This document shows, piece after piece, positions 1 through 64,000 of a stretch of DNA of 64,000 nt. Position 1 is the first letter of the stretch. Each line of letters begins with the position of its first letter. The stretch is from positions 20,481,873-20,545,872 of the forward strand of contig OZ020248.1 in NCBI GenBank assembly GCA_963971285.1, read 5' to 3'. A program made the position numbers and the translations under genes. Origin of the DNA: Astropecten irregularis (taxonomy: Eukaryota > Echinodermata > Asteroidea > Paxillosida > Astropectinidae). The notes below the pieces were generated by a model. The model was given only the letters and a program-made list of their open reading frames with translations, ran no database searches and was not told where the DNA came from.

Positions 1-1179
1 TTCTCTGTATAATGGAACTTGTGGTGTTGTGTGTGCTGTCTCTTCCTTTGCAAGCCAATAGAGTAGCCGAAGAGCTGTAATGAAGGCGGTTCTCTGTATG
101 ATGGAACTTGTGGTGTTGTGTGTGTGCTGTCTCTTCCTTTGCAAGCCAATAGAGTAGCCGAAGAGCTGTAATGAAGGCGGTTCTCTGTATGATGGAACTT
201 GTGGTGTTGTGTGTGTGCTGTCTCTTCCTTTGCAAGCCAATAGAGTAGCCGAAGAGCTGTAATGAAGGCGGTTCTCTGTATGATGGAACTTGTGGTGTTG
301 TGTGTGCTGTCTCTTCCTTTGCAAGCCAATAGAGTAGCCGCAGAGCTGTAATGAAGGCGGTTCTCTGTATGATGGAACTTGTGGTGTTGTGTGCTGTCTC
401 TTCCTTTGTAAGCCAATAGAGTAGCCGCAGAGCTGTAATGAAGGCAGTTCTCTGTATGATGGAACTTGTGGTGTTGTGTGTGCTGTCTCTTCCTTTGTAA
501 GCCAATAGAGTAGCCGCAGAGCTGTAATGAAGGCGGTTCTCTGTATGATGGAACTTGTGGTGTTGTGTGTGTGCTGTCTCTTCCTTTGTAAGCCAATAGA
601 GTAGCCGAAGAGCTGTAATGAAGGCAGTTCTCTGTATGATGGAACTTGTGGTGTTGTGTGTGTGCTGTCTCTTCCTATGTAAGCCAATAGAGTAGCCGAA
701 GAGCTGTAATGAAGGCGGTTCTCTGTATGATGGAACTTGTGGTGTTGTGTGTGTGCTGTCTCTTCCTTTGCAAGCCAATAGAGTAGCCGAAGAGCTGTAA
801 TGAAGGCGGTTCTCTGTATGATGGAACTTGTGGTGTTGTGTGTGTGCTGTCTCTTCCTTTGCAAGCCAATAGAGTAGCCGAAGAGCTGTAATGAAGGCGG
901 TTCTCTGTATGATGGAACTTGTGGTGTTGTGTGTGCTGTCTCTTCCTATGTAAGCCAATAGAGTAGCCGAAGAGCTGTAATGAAGGCGGTTCTCTGTATG
1001 ATGGAACTTGTGGTGTTGTGTGTGCTGTCTCTTCCTTTGCAAGCCAATAGAGTAGCCGCAGAGCTGTAATGAAGGCGGTTCTCTGTATGATGGAACTTGT
1101 GGTGTTGTGTGTGCTGTCTCTTCCTTTGCAAGCCAATAGAGTAGCCGAAGAGCTGTAATGAAGGCGGTTCTCTGTATGA
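1..1179. repeat. 87-91 bp minisatellite, about 13 copies
   Basis: Near-identical units begin at 1, 90, 181, 272, 361, 448, 537, 628, 719, 810, 901, 990, 1079 and a partial one at 1168. Spacing is 87, 89 or 91 bp; the difference comes from two, three or four GT steps in a short GT run inside each unit. Point variants (gccgaag/gccgcag, tttgcaag/tttgtaag, cctatgt) recur in several units, so copies have been exchanged or converted. The array runs off the left edge. Minus-strand open frames through it are products of the repetition and not genes. Confidence 0.97.
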
Positions 1180-1793
1180 CAATCTGTTGACTCAAGGCTT
1201 CCTTCACACTTTCTGACTTTTCTGCAAGCTTCTACCTCATTTCCATTTCCTCCTCAGCAGTCTGATGCATCAAGGATGCTTTGTGCTTATCCAAACTTTG
1301 TTTGAATATGGAGCAATAGGGAACTGTTGCGATCTGCTATAACTTCTTGCACCAAAACTAGATCAGTCACCGTGTTTGTTGCTTGGCCATGTGCCAGCGA
1401 ACGAGTTCTTGTACATGTTCATGTATGACCAGTCTTCTGCCACATCTGTAGGAATCAGGACCTCATCTGCTACCAGTACGTCTGTAGATGGCGCTGCTGC
1501 CACTTCTACCCGGCGATCAACATCTTTGTCGTCCACAGGTTCCGATGGTGGGTGTGCCACCTCCATATGCCGCAGAAGGGTGGGAACCTGCCCCGCGACA
1601 TAACTACAATGGTACGCAAATGTTCATACTAAGAGAACACAAATGTCATGATTATGTTTGTTGGCTGTCCTATGAGGCTCTGCAGGCTCAGGTTTTTACT
1701 CATCATGGGAGGTTTCTAGATCTACTGCATGTTCATCAACAACAAGTGCCTTGAAGAATGCTTTTTTGTAGGTAGGCATTGTGCTTGTTAGCT
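1180..1793. other. unrecognised spacer with a short minus-strand open frame
   Basis: A 67-codon minus frame (1363-1566), rich in Val, Asp and Ala, resembles a disordered tail, but I recognise no domain in it. The rest shows nothing I can support. It may be leader or intron sequence of the transposase piece just downstream on the minus strand. Confidence 0.3.
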
Positions 1794-2126
1794 TCAATAC
1801 CTCTTGAGAAACTTGACTTCTTTGAAAGCCTCATCACTGTAGGATGCTTTCACAAACATGCTAAGTGAACCTTGGCAGAATTGGACCACTTTGAGATTCC
1901 GCAAGTTCAAGTTGACTTTTCTGGCTTGGTTTTTGAAAACATGCATCTTTGTGTGGTCCATTGTCACACATTTCATGTTTTTTTTGGCTGATGCAATGAG
2001 CTTCACCATATCTTGGAAGTCATAAATTGACATTTGCCTGTTCATTTTAGTAGTAATGCATCCATGAACAGAGTCAGCGACCATGAAAGTATGTCCAGCT
2101 TCAAAATATTTCATTGTAATAATCAT
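1794..2126 (-). pseudogene. DUF7869-like transposase-type fragment (C-terminal part)
   Basis: The 110-codon open frame opens with KYFEAGHTFMVADSVHG, a Gly-His-Thr motif followed by an acidic ADS and a His. Invertebrate transposon-borne proteins of the DUF7869 type or a close relative carry this arrangement. The later pattern (YDFQDMVKLI, then a basic stretch ending KEVKFLKRY) also fits the end of such a domain. No start context or upstream half is visible within 1 kb, so this is a remnant. A second, more complete member lies at 51.5-52.65 kb on the same strand. The exact family name is uncertain. Confidence 0.45.
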
Positions 2127-2129
2127 TCA

Positions 2130-2940
2130 ATTTATACACAAACAATGCATTGTTTAAAAAGTGTACCAACTAATACCGTTGTATTTGTTGTTGCAGCCAA
2201 TGCACATGACAGAGATTAGTGGTGTACTCTCATAGAAGACAATGAAATGTAAGCCATACACTATTAAATGTTATATAAATGATGAGTTGCCATGTCTGCA
2301 CCTGACAAGCAAGTCTATCTGGTGTTCAAGAACAAAGTATGATGGCACGTCACTCATTGATTCTATGCATAAAATAACGATAATCCCCATCTTTGTCACT
2401 CAGAAAAATTAACCATAAAGGATCATGACTGTGTTGATAACCCTCAATTTCTGCTACGTCAATCAACATCAGTTACAAATCCTTCTGTGTTATTTTCTAA
2501 TTTTTACTTCCTCAAAAAGGTATGTATTCTAATACCTAGATCCATACTTGGTGATCAGGTCTGAGACAAGTATTCGCACCATCTCGTAAGTCATTCTCAG
2601 AAATGCAGCAGGGTTTGTTAGAGGAATCTGTGAAACCATACTCTATAACTCATACTCATAACTTGTTATTCTCTCATTAAAGGCATTGCATACGTTTGGT
2701 AATGACTCTGAAAATTTATGGCAATAAAAACTTACTTGGTGAGAAGTACAGCTGCTTTGGATAGTATAATGCATATTGAGAAACGTTCAATTCGAAGTAC
2801 CGCGGTTATGGAAAAATATGTCACTTTTTATCTCCAAAAATTATGAATCTGAGAAGCGTTATGGCCGTAACGCTTCTCAGCTATTGACTAACTGTTCTCT
2901 GGCGTGAAATAACCGCTCTAGTTTGTCGCCAAAATCTCAA
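2130..2940. other. non-coding stretch with a 13-bp-stem hairpin
   Basis: I see no gene here. At 2849-2861 and 2868-2880 a perfect 13-bp inverted repeat (CTGAGAAGCGTTA and its complement) encloses the 6-base loop TGGCCG. A weaker outer pair (CGGTTAT near 2802, ATAACCG near 2908) suggests a small foldback or MITE-like unit of about 120 bp. There is no clear target-site duplication. Confidence 0.5.
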
Positions 2941-3034
2941 AAATGCTACCACCTTTTGAATTGAAACTTTCACAGGTTAGTTTTATGGTATATATATTCA
3001 ATTATATTGGTTTGAAACAAACAGTAGGCTCAAA

Positions 3035-3544
3035 TTACCAAACGTATGCAATCCCTTTAAACACTGCCAGTGAAAACCTCCCTGTCTTAATAAGTTCTTT
3101 TATTTCAAGTTTGAATTCCCTTTTACATACACCTTCAAGTAAATCATGCATTACATCAGGGACATAATTAGTGGTTACATGGAAGACTTGAAGCTCATTC
3201 AGGATGGATTCTTTCTTAATCCTAGTATTGGCCAAATTATTCAACATCTTCACCATAGTTTTGCTTTCAAGTTCTGGATCTGCTACACTTTCAGACCAAA
3301 CCACTGCCGTTCTGTGCGCTTTGCAATGTCTGCATGGGTAATCGGCAAAAAAAAAGATTCAGCCCATGAACACCAAGATTATCCCCCACAACTTGAGCAA
3401 GTGCGACATAAATTTTACCGGTGTACATGTCAGTGTACTGTTCACATCGATGCCATCAATCTCAAGAACCTTTATAGTCATCAATAACTCAGCATGATAT
3501 TGTTGCACTTGTACTTTTGTGATACATGTACCAACTACCAACAT
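3035..3544 (-). pseudogene. TNP2/EnSpm-like transposase fragment (PDVMHDLLEGV motif)
   Basis: Two overlapping minus frames read, in order, a Cys-His signature (YPCRHCKAHRTAV) and, about 60 residues later, TNYVPDVMHDLLEGVC followed by a Lys/Glu-rich helix. The cysteine cluster followed by PDxMHDxLEGV is typical of TNP2-like (CACTA/EnSpm-type) transposases in animals. The reading frame changes near 3345, so the piece is broken. Another TNP2-like fragment at 44.2 kb shows the more N-terminal region of the same kind of protein. Confidence 0.55.
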
Positions 3545-3669
3545 ATTATGTATACTTTGCTTTCAGTTGAAGTTCTGTCACGTCCATTTATTGTTACTAC
3601 TTGAGGTATTTCTTGCTGTGGAAATAAAATAGCCTTACATTTGCATTAATTATGCATTATGTCTTGAAA

Positions 3670-4041
3670 TTACAAAAGGATTGGTGGTATGCAAGTGTCT
3701 TTTACCTTCATCAGTTCCTTTGCTTGATTATTCATGATTTTTGGTAGAGGCCTTTTTACTTCTTGACGTGTCCCAGTACTTTCTTTTGGCAAGTCGGCTT
3801 TGTTTCTTTCTTGTATGATCATATGGAAGAGTGAAAGTAGTAAATATTGATAAACCATGAAGATATGTTGGCCATTATCATGAATGTGCAATGATTTAAG
3901 AAAATGTGTCCAAGTTGCCTGACTATTTGCCCTTAATTTAAAGAAAGCCCACCATACTAAATCATTCCCTTCTAGCTTTAAGCTGTTACCGTCTCCAGAA
4001 ATGACAACTAGCCAAAGTGATGATACAGTTGCAATGCACAA
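3670..4041 (-). pseudogene. decayed paralog of the 4.5-5.1 kb fragment
   Basis: This minus open frame of 123 codons contains ERNKADLPKEST, which lines up with ARNAKDLPKEET in the next fragment upstream. The flanking pattern is also shared: a WxxF/HFLK-type helix, then YLLLSLFHMII versus YLLQSVFSKLI. The two are therefore diverged copies or duplicated exons of one uncharacterised transposon-associated protein. The tail after position 3780 no longer aligns. Confidence 0.4.
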
Positions 4042-4489
4042 GTCACTGAATTCAGCAGTATCATAAAAACTGACCAGTTAACCAAGTAGAGCCAACATAC
4101 AAATGGCTAGGGGGTAATTGCCTTGTACCACTGGATGAGTCTTCATCTGATGAAGGCAAGTCTCCATGTAACTCCTTGTATTCTTTGCAGCATCATCAGC
4201 TGTGTACTGGGCTGGAGGACTCGATCTGGCAAATTTCTTGTTCCAAGTTTTGTTTCAAATGTTCACATTCTTCATTTTGTTTGGAAAGTTGCACACACTG
4301 GAAGGAGTGCTGAATAATCCGTAACGAGTACATTGTGCATAAGTACATATATATTCATACGATTTACCCTCCACAATTGGCTTTGAAATCCACATTTTGG
4401 TCAACTTGGAATACACGTGGTGGAATTTCTTAACATACTCACATGTTCTATCATCATTTCTTTTTTTTCTCTTGTTTGCTCCTGTTGAT

Positions 4490-5071
4490 TCAAATTATTA
4501 TTGTGGTCTGGCAGCTGCCTACTGCAACCTGGCAAGCATCTGTGGGTAAGACTCTTGCCCGCCTAGCCGTCTGAATTTCTATTTGACGCTCTTTAAACTT
4601 CTTCCTGACATGTTTTACGGACTTCCTTGCTGCTGATAAAATTTTCTGCAGGTCGTCAATTTGGGCATCAATCCATTCATTTGTGTAATCAAGGAATGAT
4701 CTACATGTATTCACACAAGATACCTGCCAAGATGATAAAAAGTGGCAATACATTTTAGCAGTTGGATTAATTTGGTTTTGAAATTTCTTCATAAGGGCAA
4801 ATGGGATGTACCCTGCAACGTACCGTAAAACAACCTCCTCATATTTATCCAATGGTTGTTGGTTGGGAGTCTCTTCCTTGGGTAGATCTTTTGCATTTCT
4901 GGCTTTAATAAGTTTGCTGAAAACAGACTGAAGTAAGTAATTAAATGTAAGATGGGACTGGGTTGACATGTTAGGCTGTAATGTATTTATCATTATTTTC
5001 CATGGGCCAACTAGCTTACGTTTTGTGTTCACAAGCCCGACCCACATTGCCTCATACCCTTCTGGCTTCAA
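4490..5071 (-). pseudogene. uncharacterised transposon-associated protein fragment (EEVVLRYVAGYIPF type)
   Basis: This is a 193-codon minus open frame. The central part (LPKEET, then EEVVLRYVAGYIPFALMKKF) is a pattern I know from repetitive invertebrate proteins without a named function. It is followed by a Cys-containing segment and a Lys/Arg-rich helix. No nuclease, helicase or zinc motif is evident. The open frame runs further than most in this window, so this copy may be younger. Its relative at 3.7-4.0 kb is on the same strand. Confidence 0.4.
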
Positions 5072-5074
5072 CTT

Positions 5075-5880
5075 GATTGCACAAGAAATTGCAGGTCACA
5101 ATTTGTTTCTTTTTAACTGAAAATTGAGTTGTGATGAAGGAATGTGTTGCTGCTGTGGAAAAGCACAAACTTAAAGAACTGCACATTTCACTATTCTGAA
5201 TCTATTTTGTGTATTTGACCAGAACAAATATGACTTAATGTAGTTTTTCTTGTTTCGTTGATTGGATAATGACAAAGTACAATGATAAAAAGTAAAATGA
5301 TAAAATAATGTAAACATACAAAGTACACAAATAATTTAAAAGCTTGGATGTAACAAAAGAGACTGTGAACATTATTTCCTTGGAAAAGAGAAGACATGAT
5401 ATAACACAAGGTTCCAATATGTTATTGTGGAGTTTGTACTTTAACCTTAATACTTTGCCTGCCATCTCTTCCTGTATGTCCAGTCTCTTGGAAGTAGTCG
5501 TCTATGTCGTGTGTCATGTCATAATGTAACACATGATAGAGCTGCTCCACATGCACACCCATGCCGTTGATATTCAATTCAATTCAATTCACCTTTATTT
5601 CCATACTTGTTGAAGCTACAAGGCAAAATAAGAAAGTAATAAATTCCAAGAAGTTAATTTTAAACAGAATATATTTTTATAGATTAATAATGAAATGAAA
5701 CTATCAGCCTTTGTGAAATCTTTCATACCTTTTTCTCATAATCTTTTCTTTTTCCTTCAGTGCAACTATGGATAATTGCAACATGATCGATTCAAACTTT
5801 TCTAAGGGCATCATCAAATGCAGCATGCAACTCTCTGCTCTGTCTGTGGGGATAACTCCTGAAAATTGAAAGGTGAAGGA
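5075..5880. other. AT-rich spacer with a short ATTCA repeat
   Basis: I see no gene. At about 5570-5592 four ATTCA-type pentamers run into CACCTTTATTTCC. A short repeat joined to CTTTATT is the usual look of a non-LTR retrotransposon or SINE 3' end, and a comparable TTATTACCTTTATTGCAC stretch occurs at 23.5 kb. No reverse transcriptase is seen beside either one. Confidence 0.3.
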
Positions 5881-5890
5881 CGATAACCAT

Positions 5891-6445
5891 CTAATTTTGT
5901 TTTGTGTAACTTACTATCAATCGTTGCAAACAGTGCAGCAAATCTTGAAGAGATGCATTTTTTCTCTTCAGATTCTGTCTTTCAGCTTCAAGATTCTCTG
6001 CCTTCTGTTGGAGTTGTCGCATTGTCATGCTGAAGTGAGGTATCTTGGATGTTGCTGTGACAATGCTGCTCTCCTTGCTCTTTGATCTTGAGAGCATCGC
6101 AGCCAAATAACTCCTGTAGATGAGGCAAACTTCACATCTGCTAAATTTTCCATCAACAAGCAACAAACAACTCTTGTGTCTGATGATTGAGGTGTGATAT
6201 AGGTCAGAATCTGACCAGCAGGACCCTTCCTCATCTCTATCAACTCCTCAAACCCATCATTCCCTGTGCATACAAAGCTGCTGGCAATGAACTGGCACAA
6301 CCGCACACAATCTCCAATTCCCAACTCCTAAGGAATTCCCAAATTGAATGGGTTTTCTGAAACAATATCTGCCACTGTAAGCTGCCATGTCAAATTTCAA
6401 GGTCCTTATCATAGCACACACCCGACTCAGCTTCTTAGCAGGCAA
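5891..6445 (-). pseudogene. P-element family transposase, N-terminal fragment
   Basis: Three overlapping minus frames match the upstream half of the better copy at 12.4-14.0 kb. The segment VCTGNDGFEELIEMRKGPAGQ aligns with CEGNKCCDFKLLVDKKEGPEGQ there, and MTMRQLQQKAENLEAERQNL aligns with LTLRQLQEKVLLLQKERRNL. The latter is the coiled coil that precedes the catalytic region in P/THAP9-like proteins. The catalytic part is absent, and two frame changes (near 6290 and 6120) break the frame. Confidence 0.55.
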
Positions 6446-6569
6446 GAAAACCTTTTGCCAGAAGTCAAGCGCCTAGCTTCAGTAGGAACGCCTGTGATGA
6501 CTCTTTCGGGTCTTGGGCCAGTTGCATTAGCTGCTTATATAGATCAGTGGCGTCTCTGATAATGGCACC

Positions 6570-7328
6570 TCAGGTTACGACCATCCCTTCAGGTAACTTC
6601 TCAAAGCAGATCCGGGGACAATGACCCGGATGATTCCCTGAAGGATGTTATTGTCCCGGTGGCCCTTTTCTTCATGCTGCTTCAATCTGGTGGGCCAAAC
6701 TCGTGAAGGTAAGCCTGTCACGCTGACCTGGCTCACCAATCTGGCCGGAGACCTTGAACTCCCGGCGAATCATGCGGAGTACCTCCGGTGGTAGGGTGGC
6801 TTTCTGGGATTCTGTAGATGAGGTCGTCACTGGAGCTGGTTCAGCCTCTGGGGGTTTCTCCGAGGAGTCAGGGTTTGCGGGCGGGGCTGAGCAAGAAACT
6901 GCAGAATTTTGCAACATCCACTCGTCTGTAATTCTGACTGTCGTTAGTATTTGGTGGATGTAAATAAATATCGCAAACTCTGGCACACATGAAAGAACTT
7001 GGCAGTCTATCCCTATTGTCCTTTTTCGAGAACTCTCCACCACTGTCTCGGTTACAACTGCTTCGTCCAGGGCGAGCTGTGGACCAGTCAATCCATCAAT
7101 GATGCCATTCAATTGCAAAAGTAACTCCATACCTCCGTCTTCACTGTCCTGGACGTCATCACTGTTCAGGTGATTCAGTACTTTGCGGACCAGTCTCTGA
7201 TGGCCATTTGCTTTCTCAGCTGCATCTCCTGGCTCCACCCCCAATTGGTCACAAACTTGGAGGAGCTGTGGGATGGTGAGGCCACGTAATCTGGCACTCA
7301 CCTTCTCGATGCCTTCTACTACATCCAT
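6570..7328 (-). pseudogene. LTR-retroelement gag-like ORF with one frameshift
   Basis: A long minus open frame probably begins at the ATG at 7326-7328 (MDVVEGIEKVSARLRG). It carries an N-terminal helical region, then a Pro/Ser/Glu-rich linker, then REFKVSGQIGEPGQRDRLTF followed by TSLAHQIE. That C-terminal pattern is typical of gag-like proteins of fish and invertebrate LTR elements. A one-base shift near 6680 ends the frame, but the next frame continues recognisably (GHRDNNILQGIIR, PGSALRSYL) to about 6570. No protease or polymerase follows. This is one of the least decayed ORFs in the window. Confidence 0.55.
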
Positions 7329-7463
7329 GCTTTCTGCCAATAGACAAGACGATGATCTTGGTGACGTCACTGAATAAACTAAAATCAGAGCTGCTGAGAG
7401 GCACAACCTATCAATAGCGCCCTCTTGTGTCTATGACACGGGTGTAACACATTTACCTTGATA

Positions 7464-7934
7464 TCAATTTGAGCAAGTAAGAACTAGTCCATCTTTTCTT
7501 ACAAAAACTGCATATATATGCACAAGTAAATGGGGTAGGCATGGGCTACCATAACACTGTGTGTAAGTAATATCAATACTAGCATTGTCTGAGTTGCAAT
7601 TGTTAATGGATAAGTAACCTCTCAATATAATAACATCTTTGATTACCTTCTTGGTAGAATCCAACTTCAGAATTCTTCCATATGTTGAAGTGATGACCCT
7701 CTGCATTTCTCGAACATGTGCTGCAGCATAACAAATTTGTGCAGTCTCAAACCATGCTGCCAGTGGTGGTGGTTGGTACACAGATGGGGGCTGGTACTCC
7801 GCATCAACACCTGTCAGGATGCTACCACGTTTGTGCAACTCGCAATCCTTTAAGTACTCTAGTGCCTTCTTGTCCCACTCCTCACTATGCTGTTTGGCTA
7901 TTGCCTGCCTCATGAAGTTGGAAGAATTGCCCAC
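7464..7934 (-). pseudogene. DUF6729-like transposon protein fragment
   Basis: The minus frame encodes AAWFETAQICYAAAHVREMQ and then ITSTYGRILKLDSTKK. An aromatic WF, a long helix and (S/Y)GxILKxDSTKK are the marks of the DUF6729-type protein found in repetitive invertebrate and fish genes. The recognisable part stops at DSTKK, exactly where GTAATC follows (exon end 7647), so the rest of the open frame is probably intron. The upstream part (KDCELHKRGSILTGVD) may belong to the same exon. No downstream exon is seen before the hAT piece at 8.6 kb. Confidence 0.45.
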
Positions 7935-8352
7935 TGAGCGTCACTTAATAAGTGAAACAAGGCTCTTGTCAAGTGCAAAGCATTGTGTCAAAACAGCTGG
8001 GAATTTCCCACAGTGTTTTGGATCAAGCTGATCAAGCATTCCCGCATTCCAAGGACACTGTGTCTGCTTGCTCCTGCTGCAACATAGGTACTCACCCATT
8101 GACCTGTTTGTCATCATTGAGATCTTCCCATTATGGTGTCATCCTCCAAATGATCACTTTGAGAAGCCTTGTCTTCCTCTTGTGAATGTCTTTGTCATAA
8201 TGGCAGCATTATTACAGATGATGTAAAGTAATACGTTCTTGATGATGTAGTCATCATAGCTTTGAAAGCATCATTGATCTCTGTTCTCCTGTATAAGAGC
8301 CTGCAAATCTCTGGCAACACAGAAGATAAGATTTGAGAGACATTTCAGCTTG

Positions 8353-8640
8353 TCAAATATCTGAATCTAAGACATGAGCTGTTACTCCCATAAAACCTCT
8401 CATTTGTCTGTCCGACCAAATGTCTACTGTTGCAGACACACTTGTTGTTCCTTGAAGTTTTTCCTGAATCTTCTCTTGTTTATCGTGGACCATGTTGGTT
8501 AGAGGAGACCCCAGGAGATGAGGGAGCAGTGGACGTGGGTCTAGCAAACAAACCACTAGAAAGATGCTCAGTATCGTACCTGCTTTTGGCAGCTTTTGTC
8601 CCATCAGCCAGACAAACAATTTCTGTATAATTCACCTTTT
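8353..8640 (-). pseudogene. hAT transposase fragment
   Basis: The end of this minus frame reads EKIQEKLQGTTSVSATVDIW followed by SDRQMRGFMGVTAH. In BED-type hAT transposases the first catalytic Asp lies in the VDxW(S/T)(D/N)RQMRxFxG(I/V)T motif, so the acidic residue is kept here. Upstream codons (LTNMVHDK) fit the family; the beginning of the frame is less convincing. The 3.1-kb inverted-repeat element at 8.75-11.83 kb lies just beyond this piece. Confidence 0.65.
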
Positions 8641-8748
8641 GTCATTTTGCAGTTTGTTGTTTCTGAGGCAGATGTGGTGCATCATGGAGTGGTGTGAGGG
8701 GCGTGGGTGTACACACACTGTTTATAGAATATTTACAGATTTCAATAT

Positions 8749-11700
8749 GGGTCATTCCATGAAGTTTGATAACAAAGTGTGACATAAAAGCTGAAATTTC
8801 AAACTCAGTGATATATCATTATTTTATCCAATTTGGATACACTATTGATTGTACTTCACTAAACTAATAGTACTTTTGCAAAAACTAAAGTAGCCCAGAA
8901 AATAATGACGATTGTTAATGACGCATCATGTAGCAGGTTGTGGATGTAACTCCGGAAACCACATTCAAATATAATAAAGATTTCTGAAAGAAACAACATG
9001 CAATCAGGATTCAATTCATTTATTTTGGATGTTGGTAGGATACTTATAATAAGTAATTAAAAATGTAAATAAATATTGCTCATTTCCAACTTAACTGAAT
9101 GAACATAATGGAATCTTTTGAATTCAAAATATTTACCAGTACTCTGGAGTCACTTCTAATTCATATTCAATACAAGAAAAAATGCAGAATCATGAGAAAT
9201 GTCTTGTGTAGCAACATTTTACTCTTTCTGTTTCAGTATGACAAGTTTGCAGCAGATTAATACATGTACTGATAAATCCCAATGTTATTTGAGTGGTCAC
9301 ATTTCAAATGGTTGTGGATGTAACTGGAAACCATTCCTGTTACATCCGTAACTTAATTTCAACCATGTTCAAAATTCTTTACATTGGGCATCATAACTAT
9401 TGCATACACCCATCTACATGTATTTCAGTAGGTAATTCACAACCTTTACATTCTTAAGTCACTGAGGGCTACAAGGCTGGGCTGCTCTTGAACCAGGCAT
9501 TTAACAACCAACATGATAGTCACTTGAGACATCTGCTTTAAAAGTTGATTCACTATAAACTTGACTGAAAAAGATTTTATCAGACTCAGTCAGATTTGTG
9601 ACATAAAAAAGAGCAAGATGAGATTTTCTGGTTGTTAAAGCAGATTTTTTGAAATTACACACATGTAAATGATGTATTTGTACAGAAATGTTTTATGTTA
9701 TTTCCAAAAGTTTTGAGTGAGAGTATTATTTTTTTAATTTCTTATTGCATGTAAAACAAGATTTTTGCAATCCATAATAAGTAAGATATCATCTTAAAAT
9801 GTTGGCAAATATTGCACTGTCTACTGTCAATTATTTAAAAAAGGCAGCAGAAAAAACATCAATACAGAATCAAGTAAATAGACCTGTGCATGTAAGCCTA
9901 CTGCTCTCAGATTGGATGGCAGTTTAGCATGAGCAGAGGCAGGTGCATTTCGTATGCAGTGCTAGTGCCATGTGGCACGTAGACTTAGTATAAGTAGGGT
10001 TCATTTGTTTGGGTGAATTTGTAAATTCCGCGCGATGTGGGGAGATCCGGACGCCGGAGGAACGAGTTTGCACAGAACATTCTCCATTTTGTACCAGATG
10101 CAACCTGGAACAGTTGGCCATTTCCACAGTTGCTTGCCAGCGGACATCATCTTTTTACAAAACAGAGAAATTTAACGACAAGTATTGAAGTAACGTAGGA
10201 CTTCTGAGCAGTACTACATGTAGGCTAACGTGAGTACTAACGTTACTGGTGTAGGCTTTAATAGGTAGGCAAGGTTTTTTCGACTGGCCTACGTACCGTA
10301 CACTGCCTGACTCCGATACTGTCACTTGTCCAACTGAATATTTGTCAAATTTTAACTACGACGAGTCTCCGCCTTTCACGGAACAGACGAACAGATGATT
10401 TTATTGACGATGTTTTCATTCATCATATTCGCGTTTTCAATCAAACGTTATTATCATGCCTTCTTTGTCAAGACTGGTTCCTTGCTAACTGTGCGCCTCG
10501 AAAATCACTGGGGGACGAGTGGAACTAGACGAGCCAGCTAGCGAGCTAGCAACCATGCAAACAAAAACTCGGAATATACCATTTCAGATAGGGGTGTCAA
10601 AATAGTTGTATTTATTATTTCTTTCACTACACTGTAATAATAACCAGATTGTCATCAAAAACACAAACACAAGTAACTACTTAATGCGCATTTTATATAT
10701 TCTGATTGCACATATGCTCAATACCAGCTATTTCACCAGTTTAGAGTGTGATTCCTTACAACAGATTTTGGCACCTCCTATCACTGAATAATGGTACAGC
10801 CATCCTTGTAGTGATACGGACGTAACATTAGAAACCGTTGGGGGTTTCCTCGAATAAACTCGAAAACGGTAAAAAATCGGAAATTAATCACCATTTCCAC
10901 GGGTAGAATATCGTTAAGTTTGAGAATGTATTTGTTTTATGATTTGCTACTTTTAACTGAACAAGAACTGCTCTTAAATGCCACTTTTACTTCGAAGACT
11001 TTTGTGGTGACGTAACGTGGTCGTGGACGTACTGTGTGGAAGCTTCTGGAAACCACGTGTCGTGCAAGCGTTAAAATAACACAGGTTCGATCTTTGACAA
11101 GTCTTATTTGTAAAGCGGTTTCTAAGTCCCCATTTTGGTGGCTTGGACGGGTTCAGTCTCGACGAAGAATGCGTGCACAAGATAGTATAGAGCGACACGT
11201 GTTGCGGACGCAAAAGAATGATCGCGGAAACCAATCCTGTCAGATTTGTAAGAACGAGTTATATCTTTGCTACCGAAATGCTTCAAGGAATGTCAATTTG
11301 AGGAAATGTAATTCTGATTTATAGTTTTCGAAATGGCTTCTTGTGATTTGAAATCATTTTCAAAATAAAGAAAAAACGACTCCCGTTTCGGACGTATCGT
11401 GTTTATAATGTACGGAAACCACCTGTTACGTCCGTAACCATTTACAAAATAGGGTGTCCTTCGAAATGAAAGGGGTAATAAACAAAATCGATAAAGGGAT
11501 CGTAGAGGGTTCACACTGAATGTCAAGAAAAATTAATGTGCTATTTTGTACAATGATTCTTAAGCCAGAAATATGATTCATCAAATGACGATTTACTATG
11601 TCACAAAAACAACCATTTTTATGGTACCGGAAACCAGTATTTCATGAATTATTCTGACAAAAATGTTTTTCCAAATACAAATAAATTATGTTTACATTAT

Positions 11701-11829
11701 ACCTCTGTGCCTAATCCCTTGATGATATAAATTAGACGGCCTAAATATTTTAGCTTCCTGTGGTTTACGCCAACGTTTTTTTAACATGTGCAAAATAACC
11801 AGGTGTTCTCCAACTTCATGGAATGACCC
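8749..11829. mobile_element. 3.1-kb non-coding element with 18-bp terminal inverted repeats
   Basis: The left end GGGTCATTCCATGAAGTT (8749-8766) is matched perfectly by its complement at 11812-11829. ATAT at 8745-8748 and again at 11830-11833 is a possible 4-bp target-site duplication. No protein is recognisable inside, so the element looks non-autonomous. At least five internal sites resemble GGAYGTAAC spaced before GGAAACCA (about 8940, 9313, 10818, 11027, 11390-11440), in the manner of repeated transposase-binding sites. Its outer 13 bases are shared with the element at 59.0-61.5 kb. Confidence 0.75.
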
Positions 11830-11833
11830 ATAT

Positions 11834-12214
11834 AGAAGGCTGAGGAATGGCTTGCTTCTCAATTATTATAAAGGCATTTCTTGATTCGAGATGGCTTGCA
11901 CTGCTCAGTGAGAGCACGAACGGCTGAGGATGAGTTTTAGGATCCACCTCCTTCAGGTACTGTGGCATGTTGATGATATCCTGCAGAATTTCATCATTTT
12001 AATTCAATCATTTTGTTGTGTCCCCTAAGACATTCCATGTAGTGATTCTCATGCAAGTGGGTGAAATTTAAATGCCATAGGATTGACTCACTTTCAGAAT
12101 ATTCCATTTGTTTGGCCTTTATGTTACCAATCCTGTACTATACCTTTAATAACAATACATGTAGATGGTTTTCATTTGTTTGTATACACAATTAGCAACA
12201 AAATTTTAAGAAAA
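11834..12214. other. flank of the inverted-repeat element
   Basis: On the minus strand 11,870-11,995 reads an open stretch (EILQDIINMPQYLKEVDP, then a Cys/Lys-rich end) that stops a few codons before the element. It may be another piece of the interrupted hAT unit, but I cannot place it. The rest is AT-rich, with nothing supported. Confidence 0.25.
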
Positions 12215-12216
12215 AT

Positions 12217-12290
12217 CAATTGACAGTATTCAGGAGGACGCTGGTTTGAATTCTCGCTCCAGTCAATTTTTCTTTGTTCACTTTTCAAAA
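12217..12290 (+). repeat. 5'-truncated tRNA-derived SINE copy
   Basis: The segment ATTCAGGAGGACGCTGGTTT, then GAATTCTCGCTCCAGTCAA, then TTTCTTTGTTCACTTTTCAA matches, with few changes, the complement of 34,590-34,660. There the same tail follows a tRNA-like head. GGTTTGAATTC is the relic of the pol III B box (GGTTCGAATCC). This copy lacks the A-box half. It is the only recognisable element in the window that reads on the plus strand. Confidence 0.6.
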
Positions 12291-12423
12291 ATAAATTGAG
12301 TCACTTGAGTGTGACTTCAATATTATTTTTCCAGTTAAAAGTTCTGAAGACATGCTAAGTTTTACATGCAGATATTTTTTACCTTAATATGATAGAACAA
12401 AAACAAATAACAACACTACTTAC

Positions 12424-13998
12424 ACAAAGAGTCTTGGACTTGTTGTGATATCCAGAGTTCTCCCAGTTGTTACGGGTTGTCTTCACCAGATGAGGCACAT
12501 CACAGATGAAGAACACCTGTCGGTCTGGATCACAAGGGTTTGCTGTGAAGTAGACGGCCTCTGTAACTGCCTCAGGTAAATGTAAGCAATAAAACTTAAA
12601 ATTTGGTGAGGCGGCATCTGACACAAGGGCACGCACTTGAAAGGGGCTTTCTATAGGAAAACAATGGCCTCCCACATACAGGAATAAAGATGGTCACTAG
12701 TGACGCCTGTACTAGGGTAATTAAAACCAAACTGGTGCATGCAGCGCACTGAACATTCCTTGTACTATGAGGACCAGAACAGCTGGCTCCGACTCCCCAC
12801 GACATTTCCTTTCAAAATCAGCAACTTCATTGGCGATGCTACCAACATCTGTGAACCCATTGACTTTTCCGGACCTCACGGAAAACACCAGCCCAGCCTT
12901 GACCTTCATCTCGTCAAATAATAAGGAGACGTTCCTTTTGTGGGGTGGGCAAGACAAAATGTGGTTATCCTCCACTATCCTGTCGAGCATCGCTGCATTG
13001 AACCCTGTTGTTAGATCAGCAAAGTGGGTATATGGGTGTAGTGTGCTTGGATGAGGTAGCTTCATAAACCCACTTGGCCGAATCAAGTTGAAGGCACTAG
13101 CAGATTTGCTCTGGATCGCTATGCACCATCGTATGATGGCTGGGTGCCAGCGCATCTACTTTACCTTCTCTATCGCATCCTTTTGTTGCTCCCACAACAA
13201 ATGTGCTGCTGAGCCCTTCTCAAAGGTTTTGGAGACATCTTCTTCACACTGGGAAAAGGCTGATTCCATAAGACCATTCTGCTCATCAGAAACTGGAAAA
13301 GCGTCTCTGGACATCAGCTCGGAGACTTTCTCCTGCAGTAGAGCACCACGCCGCTTCAGATTTCTCCTTTCCTTCTGCAGAAGCAAAACCTTTTCCTGCA
13401 GTTGTCTCAATGTCAGTCTGATGTTCGGCACTGTAGACGAAATTGTTATACTATGGCTTCTCTTGGCACATTCTTGGGAGAGCATTGACATCAAATGCTC
13501 ATTTGATTGACATCACATCTCACCTTCCCGTCCGTCATAAAGCTGGCAATGCTAGTGTCTTATGGTGTGACCAACGAGACTGTCGTGGGATGTTATTCGG
13601 AGTGGTATCTGCCCCTCTGGCCCTTCCTTCTTGTCAACCAGCAGCTTGAAGTCGCAGCATTTATTGCCCTCGCAAAGCATTGATGATGACATCCTACGGA
13701 AGAGACTTACTACCAATTCGTGGGACAGTTTCCCCATAACATCTGCAAACAACTTGTGAACTGTCGGAATGACTGTCACCCCATCCACTACAATTTTGCA
13801 TGACAAATCACTGCAAATGGTCAGGTAAATAACTGGCCTACCCAAAGGACCCATCTTCATGATGTGAAGCTTGTCAAATCCTTGCCAAGCTTCTAGATCA
13901 TATTCACTTGCCAGAGAAGACCACTCTTTCAATGACTGTGCTGCCATCTTTTCAGCCGGGACCACTTTACACCTTTGACAATTCCTTTTGTCAAACAA
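12424..13998 (-). pseudogene. P-element/THAP9-like transposase pseudogene, copy 1
   Basis: The minus strand shows the P-family order: an upstream region (13,998-13,552), a coiled coil (LTLRQLQEKVLLLQKERRNL, about 13,410), MRWHPAIIRWCIAIQSKSAS (13,155), LPHPSTL with YTHF, then the RNase-H-like catalytic start LLFDEMKVKAGLVFS with GFTDVGSIANEV, and finally VRALVSDAASPNFKFY and FFICDVPHLVKTTRNNW. DEMK and SDAASPN are family catalytic-core signatures. One in-frame TAG (13,153-13,155) precedes MRWHP, and frame changes occur near 12,720 and 12,650. Coding ends at KSKTLC before a GTAAGT donor (12,418-12,423) that copy 2 shares. Confidence 0.85.
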
Positions 13999-13999
13999 G

Positions 14000-14800
14000 G
14001 GCGCTTCGATGTTGCAGGAAGCCTTTTCCCCTCCACTTCTTAAGCATCACTTTACAGAAAATCAAGACGAATCAGATGAAAAGCACGGCACAAGTGTAGA
14101 AGCTAAGGAAATACAACTGCACGTGCATTTTTGTTATATTTTGCAATACCTCATAAACAATTCATTTACTCCAGTGTTGCAGCAACGAGTTGCTTTGTGC
14201 ACAAAGATGCTTGGAGAGATCTTAGTCGCGCAGCAGGAGGTCTTCGTTCCTTTTGCACAGGTATTGGTAAATACGTAGCGGGGATTAGGCGGGTCGTTCA
14301 AACTCCTTCTATTTCCTTCCTCCATGGGTTGACATACTACCGTTCATTCCCACAGCTAGTCGGCATGCTTCAATATGGTAGCACGTCCCCCTAGCAGTAC
14401 ATGGGCAAGACTCTTTCGGGAACAGACTTACAGACTAGAAGTTTCCTTGCGAGCCCTCTACCAAGAAAACCCCTTTCCTGGCAACACAAGTAAGCTTGTT
14501 GTTTTGGATTACCATTCTGGCCATGCTGAGCTGAGAACGGTTTTTGTCTTGGTCATCATGTTGTAACCACTTATTTAAGCATGTACTAATTAATGCTTTG
14601 CCAAATAGAAATGGTGTCGTATGGGCATGACCATTTTCATGAGCACTACAATTAATAATGGAACAAAATATTTTCAATGACTTAAAATTCAGTTTCCCTT
14701 GTGGTTATCCGATGATTACACACAAAAAATAGTATCACCAACCTTATCATTTGAATGAGAATAAATAAATTAGCCAAATACATTTGGTTTTGTTGTATCA
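14000..14800. other. no supported gene
   Basis: Several short open frames exist on both strands, but none shows a recognisable motif. The THAP zinc-finger exon expected upstream of a P-family transposase (on the minus strand, just above 14.0 kb) is not visible. Confidence 0.5.
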
Positions 14801-15039
14801 TTAGATACTCAGCAATTTGGTTTTGGCAGCTTTTGACTGCTCCACAAGGTGATTTAGCTCATTCAGCTCCTGATGACTGCTGCAGGGTAACATTGGCAAA
14901 ATGGTATTATCATCATCGGTGTCATTACCTGAGGGCAGGGCAATGAGTGTCCACTGACACTCTGCAATCTCCCGCAGGATAATCTCCTGTCTGTCTAGCC
15001 GCTCTACGATCCTTTCGTATAACGTGCACATTCTGGTGC
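14801..15039 (-). pseudogene. DUF4806-like exon (3' exon of a broken host-type gene)
   Basis: The exon begins after a good acceptor (TTGCTTTGTAG, exon start 15039) and reads MCTLYERIVERLDRQEIILR, an acidic DTDDDN linker, then LPMLPCSSHQELNELNHLVE. A helix, an acidic linker and the LPxxxxxELxxLxxxL pattern are how DUF4806 domains start. The frame closes at LLSI, before the remainder of that domain. Exons typical of the 5' part of such genes lie at 18.0-18.4 kb on the same strand. The intervening 3 kb is filled with transposon pieces. Confidence 0.45.
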
Positions 15040-15149
15040 CTACAAAGCAACTGAAGTAGAGGATAATGACATCATTATTACCAAAAGACCATCATAAGTG
15101 TTAATCCATTGTTGTGAACCCCATGCATGCTAATTGAAGTCAAAGACAG

Positions 15150-15995
15150 TTGGGTTTTTGACTTCAACTACATTTACCTTGCATTTGATAACCGCAAATG
15201 CAGCATGGAATGCCTTGTCTGGTAGCAGATGATCCCTTGTGGCTTTAGTTATGGAGATAATTCCCATTCCATCCTTGAATCTGGGGCATCCAGCTCATAC
15301 ACGGTTACCCTCTCTCTGTCCCTCTCTACCTCGCATTTAATCACTGCAAATGCAGCATGGAATGCCTTGTCTGGTAGCAGATGATCCCTTGTGGCTTTAG
15401 TTATGGAGATATCTCCCATTCCATCCTTGAATCTGGGGCATCCAGCTCATACACGGTTACCCTCTCTCTGTCCCTCTCTACCTCGCATTTAATAAAGTTC
15501 TGCAAATGCTGCACGGAATGCCTTGTCTGGTAGCAGATGATCCCTTGTGGCTTTGGTTAGGGAGTCAGGGAGATGTCTCCCATTCCATCGGCACCATCCT
15601 TAACCGTTGTCAAGATGCAATGGTCGTCCTAGGGATCAAATCCCTCTCTCTCCAATCCTGCTGAAATCTCAGCATCCAACTCCTCCAGAGTCTTTGCAAG
15701 GGTGTGGTGAGAGTAGGGCCAAGCCACTTCTCTCATGTTGAGGGAAAGGGGTCTCTAGTCCTGGATGGTCCTCTCAATTGAGATTCTGGGGTTCAAACGA
15801 TAGCTCCCCTTACTCATCATGAGACTGCCCTACCTTGACAGGGGTGTGATGGATGACATCCATTCCTCCATCCAATCTGAATCGTACACTACCAGGCATG
15901 AAGGCTTTTTCCAGCTCGTTCAGGACATGCGGAGGCTTCAGGATACTGGCATCCTTGGCTCTCAATTTCTTGTACTGGGCTTCATAGTGTGATTT
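15150..15995 (-). pseudogene. RAG1-like (ProtoRAG/Transib-type) core pseudogene
   Basis: Read on the minus strand: SHYEAQYKKLRAKDASILKP, then LEKAFMPG (15,995-15,810); in the next frame REVAWPYSHHTLAKTLEELD followed by AEISAGLEREGFDP; then TTVKDGADGMGDISLT (DGMGD at 15,575-15,589), LPDKAFRAAFAVIKCEVERD, and VTVYELDAP. The order and spacing match the RAG1 core, where DGMGD carries the first catalytic aspartate (D600 in mouse), followed by a PxKAxRFSF strand and an (F/Y)Ex(A)PNS segment. In-frame stops (15,810-15,812; after RTIQD; after GFDP; after ISLTP) and shifts make it non-functional. Nothing after APDS is found; the second Asp and the Glu are missing. Confidence 0.8.
15181..15600. repeat. 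152-bp tandem repeat inside the RAG1-like pseudogene, 2.75 copies
   Basis: Units start at 15,181, 15,333 and 15,485 (152 bp apart) and are over 90% alike by eye. Each carries the stretch coding DGMGD to VTVYELDAP. The DGMGD codons recur at about 15,411-15,425 and, with the second Asp changed, at about 15,259-15,273. Because 152 is not a multiple of three, each copy falls in a different frame. The 15,485 copy is the one that joins the upstream RAG1-like sequence. Confidence 0.9.
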
Positions 15996-16047
15996 TTTTA
16001 AATAGCATTAATTAACTTCTCGTAACTGGAATGCCTACTTCACTCGT

Positions 16048-16504
16048 CTTACCCGTAGAGCCACTACTTAGACTGGGGTTGTCGGGCAGGGGACTGCTGC
16101 TCGGGTAACGGGGTGTACCCGGCAGAGTCCGTACACGAGAGCACGGATATCCGCCCTGGGGGGTGGCTTTTGTCCCCAGGATTTGCGGAACCTGCTCTAT
16201 CTACTCTTTTCATACAGCATTTCAACAACAGTTATAACACACACGAATAAATAATCAACTCTACACATGTTATAACACAAAATACCTTTATTATATGAAA
16301 CTTCGCTTGCGTGAGTTAAAAGCGGAGAGAACGAAAAAACACGTCCTTCTGCCCTGACGCTAAGAGAAAAGAGGACGCTTACGTGGCATTCATGCCGCAG
16401 GGCACCGTGGGTAGGTCGATAGGGGGCGCTGTTGTATCTAATTCTTAGCGCGAATACCTGACGGTTTAGGGAAATATGCATAAGTAGTGGCTCTACAGGT
16501 AAGT
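16048..16504. mobile_element. MITE-like element, about 457 bp
   Basis: GTAGAGCCACTACTTA at 16,055-16,070 is repeated inverted at 16,481-16,496, and the match extends outward through TTACC with one mismatch (22 bp in all). ACTCGT at 16,042-16,047 and at 16,505-16,510 is a likely target-site duplication. The interior is more GC- and CpG-rich than its surroundings and has no recognisable protein. Confidence 0.65.
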
Positions 16505-16559
16505 ACTCGTTCGTAGACCCCCACCACACTTCTGTGGGGGAATTTCCTTTTGTGCCTTT

Positions 16560-16929
16560 TGCATTTCCTTCTGTTCCTTCTGGTTCCTCGTCCAACTTCA
16601 TTGCTTTGGGTTTAAGATGGTCTCTCTCAAGACTTAAAGAACGTTTAGCGTTTTTCAAAGACAGATTTTGTTTTCCTATGGAGTCCAGTTTGACAGACAT
16701 CTTTGCAAGATGGCCATTCTTGGTCTTGGTCTTCTTGATTTGATATGCACCATGCCACCAGAAAGTCTTCACCAAATTCATCAACCACCAACACTGTCAC
16801 CAAGGTGTAGTCATATGCATTTGTGCCATGTGTGGCATCCATGCAGATTACTCTGTTTCCAAAAGACTTTAATATCTTTTTCTGTAAGTTGGTCATTATC
16901 CTCAGGAGGAAAGCTTCAGATGGTAGCAC
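16560..16929 (-). pseudogene. MULE-type transposase fragment
   Basis: The minus frame reads FGNRVICMDATHGTNAYDYT, then LVTVLVVDEFGEDFLVAWCI and SNQED. A catalytic Asp in (I/C)(C/I)xD(A/S)THGTN, then a strand ending in VDEFGE and a WCISN turn, is the MULE transposase core as found in invertebrates. The frame changes at about 16,780 into a Lys-rich stretch (KKTKTKNGHLAKMSVKLDSI), which may be a coiled-coil tail or unrelated sequence. The later acidic residues of the triad are not seen. Confidence 0.65.
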
Positions 16930-17001
16930 ATCAACTCATTTGGGCTGGCTTCTCCTTGTGGTTTGTATGATGAACAAACTTTAGATGGAAACTTTCAATT
17001 T

Positions 17002-17414
17002 TTACCTTGGATGAATTTCCACTCTCCGAATCAACAACTGCTCTTTCAAATATTTACAGGGGCAAGTTACACAGTGGCATGTCATCATCATAGTCCTATT
17101 CCTCTTGGACAGAGGAATTTCATCGTCTGAGTCCCAATGGTCGGGGTCCACAAGTCCTGAGAACAGTGCGTGTCCATAAGTTTGTCCTTCCTCTTTTTTG
17201 GAATGTTCCTCCAACAGTGTTTTTTTGTGGGCGATGGCTTTGCGCATTTTTTCTCTGCTTCTGTTGCTCTGTGAACTGAGGCAGAGAGACGTTTTGTGTC
17301 CTTCTTTGATGACGCGTCTTTGTTGTGCATTCCATGGGGAAGGTCTAACTGTTCAAGAACAGCTCGGCGTCCTTTCTCTGAACCAATGTTCCATTGTAGT
17401 ACTGCCAGATTCAA
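17002..17414 (-). pseudogene. Mutator-like transposase C-terminal fragment
   Basis: Two minus frames combine into NLAVLQWNIG, VLEQLDLPHGMHNKDAS, TKRLSASVHRATEAEKK, then KAIAHKKTLLEEHSKKEEGQ and TYGHALFSG. An (x)LQxN(x)G helix, a GL/DL-P-G turn, a D-xxR basic helix, a long Lys/Glu helix and (T)YG at the end is the C terminus of animal Mutator-like transposases. At least one frame change (about 17,250) is needed. It may belong to the same unit as the MULE core at 16.6-16.9 kb, but the order is reversed for that (this piece is upstream on the minus strand). Confidence 0.45.
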
Positions 17415-17479
17415 TGCTACCTGAATCTGGCATGTACCTCTCCAGCTGAGGTGCTTTGGACACCGCTACCAGATCAGGG

Positions 17480-17701
17480 CATTAAAAGACTCGTTCGGGT
17501 TCTGGGTATATCCTCCCAGACATTGCTCGAGCAACTGAACATGTTAATATTTTCTGATAATTGATCATGTTACTCTCTGAGGTAGCTCCTCTTTTGCCTC
17601 TTGATGCTGAAGTTGGTGGGTGATAGGCGTTCAGAGGAAGGGGGTGATTGATGTTCGGAAGCTTGGATAGAGACTGGAGATTGGGCATGGCTTGTTGATG
17701 C
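17480..17701 (-). pseudogene. Ser/Pro-rich central exon of the DUF4806-type gene (tentative)
   Basis: After an acceptor (GGTAATTAACAG, exon start 17,701) one frame reads a Ser/Pro/Gln-rich stretch (ASTSHAQSPVSIQASEHQSP) ending in a basic KRQKR before a stop at about 17,575. Disordered Ser/Pro-rich exons sit between the 5' exons and the DUF4806 domain in such genes. The splice phase does not match the exon at 18.0 kb, so the assignment is weak. Confidence 0.3.
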
Positions 17702-18012
17702 CTGTTAATTACCAATGTAATTAAAAATTTACAAAATTGAATTGCTTAAATCACTGTTAACCACAGGAAACATTTTTATTTGCAATGAACTACATGTACC
17801 ATCCAATCTTCCCATTTGTCAAAAGGGGTCTTTGTAGGTAAAGATGCATAGCCCATCAAACAATTTCACCTGACGATGTCAAATATGTATTTGATGATGC
17901 ATTGTATACTGTAAGAATCGTCGTGAGAATTTACATCATGTCAACAAAGATCTCCATCTACATTGTTAATTGCCAAATTAAAACATTTCCAATGTGTCTT
18001 AAAGTTTCTCAC

Positions 18013-18386
18013 CATCAGTTTCAACTTCACTCTCTGATGACTCCAATCTGGCTGGCCGGCATTTTTTCCTCGGACCTTCATCATTACTCTCAACATTTGA
18101 AGTATCCTCGGCCCTCTTCGCTAGCTGCTTTGCTTTTTCATAGTCACCTGAGTTCAAAACATACATGTACATGTAGGGAACAAAAGGCATAAGCAACTAA
18201 ATTAAATTGTACATGGTTACAATGTCTCCACATGAATAGGGTACTATAAATCTGATAATATAAACCAAACTTACAGGTCTCTCTTAGTACTCTGACCCTA
18301 TATCTTCCCCAGTTCTCAGCATCAGGAATATCATGCCTCCTTGCTCATTCCGCTGCTCTGTGGGCTGGCCAGTAGGAGTAGGTATC
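18013..18386 (-). pseudogene. two 5' exons of a DUF4806-type gene with one stop codon
   Basis: Exon A (18,275-18,386) lies between an acceptor CCCATACAG and a donor GTAAGT and reads HDIPDAENWGRYRVRVLRET. Exon B (18,013-18,147) lies between TGAACTCAG and GTGAGA and reads DYEKAKQLAKRAEDTSNVES followed by an acidic/basic linker. The splice joins in phase: the split codon gives Cys between RET and DYE. W-x-Y-xVxVL followed by YExAxxLxxxAEDTS is the N-terminal module of animal DUF4806 genes. One in-frame TGA stands in exon A where the family often has Arg (CGA to TGA decay). Confidence 0.55.
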
Positions 18387-18389
18387 CTG

Positions 18390-19140
18390 TATGGGCAATA
18401 AAAACATTACAAACAAATTAATTACTTGTACCTGCATTACAAATATGTAAATGAACTATAGCCTACATTATACATTTAATCATAGGAAACAATGGACTGT
18501 ATTCCATCAATGTAAACAAATGAAAAAGACCACGTATATATATATGGCATCATTAGTTTACATTTTTGCAAGTCCAACTTATATATGTTACCGAGCAAAT
18601 GGTTCTTTGTACAAGTTTTATTCAGCCACCAGGGAAAAAAGGTCGATGAGTAATTAAGTAGGATGAGGAATGAAGAAATACAAAATCAGTCAAAGGAACT
18701 TCTCTGGGCACATACAAAATGGTAGCATAAAATAACAGCGTTGATAGTATGAAGGTCTGTAGTAGAATGCCAGGACCAGGGCTGACCACAACTCCCACCA
18801 AGGCCATATAGCCTCTGGCTCACAGTGGGTGGTTGTTGCTAAGGCAACCAGTCTGCACCTGGAGTGCCTGGTCACATATATATTTGGCATCATTAGTTTA
18901 CATTTTTGCAAGTCCAACTTCAAGCATTCTTTCAAGTGAAACCAAATGTTACAAAAAACGATTTCTTCTTGTTGGTCCTGGTAACAACGTTTGGCTGCAC
19001 ACTTTTCATGAAATGATTGGTCAGGAGGATGGTTTTCGACATAACTGCTGGGCGCAGCATCGTCTTCCAGTTGCACAAACTCTATGAATTGTTTGATTGC
19101 CAGCAGATATGTATTAGTCTGCATTTCACTTACCAGTACC
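18390..19140. repeat. spacer with a 40-bp direct repeat
   Basis: GGCATCATTAGTTTACATTT and its downstream flank occur at 18,541-18,580 and again at 18,881-18,920 (one or two differences in 40 bases), 340 bp apart. A 144-codon minus frame (18,690-19,124) overlaps the second copy but shows no domain that I recognise; part of it is Cys/Tyr-rich. Confidence 0.5.
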
Positions 19141-19149
19141 TGTGCATTT

Positions 19150-19640
19150 TCAGATCAAAGGTTTCTCCAACGAGGTTGTTGGTAGATCATGCTTGGTAAC
19201 TCCATGTCATCCTCAAAGGGTGATGGCGACGCCGTTTAGCCACTGGAATGGATCGTCGAAATCGTGTGTTTTTCTTGGGCAGAACGGGTTGCAACCTGAA
19301 ACCAAGAAGGTCTACCTGTTCAACCTGAAGTGTTCCCTCCATTCTGCATTGCTCAGGTTACGGATCATCTCGTCCCAATCTGCCGATGTTCTCGGTTTCA
19401 TCCACACCATCCTGTCAACAGGTTTTTGTTCTTCAGCTATCACTGTAGCCAGCATCAACACTAGCGTGGCATACCTTCGTCTTGAAAACACTGTGCACTC
19501 CGTTGCATTCTAGGGCAGTCAGAGCGAAGCAGTCCTCGAATCTGGATTTCCTCAATTTTGTCTTGTTTTTCCAGATATCGAAACCGAAGCTGTGCCAGAA
19601 ACATAGGCAGAATCAGGCCTAAAATCATAGCGAATTGTTC
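19150..19640 (-). pseudogene. Harbinger (PIF)-like transposase, N-terminal fragment
   Basis: The minus strand, with two compensating frame changes near 19,300 and 19,240, reads RMVWMKPRTSADWDEMIRNL followed by SNAEWREHFRLNR, then LQPVLPKKNTRFRRSIPVAK and GVAITL. A W-x-x-x-W region, an E-WREHFRxxxxTF helix and (D/N)TRFRxxIPVxKRVAIxL are the start of Harbinger nucleases, just ahead of the first catalytic Asp. The DDE core itself is not present. Confidence 0.6.
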
Positions 19641-19689
19641 TTCCATCTTGATTGTTTAGCTCGCGTGCATAGAAGAACAATTCAGCATG

Positions 19690-20120
19690 GGCAATTTGAC
19701 CCTCGGTCCTGGCGAATTCCATCCCAGAAAACAGTGCGGGGATCCAGTAGAGCAGAAATGCTGAGCAAAGCTTTGATGGCTTCCTTGTTGTACAAACTCT
19801 CCATCTTAGCTAGGATTGCTCGTTTAATGTCCGCAGTCAGGTCTTGGCCATGGCCAGCACACTCTCTCTCAGGTTGTGCATCATTTGCAGGATGGAAGAT
19901 ACAGTAAAATACTTTTCACCTAAAATAATGTCAGTGAATTTTGCCATTGGAGTAAGCTTTGTCTTTGTCTATTGCGCCCAGCATGCTCAAATCCTTCCTG
20001 CTAGGGACCAAATGTGAGTGAGCCCTGTCTTCGGACAAAACTCTCCGTAAGGCTGGGGTCTGCAATAGGAGTCTCTGGATCATCTTTTGTTTCGTTCCCC
20101 ATCGTGTAGGACAGTCCTAA
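19690..20120 (-). pseudogene. hAT transposase, middle to C-terminal part
   Basis: The minus strand reads DCPTRWGTKQKMIQRLLLQT, then RAHSHLVPSRKDLSMLGAID, a frame change, FTDIILGEKYFTVSSILQMM, a frame change, DLTADIKRAILAKMESLYNK and LLSISALLDPR. D(C/V)PTRW, LVPxxxD, and the helix ending in LDPR are landmarks of BED-type hAT transposases in the correct order. The dimerisation domain after LDPR is missing. The upstream part (DNTSNM) is at 20.6-20.8 kb, separated by a RecQ-like piece. Confidence 0.75.
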
Positions 20121-20207
20121 AGGAAATGAAACAAAAAACGGTATGGATTTATTTTTAACAGATTCTTCCTTGTGATAAATAATTGTGTTGAGAGTAATAC
20201 CAATCTG

Positions 20208-20522
20208 CTACTGTGTGTGCTTCATCAATAGCCTAAGACATGTCCGCTCCTGATACACCTTCGTCTGGATGACTGGATACCACTCCTCCAGCGCTTCTGG
20301 AGAAGTCAAAATTACAGCCATGAGCTCCTTCAGAGGGCTCACCACAAGGGCCACTTGGTTCTCTCCTAGTAGTGGAGGCAAAATATACAGAAGGCTTTTG
20401 CCAAACCCTGTTGGCAAAATTGCCAAAACGTGGTGTAGATGCTTCAAAACACAAACTTGTTCCTCTCTCAAATGTTGAGGCAGGTTTGGATAATTCTTCA
20501 GTACATCTTGAAACATGTCCAT
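20208..20522 (-). pseudogene. RecQ-like DEAH helicase fragment, internally deleted
   Basis: The minus frame reads NLPQHLREEQVCVLKHLHHV, then LAILPTGFGKSLLYILPP (motif 0 and Walker A), VALVVSPLKELM (motif Ia region), and then jumps to ILTSPEALEEWY. About 60 residues normally between those last two are absent. The DEAH box survives as AIDEAH (20,215-20,232), but in another frame than the Walker A motif. The piece resembles the RecQ-like helicases that have multiplied in invertebrate genomes. It sits between two parts of one hAT transposase on the same strand. Confidence 0.7.
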
Positions 20523-20584
20523 GGTGCGTTTGTATAAAACTATGTGGTTGTGTCACAAGGTTCTTTGATTGTGTTTGTGATTTT

Positions 20585-20797
20585 TTATTCTTTTTCAAAG
20601 ACTGTCATCAAGGTCATTCTCCTGGACCTCATCTTCCTTGGAACTTGAGGACTCCACACCATCAGCAGTTGGAAAATTGACACTGAAGACCTGAACTTCA
20701 TATTGGATGTATTATCAGAAATGACAAGCTCAGTTTTCTTCTTGATTTCAAACTCCTCTAGAACTTCATTGAAGGCACCAGAAATCTTCTTCTCCAT
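20585..20797 (-). pseudogene. hAT transposase fragment (DNTSNM segment)
   Basis: The minus frame reads FEIKKKTELVISDNTSNM, the second catalytic region of hAT transposases (DNAxNM). A frame change follows, and the alternative frame continues FSVNFPTADGVESSSSKEDE, an acidic linker common at this place in BED-type hAT proteins. It fits directly upstream of the DCPTRW part at 20.1 kb, which makes the two halves one interrupted transposase. Confidence 0.6.
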
Positions 20798-20880
20798 GTG
20801 TGAACATTAAGAAATTAACTTTATTTAATTGGACCCTTCACAAAAGTACAGGCATGATGATGAATATTATAATAACCCCC

Positions 20881-21270
20881 TTAAACCTTCAAAGACGCTG
20901 CAGTCTTCCTGCACTTACCATTGATGCTTTCTCTTAACATTTTCTCCATTTTCCCATCACTAAAATCCCTAGGGAATTCAATAATGGCCTGGGTCATTAT
21001 GGCCTTAAACTCGTTCTTCTTTCTGAGGGGAGCTTTCTCCACCCAGCATTTTCCATTAAACACTTTCCCTCCATGGTAGTTGGACCTCGATAGCTCATCC
21101 AATGGGAAAACCTTCCCTACAAGTTTCAAAGCAAAGTCCCGCGAATTGTTAGACTTGACATAAATGTCATCAAATACCTCCTTCGATAATATCATTGAAT
21201 TGTCCTTAGATCCAATGACCACTCAGTTGTCGTCAACTTGCACGTAGTTGGGCTCTCTGCTCCCTTCTTG
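20881..21270 (-). pseudogene. BEN-domain protein exon, pseudogenised
   Basis: The minus frame carries FALKLVGKVFPLDELSRSNY and HGGKV, then KAIMTQAIIEFP and a final MLRESINGKCRKTAASLK. A helix with (L)FxxxEL at its end, a variable loop and a closing I-xxKCR-x helix are the layout of a BEN domain (DNA and protein binding, chromatin-associated). Upstream, REPNYVQVDDN is followed in frame by TGA and then VVIGSKDNSMI. The stop occurs where related proteins have Trp in (V)WI, so this copy is probably dead. Confidence 0.5.
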
Positions 21271-21285
21271 GCGTGACAGCAGCCT

Positions 21286-21680
21286 TTAAAACCTAGAATT
21301 AGACCTTGGCAGTAACAACTCTTTCCAAAATCGTGTCATTGTTTTGACATTGTGGGTAATTGTCAAATTGTGACGCCATAAAATAGTCTGACACCAACCT
21401 ACCTCTTGCATCCTGCAAGCCACATTTGGATGCTGTTCATGACTTGGAAAATGTTGAGCAGATGATCGAAATGTTTGCACCAATTATTGGAGTAACCTTT
21501 TTCAGGCGACCTTTCACCATTGTGCTGTTTCGCTTTGTGAGGGCCCCTTTTAGCGCGAATGAAAGCATCGGGCATGTCTTGTTGATTTCATCCATGACTT
21601 GTTTCCATGAGAAATTGATCATTTCCTCTGCTGTTGCCGTCCTTCTTAATGGGTTGCTCGCTTGTAGATTTCTTTGGTGA
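21286..21680 (-). pseudogene. uncharacterised transposon-associated fragment (SWKQVMDEI type)
   Basis: The minus frame reads MINFSWKQVMDEINKTCPML followed by a basic stretch and VTPIIGANISIICS. A (S)W(K/R)QxxxEL...P helix followed by a Lys-rich turn and a second hydrophobic helix is familiar from long uncharacterised repetitive proteins in cnidarians and molluscs. The continuation (MNSIQMWLAGCKR) is in another frame. No function can be given. Confidence 0.3.
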
Positions 21681-21773
21681 AATTGATTTTGCAGGGATGT
21701 TTATTACAGGAAGTCTTGATTTTACCTCTTTTTGGGATTAAGAATTACTATATAGCCACGTATATGCACTCAC

Positions 21774-21912
21774 CTTTAATTCACATTGTCTTCTAAATAA
21801 AGCCGCTTGTAGGTCCACACCATCAATGTATCGCATCAAAATGAAGCCCTCATCATTTGTTTGGTCAATGCAAAGTCCGAAAATGCGAAAAATGTATGGG
21901 TGACGAAGCTTC
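21774..21912 (-). CDS. protein kinase domain exon (subdomains III-V)
   Basis: A clean 139-bp exon lies between an acceptor TTTATTACAG (exon start 21,912) and a donor GTGAGT (exon end 21,774). It encodes KLRHPYIFRIFGLCIDQTND, then GFILMRYIDGVDLQAALF. This is the C-helix to hinge region of a eukaryotic protein kinase: (K)LRHPxIxxxxGxC, a strand ending in the gatekeeper and hinge, then a G-x-(D/S)LxxxL helix. No neighbouring kinase exon is recognisable within 3 kb. The N-terminal kinase exon at 57.3-58.0 kb is of similar type but too far away to join with confidence. Confidence 0.5.
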
Positions 21913-22049
21913 CTGTAATAAATGTAACAAATACATAACAAATAAATAACAAATTTATTTGTTAAAATTGTGCATTGATATTTGAAAAGCGCACTAATCT
22001 GTAGCGAAAATTCGGCTCCAGCCCTGGCAAGTTTCTTGCTCAAAATAGA

Positions 22050-22590
22050 GTATCTAGTTCTAAACCGTATCCAAATTTGACATCGGTTATTTAAAATAGA
22101 AGTTCAAAATGGGGCCGGATGCCCGGATCCCAGTCAGTTTTTGAAAAAGCCTTTGTCCGACTCTTACTGGAGATTCTGAAAGCAGTAATACCAACATGTA
22201 GGATATAGGAGGTTCGGTACGTTGTTGTTTTTAGGAATTGATTACTTTGTAGTGCATGTCTGGCAAATAATCAATCTTTACGCCAAGTTTATAGACAATT
22301 TGCCAATGCTTTATGTATTTTAAATTCTCACCTTTTGATAAAGCATGCCTAATGATAATGTTATATCATTCATGCCCAAAAGCATACATGAAAGAAAAAA
22401 AAATTCTTGCACTGTTGGCTCAAATGATTATGAAGTTTTTACTGCCTTATTAGATGATGTCATGGGGCCTATCCTATGGTGGCAATATTTGGATATATGC
22501 CGTTTCCCAACATATCTGATGTGCTCACTTGGCATTATGTGTCCTCCCAACAGACTGACCTGTACTAACATAGTGGCCTTAATTATGGGC
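22050..22590. other. no supported gene
   Basis: This is AT-rich sequence with scattered short frames on both strands. No motif, splice-bounded exon or repeat is recognised. Confidence 0.4.
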
Positions 22591-22599
22591 AGCTGAGGA

Positions 22600-23025
22600 A
22601 CGCTTCCGTTTTGGAAGCAAGGAACCAGTTGTCTGTAACTCCATGCTCTGTAGCCATGCTCAACCACTCTGCTTTCTTTTGTTGGGCGCCCACTGGTTCA
22701 ACGTCTCCTCCCACCTAATGTCGTCCTCCGTCGGGCAATGGCTGTTGGTTGGATACCGATGCTGCCAGTGCTACAGGCTTGAAAGACATCCTTCCTACTA
22801 GATAGAGTACGTTTGGCCAGACTGACTCCAGTGTATTTGCCAAACATTCTGAAAGCCGATACAAGGTTGCTGTCACTCTTGAGCTTTTTGTAGGCCTTTG
22901 TCATGGAAAGCACTGGCTGTTCAAAGACCTGGATTTGATGACAGCTTTTCCTTCATGTCCTCAAGCATACTGCTGAGTCCATCAAGAGCTGTATCATATT
23001 CTACATCAGCTGCAATTTCAAATGT
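22600..23025 (-). pseudogene. uncharacterised transposon-associated C-terminal fragment (IQPTAIARR type)
   Basis: After a TTGCAG acceptor at about 23,010 the minus strand reads ALDGLSSMLEDMKEKLSSNP, a frame change, FEQPVLSMTKAYKKLKSDSN, then FRMFGKYTGVSLAKR and GSIGIQPTAIARRRTTLGGR. The pattern of a serine-rich helix, FGK and (I/V)QPTAxARR ending in Gly/Arg is common at the C terminus of SWIM/MULE-associated repetitive proteins of invertebrates. I infer only that it is a transposon remnant. Confidence 0.35.
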
Positions 23026-23029
23026 ACCA

Positions 23030-24385
23030 AATCATTAGTGAAATACATGAAAAGCCATGTCTAGTACCAATTCACATTCGTTTCTATTATTCTAACATGT
23101 CTATGCGTTTGCTTATAAGATTTCTGAGCATTCAGTTGCATTTCTAGTTCAGCACATTTTATCAGGTATCCCTCTGGGACCTCCATCTGCAGATCATGTT
23201 GAGAGTGCTGCTAGGAGAATGGCCATTTTGAAAAGGTAAAGAAGCTTTTTGGATGTTTTACTTCACTGTAGATGTTGCGTTGACTGCATGATTGTTCAGA
23301 TTGTGCATCTATGTGAGGCCGATGGCAGGTGGAAAGTTGGGGATGTGAGGATCCTTACCTCTGTTCAAATAATTAGATGAAATATATATGTGCATGTACA
23401 TTAATTGGTTCTTATGGTGTAGGCAAAAAAGGGGAACCACAGTGAACAACAAGAATAAATTCAGATTTTCATACATCTGGTTTTTAATAATTGTATCTAT
23501 TTATTTTATTTTATTACCTTTATTGCACAGAAAACATTAAAAAAAGAAAAGCAGTGCAAGAGGGAAACCCCCGACCAGGCACACAGGCCCACAAAATAGA
23601 GACACTTTACAACAACAGAAACCGAGAGTCAGGGGACAGGCACAATAACAGGCAAACAACTGAAGAAAAAGATAAAATAATCTTCATAATAATAAAAATC
23701 ACAAAAAAAGATTGGAAATGCTGTAAGAATACGACACCTCAAATAAAGTATTGGGAAAAGGACACTTTTAAACTTCTTCAATTATATACAGTTTATTTAC
23801 ATTTCAGATTAAAAAAAGGAGAGAACACTGGTCTCCCATGATTTGTATTACGCAAAATAAAATTAATTCACATTTAATTAGAAGGAATTGATTGTCAGTT
23901 ATTAATTGAAGTTATTGATTTTTTTCCTAGGGGATTCTTATTTTAAATCAACAAAGTCTGCACAATGACATAGAAAACAAAATTAATCATCATCAAAAGG
24001 CAATTTCGATTTCTGTATTGGATATCCAAAAAAAGAATTGCTTTACACTTAATTTTCTCTGCCTTCGTCGACTTGACAGTTTGTAAAACAGAAAAACAAA
24101 ATACTCTAATCCAAATCTACTTGTCTCTGTTTCAGGGCACTTGATCTTCCGACATTTTGAGTTCACACTGTCCCTGAGCTGCTGGTACGAAGCAGTGGAG
24201 GTCGAACCTGGCCACTCTTGATTTGCTTTGGCCAAAATGGCTTGAAATCGGTGGTCCTGAGTGAGGGACTTTTAAAAAAAATGCCCCCCACATGGCTTTG
24301 ATACAATGCCGCTATTGAAGTTGAACTCGGCTAGCTCCGTCTTGCTGAAAAGCACAGCCATCACAACACAACACAAGATTTAACT
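23030..24385. other. AT-rich spacer; possible LINE or SINE 3' tail
   Basis: No gene is supported. A plus-strand frame at 23,491-23,841 is Lys/Asn-rich and low in complexity. TTATTACCTTTATTGCACAG at about 23,508 followed by A-rich sequence looks like the 3' end of a non-LTR element. The minus frame at 23,993-24,235 shows no domain. Confidence 0.35.
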
Positions 24386-24389
24386 TTAC

Positions 24390-24510
24390 CTGTGTCATAG
24401 TGGCCATGTATTTTCTCAGGTTAGTTGACCGGATGAAATTTGGTCTTTCCAAACCAGCGCGTTTAGCAACTGCTACTACTGATTTATATCCGCGGATGAC
24501 ACCAGCACCT
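24390..24510 (-). pseudogene. exon of an uncharacterised repetitive protein (RSTNLRKYMATMTQ)
   Basis: The exon lies between an acceptor ending CATTGAAG and a donor GTAAAG (exon end 24,390). It encodes GVIRGYKSVVAVAKRAGLER and then IRSTNLRKYMATMTQ. The pattern AGLExPxxxRSTxLRKYxATxxQ is frequent in intron-containing repetitive genes of fish and invertebrates, where a tyrosine-recombinase-like C terminus often follows. The following exon is not seen here. The frame is open and splice-bounded. Confidence 0.4.
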
Positions 24511-24611
24511 TCAATGAATTAATAACACAAATTCAAATTAAAAAATACAAGTAATAATTTGCTGCAAACTGCTCATCAGCCAAAATAATGACCTGAAATT
24601 TATAAAATGCT

Positions 24612-24672
24612 TGGAATAAGGAGGGCTGGACGTTCCGATCCTAGCAGGATCTTTATCAAGGGCTAAATGACA
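24612..24672 (-). other. Penelope-like element trace with hammerhead-like core (tentative)
   Basis: On the minus strand CTTGATAAAGATCCTGCTAG runs on into GATCGGAACGTC. GATCC-TGCTA-GGATC forms a perfect 5-bp stem between a GATAA-like and a GAAC-like segment. That is the layout of the hammerhead ribozyme (CUGAUGA, stem II, GAAA) carried by Penelope-like elements. Both catalytic strands hold changes, so it would be inactive. A more decayed relative is at 45.5 kb. Confidence 0.35.
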
Positions 24673-24679
24673 AGAGGAC

Positions 24680-25200
24680 AAGAACATGCAAGTAAAGATA
24701 CACATAAATGGTAGGTGCCTACCCCCAGACCCCTTCAGGGTTCAAACATGGTCCAGTGGCCAAATGCCAGTCAAAATGCCCGTGGACCAGTCAAACCTTC
24801 GTTAAAGTTATTTCTTGAAAATAATAATACCGAGAACTGAGAATCAGAGTCACTGCAAGGTTTCTCTGATATCATGAGATAAGTTGACAAATACATACGA
24901 TTTGAAAAATTCGCCAAACCAAGAGTTTTACAAATATTTCATTTTAAATCAAACTGGAAGGTTATTTCAAACATCTCTTTAAACATCAGGGAAGTCTGAC
25001 AATTACACTACAATATTAGTTTTAGAACTAATGACTGCCCACTGTTTGACTGGTAAAGGCATCCCTCATACTAACTGCACTGCATCTGGGGGGGTCAGCG
25101 TTCACTCCCAATCGTGACAAAGTTCTCTGTCGATCTCAAGACGGACGGTTCCCGATCAGGAACAATCTGCCTCCTGGCCCATACGTATACAGTTCATGCT
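24680..25200. other. no supported gene
   Basis: Nothing is recognised apart from the possible junction with the gypsy element that follows on the minus strand. Confidence 0.4.
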
Positions 25201-25219
25201 CTTCATCATTTCATCTTGT

Positions 25220-25870
25220 TATGGCCTCGATATAAGCCAAATGCTTAGCAAGTTCTGGATGTATGATGTGTGAGTCCCCTGCTGGCACGGACAACAGTGC
25301 AGAGAGGCCTGACAGGTTGAACCCATCCTCCTTGAAGGCGATGGTTGGTTCTCGATGAGGAGAACGAGCTCCTGTACCTCAGGCGTCTGGAGTATGGGTG
25401 AGATAGATGGCACCTACGTCTCGACCAGTTTGTCCGCAAGGGCAGCGATGTCGTCCATGGTGGTTAAATCGCTCACAGAGGTGAGAATGAGGCGAATATT
25501 TGGTGGTAGACATTGCAGGAACAACTGGCGTAGAATGCCAGCCTCAATCTGCTGTTTGCCTAACAGTTGCTGCATGCGTCGCAGTAATTGGCTTACTACC
25601 GTCAAGTTCACATGCGCTGGAGTGCCGTCGCCTCATCATACATGTACTGCCGTACAGCATCTGTGTGTTCTGCCATCGCTGCTTGGATTTCTTGGCTGAC
25701 ATGTGACAGCTTCACCGAAAGCTGGCGAAACTGTTCATGAGCCACCCTCACCATCTTCTCCTTCATGCGTCGTTCCATCCAGTTGAAGTGCTCCTGGATG
25801 GATGCGGAGGAGTAGCTCGCGGCCTGAGATGGCTTGTCAGAGGCTGATTGAAGGGGTCTCTGACACATGG
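25220..25870 (-). pseudogene. Ty3/gypsy gag fragment
   Basis: The minus strand begins MCQRPLQSASDKPSQAASYS, then helical EHFNWMERRMKEKMVR. After a frame change near 25,610 it reads RMQQLLGKQQIEAGILRQLF, LQCLPPNIRLIL and LTTMDDIAALADKLVE. A QLLG helix, LRQLFLQxLPxNxRxxL and the LAxLADKxxE helix are the capsid part of gypsy gag in invertebrates. The segment below 25,410 (a possible gag-pol junction) is too decayed to assign. Pol is not found next to it. Confidence 0.65.
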
Positions 25871-26070
25871 GGACTTAAAATTGCCATCATTCTGTTCCGG
25901 CTCTCTATCTCTCTCTCTCTCTCTTGTCTAATCTTTCTTCCTCCATCCCTGTCACCTGCAACCACCCAGGTAATCGCTCACCTTATCTCGGAAATCTTGT
26001 TCCAAAACTACACGTCTGTATTAAACAAAAACAGCTCAGCATTAACCCAAATCTCCAAAGCTTTGTACCC

Positions 26071-26210
26071 AATTTAAAACCAAAGTTTAAAATTTAAAAC
26101 CAAAGTTTAAAATTTAAAACCAAAGTTTAAAATTTAAAACCAAAGTTTAAAATTTAAAACCAAAGTTTAAAATTTAAAACCAAAGTTTAAAATTTAAAAA
26201 CAAAGTGTCA
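26071..26210. repeat. 20-bp tandem repeat, 7 copies
   Basis: The unit AATTTAAAACCAAAGTTTAA is repeated seven times; the last copy has two or three changes. Each junction makes the self-complementary core TTTAAAATTTAAA, so the array can fold on itself. It follows an unassigned plus-strand frame and codes for nothing. Confidence 0.95.
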
Positions 26211-26986
26211 AACACAATGGGGGTGACTCAAGGCAAAGATCACATTTTGAAACAATTAAAAGTATTTCAAGATTAAAGGGACTGAACATTTTGAATACAG
26301 CTGCATATGTGTACTTCATAATATCTCAATCATTCTCTTTTCAGGCTGTGTTGTTGCCTAAATCTTTTTAATGCTTTATCCTGTTCAATTTTTGATAAGA
26401 AAACGAAAAATTACACGTGATAAAATACATGCAGAGCTGCATTTTAAGTCCAATCACAGTTATCCTACCATGGAATAGTTAGTCCATAGTCCCTGACGTA
26501 CCAACATTCCTCTTGCCATAGCTCAGCAGCCCAAGTTCCTGCCACTTCCCTGCAGCTCCAGCTTCACAAGTAAAATAGAAACTTGTGTTTTGGTTTGACC
26601 TGTTCAGGGGCTCTGGAACCTGAGTAGAAATCGTCGTTGCAATCCACCAACAGGAAACTCCATTATTTCCAATTCCCTGTGGCAAGCTTTGCCAATCTTC
26701 CTTAATCACATTGAAATTTATATTATATGATTTATTTCTTGGATCGTTGTTTTTTTATGAATTTCGTATTTCTTTGGGGTTTTATGGGAAACGTCTTTTT
26801 CATTGTCCGAGATAAACACATTGCTTACTGATTTTCTTTTGCATTTATCCTTTGGTTTCTCTTTAAAGTGTAATCCTGTTGATGGTGGATTGAAATAAAC
26901 TCCAGTCTTAGCATCATCCCAGGACCATCACCTGTATGGATCATATCTTTCAAGGCAAGCTGGTTTAACCCATCAAATAACAAGGC
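26211..26986. other. no supported gene
   Basis: A 76-codon minus frame (26,479-26,709) shows no motif that I recognise. The remainder is AT-rich. Confidence 0.4.
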
Positions 26987-28105
26987 TTAAGAGTATTCAT
27001 AGACACCATCTACATCATCAGTCAAATCTTTAGAACCTTTCACTTCACATCCAGTACAACAAAACCATTTATCGGGTAAGTCATCAGCCCCAGGAACACA
27101 ATCAGTGTGGTACCACTTCCGTAGGAATGTGTGCTGATGTGAGATGATAGACGGCAGCGCTCCTCCTGTAATCATTCTTGTGATCAATGTCTTCATGTGA
27201 CATCGTAATGCCATCCAGTGATCAATGTCTTCATGTGACATCGTAATGCCATCCAGTGATCAATGTCTTCATGTGACATCGTAATGCCATCCAGTGATCA
27301 ATGTCTTCATATGACATCGTAATGCCATCCAGTGATCAATGTCTTCATGTGACATCGTAATGCCATCCAGTGATCAATGTCTTCATGTGACATCGTAATG
27401 CCATCCAGTGATCAATGTCTTCATGTGACATCGTAATGCCATCCAGTGATCATTGTCTTCATGTGACATCGTAATGCCATCCAGTGATCAATGTCTTCAT
27501 GTGACATCGTAATGCCATCCAGTGATCAATGTCTTCATGTGACATCGTAATGCCATCCAGTGATCAATGTCTTCATGTGACATCGTAATGCAATCCAGTG
27601 ATCAATGTCTTCATGTGACATCGCAATGCCATCCAGTCTTCTGGCTGTGGTAGGAAGGTTGACAGGGGTTTCTCTTCAGCTCTACGAAGTGGCTGATCCT
27701 CGTCCATCACACCTCCTTCCAAACCAACCCTGTTGACTGCCGCAAACGCCAAGGCCCACATCAACATCCGGTTTGACCTCTCCGAAGACTGATGTCTTCG
27801 ATGAACCCCCTTCTGGATGTTATCCCACGTAATTGTAAACCCAGGTGGATCTGAAATTAAGTATTTGTTAATTTGAAAAAGAGTTGCAAATAATAGTATT
27901 GTAGTTTCTCCCATGCATGCGGACATTGTTGGCACACTTAACATGACGTTGAGATTTTCACAAACACAAGAGATCCATACCTTTGTATTGTGATTGTGAA
28001 GTGTCACATTGGGCCTCATATTCTGCTACAGTTTCTTCAGTGATGGAGTGCGCTTCGTCGCTGTCATCTGAGTTGCTGTCATCATCATCGGGGGTCAGTG
28101 TCGCT
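26987..28105 (-). pseudogene. DUF6589-like gene split by a minisatellite
   Basis: Exon 1 (above 27,982) is acidic (TPDDDDSNSDDSDEAHSITE) and ends QSQYK before GTATGG. Exon 2 starts at 27,850 after TTAATTTCAG and reads DPPGFTITWDNIQKGVHRRH, SNRMLMWALAFAAVNRVG, then TFLPQPEDWMALRCHMKTLI. A (x)xxDNxQxxVxxRHQS strand, a tryptophan/alanine helix and LPxxEDWxxL are typical of DUF6589-type repetitive proteins. Downstream of the repeat the same WMALRCHMKTLIT runs into KWYHTDCVPGADDLPDKWFC with CTGC, the end of a PHD-type zinc finger. The expansion introduces stops after the first unit. Confidence 0.55.
27182..27637. repeat. 38-bp minisatellite, exactly 12 copies, inside a coding exon
   Basis: The unit begins GATCAATGTCTTCATGTGAC and is repeated 12 times without length change (456 bp). 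Only a few single-base differences are seen (for example ATATGACATC in one unit, GATCATTG in another, TCGCAATG in the last). On the minus strand one unit encodes part of DWMALRCHMKTLIT. The identical reading at both edges shows that a single unit was the original coding sequence. Confidence 0.97.
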
Positions 28106-28109
28106 TTCA

Positions 28110-29030
28110 TCTTAAGGTTCAGCAATCTCTTCTCCCTATGTCATCATAGAATGGTCGAGTGTTCCTTCAGGGGTGAGGCCGTACACCTTAGTCTCGTCAT
28201 TTTGAATGACTGCCTATATTTTTCAAAAGAAATTTTTATTTTTTAACAGTACGAATAATTAATTGGAGGCAGAGTTGAGTGAATGTTTAATGCACTGAAA
28301 TCCTGGTTGTTTGTCGTATTGCCTGGTATGAAATTATGATGTTATTTGTTTATGGTAATACAACGTACAGACCAAACAGTTAGTTTCAACTTCGGGTGAA
28401 TCTTATCATAACATTTTCACTTCCCCTGGTGGAAAAATTTACATTTGGTTTTTCCAGATTGTTTCAACAGCTGGGACTAGATACCTGGCCTGGTGGTCAT
28501 AGAAAGTTCTGATGGAATGTGTGGTGTAACTCCCATGCTGTTCAGCAGGTGCAGTGTCTATGTAGGACTTGCACCTGCAAACATGATGGCAGTAGAGAGG
28601 ATCATCATCGTCGAGTTTTAGAGTGTCGTTGTCATCATCAAAAGGTAATCCCTCCGATGATGAAAAGGAGGCCGACTTAAGAATTCTTTTAGCCGCCGGA
28701 GGTGATTCATCCTTGCGTGCGTCGGGGTGCCTCGTCTTTGTTCTTTGCACGACTGGGATGCCCTCATCAATGGGTAATGAACCATCGGGCACAATAGGGT
28801 TTCCACCACCGGACTGGACAGGCTTCTACACATCAACGAACTATGAAAAAACATCATCGAATACAGGTCAATTTGTTTTTTCAATACGGGTAAAATTCGA
28901 GATAACGAGAATGGTTACTGATAAACCCACACGACTATATCGTACCTCCTTTTCGGAGCATCTGTCGGGCTGTGCCGCGATGGTAATATCGTTGGAGGCG
29001 CTATACATGTAACTCAATGCTCACTAAAAA
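28110..29030. other. spacer with an acidic minus-strand open frame
   Basis: The 117-codon minus frame at 28,439-28,792 is disordered and acidic in the middle (FDDDNDTLKLDDDDPLYCHH), with four Cys/His nearby. I recognise no domain. At 28,991-29,030 a short stretch (GTTGGAGGCGCTAT, then ACTCAATGCTCAC) recurs at 42.3 kb beside another copy of the integrase exon. Confidence 0.3.
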
Positions 29031-29086
29031 TAATGGATGACCAAAACTTCCCCGATGTCTTCAAGTTCATACATTTCAGAACTAAC

Positions 29087-29452
29087 CTGTATGGTCCGAT
29101 CCAGTTTGGTTCCAACTTGCTCCCCTTGCATTCAATCTTCCTGTAGTTCCTCTTTTAGGACAAGCATGCCTTCTTCCAGCTGGAACACCTTGACATTTCT
29201 CCCCTTTCTCTTCGCATAGGTTTTCTTGTCGTTCTCTTGAGCGGCCTTGATGTTTTCATTTACCTGTACGTGGGGATTCTAAATTTGTCAATGGTTCCGA
29301 GCTTATAATTTTGACATTGGAATATAGATCAGCTAATAATCAGTAATTACACGACACTTCAAAGCTTCTACCTGCTCTGTTGCTATTCTGGTGAATTCTT
29401 GCAGCGTCTGGAAATCAGGAGTTTCCGGGTGTTCCTCCTGTGGTTTGTCTTC
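29087..29452 (-). pseudogene. gypsy-type integrase gene, duplicated exons (copy A)
   Basis: Two exons, 29,372-29,452 (81 bp) and 29,087-29,263 (177 bp), repeat exons of copy B 1,023 bp away, with the intron between them kept. The splice sites match those of copy B (CACGTACAG acceptor, GTTAGT donor). The longer exon encodes a Lys-rich helix (KATQENDKKTYAKRKGRNVK in the other copies) and a short strand (VFQLEEGMLVL), the region after an integrase core. No integrase core is attached to this copy. Sequence identity by eye is high, so the duplication is recent relative to the other remnants. Confidence 0.65.
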
Positions 29453-29821
29453 CTTCAGCTTAAATCAAAATTGAATATGAATGAACACAATTTTAAAAAG
29501 GACACATGAAACATGGTGGCGAATCCGGAGGGTACAAATTTAACAAGCAAACAATATACACTTGTACAAGTTATAAATGCCACAAAACTACACCTTCCTT
29601 GGAATTCTTGGACAAACGTAACATTATATTTCCATGTTCACCGTTGACAGAGTTGCAATACGTCACCACCAAGCATCTATCTACCCTCAACTTATCCTTC
29701 TTCTATATAAATAAATGAAAATCTACCACGTTATCTTTTAGCGTTGGCTTGGCTTGCATCACTGTCCTTGCACTTGTCCTTTTCTTCCTGACCACCAACT
29801 GGCCACACTTATTTGACTTAC

Positions 29822-30990
29822 CATCACTGCAGGAGATGCTGGAGTCAGTTTTGAAAGGTTTCACGTGCTCATACTGAACTTTCTTTTTCAGCTCAAGTTG
29901 CCCATCTGCAGTGCTGAGAGTGACGACATTGTTGTCACTGATGTGTGATATCCTGTAATGATAGAAGAATGGAACATTGCTCTAAAATTTTAATTAGAGG
30001 CCAGTGACGTTTCTGTCCTAGCTGCGAAAAAATAAACACCTGGACAATGCTCACGAAAATAATGGATGACCGAAACTTCTGCGATGTCTTCATACATATC
30101 AGAACTAACCTGCATGGTCCGATCCAGTTTGGTTCCAGCTTGCTCCCCTTGCATTCAATCTTCCTGTAGTTCCTCTTTTAGGACAAGCATGCCTTCTTCC
30201 AGCTGGAACACCTTCACATTTCTCCCCTTTCTCTTTGCATAGGTTTTCTTGTCGTTCTCTTGAGTGGCCTTGATGTTTTCATTTACCTGTATGTGGGGAT
30301 TCTAAATTTGTCAATGGTTCCGAGCTTATAATTTTGACATTGGAATATAGATCAGCTAATAATCAGTAATTACATGACACTTCACAGCTTCTACCTGCTC
30401 TGTCGCTATTCTGGTGAATTCTTGCAACGTCTGGAAATCAGGAGTTTCCGAGTGTTCCTCCTGTGGTTTGTCTTCCTTCAGATTAAATCAAAATTGAATA
30501 TGAATGAACACAATTTTAAAAAAGGACACATGAAATTTTGACATGTCTTCCCTGAACTATCAGGTTGCAGTAAGCAGTTCAGCAAGCCTTTCCTGTTAAT
30601 TGTAGATAATGAAACATAAAGTGATAGTAAATAACCTCGCAAGGTAATCTGGCTTCCCTGTTGTAGAGCAAGAAAAACGGCGTGAACCTCGTGGAAGTTG
30701 CGAACAGCACAGGGTCTGCATACAAAGAAATCAACACAATGAGGTCAGCACATAATGAAACAGGAACAATCATGTTTAATTACTGTGGAAATTTTTGACT
30801 GATATAGTCCGTGTTACCTAATTTGAATATAATATCAAAATTACCTAAATACTCCTCCCAGTCATGCTGATTCTCATTCACCAACTTGGAAATGGATGTC
30901 TTCAGTGTCTGGTTCCACCGCTGGTCAAGGCCGTATGAGGGTGATATGGGGAAGACACACGATGGCGAATGCCCCATCGCTCGTACAATT
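29822..30990 (-). pseudogene. gypsy-type integrase gene with five spliced exons (copy B)
   Basis: Minus-strand exons, each with GT/AG borders: 30,845-about 30,990 (integrase core end, LDQRWNQTLKTSISKLVNEN), 30,636-30,715 (FTPFFLLYNREARLP), 30,395-30,475 (acidic linker), 30,110-30,286 (Lys-rich helix and SH3-like start), 29,822-29,952 (ISHISDNNVVTLSTADGQLE). The first two join in phase. The layout matches KRBA2-like integrase genes derived from Ty3/gypsy, where spliceosomal introns are unusual. A 4-bp deletion in exon 1 and a frame change in exon 4 disable this copy. Upstream integrase exons are not seen. Confidence 0.7.
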
Positions 30991-30999
30991 CCTCGGACA

Positions 31000-31334
31000 A
31001 CTGCCAGGGAAAACTATTTTTCTCTTAATACCAATAGGGCATATCATTCACAGGAAGAAAACATTACAAATACATTTCAAACCAATGCAGGAAAAGTGGA
31101 ATCCTTATAATTTCATCTGAAATTAACTTTATTACATTGAGAACTTTTCTTTTACAAGTTCCAAATATGGAAGAAACAATTTTACTCCACTAGAGTACCT
31201 CTACATTTTGGTAAGTAGTCAGTACATTTTGTACTAATTACTAACACAGAAATATTAAAAACTAATCAACTATAACAAACTGCTTTAACTTCACAATTCA
31301 GTCTTCACTTTCTGCTTTCTTTTAGATACTTTTT
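31000..31334. other. no supported gene
   Basis: This is AT-rich sequence between two transposon pieces with no recognisable motif. Confidence 0.4.
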
Positions 31335-31604
31335 TTACACGCAAGGACATGGCATGGAACAGATGTTAATAAGGACCATGTTGTCCACCGCTACCTCTTT
31401 TCTTTCCAAGACACGTTTCATGACAGCATTGAACGATTCACTGGCATTGGTTGTCACACCAGAGTCATGACTGTACATCCCTAGAGGCTCCAGAACCCAC
31501 CTACCAGCAGAAGAAAGGATGGTTGGCTTTGTTTCAAAGTAGTCAATGAAAGGCTTACTCCAATTTACTTTGACTTGATCTCTAAGACCATAGAACTCAT
31601 TCAC
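31335..31604 (-). pseudogene. MULE-like transposase C-terminal fragment
   Basis: The minus frame reads VNWSKPFIDYFETKPTILSS, then GRWVLEPLGMYSHDSGVTTN and ASESFNAVMKRVLERKEVAV. A W-x-LxPLGMY turn, (S/N)GVTTN(A/Q)SE(S/G)FN and the following helix with V-D are typical of the region ahead of the SWIM zinc finger in an invertebrate MULE-like family. The start of such a protein (34,149-34,370) lies 2.5 kb upstream on the same strand, so the two may be the ends of one disrupted element. Confidence 0.5.
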
Positions 31605-31619
31605 TGAATTGCAAGTAAC

Positions 31620-31680
31620 AATTCACTGGCATTGGTTGTCATACCAGAGTCATGACTGTACATCCCTACCAGTTTCAAAT
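31620..31680. repeat. partial direct duplication of the MULE-like fragment
   Basis: ATTCACTGGCATTGGTTGTC and the next 35 bases repeat 31,437-31,490 with two or three differences, 184 bp away. The duplicated block covers the codons for GMYSHDSGVTTNASESF. Confidence 0.75.
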
Positions 31681-31689
31681 TTTAAGGCA

Positions 31690-32180
31690 CAGAAGAACCG
31701 GTAAATTTTGATATCTGTAATGAAATAATGAATAAATCATCAAAATTAACAATCTCACAAATGTAATAAAACCCTCACATAAGAACTCGCATAAATATTT
31801 AGCTCAGGGGAACGGGAAGGGAAACAACTGATGAATGCATTACACAACAAAATGCTAACCACATTGCTAATAAGCCTTTTTAGCATTACCAAAAAGTCGT
31901 AGGTACAGTGTATCAGTACAACAACACACATTAACATAACTTTTTTTTTCTGGTAACTCTTAATAGGAAAACACAATTCCGAAGATCAAACTAGAACTTA
32001 TCCCCTGATGGCGCTTGCTAATGTGGTGTACAGAATCCGGCTCATGTGTACATGTATCTTTATTGAGCACTCATCAAGAATAAAACTGCAGGCCTGTAAT
32101 CAAGTTCCTTTTCAAGATATTATTTATTGTTCCTGTAAGGTAATTAGGCAGGAAGGCAGCGAATTCACCCAAGAAATGGT
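31690..32180. other. no supported gene
   Basis: AT-rich; no motif was recognised on either strand. Confidence 0.4.
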
Positions 32181-32184
32181 TGAG

Positions 32185-32520
32185 GTCTATCTTCTGCTCA
32201 TATTCGTCTCGATTGAAAGAATTCTGAGATTTAATCGGGTGTTGCCCGTTGAGCTCCGCACTACAGTCTTGATCAATTTGAGTGCTGAGAAACGATGTCA
32301 CATGATGCAAATGTAACTGGCAGGACAACAGCAATTCTCACCAATTGATAAACCTCACGAAAAGCCTCTCCATAAGGGCTCGATCAAGTTAACAAACTCA
32401 GGGAGTGACTCCAACAGTTCAGCCTCTGGGATGCCTTTGGTAACATCCATAAGGACTAGATTCAGACTATGTGCATGGCATGGGACATAATATACAAACA
32501 TATACAGGTTTTAGGCCAGT
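32185..32520 (-). pseudogene. ZMYM1-like hAT transposase fragments
   Basis: The minus strand at about 32,500-32,400 reads VPCHAHSLNLVLMDVTKGIP, the (C)xAHxLNLVLxD signature of ZMYM1-like hAT proteins. At 32,310-32,190 it reads RFSALKLIKTVVRSSTGNTR followed by LNLRILSIETN, the hAT dimerisation domain (FSxLKxIKxxxRSxMxxxRLxxLxxLxIE). More than 250 residues that should separate these motifs are missing, so an internal deletion joins the middle to the C terminus. Confidence 0.6.
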
Positions 32521-32768
32521 ATCTTTTGTACTTTCCTCTACAATTATGTCATTGAAGACTTTGGCTCGGTTTTTGTATTTTTCTGATTTTGTACAACTTT
32601 TTTACTTTTACCTCGACCTCTCTGACCTCTTTGTCTTTTCACTGGATTATTTAACCGATCCACCTGACGTTCTAATTCTAGACGTTTCATTTATGTTTCC
32701 TCAAATCTGCTTATATTGAGGTCAACTCATGTTCAACCTTGATGAGCTTATTTCGCTGATCATTCAAG

Positions 32769-33500
32769 TCATCTTCTAGTTTTTCGTTTAGTGGGACTAC
32801 CAGATTTGTGTGGTAACTTAATTGAATACCCTGATTGTTTCCAATTGTTCAACTGTACTCCCAAAGACTTGCCTCCAGCACGTATGCATGTTTTAGATCT
32901 CTGATATATCACCTTTTGTTTTTGCTTTAGGGTCTTAATGACTGGAGGCAAGTCAATTTTGTCACTAGTCATGTGATGTCGATTTAGTATTTTCGAGAGG
33001 ACTTCCTCATTACTCATGCCCGGCTGCTCAAACCTTTGATAGCAATGTCATATAGTAATAAATTGTTAACCCCAAGATTTACAACATACGGATATTGTGA
33101 ACTAGCTTGTGGTACATGTATGCCGGTCTACCATGGCACACTTCCATTCCCCAGATATATTATGCTCTTTCAGCTGCTCATCTGGATCCTAGAAGCATCC
33201 AACGGGCAGCTGAGTTATAAGCTGCCTCAGAATGACTTTCTTGATTTCTTCCACACTTGCTTGTTCTTCTCTGGACTTGAATGTGAGCAGTTTACTACAG
33301 AACAGATCTTCTTTCATTGCCACACAGGCAAATATGGTAGACGTTGTCTTTAGCATAGAGAAAGGATCTGATACCCACTTCTCAGGTTTGACGACATCTT
33401 CCTGGTAGAAATCGTTCATCTCAAGAATGTTATGAGGTTCACTCAGCAGACCCATCTTGGGTTCTGTGATGTATTTGGCAGCAATGCCTAATGATTCCAT
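32769..33500 (-). other. two unrecognised minus-strand open frames
   Basis: 32,769-33,017 is a basic frame (KQKQKVIYQRSKTCIRAGGK, then a GYSIKLP end). 33,189-33,500 reads a mixed frame with GLLSEPHNILEMNDFYQEDV. Neither contains a motif that I can name. Because transposon pieces on the same strand lie on both sides, they are probably parts of the same set of remnants. Confidence 0.25.
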
Positions 33501-33649
33501 ATGTACTTCACAGCTTCCATTTCATGATAAATTAGCAAATAGAATAACTCTCAAACGAATGATTGTTACATACACTGTATCAATGTCTAATTCAAGCATG
33601 TGCTTTTGCAATACACAATTACAATCCATAATGAGGATTATTTAAGTCA

Positions 33650-33930
33650 TCATTGAATTCCACGAATCTGCATTATGCCAAAGTATTTCTTTAATGTTGG
33701 AGTGTTTTGGAATGCCATCCAGTTTTGTGTATCTTCAACTCTAGCTTCTGTGTCACATTCTTTGTTATCTTGAACTAGTTCCTTACATTGCTCAGAGGAA
33801 TGCCTGCTTCTTAGATGATTAATTAAGACAGTTGTACTTTGAAGGACTCCTTCAGCATTCACATTATTGCCCTGAATTACTTTGGCAACTTTTTCACATT
33901 GGCCAAACTCCAAACATCTTCAGACATATC
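33650..33930 (-). pseudogene. BED-type zinc finger fragment
   Basis: In frame with a W-containing start (SEDVW, frame change near 33,915), the minus strand reads CEKVAKVIQGNNVNAEGVLQ followed by STTVLINHLRSRHSSEQCKE. The pattern of an aromatic start, Cys, a loop, T-x-L-xxHLxxxH is that of a BED finger, the N-terminal DNA-binding module of hAT transposases. The usual second Cys of the CxxC pair is absent. The last part (KYFGIMQIRG) may be unrelated. Confidence 0.45.
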
Positions 33931-34148
33931 ATCAACCCAAAGTTTGTCCGGTCGCTGGAGAGGAAGGTTGACCAGGAAGACGGGGCCCAGACGTCCAGTT
34001 GACCTGTTTCCATAACAGTGACAACAGACTTAGCAACATCCCCATTGTCAGTTTTCTCATACAAAGATGAGCGCCTTCTGAACTTGTGACACATCGAAGC
34101 ACTCCATCTGCTGTGAAGGAGTCCATGACTCTCTATTGACTCTTGATG
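33931..34148. other. short stretch without a recognised gene
   Basis: The minus frame (VVTVMETGQLDVWAPSSW) has no assignable motif. Confidence 0.3.
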
Positions 34149-34370
34149 TCAAGAGATGAGTGGTACATTTCTATGAACAGATTCTTGGGCTGCTTCTTCT
34201 TGTTGACCCAAGCAGAGATTGAAGGTTTTGAATTGGTAGTCATTGGTTGTTCTCTTCACTGCCACGTTCTTGTACATCAATGATGTGACGTGGAGAGGGC
34301 CAAGATTGAAGGTTTTGTTGATCCCTATTATACTGGAGTCTTCTGCTTTATGTATGTGTTGAAGTAGCAT
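34149..34370 (-). pseudogene. MULE-like transposase, start of the catalytic core
   Basis: The minus frame reads AEDSSIIGINKTFNLGPLHV followed by TSLMYKNVAVKR. The family motif is (I)GVDxTFNLGxxxVT, with a catalytic Asp in the place taken here by Asn (GINKTFNLG). The loss of the acidic residue would inactivate the enzyme. The rest of the core (the second Asp, Glu) is not adjacent; a C-terminal piece of the same family lies at 31.3-31.6 kb. Confidence 0.5.
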
Positions 34371-34589
34371 CTCTTAATGCAATTAATTTGGGTGTCTGTA
34401 CATGAGGATGATGGATAGTATCTTTGCATGTCTTCTCATGATATGTCTCACACTATCGAGACTCGTCCAAGTCGATCTCCATGTTGAAAATGTCGTCAGC
34501 AAATGTGCACTTCCCAGCTTGTTGATGTAGTTCTCCCTGTGTCGAATGTTCTCCACTTGTTTCTCATTTGATCATGAAATAACCACTTT

Positions 34590-34696
34590 AAAGTCATTGA
34601 AAAGTGAACAAAGAAAATTTGATTGGAGCGGGATTCGAACCGGCGAGCTCCTGAATATTGTACAGGCACTCTACCAACTGAGCTATCCAGCCCTAC
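34590..34696 (-). repeat. tRNA-derived SINE, with an inverted second head at 34,726-34,748
   Basis: The minus strand reads GGGCTGGATAGCTCAGTTGG (A box), then GCCGGTTCGAATCCCGC (B box and T arm), then the tail TTTTCTTTGTTCACTTTTCAA. The tail and B-box half match 12,217-12,290. The anticodon loop lacks the invariant U33 and the acceptor strands do not pair, so this is a SINE and not a working tRNA gene. Thirty bases away on the plus strand a second A-box head (GGGCTGGAAGCTCAGTTGGT) points the other way. Confidence 0.7.
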
Positions 34697-34779
34697 ATTG
34701 GTGGTGTTCCCAATAACACTGCCAACTTAGGGCTGGAAGCTCAGTTGGTAGATATTTCTTTTTGATGAGGACATCCTTC

Positions 34780-35600
34780 ATGATGCTGAAAGATGACTCA
34801 ACAGCTGGGCCATGGAAACAGCTTATTAAGGCAAATACCATGTTAGTCAGGTTTGGGTATGTGCTTGCATTTATTCACTCCAGAAACTCACAATGTCCAT
34901 GCTTTGCAATGACATGTGCATTTTGAAACCAAGCTACATGTATTTATCTGGCTAATGCTGCTTCATTCATGTTTTTGAGCATCAACTCTGCCTGGCTTGT
35001 GCCAGGTTTTATTTCACTGGCAGATTTGCAAGACTTAATGTAGCCAACATATGATTGTCTGATTCACCTGTGCGGTCTTACAGAGTCAACCCTGAAGTTG
35101 TCGGTGCCATCATAGAAAATGTTCCGTTTGCGCCTGGGTCCAGCTCTAGTGTCCACCACTTTCATATCTCTGCACACTGTGTTGAACATTTGCATCGCCA
35201 TCATAACGATGAACATAGCTATTTCCACTGAGTTTCTCATTGTGGCCTGTGTTCGCTTCCTCTTTGTATTTTCATGGTCATGGGCTGTGTTCTCTCCCTT
35301 TAGATTACTTTTTAACATCAAACAGAATCAGATCTGTCTTTAATAAAACTTACTAAAAATAGCTTCAACTTTTATGGGATCCAATGGCTTGAATGTCTTG
35401 TCCCCTTTCTCCTTGTGCAACCCCATGCCACTTGATGCTGCCAGTTCTTCTTTCTTTAAGACAAGATCAAGAGCCTCCCTCATTTAGCAGCTTCTTTCCC
35501 TTGTTTGCTGCATTGGAAGCCCTTTGTATCATTGTCCTGTATCCCACCTTGCTCACCAGCACCCCAGCATAAGGGGGCTTATAGGGTCATTGATGAGCAT
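34780..35600 (-). pseudogene. hAT-like transposase C-terminal region with stops
   Basis: Minus-strand pieces in order: YAGVLVSKVGYRTMIQRASN (about 35,580-35,490), LKKEE with SGMGLHKEKGDK in shifted frames (about 35,450-35,390), IKPGTSQAELMLKNMNEAAL (about 35,010), and TYPNLTNMVFALISCFHGPA followed by VESSFSIMKDVLIKK (34,870-34,790). The last part, with FHGPxVESSFSxMxDxL, is the dimerisation segment of a hAT-like family common in cnidarians and deuterostomes. Several in-frame stops break the frame, and the region 35,060-35,320 does not fit the family. Confidence 0.45.
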
Positions 35601-35609
35601 TCTCTGAAA

Positions 35610-37200
35610 GACATAAAAGAAGTATGGACATGTGTTATCTTCAGTTCTGTACAAATTCAACCTTTGGAAGGTTGAAGTGATTTTCATTGCGTCAGTACTT
35701 CAACATCACAAAAATTCTCATTTGCTTCCACATGAAAGAAAAACTTCTAAATCGTAGCATCATGGAATGAGAAGGTTTTCAATGTCTTTATTAAAATGTT
35801 AAAAGTACCAGTGCAGCCTATATTTCAACAGTTGGGGGCCTATAGGTCGATAGTAGATCATATAAATAGTGCACTTTAAACTGCTACTGGTATAATCACC
35901 ATCATCCTTGGTCATGTTCTTTGTCTGCTTGAGTGGCTCAATAACCATTGGCAACTCTTTCTCTACCTGAACGCTTGTAGTTGAAGTTTCCTTTGTTGAT
36001 ACCCGCATGTGCTTATCTCCACCATGGGCAGAACCATCTGATAATTAAAGTACAATTTGAGTGAAACGTAGAAAAATGTAAAACAATAAATAGTGAATTA
36101 AGTTACACAAGATAAAGGTACGATGACATTTGGATGAGTGTAGAGAGCACTTTCAATGAAAACAGGTAAATACTGTACAGTGCACGATCATCTACAGTAC
36201 AAAGCTGGATCAAGGTACAATAGCTCAACATGTTCTTACCAAAAAATAATACTAACTCACTATCAGAATTATCTTATCAAATTAAAACAATAACAAGCAT
36301 AACAAAGCAATGAAACAAAATCACAAGTGGGATTTATTATATAAGGAAAACAAACAAATATTTACGAGCTCAACTGAGCACGACATCAAGATTACAAGTA
36401 TGGCATTACTAAAGAAGCTCAATGGAAAGTATATGCATTCCTGAAGACTTGATGACTGGCGAGTTAAAAAAATCAACAACAAATCAAATCGGAGGTAGAG
36501 GAACCAAAGACTTGAAACTAATCTGTCATTATTTGAAGTATTTGACAGTGATGTGAATCCATTCAATTAATGATGACAATGCTGAGGCCAGAGGAATGGC
36601 TTTTAACATATTGACAGTCTATGTTTTGTTAGTTTTGAAGTTATGCACAGCCTGCGGATTCTATGAACATAGTAACATACAATAATAAATAATACCGGTG
36701 AATTTCTTTTCAAGTCAAGGGAAGTGTAACTGAGTAACATTTTGTTGCTCACAAACATGTCACAGGTCTTTAGAAAAAGAAAAAACCTTAGAAAAATGTG
36801 GACTGGAGAGTTGCCCCGATGGAATGTGGGGCCGGGTGGTGTAGGACACCTGAAGTGGCGGATGCTCCGATGGCTCAAGGCTCTTCTCCATCCATCGCTG
36901 TTCTCCAGATAATCTGGCTGGTTGAGGGTGGGTCTGTGTCATTGTCTGACCATGGAGAAAGAGTTTTGGATGTGGCCTTCTTCTTGCTTAGCTTCTTCCA
37001 TTTTCTGGTGGGCTCAGGGATGTCACTGATGTCAGATGCAGCCTCCTCCTCCTCTTCCACTTCCTCCTCATTCTCAACCTCTGCACTGGCATGATTTCTA
37101 GAAGAAACTCCTGATTCCATGTCATCATCCAGGAACTCCTCCTCACTGCCCGAGGAACTTTCATGGATGGCCCATTAGTGCCATCGTTACGGTTCTACGT
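35610..37200. other. spacer with two acidic or polar minus-strand exons of unknown function
   Basis: After an acceptor (AATTATCAG, about 36,041) a polar frame runs to about 35,900 (TKETSTTSVQVEKELPMVIE). At 36,875-37,190 a Glu/Ser-rich frame (VENEEEVEEEEEAASDISDI) ends in a basic RKWKKLSKKK. Acidic N-terminal exons of this type are common to many transposases, and I cannot say which. Between them lies AT-rich DNA with nothing recognisable. Confidence 0.3.
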
Positions 37201-37408
37201 GGTGATCACTTCATAATTACCAAAAATATATTACCATGTTCAAGCTGTGACAGTTGATATTCTGAAAAGCAGGAATAAGACATCCAGGTGGTGGATTTGT
37301 TGACTGGATTTGTTGACATCAAACCTCCTCTCCTTCTGATGGCATTGTGATGAGTAGAAGTGTTCAAGAAGGCCTGTATGGAGGTTTTGATGCTAGGATC
37401 GGTGTCCA

Positions 37409-37495
37409 CCTATATCTTGGGCCTGTTCACTGATAAAGGAAACATTTATGGGTAGGCGGTGTTGTAGGATGGCGCTGACAGCTCATCTATCATAT
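37409..37495. repeat. dispersed repeat shared with 42,208-42,294
   Basis: GTCCACCTATATCTTGGGCC, then TTTATGGGTAGGCGG, then GATGGCGCTGACAGCTCATC follow the same order and spacing at both places, with about 80% identity by eye. At 42.2 kb the block lies just beyond a gypsy integrase copy, so it may be part of that element's 3' flank. Confidence 0.7.
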
Positions 37496-37499
37496 TTCT

Positions 37500-37860
37500 A
37501 AAAATGCTCAGCCTTGAGATTGTGATCTCGCAGGTGTCACCCTCGGTGAAATCCGCAGCATTTTCAGGGATATTGAGAGACCTACCCTGTAGGTACAATT
37601 GCCTGAAGGCGATAACCTCTAGTTGGGGAACTGCTGTTATATAAAGAATATAAAACTCTCAGTATGGATAGCCTGTATTGACTATATGAGATCTATAGAG
37701 TTCTTTGTGAGTTCTACAGGCCTATAAAGTTCCTTCTCAGGTGTTGCACAATGGTGCGGCCAGCATTCAAAAAAGGAAAAGTTTTCTGGTTCATTGTGTA
37801 AAAAATAAATTAGCTATATAGTCATTAGTAAGACAAGTAAGGTTTACACCAACAGCTAAG
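37500..37860. other. no supported gene
   Basis: AT-rich, no motif seen. Confidence 0.4.
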
Positions 37861-38235
37861 TTTGGCATTTGAAGTCTTCCAGAAGCATTTTGCAACATCA
37901 TCTTTCAATTGTGTTCTCGCAATTTATGTCCTTCATGTTGACCCACACTCATCAGCAAGGAGTTTATTCATTTTCTCATCTGAATTTGTGAAAACCATTC
38001 GTGAAATTCATGGCCAAAAGAACCTATGCCGGACAGCTTCCTGGGTTCTCTGTGCTGCAAAATGTCTTGCTTTATCATGAAGCTCTTCCAAGACTGTTTT
38101 CTGGAAGGTGCTAGGCAGGACCACCTGTCATCTCTCTTCCAACTGCTTGGGATCCTTGGTGACTCTATAGACTCTTCTTGTCAGGCCATCGGTTACTATC
38201 CATTCATGTTCATTTACAACATGGTGAGGGTAGGA
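37860..38235 (-). pseudogene. gypsy integrase zinc-binding region fused to a transposase end
   Basis: The minus strand reads VLPSTFQKTVLEELHDKARH, then AAQRTQEAVRHRFFWP. This is the H-H-C-C zinc-binding start of a Ty3/gypsy integrase: (V)xPxxxxxxxLxxxHxxxGHxGxxRTxxxVRxRFxWP. Gly before the second His is replaced by Arg, and stop codons stand before QVVLP and after FFWP. Immediately upstream, HHVVNEHEW is a motif from the DDE protein whose exons occupy 38.5-39.3 kb, so two element types meet at about 38,205. Confidence 0.6.
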
Positions 38236-38471
38236 AATCCATATAGCCTGAATGAAGCATTTAAAACGAAACAGCCTTGTGTGAACATACAAAGATTAAA
38301 ACAAATTGAAGGACAGTACCGTTTCTCAGTTTGCAGCACTTCAAGTGTTGCACGTATCCTAATTGATCCTTGGGATAGAGTGGTATTTGATTTTGATGCA
38401 TAATTGCAGCAGTTGGTTCCATCACAATTCAATGTACAAATACAATAACTTTAAAAGAATAATATGTTACC

Positions 38472-39250
38472 TTCAGTGCATCAGTATCTCCATTGCACTT
38501 CTTCGCAGCATACCACAAGTGAGATCGGATAGCATCTGCCTATGGAAGAATCTAACTAAGTCCTTTCTGGCTTGACAGCTAAAAAATCAGGCAAAATTAC
38601 ATTGATTACTGAACCAATAAATAGCACGTCAATTTCCATTGTTGAATTAAAGAATGTTTCAGGAGACAAATTTTGTGATGGCGAAATTTCATCAAATTCA
38701 TAATACCATATTACACCAAGCATTACATGAATATTAAATAGGCATAGAATTTAGCATAAAATATAGTAATCTAAATGTAATTGCAAGTCAAATTTTAAAT
38801 ACTTACAGCTAGAGCTTTTTTATAGACACTTTTGCCACATGTCCCATGTGTGAACGATTTCCTTGTATTTGTTGCAGTTTCCTAAAAGGGTAGATGAAAT
38901 TTGAATGCTGAAAATCAAAAACAAAATCCACGGACCACAACTTTTGTAAAATTAACAAACAGTTGAATTTTACTTTTTATAGACACTTCACAATTTTTTT
39001 CTTCGAAATATCAAACAATAAACCATGAAACTGTCATAGGAATGATATGCTTACGTAGTTTGGCAGATATGGATGAATGAGCATCGGTTGTCACTTCAGC
39101 AATGCCAACTTGATTTAGAACTTTGCCGATGGCCCGCTGGAATCCCAAAACCTCCATGTTGACACTCTTGCCATTTACTTCCCTGGAATCCACTACCTCT
39201 ATATGTATGATCTCTTGGGTACATCTATCAGCAAGAGTGTATAAACTGAG
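38472..39250 (-). pseudogene. DDE transposase of unnamed family, three exons
   Basis: Exon 1 (about 39,250-39,020) reads CTQEIIHIEVVDSREVNGKS followed by VNMEVLGFQRAIGKVLNQVG and EVTTDAHSSISAKLR. Exon 2 (about 38,880-38,805) reads NKYKEIVHTWDMWQKC and ends before GTAAGT. Exon 3 (about 38,582-38,472) reads ADAIRSHLWYAAKKCNGDTD before GTAACA. The KSxNMExxGFxxxL...TTDxHxxI, H-x-DxWH and IxxHxWYxxxxCxGD motifs define a DDE transposase found in fish and marine invertebrates that resembles the bacterial ISL3 type. Exons 2 and 3 contain stops; exon 1 is open. Confidence 0.55.
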
Positions 39251-39259
39251 TTGTTAACT

Positions 39260-40400
39260 ATAATTATGCAAGAAATTAATTAACACACAAAATAAAGCAA
39301 ATAAATAAATTGAGAACGATTACAATGAATTGTTTATTAAGAGCTAAAGAATAAGAGTAAGAACTTAATACACTTCTTAAGGAATAAGCACACACATGAT
39401 AAGATCTAGCATTAGTAAGATATAGTCAACAGAATGGTCAAGATACCAACTGTGGCTACCTAAAGCACAGGCAAGGTCCTTGAGGAGGACATTTTATAGT
39501 CTCAGGGGAACATGTGGTGGTGAGAAAGACAGTTACTCTGCATGGGAACAGCCACCCAGGCCTGGTAGAAAGGAATGTGGAATTTAGGGATTGAGATAAG
39601 GGGTCAAGGGATGGTCAGAAAAAATGGTTACAACATCTAAACTACACACATACACTGGAATACAATGAACTGGGTACATGTATGAATAGTAAGAAGGTTT
39701 AAATCAACACTAAGTTATACAATAAAATGAAGGAAAAGGACAGGACAGGCACAACATACTATGATAGAAGCACTGTGAAATTGAAAAGAAGACAAAGAAA
39801 TGATATACTCTATCTAACTAAAAGCTTTTGTAGAATTCCACCAATGCATCTCTCATTACACCCCCTTCATCTTCACCCAACCTTTCAGTCTTCTTTCAGC
39901 AAGGTGGTTGCTGTCAGATGGGTGTTTTCTTCCAAGGAGAAGTAGCCAATAAGATCTTGACAGACGTTTCCATGGTGTACTTTGATCTATTTCAACTGAA
40001 CTAGTATTATCTCAATATCTTGAAGGTGGTTTTACCACCCATATCCTGTCCAGTTGATAATGCAGGCAAGATTGTTTGTGATTTCCCTTTCAAGAATGCA
40101 GGTTACTGTATCATACACAGTGCTATATCATATAACTAATTACATGTACATGTACCTAAAGAAATAATAAGAATAAGTCCAAAGATTAAATACATTTTTC
40201 AGTATATAAACCCTTGAACAAGTTTAGGTTCAGACCTGTGTACATGTACTGCCTGTGTAAGCACTAAGCAGCATGGCGAAAGTTGTCATTGTTTCGCTAA
40301 TCATTTGCAGCCATCATCGGTACGATACAGTATGGCAATCTCCAAAACGTGCCCATGCATCCAACACTTGTAAGACTGTTAAATATATGTGTTTGTCTCT
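39260..40400. other. no supported gene
   Basis: Sequence of low coding potential, with TACATGTACATGTA at about 40,140 and a similar run at 40,240. A short Lys/Arg-rich plus frame (39,727-39,945) shows no domain. Confidence 0.4.
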
Positions 40401-40405
40401 CTATG

Positions 40406-41053
40406 TTAAAGCCACATTCTAACCTTCTCTACTTCTTTAGCTAAATCTGTAAGTCTTTCCTCTTCCAATTCATCGTGTATCAGGCGATCAACCAGGGCAG
40501 AGGACAGGAAATTAGGTGTTGGCCCATCTTGCATGATACACTGGCCTATATACTGTACATGTACAATGTGATACAAAAGTATAATTCCACAATTTTTCCT
40601 AAACCTATAAACTGTTTGATGGAGACCATCAGCAAACTGGGCTTCACGGGGATCATCTCTGTTGCCGTCTATCAGGCAATCAACCAGGGCAGAGGACAGG
40701 AAATTAGGTGTTGGCCCATCTTGCATGATACACTGGCCTATATACTGTACATGTACAATGTGATACAAAAGTATAATTCCACAATTATTCCTAAACCTAT
40801 AAACTGTTTGATGGAGACCATCAGCAAACTGGGCTTCACGGGGATCATCTCTGTTGCCGTCTATCAGGCAATCAACCAGGGCAGAGGACAGGAAAGTAGG
40901 TGTTGGCCCATCTTGCATGATGCACTGGCCTATATACATGTACAATGTGATACAAAAGTATAATTCCACAGTTATTCCTAAACCTACACATATAAACTGT
41001 TTGATGGAGACCATCAGCAAACTGGGCTTCACAGGGATCATCTCTGTTGCCAT
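40406..41053 (-). pseudogene. HECT-like (G2E3-type) exon, last unit of a tandem array
   Basis: The minus strand carries YIGQCIMQDGPTPNFLSSAL followed by VDRLI, and in the lowest unit continues HDELEEERLTDLAKEVEKVR before a possible donor GTTAGA. The pattern (I)GxxxxxGGPxPxFLSxxxxxxL followed by a charged helix is how the N lobe of G2E3-type HECT ubiquitin-ligase domains reads in invertebrates. Here GGP is DGP. The exon would start after TGTATATAG. The catalytic Cys lobe is not seen. The assignment is tentative. Confidence 0.35.
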
Positions 41054-42136
41054 CTATCAGGCGATCAACCAGGTCAGAGGAAAGGAAAGTAGGTGTTGGC
41101 CCATCTTGCATGATGCACTGGCCTATATACATATACGTACAATGTGATACAAAAGTATAATTCCACAATTATTCCTAAACCTATAAACTGTTTGATGGAG
41201 ACCATCAGCAAACTGGGCTTCACAGGGATCATCTCTGTTGCCATCTATTAGGCGATCAACCAGGGCAGTGGACAGGAAAGTAGGTGTTGGCCCATCTTGC
41301 ATGATGCACTGGCCTTTTTTTTTCAAGTACAATGTGATTATTCCTAAACCTATAAACTGTTTGATGGAGACCATCAGCAAACTGGGCTTCACAGGGATCA
41401 TCTCTGTTGCCATCTATCAGGCGATCAACCAGGGCAGTGGACAAGACAGGAAAGTAGGTGTTGGCCCATCTTGCATGATGCACTGGCCTTTTTTTTCATT
41501 TTACAATGTGATACAAAAGTATAATTCCACAATTATTCCTAAACCTATGAACTGTTTGATGGAGACCGTCAGCAAACTGGGCTTCAAGGGGGTCATCTCT
41601 GTTGACTTCTATCAGGCGATCAACCAGGGCAGAGGACAGGAAAGTAGGTGTTGGCCCATCTTGCATGAGGCACTGGCCTATATACATATACGTACAATGT
41701 GATACAAAAGTATAATTCCACAATTATTCCTAAACCTACACCTATAAACTGTTTGATGGAGACCATCAGCAAACTGGGCTTCACAGGGATCATCTCTGTT
41801 GCCATCTATCAGGCAATCAACCAGGGCAGTGGACAGGAAAGTAGGTGTTGGCCCATCTTGCATGATGCACTGGCCTATATACATGTACAATGTGATACAA
41901 AAGTATAATTCTACAGTTATTCCTAAACCTACACATATAAACTGTTTGATGGAGACCATCAGCAAACTGGGCTTCACAGGGATCATCTCTGTTGCCTTCT
42001 ATCAGGCAATCAACCAGGGCAGTGGACAGGAAAGTAGGTGTTGGCCCATCTTGCATGATGCACTGGCCTATATACATATATGTACAATGTGATACAAAAG
42101 TATAATTCCACAATTATTCCTTAACCTATAAACTGT
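40465..42136. repeat. about 192-bp tandem array, nine copies, exon plus intron unit
   Basis: The marker CAACCAGGGCAG occurs at 40,489, 40,681, 40,873, 41,066, 41,257, 41,426, 41,621, 41,818 and 42,011. Spacing is 191-197 bp except one shortened unit (169 bp). Each unit holds the coding stretch (QDGPTPTFLSSALVD), a possible acceptor (ATGTATATAG) and AT-rich sequence. Two units carry a T run (CTTTTTTTTTC) in place of the TATATACATG segment. Open frames on both strands through the array arise from the repetition. Confidence 0.95.
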
Positions 42137-42381
42137 GTTATTGAATTAGTGGGTGCAATATATATTATGTTTTCTTGGCCAGGCCAAGACGAAGAAACTC
42201 CTTCCTCGGTCCACCCATATCCTGGGCCTGCTCACCCATAAAGGCAACCCTTATGGGTAGGCGGGCGCTATAAGATGGCGCTTACAGCTCATCCAATTGT
42301 TGGAGGCGCTATTACTCAATGCTCACGAAAAAAATGGATGACCAAAACTTCTGCAATGTCTTCATACATTTCAGAACTAAC

Positions 42382-42710
42382 CTGTATGGTCTGACCCAGT
42401 TTGGTTCCAGCTTGCTCCCCTTGCATTCAATCTTCCTGTAGTTCCTCTTTTAGGACAAGCATGCCTTCTTCCAGCTGGAACACCTTGACATTTCTCCCCT
42501 TTCTCTTCGCATAGGTTTTCTTGTCGTTCTCTTGAGTGGCCTTGATGTTTTCATTTACCTGTATGTGGGGATTCACCAACTTGGCAATGGATGTCTTTAG
42601 TGTCTGGTTCCACCGCTCATCAAGGCCGTTGGTCTGAGGGTGATATGGGGAAGACACACGGTGGCGAATGCCCCATCGCTCGTACAATTCCTCATACAAC
42701 TGCCAGGGAA
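42382..42710 (-). pseudogene. gypsy-type integrase gene, shortened copy C
   Basis: The 177-bp exon (42,382-42,558) is the third copy of the one at 30,110-30,286. Directly upstream it is joined to the integrase core end (RWGIRHRVSSPYHPQTNGLD, RWNQTLKTSIAKLVN). Between them only the last 15 or so bases of an intron (ending CCCCACATACAG) are left, now read through as PHIQ. The two exons that separate these parts in copy B are missing. The frame is open for 90 codons and ends in the same premature stop (EELQED) as copy B. Confidence 0.75.
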
Positions 42711-42719
42711 AACATTATG

Positions 42720-43300
42720 GCAGGTTGGTTACTATAGGTTTCCCCGCATATTTAAACATTTTATTTTTGGATAATAAAGCACACCATACATGTACCGGTA
42801 TGTCAAATTCTCATCTCTACCGCTGCCTCTGAGAGGTAAAACAAAAAAGTTTTCAGATGTCATGTAACAGGAAACTATTTTTTTGGTGGGCCTAATTATA
42901 AGCATTTGATAAAAACTTCATGGAAAGACCTGATTATGAATACAAAGTTTACTTACATAAACTTCACTTCGAATTGTGATGAGGTGAGCTAATTTCAACA
43001 CTGGAGAATTCATCTTCATCCATGACATCTTCTACATCACCGTTTCTACTTTCGTTCTCATCCCAACTACTACACACAAATAAAATAAAGCAAAGTTTTG
43101 TTAAACGTGTATATTGTAGCATTATTATAAATTCACTGGGCATTTCATTACTGTGATTTGTAAACATACATCTTTGATTTTACCTGAATTAGGACTACGT
43201 GTAAAGCCATGGCCAGTTTAGTTAATATCGAGGCTAGAGGTCGTTTAAACTGTTGGCATTGGTGCTCAAACATCCATTGTAAGTGAGCATATTCAACCAC
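42720..43300. other. spacer with an acidic minus-strand frame
   Basis: The 42,964-43,065 minus stretch (DENESRNGDVEDVMDEDEFS) is acidic and ends at a natural stop. It may be an exon of the gene represented by the duplicated exons just upstream, but no splice pairing could be shown. Confidence 0.25.
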
Positions 43301-43314
43301 AAAGAAATATTTGT

Positions 43315-43520
43315 TTTACCTGGACCGTGTGCATCAGCTCCACTGGTATATCGACATCTGTATAGTAGGGTAGACGAGCAAGTTCCTCAACTTTCTTTTT
43401 GCCCGCCATTTTCAACTTGGCTGCCTCTTGTTTCGCCTTCTTCCGCTCAATCTCGGTTACACCTGTCAAAGCCCTCTTATGGAGCGCTGCAACCTGTTTC
43501 CCATTTGTGATCTGTGTGTC
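43315..43520 (-). pseudogene. duplicated exon, copy 1, of an uncharacterised gene
   Basis: The minus strand reads KQVAALHKRALTGVTEIERK, then KKKVEELARLPYYTDVDIPV followed by ELMHTVQ, with a GTAAAA donor next. The copy at 43.93-44.13 kb matches it along its whole length. No domain could be named; the Lys/Ala-rich helix followed by YYxxVxIxxELMHTxQ occurs in transposon-associated genes of unknown function. Confidence 0.45.
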
Positions 43521-43929
43521 CTTTGAAGGAGGAGAATGTCGTTGTCTCCTCTCTTCAATGCCAAATCTGGCTGCATCAGAGTGAAGAGCCAGGGCAGCCT
43601 ACGCAGTGTGTAAGTTCTCATTGTCATCTCTCTCAGTCAAGAGGCCGACAAAACTCTTTCATGACCACCTGTGAAGATAATTAGTAAATACATAAAAATA
43701 TAAATTAATAATGGTAAAAAGTAGAAATTAATTATGGTATAATCTGCATGAATGCTGCACATTCTATATCGGAAGCATTCGGGCCTTTATTGTCTGATGA
43801 TAAACTTTGTGGTCTGACAAATTTGTCTGACACTTCATTAACAGATGTCACTGCTTCCCAGACAAACACACACTCAAATACACCATAAAACATCAGATCA
43901 ATATCACACAAATTACTCATAACAGAACT

Positions 43930-44133
43930 CACTTGAATCGTGTGCATCAGCTCAATTTGGATGTTAATATTGGAGTAGTATGACAGCATGCCCAGTTCCT
44001 CTATGCCTTTCTTCCCAGTAGCCTTTTCATGCCTCGATGCTGCTGGCTTGGCTTTCTTCCGCACAAGGGCAGTTGTGCCATCCAAGGCTCTGTTGTTGAG
44101 TTCATCAACATGTCTGCCCATGTCCAATTGCAC
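43930..44133 (-). pseudogene. duplicated exon, copy 2, of an uncharacterised gene
   Basis: The minus strand reads RHVDELNNRALDGTTALVRK, then KKGIEELGMLSYYSNINIQI followed by ELMHTIQ and a canonical GTGAGT donor. About 40% of the residues are identical to copy 1, and the exon end is at the same codon. The two therefore come from an old tandem exon (or element) duplication. The upstream neighbour on this strand is a TNP2-like fragment. Confidence 0.45.
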
Positions 44134-44156
44134 CTCTTTACACGTAGCTAGCGGTG

Positions 44157-44417
44157 CTAAGCGAAGCTCTGTACTCCCAAACCGGAATGTCCTCGAACAT
44201 GAATCGGAGCACCAGTCTTCAGAACTTTTGAAGCACCTGGGTTGTCAAAGACCCCCATAACAACCAGCGCCTTCAGTGTAAAATTGGCCTCCGTGCTGCC
44301 ATCAAAGCAAGGAACTCCTGAGTCTAGTTCCTCAAGCTCATCAATTAATGGGGTCATGTATGGGTTCATGTCTGTTGGCCCACTGGGACCTATATTAATG
44401 ACAACAAGTTTTAACAT
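44157..44417 (-). pseudogene. TNP2-like (CACTA-type) transposase fragment
   Basis: The minus frame reads GPSGPTDMNPYMTPLIDELE, then ANFTLKALVVMGVFDNPGAS. In TNP2-like transposases (P)xxMxxYLxPLxDELxxLxxGV is followed by (F)xxxAxLxxxxxDxPAxxx. Asp of the D(I/F)P motif is kept as FDNP. The more C-terminal MHDLLEGV portion of this protein type occurs at 3.2 kb, too far away to be the same copy. Confidence 0.5.
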
Positions 44418-44629
44418 TGCGATTAGTTATGAACAAGCTTTTATACGCATGACGTGGCATTAGTGTCATTCACAATTCCCATGACTGTGTCTTGTGAATA
44501 ATTTCTGCAACTGGTTTATGATTCACAGTACATTCAGCATTTGACTAATCAACGACCATGAATGCTTATATACTGCTTATGTACATATTACTGAGATGAT
44601 TTACTCAACAGCCACATGTAATTACTTTA

Positions 44630-44985
44630 GAATGTCTTAGAATATCAGGATTCCTGACAGACGCCCATTTAATTCATTAATCCCCCTCCTTTGCCTCCCT
44701 CCATTTCTGTCCGCAGCTTGATGATGGCCTCGACCTGGTCAAAGGAGGTTGTCAATATCATTGCATTTTATGCATCACCGATTCTAGGGATCTTGAGGAG
44801 TGTCCAGCTTCAACTGCTGAATAGCGCTCCGCACTAATGTCTTAGAATATCAGGATTCCTGACAGATGCCCATGTAAATTCATTAATCCCCCTCCTCTGC
44901 CTCCCTCCATTTCTGTTCGCAGCGTGCTTAAACCAGGACTTTATTATGGCCTCGACCTGGTCAAAGGAGGCTGTCAATATCAAGA
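44630..44985. repeat. two direct copies of a 130-150 bp block
   Basis: AATGTCTTAGAATATCAGGA and the following sequence through GGTCAAAGGAGG and TGTCAATATCA occur at 44,632-44,762 and 44,838-44,984. The second copy has a roughly 15-base insertion (GTGCTTAAACCAGGACT) in the middle. No coding sense is apparent. Confidence 0.85.
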
Positions 44986-44989
44986 CTGA

Positions 44990-45505
44990 TGATCTTCCAC
45001 TTCTTCCCCACATTCAACTACAAATATACAATACAATTTGTACACAATTAGATGGTTCTTTCACCTGTATCTAAGGTGTGGAGGAGCCTCCTGTTGAGTC
45101 AACTGACTCAAGGGATGAAGTTGCTTGACTTTTTTGTACTCCTTCATTAGTGCTGCCTGGTGTTTACATGGACCTCCTGTTTTTCTAATAGGGCAAGTGC
45201 AGGTACCAATTTCTGCATTGACATGGTATAGAAGTTGTTCCTTCTTGGCACTCTGTACGGTGTAGTGCTGACCATTTCCCAGTTTACTGACTGCATAGAT
45301 CCTGGTGAAATGTCTTTGTCACACTTGGGCATCCTAGATTTACATATCATTTGAACTTTAGTGTGCTGGCTTTCTGAAAAAAGGATTGCAGCATCCATGG
45401 CGATGTCACCCATACTGACACCATTCAACTGTGGTTGTATCCTCCATTGCATGCATTCATGATTCTTACTGCATCTCTGTTTACAGGAATAAGAATCAAA
45501 TGCTT
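44990..45505 (-). other. unrecognised minus-strand open frame
   Basis: The 101-codon frame at 45,147-45,452 contains GVSMGDIAMDAAILFSESQH and SRMPKCDKDISPG. The mix of Cys and basic residues could be a SWIM-like end of a MULE family protein, but no zinc signature is complete. I give it no function. Confidence 0.25.
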
Positions 45506-45508
45506 AGA

Positions 45509-45560
45509 GTTGGGAGGGCCTGACGCATTCCTAGCAGGATCTTTCTCAAAGGCAATAAGA
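45509..45560 (-). other. second Penelope-like trace (decayed)
   Basis: On the minus strand TTTGAGAAAGATCCTGCTAG is followed by GAATGCGTCAGGCCCTCC. The shared core (AAAGATCCTGCTAGGA, CGTC, GGCC..CC) matches 24,612-24,672 on the same strand. The stem that should close behind TGCTA is broken here. Confidence 0.35.
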
Positions 45561-45569
45561 ATCCGTAAC

Positions 45570-46500
45570 ATTATAAACATCACAATTAAACTTGCATATG
45601 TATACACATTCTAAATAAATGCTTTGTGGAAATACTTGTATGCATAAGAAGAAACGTACATTGATTGCTGGTTAAATCTTTAGTCAAATCTGATGACACG
45701 ACTAGTTTGGTATCTACGTGTATTATACTCTTTGTATGTACGTCTGTCATTCACGAGTAACAACAAACACATCTTAGTCTTTTCCATCATATGTACTAAA
45801 TATGGACCAACTTTACCAATATGGACAGATTGCTTTTGTTCATGCTAAGCACATTTGATTTCTTTATCAAGTCAACATGACTAAGCCAGTCATTCCTTGT
45901 TGAAGTACTGCATCCTTTCTGCTTTTGCATCCGATTTGAAATTGAGAATAAATCTCCTTGGTGGATTTTGCAAGGTTGACATCTCTCATATGGTTTGATT
46001 ACGAGGAGGGCACAATGACGTTGTCTGATGGTTTTCAGTGGATGCGTTGCATATGTATCGTTTCCTGTAATTGTTACAGGTGTCTCTCTTCACAATCCTG
46101 TCTTAGCAGCAAACCACACACTCAAAATCTTGATTCCCAATGCATATATGTTGTAATCTCTACTATTTGCACCAACCTTGCGGACAGGGACACCGCAGTA
46201 ATGGCGGATGATGTGTCGTGCCGTCGGATCGGTGTATACATGTAGTTAACCGTTCCTTATGGTTTATGCCATCTGATATACTTGTAAGTTGTAATGTTAG
46301 ACTACTCATTACTAACTGAAATTAGCCATCCCTACCGATGGCAGCTGGGAACTGTGAAACAAGCGTTTCTTTGGGCAGTTTGTTTCCCACCAAAGGAAGA
46401 TGAATGGCCTCTCTTCTACTGTCTAAAGATCTTGATACTCTTATATGAGACACAGTCTCAGACGACGACATTTCGTGCTGTTGCAGTGCTGGAATATCGG
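45570..46500. other. no supported gene; dispersed repeat with 50.33 kb
   Basis: No coding sequence is recognised on either strand. At 46,196-46,240 AGTAATGGCGGATGATGTGT followed by CGTGCCGTCGGATCGGTGTA closely matches 50,325-50,366, so both belong to a dispersed element that I cannot name. Confidence 0.4.
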
Positions 46501-46501
46501 A

Positions 46502-47060
46502 CTAGTCCGCCATGACACTACTGACACTGAGTGACAGTTTATACACGTGCGACGCATGCAACGTTCGATACAACAGTACTGCCCTCTGTAAAGCTTTGAA
46601 GTATGTGGGGAAGCCATGACAATCTCTAACAGTCCCTGCTAAACTTGATCTTTCATGTGGCAAACTGGACCTAGCACGGTGCAAGCTCTGTCTTTTTGCA
46701 GCACTTGAATGCATATCTATTTTACATGATGAAGGTAGCCTGTTATTTCTGTTCTGTAAATCTTCCTGCTGAATCTGCAATGCTTCTTCTCGCTCTTTTC
46801 AGTCTTTCTTCTCTTTCCCTGAGTTGTTGCTCTTTTTCTCTAAGTTTTCTTTGTTGACCTTCATATATGCCATTCCTTTTCCTCTCTCTATCTTGTGAGT
46901 ATTTCTGACGCCACCTCACATTGACTTCTTCACGTTTCTCCTTTGAGAAACCCTTTTCTTCTCTTTACCCTTCCCTCTTTGTCTACTTTCTGTCTGGTCA
47001 GGGGCTTTTGCGGTTTGTCTCTGTTTCTTTCCCTCTCCAGCTTCTTCTTTTCTTCTTTTC
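46502..47060 (-). pseudogene. Lys/Arg/Glu-rich coiled-coil ORF with frameshift
   Basis: On the minus strand a basic region (VRWRQKYSQDRERKRNGIYE) leads into a strongly helical run (QRKLREKEQQLREREERLKR). After a one-base shift at about 46,795 it continues EEALQIQQEDLQNRNNRLPS and then a Ser/Arg-rich and hydrophobic end. The plus strand of the same stretch is a pyrimidine tract. Long charged helices of this kind stand at the N terminus of several transposon proteins. No partner domain is found next to it. Confidence 0.3.
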
Positions 47061-47970
47061 AGTTTGAATATTCACTTTCCTGAAATAAGGCATGTGTCGT
47101 TAATTGACGCTACTGTAAATTTGCTCAATGTAAGGGTTTATGTTATAGGGCATTTCAATAATCAGTATTAAAGCTCTACAAAGTTTGGTATTCTAGTAGA
47201 ACAAACCTTTTAGCATATCTTTTACACTGGCTCTGGTTGCCTCGGGATCCTTCTTCTGTGTACACATTAACATCCACCCAATGAAGCATATACTGCAGAT
47301 CCAACACTGGAGCATTGATGAAGAGGTTGTCCACAAATGGCACTTGATGGCTGCCGCCTTGGCCTTCCATATCATCCGTCATTTGACATTTCATGAAAAT
47401 GCCTTTGAAGCATTTTTTTCGATGAATCTTGTAAGACGATGACCATCCGCTTGAGATACCTGGCTTCCTCCTCCCACTTGCGCAAGTGGCTGCTGAGATC
47501 CAACACAACTGGGACTACATGGCTTATAGTCATAGTTACATCACCTTAGAATGGGATAGGCAAAAACAAACAGAAATACGAGTACATTACATATCATTAG
47601 AAAATTGTGTAAAGTACAACTGGATATCCAACACTGACAGCATACTTTACAGCAGCTGGAATCTTGTTTGAATCTTTTGACATGGTATCTTTGTTGACAA
47701 GTACAACGTATATTGTGTTTGATCGGCCCTTTAATTTCCCTGGTGCTCTTCTTCTTATTTTACCACCATACATTTGAATTAGCTCTGTGATGTTGAATCA
47801 TTTTATTAGAACCAAATTTTGGCAAAGTTCCAGTAACAATGAATGAATTTCCATGGATTAACTTACATTGCCTTCATCACATATGTAGATGTCACACTCA
47901 TTTCTTCTTGTAGATGACTGATAGGCTTGTCAAGTCTGAGACTTGTTGTATGATGCCAGCTGCTTTGCAT
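47061..47970 (-). other. unrecognised open frame and spacer
   Basis: The minus frame 47,176-47,508 contains KIHRKKCFKGIFMKCQMTDD and VPFVDNLFINAPVLDLQYML. It is longer than chance frames nearby, but I cannot assign it. The rest to 47,970 is AT-rich. Confidence 0.25.
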
Positions 47971-47973
47971 ACA

Positions 47974-48745
47974 TTATTCAGGGCTTGCCAGCCTGTGACA
48001 TATGAAGAAGAATTCTGTGTGCATTCCCCTTACTTCAGGGTCACACAGATGCACCATTGTCTCTATTGTATCTTTAGGAAACAATACTGAGACTAAATGA
48101 TTGTTTCCTTTGCTGCAATCCAATCTAGCGCCCTCTATCGCATTACCCAGCCTCCTGACGTCTTCTGTCATGACATTTACTTCATACTCTGAGGCTGAGA
48201 GTCCATGAATGAACATATCTATTCTCTTTCTCTGCAGTTGATGGTGTGGCCTAACAAGAATCTTTAGTGCATTGGCATGTTCTGGCACAAACATCACAGC
48301 AATTGTGATCCACTATTGAAATAGGTTTCTTGTGATAGGGAAAGGTATTCCTTATCACTTGTTTTCTGCAAACAGTTCCCTTTAGAAACTCCTTCATATC
48401 TTGACTTGTCTTTAGTCTAGCTCATTCTGCATTACCATGATTACATTGATCAGCAAATTCATTGCCAACAAAGGAGCATGATGCTTGTGGTGTTTTGTAA
48501 TTTGCTCTTAAGTTTAACAAGAAAGATGCTACCTCATGATTTTCATCAAGTTGTATTTGTTCATATTGAACAAGGTCTTCTTCATTAACATCCAGATATC
48601 AATGTCTACCATCCTATTTTCTTCAACAGCATTTGCAACTTGGGGTGCATTTTGCAGATGCTGGTTATAGAATTCCTCATGCTTTGATTTGATGTGACGT
48701 TGAAATGTGCGCACATTGCAATATATTTTGGCACAGCCATTTATG
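47974..48745 (-). pseudogene. C2H2 zinc-finger protein of a repetitive family, fragments
   Basis: The minus strand at 48,745-48,660 reads CCINGCAKIYCNVRTFQRHI followed by KSKHEEFYN, a C2H2 finger with an HxxxxxH end. At 48,540-48,300 it continues EVASFLLNLRANYKTPQASC, FADQCNHGNAE, LKGTVCRKQVIRNTFPYHKK and NCCDVCA with an in-frame TGA after HGNAE. A third frame (47,974-48,297) reads KRIDMFIHGLSASEYEVNVM. A leading C2H2 finger, a FLLxLR helix and a late Cys cluster is a familiar but unnamed layout in repetitive invertebrate proteins. Confidence 0.4.
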
Positions 48746-49104
48746 CAACATGTAATCCTAAATTAAGGATCAGTACCATGTCCAAATCTGTAAGTAAATT
48801 ACTTTGACAATTTCAAAGCTAAATTGCATAGTGTTTAACAAAACACATGCTCCTTTATTACTTACTAACTGTTACATTGTGTGCAACATACCGGTTATTG
48901 CCACTGGTGATGGGGTGGATAGAGTTTGTCTTAATCTTGGCCGAACCGAAGGTGTTGTCTCTGGTGATAACAATGGTGACACCAGCCTTTGCTGAAACAA
49001 GGTGTTTCCTGAAGATGCATAAATTATGCAGAATGACATCACAAAATAAATCAAGAAAGCAATTAGCTGTAATAAGCCGATAGGTGGACAGCATAATTGC
49101 TTTA

Positions 49105-49325
49105 AGTAAAATGACAACTGGCCTACTGGAATAGACAGTTGCTATCCAAACTTTGAGGGGAATGGGAGGATATGGCTTTATGTAATATGACAACTGGCCT
49201 ACTGGAATAGACAGTTGCTATCCACACTTTGAGGGGAATGGGAGGATATGGCTTTATGTAATATGACAACTGGCTTACTGGAATAGACAGTTGCTATCCA
49301 CACTTTGAGGGGAATGGGAGGATGC
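49105..49325. repeat. 76-bp tandem repeat, about 3 copies
   Basis: GACAACTGGCCTACTGGAAT starts at 49,113, 49,189 and 49,265; each unit ends with GGGAATGGGAGGAT. The copies differ at only a few bases. They do not overlap a recognised gene. Confidence 0.93.
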
Positions 49326-50470
49326 ATTGTCATTTTCTAAGAGGGAAAGTGCACATTTTATCCCAGAATTTTAGGACCTACTGCAGGGAGTGGTGGGGGG
49401 AGGAGTAGACTCTAGTTTGTAGTAGGCGGTACTTGAACATGTAAAGATGAAGCCCATCTTTATTTTGTTAACATCCAGCAAAGACTGGAAAAAGGTTGTC
49501 TCTTACTTTGCAAGGAGTTGGCAGCTGGTGGGGTGGTGCTGGCAGTACAGTTATTCTTTCTGAATCATTGTCCATAGAAGCATTTGATTTTGAAATCTAT
49601 GTTGTTACTTTTGTACCTAGGCGGCATTTGATAGGCCCTTTCAACCACAACTTAAGAAGGCGCTTCATGACTCCAAGGCACACCATTGTAGTCCAATGGA
49701 AATTGAGAGACCATACCAACTTCCACCTTTCTTAATGGATTAGGTCCTATATGATGATCCTCATCTATCCTGCCATGGAATTACTCATCTGAGACGAGGA
49801 GCATCAGTTTTAGGAAAGAGCATTTTCTTTTCATATCTTCCTATTTGGATGCATTTCTCACGGCCTGAATAACCCGAGTGTCCTAAATAAAAACATTATT
49901 CACTTACTTGGAAGGATGTTCTTCTACTGTTCCTCCAATGGCACTGTAATAAAGTGGTCATCATCACCAATTTGTTTACCACAGTTGCTACAAATATGGC
50001 AAAGAGCAAATGTCATTATCAGCAACATGGCACTTGCCAGTGTCAGCAATGAACCTATATACAGAGGCTGATCCTTGTCCCTCTCAAGCTCTTCTTGATT
50101 TTCAGTGATGAGTCTGTCTCAGACTCAGAGACACTGTCTGCAGCTGTGTCATCAGAATTAGAGGCAACTTCATCATCTGTCAGTGTCATATCATTTGAAT
50201 CACTATCATCAACCAAATTGCCGTGACAAATTACAGTTAACAACTTTCCGTGTACATGTATGCACATGATTCATGCAATTAGCCCTGAATTAGCTCAGAA
50301 AAGGCGAGCAGGGTTACACTGGCAGGAGTAATGGTGGATAGTATGTCATGCTGTCCGATCGGTGTATGGGTTTCTTCTTAAATTAACAACAAACAATTTA
50401 CATATTTTTCTTGTGGATTTTTTTCAAATAAAAGGTGATGACAAATTCAACGAGATATAAAATACAGTAT
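49326..50470. other. spacer with an acidic minus-strand frame
   Basis: At 50,055-50,267 the minus strand reads DDSDSNDMTLTDDEVASNSD, an acidic disordered stretch typical of N- or C-terminal tails. It may be an additional exon of the P-family copy upstream. No other motif is seen. The block 50,325-50,366 repeats 46,196-46,240. Confidence 0.3.
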
Positions 50471-50480
50471 TAACACTTAC

Positions 50481-51290
50481 ATGCAAGTTCCTGGTTTTGT
50501 TGTGCCAGCCAGAATTCTTGCAGTTGTTTCAGGTGGTTTTCATTAGATGAGGAGCATCACAGAAGAAGAAGATGTCCCTCTCTGCTGCTGGATGGCTCAC
50601 AGAATGCACCAAGTGGTGTGAGGGACCATGAATCTTGTTGAACTTCCAGTTTGCCGACGCCCCGTCAGACACCAATGACCTAACAACAAAACCTACTGCT
50701 TCTAAAAGGACAATTGCCTCCCAAATGCAAGGTTGGTGGCTTGAAACGCCAAGGGTAGGGTAGTACCCGATCAGTGACTGTAGCGATGTAAAAATCCCCC
50801 GAACCATCAACACAAGCACATGACTTGCAACAGGAACTTCTCCTCCTTTGCAGTTCACCTCAAACTGCAGAATCTCATTCGCAATGGACCCAACATCCAC
50901 AAAACCCACAATAGCTCCAGAACGAACTGAATATGCTAATCCTGCTTTGATCTTCATTTCATCAAACATGATTGACACATTGTGTTCATGTTCAAGTAGG
51001 TCATGAAGTTTGACATCCTCAGCCACCCTCAAAACAAAATCAGAGTTGAAACCTGATGACAGGTCACCAAAATGGGTGTACGAGTTGAGCGTGTTTGGAT
51101 GTGACAGCTTAAGAAAGCCACTTTCTCGAAGAAGATCATATTAGGCTGACGATTTGCTCTGCAGGGCAACGCCAAATCTTATGATGGCCGGGTGCCATCT
51201 CATCCTTTGCCTTTCTCAAAGGCTTTCTTCTGTTGATCCCATAGTAATGCTACATGGAAACCTCCAGGGACCGCAGACTTGAACTCCGAC
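50481..51290 (-). pseudogene. P-element/THAP9-like transposase pseudogene, copy 2
   Basis: The minus strand reads ALLWDQQKKAFEKGKG, a frame change, MRWHPAIIRFGVALQSKSSA, an in-frame TAA, YDLLRESGFLKLSHPNTLNS with YTHF, IMFDEMKIKAGLAYSVRSGA, GFVDVGSIANEILQFE, IGYYPTLGVSSHQPCIWEAI, VVRSLVSDGASANWKFNKIH and IFFFCDAPHLMKTT. All landmarks found in copy 1 are present, and the catalytic-core stretch (50,529-51,032) is open for 167 codons. After MKTT a TGA stands where copy 1 has Arg. The exon ends NSGWHNKTRNLH at 50,481 before GTAAGT, the same codon position as in copy 1. Confidence 0.85.
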
Positions 51291-51294
51291 TCCC

Positions 51295-51478
51295 CTTCCA
51301 CCATGGCTTGTACGAGGAGATCGCTGCTGCTTGCAGACTAAGACTGTACAAGCTAAGACTGCATTCACGGGTCGTCAAGGTGTTTCAAGTTTATTCAAAT
51401 CATAATCATGGCCGGTCCTAGGTCTGCACAGGGGGGGGACGTAAGATTTGCCTTTACTGATGGGGGATGTTCATGGGT
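51295..51478. other. junction between the P copy and the DUF7869 gene
   Basis: No motif is recognised. A run of nine G (51,429-51,437) marks the middle. Confidence 0.35.
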
Positions 51479-51479
51479 C

Positions 51480-52650
51480 GTCAGGGAGAGTTCATCCAGG
51501 TGAAGGAGCCGCATCATGGTTTGGGCATCTGAGGTAACGGGCACACGATGTCCTTGGTCGGTTCAGAGCAGAATTCACGAATTCTCTCGTACAGATACCA
51601 CTGGCGCTTCGCATCTAGCCCTGATGGTGTCTGTGGCTCCGGAAGATCTGCTGGAAGCCAACCTCCTCATCATCAAGTGCCTTCCTGAGCATACACTGTG
51701 CCTGGCTCATCAGAAGTGAAGCTATACAGATAGAGAAACAAGCAAAAAAAATAATTCACTTTAATACATGTACTTGTTTTAACACATTTGACACAATGAG
51801 CACTTTTTTTGTAAATTATAGACAATGGAATGTTATTTACCGAAAGTGTTGAAAACTCTTGATCCCTTGAAGTGGCTTGAAGTAAGGGGAGAGAAATGTC
51901 TGCCAGTCGTACTGTGGTACAAAGATGTTCCCACCTTCAACGCCCACAAGTTGAGAATGTTAATTCCTGCTTGAGTAATTCCAGAGACGACTACCATGAC
52001 ATCATCCAGGCATGAGACTGGTGTTCGGCGGTAGCGCTGCTTGAAGAGGCCGAAACGCCAGTCTTGCGCAAACTTTGTGTGGCCCACCACCATGAAGTGC
52101 AGCTGGATGGAGCGGTGCAGGCCATTCATGCAGCGCCATAGCAGATACCACAGGACTAACCGGTTCTTGTTCTGCCCACTGCAATTATTACAGTGTAAGT
52201 GGGCAGTATGTTCATCTAAACCATACTGTTGAAAAAAATGGTAAGATAACTTATGACGGCATTGCTACCCTTTAAATTGAGATGAGGACAGACTCATCTG
52301 CTGTGTAACTCCCTCACAATGCCAAGCTTTCTTGGGGTTAAAAAATACACAGGTCCAGGTTGTATAGGATCTGCAGGATAATGAACCTGTTGCGCATAAT
52401 GGAAAGAGTAGTGCATGACACCGACTCTTCCCTCACATGCCTCATGTGGTCCAAGATGGCTGACTCCTTGCGCTTCTGATGCTGACTTAGCCTGCTGTAC
52501 AAGTCTGCGGTAGAATGTCCGCTCTCGATCCACTTTCTGGAGGTGGGCTTGTTGCAGCATACAGCGAGACTGCTTCTCAGTATCAGGCAGTTTGGCAGAC
52601 TTATACAGCAGGCTGTTGTTCCTATGACAATGCCAGCACACATCTGTCAT
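51480..52650 (-). pseudogene. DUF7869-type transposase-like gene, nearly complete C-terminal half
   Basis: The minus strand reads TDVCWHCHRNNSLLYKSAKL (Cys/His pair), HYAQQVHYPADPIQPGPVYF with LTPRKLGI, a frame change, EHTAHLHCNNCSGQNKNRLV, LHFMVVGHTKFAQDWRFGLF with KQRYRRT, then a GTAAAT donor at about 51,840. An acceptor (ATCTGTATAG, about 51,720) leads to FTSDEPGTVYAQEG and, in another frame, KRQWYLYERIREFCSEPTKD followed by IVCPLP. D/N-N-C-S-GQNKNR, GHTKFxxDxxFGLxKQ and RQWYLYExIRxFC are landmarks of DUF7869, a DDE-like domain of repetitive eukaryotic proteins. At least three disruptions are present. Confidence 0.7.
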
Positions 52651-52654
52651 TGGC

Positions 52655-52975
52655 TTGTGGCATACGATGAATGGACATAATTTACACTACATCTTCCGAA
52701 ATGTTGAAAGAGCAAGCACTCTGTTACTTTACTGTGATCTTTACTGTGTCTAGTGAATTTTTCTCTTTCCGAGTTGCAGGCTGAGATGCATGCTTCTTTT
52801 TGACCATTTGCCTGAGTCTCTGAACAACAGACACAGAAGATGCTTGTGCTGTATATAAGTACATGAATCTGCACAAAAATACATCTGCCTACTCAAAATG
52901 GTTTTAAAATCTTTGCAGACGCAATGAAAGGATGCGATACAGAACTAAAACAATTACATTTATGCTATAAATAAC
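52655..52975. other. presumed intron between the THAP exon and the DUF7869 part
   Basis: No domain is recognised. The minus frame 52,647-52,874 (SACNSEREKFTRHSKDHSKV) may be a short exon, but its borders are unclear. Confidence 0.3.
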
Positions 52976-53278
52976 CTGCTGTGGAACTCCAAGTACCGGT
53001 ATGGTATCCGGTTGATCTTCGGTTGGCCCTTTTCCACCGACAAAATGTTTGAGCATAATTATGTACGTGTTAATCGTCACCGTAGAAATGTCGAAGCCCT
53101 TCCGTCCACAAGCTCTAACCCATAGTTTAAATTTCTCAGGTTTTCTAAACATTTTCTGGAAAGTGATGAAAAATATGACCTTCGTGTCAGACCCATCCCG
53201 GTTCCTAGAGTCGCTATTGCATGTCCAATAGCAGCAATGCTTTGTTGTCACCTTTTTTTGCGACTTTTTACGACGCAT
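52976..53278 (-). pseudogene. THAP-type zinc-finger exon
   Basis: From an ATG at 53,276-53,278 the minus strand reads MRRKKSQKKVTTKHCCYWTC, then IFFITFQKMFRKPEKFKLWV, RACGRKGFDISTVTI, LKHFVGGKGPTEDQPDTIPV, ending PQQ before a GTTATT donor. A CxxxxC start, a W in KLWVRACGR and a final HF with the downstream GGxGPTxxxPDPIP are the THAP C2CH layout. The third ligand Cys in the usual ICSxHF is lost (IIMLKHF), apparently through small insertions and deletions. THAP modules start P-family and several other transposases. Upstream lies a TACATGTA-rich stretch, possibly promoter. Confidence 0.65.
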
Positions 53279-53439
53279 CTTACACACCGTACATGTACGT
53301 AAACGTAACACAAAAGGTTAACGTTGCATGTACTTTCATGACAACGTTGTCCGAACATCCGGGTAACTATAGCTGTCGATAGAGGGTGTATTCTATGAAT
53401 AGCTCGAGCGTGGAGCCCTATTTGTTGGTTAATCAATTT

Positions 53440-54035
53440 TGCTAATTTGTTGGGCAACTGCATATCATTTTATGACCAATTGTTGGCCTCCGACTTTGCT
53501 CCAGACGCACCCCAACCAGTCCTCCACGAGTGCATCGTTCATCCAGCCCTATGGGTGCACTCGTACAATGACGCCAGCAGGAAACTTGGTCTTCGGTATG
53601 GTCTTCCGCTTGAAAACCACAAAGGGTGGCAACTTCCCTCCATCGGCGGTACAGGCCAACATCACGGTGAACCGGTCCTTCCTGTTGTCGTAACGCTAAC
53701 ACTCTTAACACCACGCTGTGCAATAGTAGCACTGTACGGGATGTAAAAAGTTAGCGGCGTCTGGTCCGCATTGCCAATGCGGGAAAGGGGATAGCCATGC
53801 TCACGTCGCTGTCTGATGACGTACCGTTGGAAAGAGATTGTCTTGTCCTCCACGTCTTCAGGCAGCCGCTGGGCGATGTGGGTGCGACGCCGGACAGAGA
53901 GCCCATGGCAGCCCATGAACTTGCCCGCCCATGATGTACTGGCCTTGAAGTCGACGATGTTCAGTCCACCTGTAACAGCCTTTGCCTTCAGCCGGAGAGC
54001 AACGGTGGAGATGGCGTGGCGTGATAAGTCTGATT
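53440..54035 (-). pseudogene. pogo/Tigger-like DDE transposase pseudogene
   Basis: The minus strand reads DLSRHAISTVALRLKAKAVT, then DFKASTSWAGKFMGCHGLSV and RRRTHIAQRLP (CENP-B type helix-turn-helix), FQRYVIRQRREHGYPLSRIG, NADQTPLTFYIP (first catalytic Asp), GVKSVSVTTTG, a frame change, then DNRKDRFTVMLACTADGGKL, PPFVVFKRKTIPKTKFPAGV and, after a TAG, GWMNDALVEDWLGCVW. The order is that of the pogo/Tigger DDE_1 domain. The second Asp and third acidic residue should follow but the frame ends at about 53,440. Confidence 0.85.
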
Positions 54036-54266
54036 CCTACTGTCATAGCCAGATAATTTGAGAGCTGCCTGAACAACAGTATCAAAGGATGATGGTTTCA
54101 CCATATCCTTTGCCTGTTGAATACTGTTGTTCAGTTGTCTCGAAATATCTAGAACCTTTGCGAGAGTCCTAATCTTCTCTCTGGCTTTATCTTTACTTCT
54201 ATTAGAATTGCTCTTGCCAAGAACATGACCCCCCAACCTGCAAAATGTCTTTATCGTTTCTGACAA
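54036..54266 (-). pseudogene. uncharacterised transposon-associated fragment (VVQAALKLSGYD)
   Basis: The minus frame reads RTLAKVLDISRQLNNSIQQA followed by KPSSFDTVVQAALKLSGYDS. The (F)DxVVxAxxxLxGYD motif belongs to an unnamed repetitive protein of cnidarians and molluscs. It runs straight into the pogo fragment with overlap of frames, so two element types abut at about 54,035. Confidence 0.35.
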
Positions 54267-54269
54267 CTA

Positions 54270-55140
54270 ATGAAATTTTATCATATTTCATGTCCCGGAG
54301 GGTGTCCTCCATTTGGACTGAATTTTGTAGGAAGGAGCATTCGCCCTTCTCTTACGTGACTCTTAGTAGAGCTGCCCTGTTTACTTCTGTAGGGGCATGT
54401 CTCTTTATGATTTCCACAGATAATGTCGATGGAAATATTCAAAGCAGTTGCTGCAAGGGATGTAATCATTCACGGTATGCTTTGCCTTTGTGTTGTCTCT
54501 TGGCCTTTTACGAACGATTAAATCATTTTCTTTGTTCTGATGCACTAATAAATGCAACTTTAAAATAATTTTGATGGAAAATCTTTGTGGAATACCATTT
54601 TAGTATACATTGTACAAGTACTGAACAAATGCTCACATAAATCAATTAACTTCCAGAACTTACCAATTTGCTATACTATGTGCCAACACATCCAAGAGTC
54701 TTTCTGCCTGAAAAAGGAGTTGCAATTGTTAATAGAAGTTAGAACATAGATAGGTTCAAAAATAGGTTTTTCTGTTCGATGGATGTCAGAAGTTTTTTAT
54801 GCTTTTCCCACACACAGTGGTTTTTGAGTGCAGATATCGATTTTATTATTTATTTGCCACAAAATAACAGCTCCTGGAATTTTTTTTAAAAGTTTTTTTG
54901 GTATGTGCTTGAACCGCCATTTGTTTTTTTTGATGGGTGCGTTGTCCAAAATTATGTTATTATTGTAAATGAAAAATGTTGAAGTTTTTTCTACTGTTTC
55001 AAAATGTTGTCCCGTCCCGCATAAATGAACTAGAACAGCAAAGCTGTCATGGCTCGCTGCAGCCTTAAGTGAATTACCAACCTGATAGCAAATCAACCAG
55101 AATGATGCTCCCCCATAAACTCAATTTTAAAAAAGGTGTC
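54270..55140. other. no supported gene
   Basis: AT-rich with several T runs. The 54,797-55,096 minus frame is Lys/Ile/Asn-rich and shows no domain. Confidence 0.4.
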
Positions 55141-55154
55141 AAAGTGATATGTAT

Positions 55155-55815
55155 TTTACCTGTGGGGTACTGTCATTCTCAGGAGTAATGTTACTATTAG
55201 CATCATCCACCAGGGAATCATTGTTTGCATTGCTGGCATCCATGCTCATGTCCTCGGTGTTGCTATCGTCATTGTTGACAGGATCTGAATCTATAGAGTC
55301 TGTGGAGTTTAAGCTGTATCACATAGGATCTCCCTGGGAGTATGACCGTTCCTAAACCTCTTAATGACTGAGGTCATTATATGCATAAAGACAACATCTT
55401 CGGATGAATTCTTAATTGATGAGTGAGATGAGACTTGACCAGGAGATGAACAGACTTCAACATCTTTACATTTGGTTTCTTTTGGTTGATGATGCTGGAC
55501 GTGACAAAATATGGGGAATATCAACGGTGGAGGTTTTAACAGCTTGTGCATAAGACATAGGCTGTGCGGTGAACTGGTGCTTACATCTTGAGCTGGTGTT
55601 GATGGAGGTACTGATGAGGTACTGCTTTTACAAGTAGCTGGCTGTGGTTGAGAGTCTTTTATAGATGTAGGCCTACATTTATGATTTTGAAACCTCTGGT
55701 ATGAAATATGTTTTATTGCAGGATGGGCAAAATGCGCACTTATGCTTCTGAAAGTTTTGGGGGCTTTTGTACGTCTTGTGACAGAATGAGCACTCCATGG
55801 TCATGATGATCTCCT
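55155..55815 (-). pseudogene. C2H2-like zinc-finger gene fragments with an acidic exon
   Basis: The minus strand at about 55,810-55,690 reads MTMECSFCHKTYKSPQNFQK followed by HKCAFCPSCNKTYF. Two CxxC pairs with spaced His resemble a degenerate C2H2 pair. A frame change leads to RFQNHKC and a Ser/Pro-rich tail to about 55,590. At 55,320-55,160 an acidic stretch (NNDDSNTEDMSMDASNANND) ends STPQ before GTAAAA, like an exon. I cannot name the gene. Confidence 0.35.
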
Positions 55816-55969
55816 TCAGCAAAAGTTGTGTAAAAAAATAGCCAAGTACTTCCTTCAGAATTGCTGTCTGTTAAAAAGGGAAAGAATCTATAAAAAACTT
55901 GTAATTTGTGTAAAAGATGATATGGCAAAGAAAAACATGCTGAAGAAAAAACCTTGCAAAGAGGATTTC

Positions 55970-56276
55970 TTATGAACTATCTGTTGCATTTTCTTTGGCC
56001 TCAACCTCTGCTAATGCCTGCAGCAGGCTCTCATCATCACTACTAGTGATTCCAGCAGATACATTTTCAGACATGCTAGTACATGTAGTTGCTATTTCAG
56101 CACTTGTAGAGAGAGATTTGAAATGATCTTCATTCTTTGGTGTGGATGTTCTCCTCTGCTGTCGTAGGAATTTGGCGTTTTTTTCCAAGGAACGCATCTT
56201 CTTATTAATACGTCTGGATTGGACTAGGTCTTTAAGAGTAACGTTGATGAACGTACCGCTACTCACGGTCGCCATT
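55970..56276 (-). CDS. small ORF of unknown function (about 102 aa)
   Basis: Starting at the ATG at 56,274-56,276 the minus strand encodes MATVSSGTFINVTLKDLVQS, a basic region (RRINKKMRSLEKNAKFLRQQ), a Ser/Thr-rich middle and an acidic Ala/Glu helix before a stop. The charge layout could be a small nuclear protein or the N-terminal exon of a longer one. The upstream 110 bp is rich in palindromic CGTACG and TACATGTAC motifs, which may be promoter or simple sequence. I recognise no family. Confidence 0.3.
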
Positions 56277-56399
56277 TTCACAAAATACGTACGGCAAATT
56301 CGTACGTACAGTACAATGTACATCATGTCATCATGTACATGTACATGTACGTCTAGTACACTCTGCATATAATGGGAGAACATGGATGATAAGTGTTGT

Positions 56400-57310
56400 A
56401 GCTACCATCCCAGTGTAAATAAAGCAGCATTAGCATAATTGGTGAAGTTTGTGTTGCTGTCCTTATAAGATTTGGATGTTGGAACACAAATGATGTCACG
56501 TAACAGGAACCTAAATTAAATGTTCTATCAATACCTAGAACTGTCTATGATTTATCATCATTACAAATATTTACAATATCTTTAATTTGCTCTTCATTAT
56601 GCAATATAATTGATGGTGGTATTCCCTTGCCTTGGATGATTTCCTGTATAATTGGACTGTCATGAATCATATTTATAACTGATTGTACATCATCTGCTGT
56701 GTTGTTTCTACTTTGACCAGGTCTCTCTTCAGCATTACAAGCATGTTTCATGTTGATCTCTGGGAGCGTTGGCTGGATTATTGTTTACAAGACTTTGATC
56801 AATATTACTAGGGTTACAGTTTTCTCTTCTGACACCATTCTTAATTTCCTCACGAGTTGCCTTTGCAGTACTGATAAAATTAGAATGACCATGCTTTCGA
56901 TTACCTCCGCTGCTCTGGCCAGTCCTAGAAGCTTGCGTTGAGCTTCCTGCTCTGCTAACTTCCTGGTGATCTCTGGTGAATGTGATGCAGTTGATCTCAC
57001 ACTCCTACCCGCACTTCCACTATGACCTGACTGCGATTTTGTGTCCACAGGTCGCTGATGCTAATCTCTATCTAAATTATGTTTTCTTACAATTGTGGGC
57101 TTTTGTTTAAGCTCTGCCACATATTGATGCTGAATTGGAGTAGATAAATGTAGTTCGGACTTGAACCAGTTAAGAGATGGGATGTGGTCAGCAATGATAT
57201 TCCCAATGTGTGTCATCCAGTCATGTTTCAACTGTCAGTTGTCTTCAATGGTGGGGGAGAAATTCAGCAATGTCAACATCTTCAATAGTAGAACCTGGGT
57301 GATCATTGCT
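56400..57310 (-). other. unassigned minus-strand frames (possible gag-like or host exons)
   Basis: 56,545-56,751 reads a frame with DDVQSVINMIHDSPIIQEII. 56,785-57,048 is Ser/Arg-rich (SGHSGSAGRSVRSTASHSPE) and then helical (KLAEQEAQRKLLGLARAAEV). 57,110-57,230 reads WMTHIGNIIADHIPSLNWFK. None has a diagnostic motif. They lie directly downstream of the kinase-like ORF on the same strand. Confidence 0.25.
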
Positions 57311-57339
57311 CAAGTGATGAGAAGAAACTCTGTTCTGAA

Positions 57340-57957
57340 TTGCTATCATTTGTTTACCACTACCGGTACCGGTACTCCTTTATAGAAAGACATCTGACAT
57401 TCCCCATAAGTGCCAGACCCAATGATTTTACCTGGTGGAATAAGGTCTCTAGTCAGCATCATAGAAGGTGGAAGACCTCCGGTATAATGTTTGATCACAG
57501 TTGGTCTTGTATCTGCATCTTTTCTTGCCTGCTCTAGCTGTTGGTCTAAAGCGGCAACTCTTTCCCGAAGCACCGCAACTTCAGCGGGCGTGACGTGAAC
57601 TCCTCAAAGGATGTTGTCCACACCATTAAGTAATGGTGGGATGTCTGCACGGTTCTTGCCCCAACTGCTTGGCACAAATATTTCGTAGGACACGGTACCC
57701 TCTAATCCTTCCTCGTCATTGGGCGCTCTATGCTCAATTCCATGATAAACCCATTGCTGACAGGGGTTTCCTTTTGATGGGCCAGGCTTCCCGAGTTTGA
57801 GACTCTTTCCAAAATATTTTCTGAGAAGTTTACCTCTTCCACGCGAACTGAGAGTAGGAATAACTTCCTCTATCTTAGCGTGTGCCAACATTACTGGAAC
57901 TTTGGCCTTAGCGCTTTCTTTAAACAACCGGAAAATATGACTATCGGCCGTATCCAT
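57340..57957 (-). pseudogene. protein-kinase-like ORF, N-terminal part, one in-frame stop
   Basis: The frame starts at ATG 57,955-57,957 (MDTADSHIFRLFKESAKAKV), is open for 117 codons, meets TGA at 57,604-57,606 and remains open in the same frame: VAVLRERVAALDQQLEQARK (coiled coil), LTRDLIPPGKIIGSGTYGEC and SFYKGVPVPVVV. GSGTYGEC is a kinase Gly-rich loop, and V-V-V before Lys is strand 3. A duplicated CCGGTA near 57,363 adds two residues, and a shift after VVV removes the catalytic Lys from the frame. The rest of the kinase domain is not present downstream. Confidence 0.5.
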
Positions 57958-57999
57958 GATGTTCCGTGATGTCGATTGTGATAGTTATGTTCACTGCTT

Positions 58000-58500
58000 T
58001 TTTAAACCCTATTCCAACAAGAAGGGGGCATACATACACCAAGAAATATTTAACACAAACTGCAGCTCAATCCCCTTGCCACTTGTTAGACCATAGAGTA
58101 AGGAATTTCTTACTCTATGGTTAGATCAACCTCCATGACCTCGCATACCAGTAACCCTTGGACAGCGTTCCCACTTGTTTTGGGGAAAGGTGGATCTGAC
58201 AGGTCAGAGTTGACGGGGAGAGCGCACGTTCTGCTTTCCATGCTGGGTAGGCATGATCAGCGTGTTCCATAGCAAGATCCATGGGCGATCGGCCACGTGA
58301 ATGCCCGCCAAAATGTTATGTCTGTCCCACTGACACAAACTGCAGGGGTCGAAATTAAAAAATTTCCTTACTAGCCGGCAGGGACAGTGGAAAAAAAAGT
58401 TACTGGCCCGCCAGAAAATCTGGTGGCCCAATGCCATTTTGTAATTTTAATCTTATTCAGCACTGATCAATACATAACTCATAACTTAGGGGAAGGAATT
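58000..58500. other. spacer with a near-perfect palindrome
   Basis: ACCATAGAGTAAG (58,090-58,102) and its complement CTTACTCTATGGT (58,109-58,121) flank GAATTT, a 13-bp-stem hairpin. A minus frame at 58,204-58,437 is Trp/Phe-rich (GHQIFWRASNFFFHCPCRLV) but unrecognised. Confidence 0.5.
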
Positions 58501-58519
58501 AGTTAAAAGTCGCTATCTG

Positions 58520-59003
58520 TCATTTCTTCTTCTGTCTGTGGTTTGCTGTCATCTTCTTCTGGTTCGATGTCTGTATCCTCTTCTGGTTCGCTGTTAGTAT
58601 GAGTATCTGTTGGTTCATCTTCGTCACTCTCTGAACTGTCAGTGCGATCTGGTTACCTCCCTCATCAGTGTCCTCATCTGAGATTGAATGGGAGGAAAAA
58701 GAATCTTGATGTTTTTGTTTCTTTTGTGGACCATATGGGATTTGACTAGGTCTCCTTTGCCTCTTCCCCGCCGATATCCAGTCATTGATCGCTGGAGTTG
58801 GGTCGAATTGTAGGATTTCTTCAGAATGTAGCATTATCATGAGCAAGTCCGATAGGATGTCAGGTTTCAACTTTGCGCGCCAATCAGTTTTCACCATTCA
58901 CATTTCAGAAAACCCTCTTTCAGCATCTGCTGAGTGCGCAGGTAGGGTTAGGATCAGATCAATTAAGGCCATAGCATTTTGGCAGTCCAGGCCACAAGAT
59001 GAT
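58520..59003 (-). pseudogene. hAT transposase C-terminal (dimerisation) domain
   Basis: The minus strand from the edge of the foldback element reads SCGLDCQNAMALIDLILTLP, AHSADAERGFSEM, an in-frame TGA, then MVKTDWRAKLKPDILSDLLM and an Asp/Glu/Ser-rich tail. LPAHSADAERGFSxMxxxKTxWRxxLxxxxLSDLM is the hATC domain of ZNF862/TTF-type hAT proteins. The foldback element at 59,004-61,478 begins a few codons upstream of this sequence; the remaining N-terminal part is not recognisable beyond it. Confidence 0.75.
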
Positions 59004-61478
59004 GGGTCATTCTATGTCAAATCAACCAGAGGTCCCCAGGTGACCCTTTCAGATTTACTTGAAACTTTGTCATAATGTTCCACTATGGCCAAAATGGATA
59101 CAAAGAAAAAATTAACTTCATACTCCTTATCGTTTCCGAGATACAGTCGATATTAGTCTATAGGTGCATTTCTTTCACCAAAATCAAATAGGACCAAAAC
59201 AATCCATTTCTAAAGGATTGGCAATCATCTAAATTTGGGTTCAGGTTAAAAAAAATCATAAAAGACCACAAAAGAGCCTTTCCGTCATGCGAGTGGTTCC
59301 CCCTGTGGACAGTTAACAAAATATTTGAACTTTCAGTATTTAAACATTTACATTATATCTACTTACAAATCAAATTTCAGCTTTGGTACTCAACTCTTTC
59401 ATGGTTAGGTTGCATTTTGAAAATTACACAGTTTTTCACATTTTCGGAAATATAAAAGTGACTTTAGATCCAGGCATTCAACAAAATTACCATATTCTAG
59501 CTACTTGCTTTCAGAATACTGCATAGATGTTGTTAGTTGCAGTGGTTTACTTAATAAATGCTGGTAGGTTGGCTTGAATGTCATTGAAGTCTGCTTTAGA
59601 TAATGTGTACTGGCGGCCCCCTCGTCCCTGCAGTTCTGGAGCACTGATAGTACATTATCACATCTTGAAATGGTATCCTACACTCACTGCAGGAGTCGTT
59701 TGGCCAGGAGAGTGTATTTGACTTCTTAGCTCTTCTCATTAACTTCACAAAGACATCATTTTGTTCCTCGGATCTCTCAAGTATGGTGCCAACGTACCAT
59801 TCATTGTCATATATGCATGCCGTGTATCGACCTGGTTGGTACTCTGTTGCATCAGTATGATGATGATCTATTTCTGCATCATCTCCAATGGAAACGATAC
59901 TGTTATCAACGTCATCAGAGAGTCGTCGCATCTTAATTTGCCTCTTCCCATCAGCCACAGGAACAAAACTATGATGTGATCTAGTACCTGATATAGTCTT
60001 TGATGAGAGGAATCTATTAGCCAGCTTGTACTTATCTGCATTAGATTTCACATCACCATTGCTTTACATAAAAGAACTTGATGCCCTTGATGTTTTTATC
60101 AGCCCATGCTCTCTTAACTTTATGTTGAGAAACTTGGAACTCCTCCATTGTCTTCTTGATAGTCCAGCTTGATGGTACAAGAGAAAGTAGCTTCATTTTC
60201 TCTTTTCTGAGGCATTACAACACTTGTCTTTTAGAAGTTGAACAAATATGTCAAGGTCTTGAGACTCTTGACACTTGTCACAAGGTTTCTTAATATCTGC
60301 AGTCGGTAATTCTTCTGTTGACACATCCAGGACTTCTGCTACCTTTGCTGTTAGTGCAGAATGTATTTCTCTGACTTTTCTATTGCCATAACTAATTTTA
60401 TCTCGCTGACTGACTGGTTTGAGAGAAGAACACCCAAGCAATGAGGAGCTGGTGTTAAGAGAGTCATGTGAGGTGTTCATGAGATCGCAGTCCTCATCTG
60501 TTGAAGATTTGTCTGAGTCAAACTCTTTGTTGTAACAATTTCATGTTTCAGCATCAGGATTTCAAGTCAATACAATATTAACAACTACAAATCACCTTGA
60601 ATTTGTCCAATAAATAAGACAAATGTATTAAAATGATATACATTTATGAATTATGACACTTGTGTGTGTTAATTAGGTCATTTATAGTGCATGCAAGTAT
60701 GTCAAATCATTGAAAACCATGAAAAACTGTGTAATTTTCAAAATGCAACCTAACCATGAAGGAGTTGAGTACCAAAGCTGAAATTTGGTTTGTAAGTAGA
60801 TATAATGTACATGTTTAAATACTGAAAGTTTAAAATATTTTGTTAACTGTCCACAGGGGGAACCACTCGCATGACGGAAAGGCTCTTTTGTGGTCTTTTA
60901 TGATTTTTTTTAACCTGAACCCAAATTTGGATGATTGCCAATCCTTTAGAAATGGATTGTTTTGGTCCTTTTTGATTTTGGTGATAGAAATGCACCTATA
61001 GATGATTTATCTGAAATTTGGGATCCATGTGACCCCTGATGAGGTCACAGGGTGACCCCAAAAATTATTCAAATCACTCCCGGCAAGAATAAAGTGTGTA
61101 TTTTAGGGGCAAGTAACTTGAAATGCAGACATAATATCTACTATTTAAGGCCAGATTATGAATCTAGGGCCAAATGTTAATAAGAATACAAATTTCCAGC
61201 TCTGTAGCTGTTACCGTTATCAAGTAATGGGCTCTCAAATGTGGGAAAAAAGCATGATGACGCGTTTCGCGATCTGGCCAGGTGGGCGGAGCTAAAAAAG
61301 GGGGGTTTTGAGCAAATTTCAAATGTCTGTATCTCGGAAACGATAAGGAGTATGAAGTTAATTTTTTGTTTGTGTTCATTTTGGCCATAGTGGAACATTT
61401 TAACAAAGTTTCAAGTAAATCTGAGAGGGTCACCCAGGAATATTTCAGAAATTTGGTTGATTTGACATGGAATGACCC
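59004..61478. mobile_element. 2.5-kb element with long inverted arms
   Basis: The left end GGGTCATTCTATGTCAAATC (59,004 onward) pairs with the complement of the right end at 61,478. The pairing then goes on: CTCAGATTTACTTGAAACTT and ATACTCCTTATCGTTTCCGA near both ends, and 59,165-59,437 pairs with 60,719-60,990. The right arm has about 325 bp (60,990-61,315) that the left arm lacks. No target-site duplication is evident at the borders. A transposon ORF lies between the arms on the minus strand. The outermost 13 bases, apart from one, equal those of the element at 8,749-11,829. Confidence 0.85.
59547..60480 (-). pseudogene. ORF of the foldback element (unnamed transposon protein)
   Basis: Minus-strand order: a Ser-rich start with CDKCQE (60,480-60,200), a frame change, MKLLSLVPSSWTIKKTMEEF with QVSQHKVKRAWADKNIKG (helix-turn-helix-like), a frame change, LANRFLSSKTISGTRSHH, YTACIYDNEWYVGTILERSE, KKSNTLSWPNDSCSECRIPF with QDV, a frame change, then SAPELQGRGGRQYTLSKADF and a natural stop at 59,547-59,549. 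This C-terminal module (YDxxWYVGxxxE, SWP...C...PFxDV, GRxYxLSxxD) is shared by a large family of cnidarian, fish and invertebrate transposon proteins. The nuclease core is missing between the second and third blocks. Confidence 0.55.
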
Positions 61479-61479
61479 T

Positions 61480-62040
61480 AAAGGCTATAACGGAGCGTGG
61501 AAAAACACGCACGGGGAGTATTTATTGGGCTGAAGGTGGGCTCAATTACATTTTCATCAATGGAGGAACTTTTCATTTTTCTTTAAAGGTTCCTATCCTT
61601 TTGAATTTCCTGCTCTAGTTTCTCACAAATGTTCTTGGCCAGCATGTGCAACTGCACAACTTTCTTGGTCATGTTGGTATGCTGCTTCATTGTTTGATTG
61701 AGCGCCAGGATGTCATCGATTGTCCTTGGCTGGTATTTCTTGACCACCCATGTCTTTGATGAAAAGTCAGCATCCCTGGTTTTGGCCTTATGTAAATATG
61801 CAAGGCGAAAGCCCCCTTTGGCAAAAGGCTTCATCTCTTAACAAAATTCCACTGTTCTGGGCCTGCTACACCATCTCAGTTCATTGATGTCGAAAGAAAA
61901 CAGTTCTTCCTCTTCTTGATGTAGTCATCATACCCACCATATTTACTCCACCTGGCTGGTACATGTATGGGGATACAATTGGGACCATGTTTGGCTCTTT
62001 CACTGTCACTGTCCAAAGGGCAGATGTTAGTGTCTGAAAT
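61480..62040 (-). pseudogene. alpha-kinase domain fragment
   Basis: After an acceptor TTTTAATTTCAG (about 62,037) the minus strand reads GPNCIPIHVPARWSKYGGYD, a frame change, DINELRWCSRPRTVEFC, a TAA, then MKPFAKGGFRLAYLHKAKTR, KTWVVKKYQP and TMKQHTNMTKKVVQLHMLAK. A W...V..F...KPFAxGG(M/F)RxAY start, VVKKY with the ATP-binding Lys, and the HTxxxVQxHxLAxxxxxx helix are the N-terminal lobe of atypical alpha-kinases (eEF2K type). The C-terminal lobe with GN(L/M)GxxG is not seen. The frame ends at QKDRNL. Confidence 0.65.
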
Positions 62041-62049
62041 TAAAAAATA

Positions 62050-62780
62050 AATGAATAAATAAATTTAGAAAAATGGAAAAACAAATATATGTATAACATA
62101 TATATATGAACACGAAAACCTGCGTGTCCAACTGTGTTGCATCGAGATACATGTATAACATTTTACTGAAAAATATTTAAAATATTTTTTTCTGACAGTG
62201 TATTCTTCTGTTTTAAAATGTCATTAGCGTATCCATTCAAAAAAAGCATTTCCATGCTAAAATAGACAAAAATAGTATTTAAATTTTTTTTCCGGCCTAA
62301 TGTACAGCAATCATGCTAACTGTCACAAACTCATCATATCAAAAGAAGCGGTTTTGGGTTAATGATCTCAAACATAATAGCAGCAATGAACAATCCTAAA
62401 CTACATGTACATGTATGATATTGAGGGGAGTTGATACCAACCTTCTCATAGTTTTTTGTAGCTTATTAACATATTTTTCTTGCCACGGAAGTTTATCTGC
62501 GGTATATAATGATTCAATGCAGAGAAAACACTAAAAATTAAAGATACACAGACAGACAGACACAAACAAACCATCAAGCAAACAGACAAACACATTATAA
62601 TACAATGCACCAAAAAAAATCAGAAATTGTTTTTCTGAACAACTACAGCAGGTAGAATGTAGTAGGTAGTACCCTATAACAAAACACATTCACTGTCACC
62701 AACTTAAATATTAGGTAGAAAGATAAAATGGATCAGTAGAGAAAAAGCAGAATTAGTTCACAGATTTTTGTGAATTCCCT
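62050..62780. other. AT-rich spacer
   Basis: It contains simple AT runs, ACATGTACATGTA (62,403-62,415) and a short GACA/AACA-rich run (about 62,550-62,595). No gene is seen; it may be intron. Confidence 0.4.
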
Positions 62781-62785
62781 TTATA

Positions 62786-63900
62786 CCTTTGTGAGATGGC
62801 TTTGTCATTTTAGCTTGGGCATGCTCAGATTCTCTCCATTCATGCACATCTTTGAGTGATACTGATAAAAGAGCAAAGTAAATCCCAAAGTATAAGACAA
62901 CAATGATAAAACATAGATGAAGGTTGTTGTGAAATAAAGAAATTTGCACACCAACAGCAAAAGGTTAATTTTTCAGGATTTGACCTTCAGACATTTTACC
63001 TGGAATTTTTTTAATATCTCAAAAACATGTTCAGTACCAACAGACAAAATGACCCAAAAGTAATCCTAAATGTTTTGCACTAAATTGGTTGGACCAATAG
63101 ATTCTGTAAGATTCTGATAGTAAATTTAATTTTCTATTTAGTCTTCTGCAAAACATCAAAATAAAAATCTTGTTTCTTTTGAATACCTGAGCATTCACTG
63201 CAGATTTCTTGAAGAGCTTTAGTAGAATCATCTTGAACCCTCACAGCTCGGTCCATAAGGACTACAAGGCTGGCACCTGCATGGACAACAGTACATTTTG
63301 ATGTTGATAACTGGGATTATAATACCTTTGTGCACTACTTCAGCTGAAAATCAATTTCAACAACAACATTTTGCTGGCGCATGTAACTCATGCAGCCATG
63401 AACCTCTATCATACTGTACAACCATAATGGCATAAATTTCTTCCAATGGAACTGTTTTGAAATATTCTCATGTAAAGATACAAAGTTTTAAAGTGTGTTT
63501 CAACAGAATATTGTTACCAATATCTTCATCCTTGCGGTGGCTATAATGGATAAGGGCATCAGTCAAGAGGTCTTCTCTGTGCGAAGGTGTCATTTCCTTA
63601 GTTATCGATGCAAACCTCCGCAGATATGACCAAAGTCTCTCCATGACTTCACCATCTGTTAAACCATAACCGGACCGCCATCTGGTACTGTAAACCACCT
63701 TTGCCAATCATAAAATCATAAAGTGAATGATTAAAAAACATGACATCAAAACAGAAGCTCCTGATACTATACAATAATATTGGTATACATGTAGTTTCAC
63801 ACACAAACAAGACTGACATTTTCTCAACAGATACATACCTGGCATGACATCTGGTGTCCATATGCGTGAAATACAGGAAGAGCCATATCTAGCTCATGCC
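62786..63900 (-). CDS. KDZ (Kyakuja-Dileera-Zisupton) transposase gene, four exons, 5' end outside or unclear
   Basis: Exons on the minus strand: about 63,900-63,839 (ALPVFHAYGHQMSCQ, donor GTATGT), 63,518-63,698 (GYGLTDGEVMERLWSYLRRF, ASITKEMTPSHREDLLTDAL), 63,187-63,276 (ASLVVLMDRAVRVQDDSTKA) and about 62,865-62,787 (DVHEWRESEHAQAKMTKPSH, donor GTATAA). AIPxFHAYGHxxxCQ, G(F/Y)GLTDGExxERLWSxLRRF and SHRxDxLTDAL are the third-acidic-residue region of KDZ transposases. These exons show no stop or shift and all have GT/AG borders, which sets them apart from most remnants here. Upstream exons would lie to the right of the window. Confidence 0.7.
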
Positions 63901-64000
63901 TTTGGTTTTTATTTTTCTTTGACAAAGAAGAAAGCACAACATACAATGAAAACATAACAAGTAATGCATATCCAATGCATTAAGCCCGGTTTGGGTACAT

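Follow-up and report, generated by a model that had tools for sequence, protein, structure and literature searches.

Flamenco-like loci carry insertions that lie predominantly one way, opposite to the direction of transcription, and among their LTR elements the orientation bias is driven by Gypsy only, according to the parts of the study drawn on here (PMC10643416). FlaHMM, a tool that predicts flamenco-like clusters with hidden Markov models, is described in a second report, likewise used in part (PMC11400887). In Aedes albopictus most piRNA clusters are read from a single strand, they extend up to 10 kb, and 164 of 643 contain a transposon, as stated in the portion of that paper considered here (PMC5041409). 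Intronic LTR elements and LINEs show an antisense bias ascribed to selection, DNA transposons being excluded from the orientation analysis in the sections of that work used here (PMC3088655), and the sections used of a sponge small-RNA study do not describe orientation-selected transposon loci (PMC6211395).

The locus described here occupies most of a 64,000-nucleotide window (the whole stretch of DNA analyzed), and its recognizable coding fragments all read in one direction, on the minus strand, over about 60 kb. It is like Drosophila flamenco and flamenco-like clusters in being an extended run of transposon fragments that mostly share one orientation. It differs in that the LTR bias there is Gypsy-only and piRNAs are demonstrated, whereas the fragments here are mostly DNA transposons of several families, known from sequence alone, and the host is probably a different kind of animal. 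Eleven separate copies are Pfam supported, of which 7 read as DNA transposons, 2 read as integrases, and 2 are unassigned (DUF6729 and DEAD), a composition unlike a Gypsy-driven LTR bias. The locus also recalls the strand-biased clusters of Aedes albopictus, most of which are read from one strand, although those are defined by small-RNA mapping, and one-way insertion orientation is not described in the portion of the paper considered (PMC5041409). The coding features are as follows.

1432 to 1602, minus: protein-like segment near the left array end; composition score 22; without Pfam match
3041 to 3322, minus: transposase-like fragment with the motif PDVMHDLLEGV, which we take to be tnp2/KDZ-like; open reading frame (ORF), score 15; without Pfam match
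4493 to 5095, minus: unnamed fragment with public relatives, from a homologue search (E<=0.001 for 2 relatives, both nameless, out of 28 candidates; the better one has 50% identity and E 1.5e-33)
6675 to 7430, minus: gag-like open frame of 252 aa, presumed to be gag; holds the top-scoring protein-like segment (6675 to 7424, score 45)
7863 to 8095, minus: DUF6729 fragment; Pfam E 5.7e-20
12406 to 13236, minus: P-element transposase copy A, stop-disrupted, presumably THAP9-like; Pfam TNP-like_RNaseH_N E 1.6e-7
16723 to 16902, minus: MULE/ZSWIM-type transposase fragment; Pfam PF21056 E 1.6e-7; MULE 6.3e-4, below cut-off
20280 to 20438, minus: DEAD-box helicase fragment, assumed to be RecQ-like; Pfam E 5.5e-6
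28988 to 31014, minus: two further copies of the integrase-bearing stretch at 42.3 to 42.7 kb; self-blastn identity about 91-95%, same orientation
37993 to 38115, minus: LTR-retrotransposon integrase zinc-binding domain; Pfam Integrase_H2C2 E 1.4e-8
42209 to 42713, minus: integrase core fragment, with repeats at 28988 to 31014; Pfam rve_3 E 3.2e-4, below cut-off
44223 to 44408, minus: Transposase_21 (TNP2) fragment; Pfam E 3.1e-8
45136 to 45228, minus: SWIM zinc finger fragment, taken to be MULE-type; Pfam E 8.7e-5
50478 to 51209, minus: P-element transposase copy B; Pfam E 3.6e-21
51983 to 53236, minus: THAP domain then DUF7869, probably a single element; Pfam DUF7869 E 3.4e-8; THAP E 7.8e-5, its 23.8 bits just under the 23.9 cut-off
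53495 to 54051, minus: pogo-like transposase, Tc5-type HTH then DDE_1; Pfam DDE_1 E 6.8e-9; HTH_Tnp_Tc5 E 2.5e-4, just below cut-off
57349 to 57957, minus: protein-like segment with what we read as a kinase-like glycine-loop motif; composition score 33; without Pfam kinase match
63471 to 63707, minus: transposase fragment at the right end, presumably KDZ-like; open frame outside the Pfam scan

The preliminary description had placed every recognizable coding fragment on the minus strand and seen no family motif in plus-strand frames of similar length, and the observation holds. A six-frame Pfam scan, with stops read as X and identical pieces on both strands (54 frame pieces per strand, E<=0.05), covered positions 1200 to 40871 and 41800 to 61781, with 1 to 1199, 40872 to 41799, and 61782 to 64000 outside it. 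It returned 21 family rows on the minus strand; 14 had E<=1e-3, and 10 exceeded the curated cut-off (DUF6729, TNP-like_RNaseH_N twice, ZSWIM1-3_RNaseH-like, DEAD, Integrase_H2C2, Transposase_21, SWIM, DDE_1, and DUF7869). On the plus strand there were two, Phage_Bbp19 at E=0.011 and Med6 at E=0.013, neither reaching its cut-off, and none at E<=1e-3 in the stretch scanned. ORFs of at least 100 aa number 44 on the minus strand and 18 on the plus strand outside tandem arrays (51 and 22 with the arrays included), and 60 whole-window simulations gave 9.7 (sd 3.0) minus and 16.8 (sd 3.9) plus. Because plus ORFs occur at simulated numbers and minus ORFs are in 4.5-fold excess, we reject a chance coding shadow; composition skew is rejected as the cause because composition alone would favor the plus strand for long ORFs. 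A homology-free composition score marks 37 minus and 3 plus protein-like segments at a threshold of at least 14 bits (simulated, 1.5 and 0.2), and all three plus segments overlap minus ones. No homologue was found for the plus ORF at 19118 to 19510, searched as one of 54 plus ORFs of at least 80 aa. A PDB sequence search gave nothing at E<=0.1 for three minus frames at about 49 to 64 kb and one at 20.9 to 35.9 kb and, since these were minus frames only, is uninformative on strand.

No orientation switch of coding fragments occurs inside the window, and the array shows no end within it. The scored segments span 1432 to 60057, and the one-way array proposed earlier to run to 63900 is borne out over that span, its extension to 63900 depending on an open frame that is presumably KDZ-like. 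The family names given at first also fared unevenly: Pfam rows exist for P, MULE, pogo, and TNP2 fragments and for integrase and DEAD domains, whereas none at E<=0.05 was obtained for hAT, Harbinger, KDZ, RAG1-like, kinase, BEN, or DUF4806 in the stretch scanned, which does not include the KDZ-like frame (63471 to 63707). The scanned frames gave no reverse transcriptase family at E<=0.05, leaving a telomeric retroelement array unsupported, and no intron was demonstrated in the gag-like and other frames, as bears on the idea of cDNA capture. A search for related loci in viral and genome contig collections confirmed no relative.

The number of independent events is smaller than the count of about 45 fragments, which cannot be taken as so many separate insertions because some are repeated copies (28988 to 31014 and 42209 to 42713). 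The 11 Pfam-supported copies, all in one direction, give a p of about 0.001 if independent, and distance-based merging of neighbors moves p between 0.06 (at 3 kb) and 8e-6 (at 1 kb), with merged Pfam blocks at 0.008-0.016 and protein-like blocks at up to 0.06. It is unlikely, on our assessment, that we see chance or regional clustering, in which about 10 effectively independent insertions fell one way and the window was picked for looking striking; the values for the 11 copies and the merged Pfam blocks, and the upper one for protein-like blocks, speak for it, but protein-like blocks 1 kb apart (15-18 blocks, p 6e-5 to 8e-6) speak against it.

Repetition bears as well on a minus-oriented composite, that is, a single large unit reading minus, or a few of them (multi-gene elements, local duplications, or pseudogenized gene arrays), later spread and broken up, their orientation being inherited and not selected. 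This reading, which we consider somewhat unlikely, draws on the same-direction local duplications of the integrase-bearing repeats (28988 to 31014 and 42209 to 42713), on tandem copies at 15175 to 15589, 44631 to 44982, and 49096 to 49323, on the adjoining of THAP with DUF7869 and of HTH with DDE_1 in the same direction, and on the 5-7 blocks left after merging within 3 kb. It is countered by about eight family names (P, MULE/SWIM, integrase, Transposase_21, pogo, DUF7869-THAP, DUF6729, and DEAD) and by the two P copies, which differ in their closest public relatives (tblastn: copy A, P0003 at 74% and P0008 at 37%, in-frame stops present; copy B, P0002 at 69% and P0008 at 47%, one in-frame stop). 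Self-comparison within the window, in which 26 of 50 matches were dropped as lying wholly inside tandem arrays, found no repeat pair enclosing the array, and a single element with terminal repeats inside the window is unsupported, although the ends of a larger one could fall beyond it. Inverted repeats of 14 bases accompanied by target duplications of 7-10 bases, sought over spans of up to 9 kb, occur three times, two of them inside the inverted pair 59004 to 61478; of eight simulations, seven gave none and one gave one.

We tentatively prefer, at somewhat less than even confidence, a reading in which a long transcription unit on the plus strand runs through a transposon graveyard and retains antisense insertions, like uni-strand piRNA clusters. 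Flamenco-type uni-strand clusters are thought to work by antisense small RNAs from retained insertions. Under the proposed mechanism, many element families would have inserted in both directions; sense copies, whose coding strand is that of the transcription unit, would have brought poly(A) and splice signals and been lost, and antisense copies would have stayed. Were the transcript to feed the piRNA pathway, retained copies could yield antisense small RNAs silencing their own family, adding positive selection. We infer the plus-strand transcript, the orientation selection, the piRNA production, and a host resembling a sponge. Favoring this graveyard reading are the Pfam asymmetry (14 versus 0), the minus-only ORF excess, the 37 versus 3 segments, the stop-bearing P copies with differing relatives, a tolerated plus-strand SINE relative, and seven polypyrimidine-CAG acceptor-like sites on the plus strand with none on the minus (the plus strand being pyrimidine-rich), along with the predominant one-way insertion at flamenco-like loci and the antisense bias of intronic LTR elements and LINEs. 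The carriage of the bias here mostly by DNA transposons, when among LTR elements of flamenco-like clusters it is Gypsy-confined, disfavors the reading, as does the exclusion of DNA transposons from the orientation analysis of the intron study.

The testable sequence signs of a cluster came out neutral or unfavorable. Depletion of early termination signals on the plus strand, expected of a uni-strand cluster though not strictly defining, is absent by AATAAA count (62 plus versus 46.8, sd 7.1, simulated; 43 minus versus 37.0, sd 5.4). There is no transcription-like asymmetry, because the 13,052 bases that lack ORFs of at least 60 aa on either strand have a GC skew of -0.017 and an AT skew of -0.008; the corresponding values for the 21,274 bases that make up all DNA outside minus ORFs are -0.051 and -0.026. 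Donor-like GTRAGT sites are commoner on the minus strand (28 versus 19). Undepleted AATAAA, absent skew, and the GTRAGT excess all disfavor the graveyard reading.

A putative plus-strand unit might also be an ordinary host gene with the window inside one giant intron, where selection against insertions in sense would leave an antisense bias without any role for small RNAs. Such a bias is described for intronic LTR elements and LINEs in mammals, in the sections used of that work (PMC3088655), and the excess opposite to a transcription unit, here putative, is a likeness. The mammalian cases, however, concern LTR elements and LINEs and are strongest near exons, whereas across about 60 kb here every coding fragment found is on the same strand, with no host exon seen. 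No plus exon-like segment was found (Pfam gave 0 matches at E<=1e-3 in the stretch scanned, and each plus protein-like segment of at least 14 bits overlaps a minus one), and we regard the intron as quite improbable. Host exons could be outside the window or too short to see.

It is doubtful, though worth stating, that the locus serves as a uni-strand piRNA source in a host taken as non-bilaterian, in which one-way selection on many DNA transposon families (P, pogo, MULE, TNP2, and DUF7869-THAP) would imply an orientation-selected transposon memory older and broader than Gypsy-trapping flamenco loci. Should small RNAs confirm it, the locus would be an orientation-selected archive against DNA transposons in what we take as possibly an early-branching animal, and scanning further genomes for strand bias in the same way could test the timing of the origin of antisense trapping. 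If the true cause is chance or a composite, the locus warns that one-way 60-kb fragment blocks can arise without a cluster.

The one-way rule is limited to coding fragments, as two SINE-like insertions illustrate.

12223 to 12288, plus: tRNA-derived SINE relative, 86% to 34597 to 34661, inverted; the only directional insertion recognized on the plus strand
34620 to 34692, minus: tRNA-like SINE head; Rfam tRNA 42 bits; ARAGORN

The lone plus-strand SINE tail of the preliminary description does read plus, but it is not without a counterpart; because its partner, with the tRNA-like head, lies on the minus strand, short non-coding insertions occur both ways.

The coding fragments of the window, which are of mixed families and largely transposon derived, form a real and strong one-way array on the minus strand. 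Strand was assessed by homology, ORFs, and protein-likeness, each test run identically on plus and minus. The preliminary description placed all recognisable coding fragments over ~62 kb on the minus strand, and the Pfam scan bears this out, with 14 minus rows and no plus rows at E≤1e-3 (3,330-base pieces, three frames per strand, stops as X, E≤0.05; 54 pieces minus, 54 plus; covering 1200-40871 and 41800-61781). At E≤0.05 there are 21 minus family rows, 10 of them above the curated cut-off, and 2 plus rows, neither of which reaches its cut-off (E 0.011 and 0.013); the many plus-strand transposon fragments that would contradict a one-strand array were thus not found by this profile search. The minus families at E≤1e-3 include DUF6729, TNP-like RNase H (P type, n=2), DEAD helicase, integrase zinc-binding, rve_3 integrase core, Transposase_21, SWIM, HTH_Tnp_Tc5, DDE_1, THAP, and DUF7869, as well as ZSWIM and MULE matches sharing one minus spot, and despite these E values MULE, rve_3, HTH_Tnp_Tc5, and THAP fall below their own Pfam cut-offs. 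Seven weaker minus rows (Helicase_C, ZapB, UBA_MELK, MLVIN_C, DUF6498, RIP_P131-like, and Zn_ribbon_TOP3B; E 0.0098 to 0.048) were dismissed as noise. Pfam matches at E≤1e-3 are absent from both strands across 20890-37990 (17 kb), where protein-like minus segments are present.

The other two tests also uphold the one-strand claim. Stop-to-stop ORFs of at least 100 aa number 44 on minus and 18 on plus without tandem-array contact (51 and 22 with arrays included), against 9.7 minus (sd 3.0, maximum 16) and 16.8 plus (sd 3.9, maximum 25) when the whole window is simulated sixty times with a first-order Markov model; base composition thus favours plus, yet the observed excess is restricted to minus. 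When ORFs of at least 80 aa are counted with the arrays kept in, the minus strand leads in 15 of the 16 4-kb bins, all but 8001-12000. A 38-bp tandem repeat (27180-27637, 12 copies, 98% matches) overlaps minus open frames. For protein-likeness, amino-acid composition along each frame was scored relative to simulated DNA, with average protein composition taken from a typed table. At ≥14 bits this gives 37 segments on minus and 3 on plus (1.5 and 0.2 on average in 15 simulations), at ≥12 bits 52 and 5 (simulated 4.5 and 0.9), and at ≥20 bits 12 and 0. The three plus segments at ≥14 bits:

6787-6906, plus: overlaps minus segment 6675-7424
28641-29000, plus: about half covered by minus segment 28598-28825
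53755-53931, plus: overlaps minus segment 53671-54036

A plus-reading SINE relative was recovered by self-comparison as one of an inverted pair:

34620-34692, minus: SINE-like tRNA sequence
12223-12288, plus: its inverted relative

ARAGORN additionally reports a plus tRNA-Lys (61518-61610), absent from the Rfam listing even at E≤2, and the one-way rule is therefore limited to coding fragments. On minus, 62740-62850 matches the Rfam model of U6atac minor spliceosomal RNA over its full length at 25.5 bits, below the cut-off of 33.

How surprising the array is depends on how many insertions are effectively independent, and about ten that happened to share one direction are a rather unlikely explanation. 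By our own count there are 11 separate Pfam-supported copies (DUF6729, two P, MULE, DEAD, two integrases, Transposase_21, SWIM, DUF7869-THAP, and pogo), giving p ~0.001 if independent. When neighbours are merged by distance, the 13 Pfam places collapse to 7-8 blocks (p 0.016-0.008) and the protein-like segments to between 5 and 18 (p 0.06 to 8e-6); such merging is over-strict where adjacent fragments come from different families. Self-comparison finds same-direction repeats of integrase-bearing sequence (28988-31014 and 42209-42713), besides several tandem repeats, and duplication could link the two integrase places, counted separately among the 11. The two P-type transposase fragments (12406-13236 and 50478-51209), the sole fragments aligned to relatives, are unlike each other: in tblastn comparisons with public relatives, P0003 is 74% identical to the former and 55% to the latter, P0002 45% and 69%, and P0004 ~52% to both. 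Both carry in-frame stops and are decayed. The eight relatives of the P fragment include one from the sponge Corticium candelabrum, which aligns to 46% of the query with 42% identity.

The orientation accommodates two broad ideas, antisense retention or inheritance within larger minus-reading units. The latter is rather unlikely, though slightly less so than chance, and its single-element form is weakened because self-comparison and an inverted-repeat scan of spans up to 9 kb found no repeat pair enclosing the array inside the window, although the ends could lie beyond it. Our best single reading, a tentative one, is antisense retention along a predicted plus transcript, whether a piRNA cluster or not: insertions opposite to such a transcript would be retained, the principle on which uni-strand piRNA clusters work.

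The poly(A), skew, and splice-site signs for a plus transcript are mixed to unfavourable. Plus AATAAA is not depleted, with 62 in the whole window against 46.8 (sd 7.1), 36.5, and 33.7 in third-, second-, and first-order simulations, and is somewhat over-represented. Strand skew is absent from stretches ORF-free on both strands (GC -0.017, AT -0.008; 13,052 bases) and slight outside minus ORFs (GC -0.051, AT -0.026; 21,274 bases). Acceptor-like sites number 7 on plus and 0 on minus, and donor-like sites 19 and 28. None of these signs is obligatory, so a plus transcript may still exist.

Drosophila flamenco-like loci are reported to show extensive one-orientation insertion opposite to transcription, with Gypsy elements alone making the bias among LTR families, and sense insertions may introduce poly(A) signals (PMC10643416), whereas plus AATAAA is undepleted here. 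For the sponge Amphimedon, the portion available describes multi-mapping piRNA clusters tending to map to transposons, with a ping-pong signature, and contains no description of one-way clusters (PMC6211395).

Other structures in the window are a 91-bp tandem repeat at its extreme left end (1-1179, 13 copies, 96% matches), an array (40474-42128) whose ~192-bp units recur at a higher order of 384-390 bp, and a foldback-like element (59004-61478) built from inverted pairs 59157-59438/60720-61002 (97%) and 59004-59146/61327-61478 (86%). CpG observed/expected is 0.45 and both TG and CA are over-represented, as is usual for an animal genome that is methylated.
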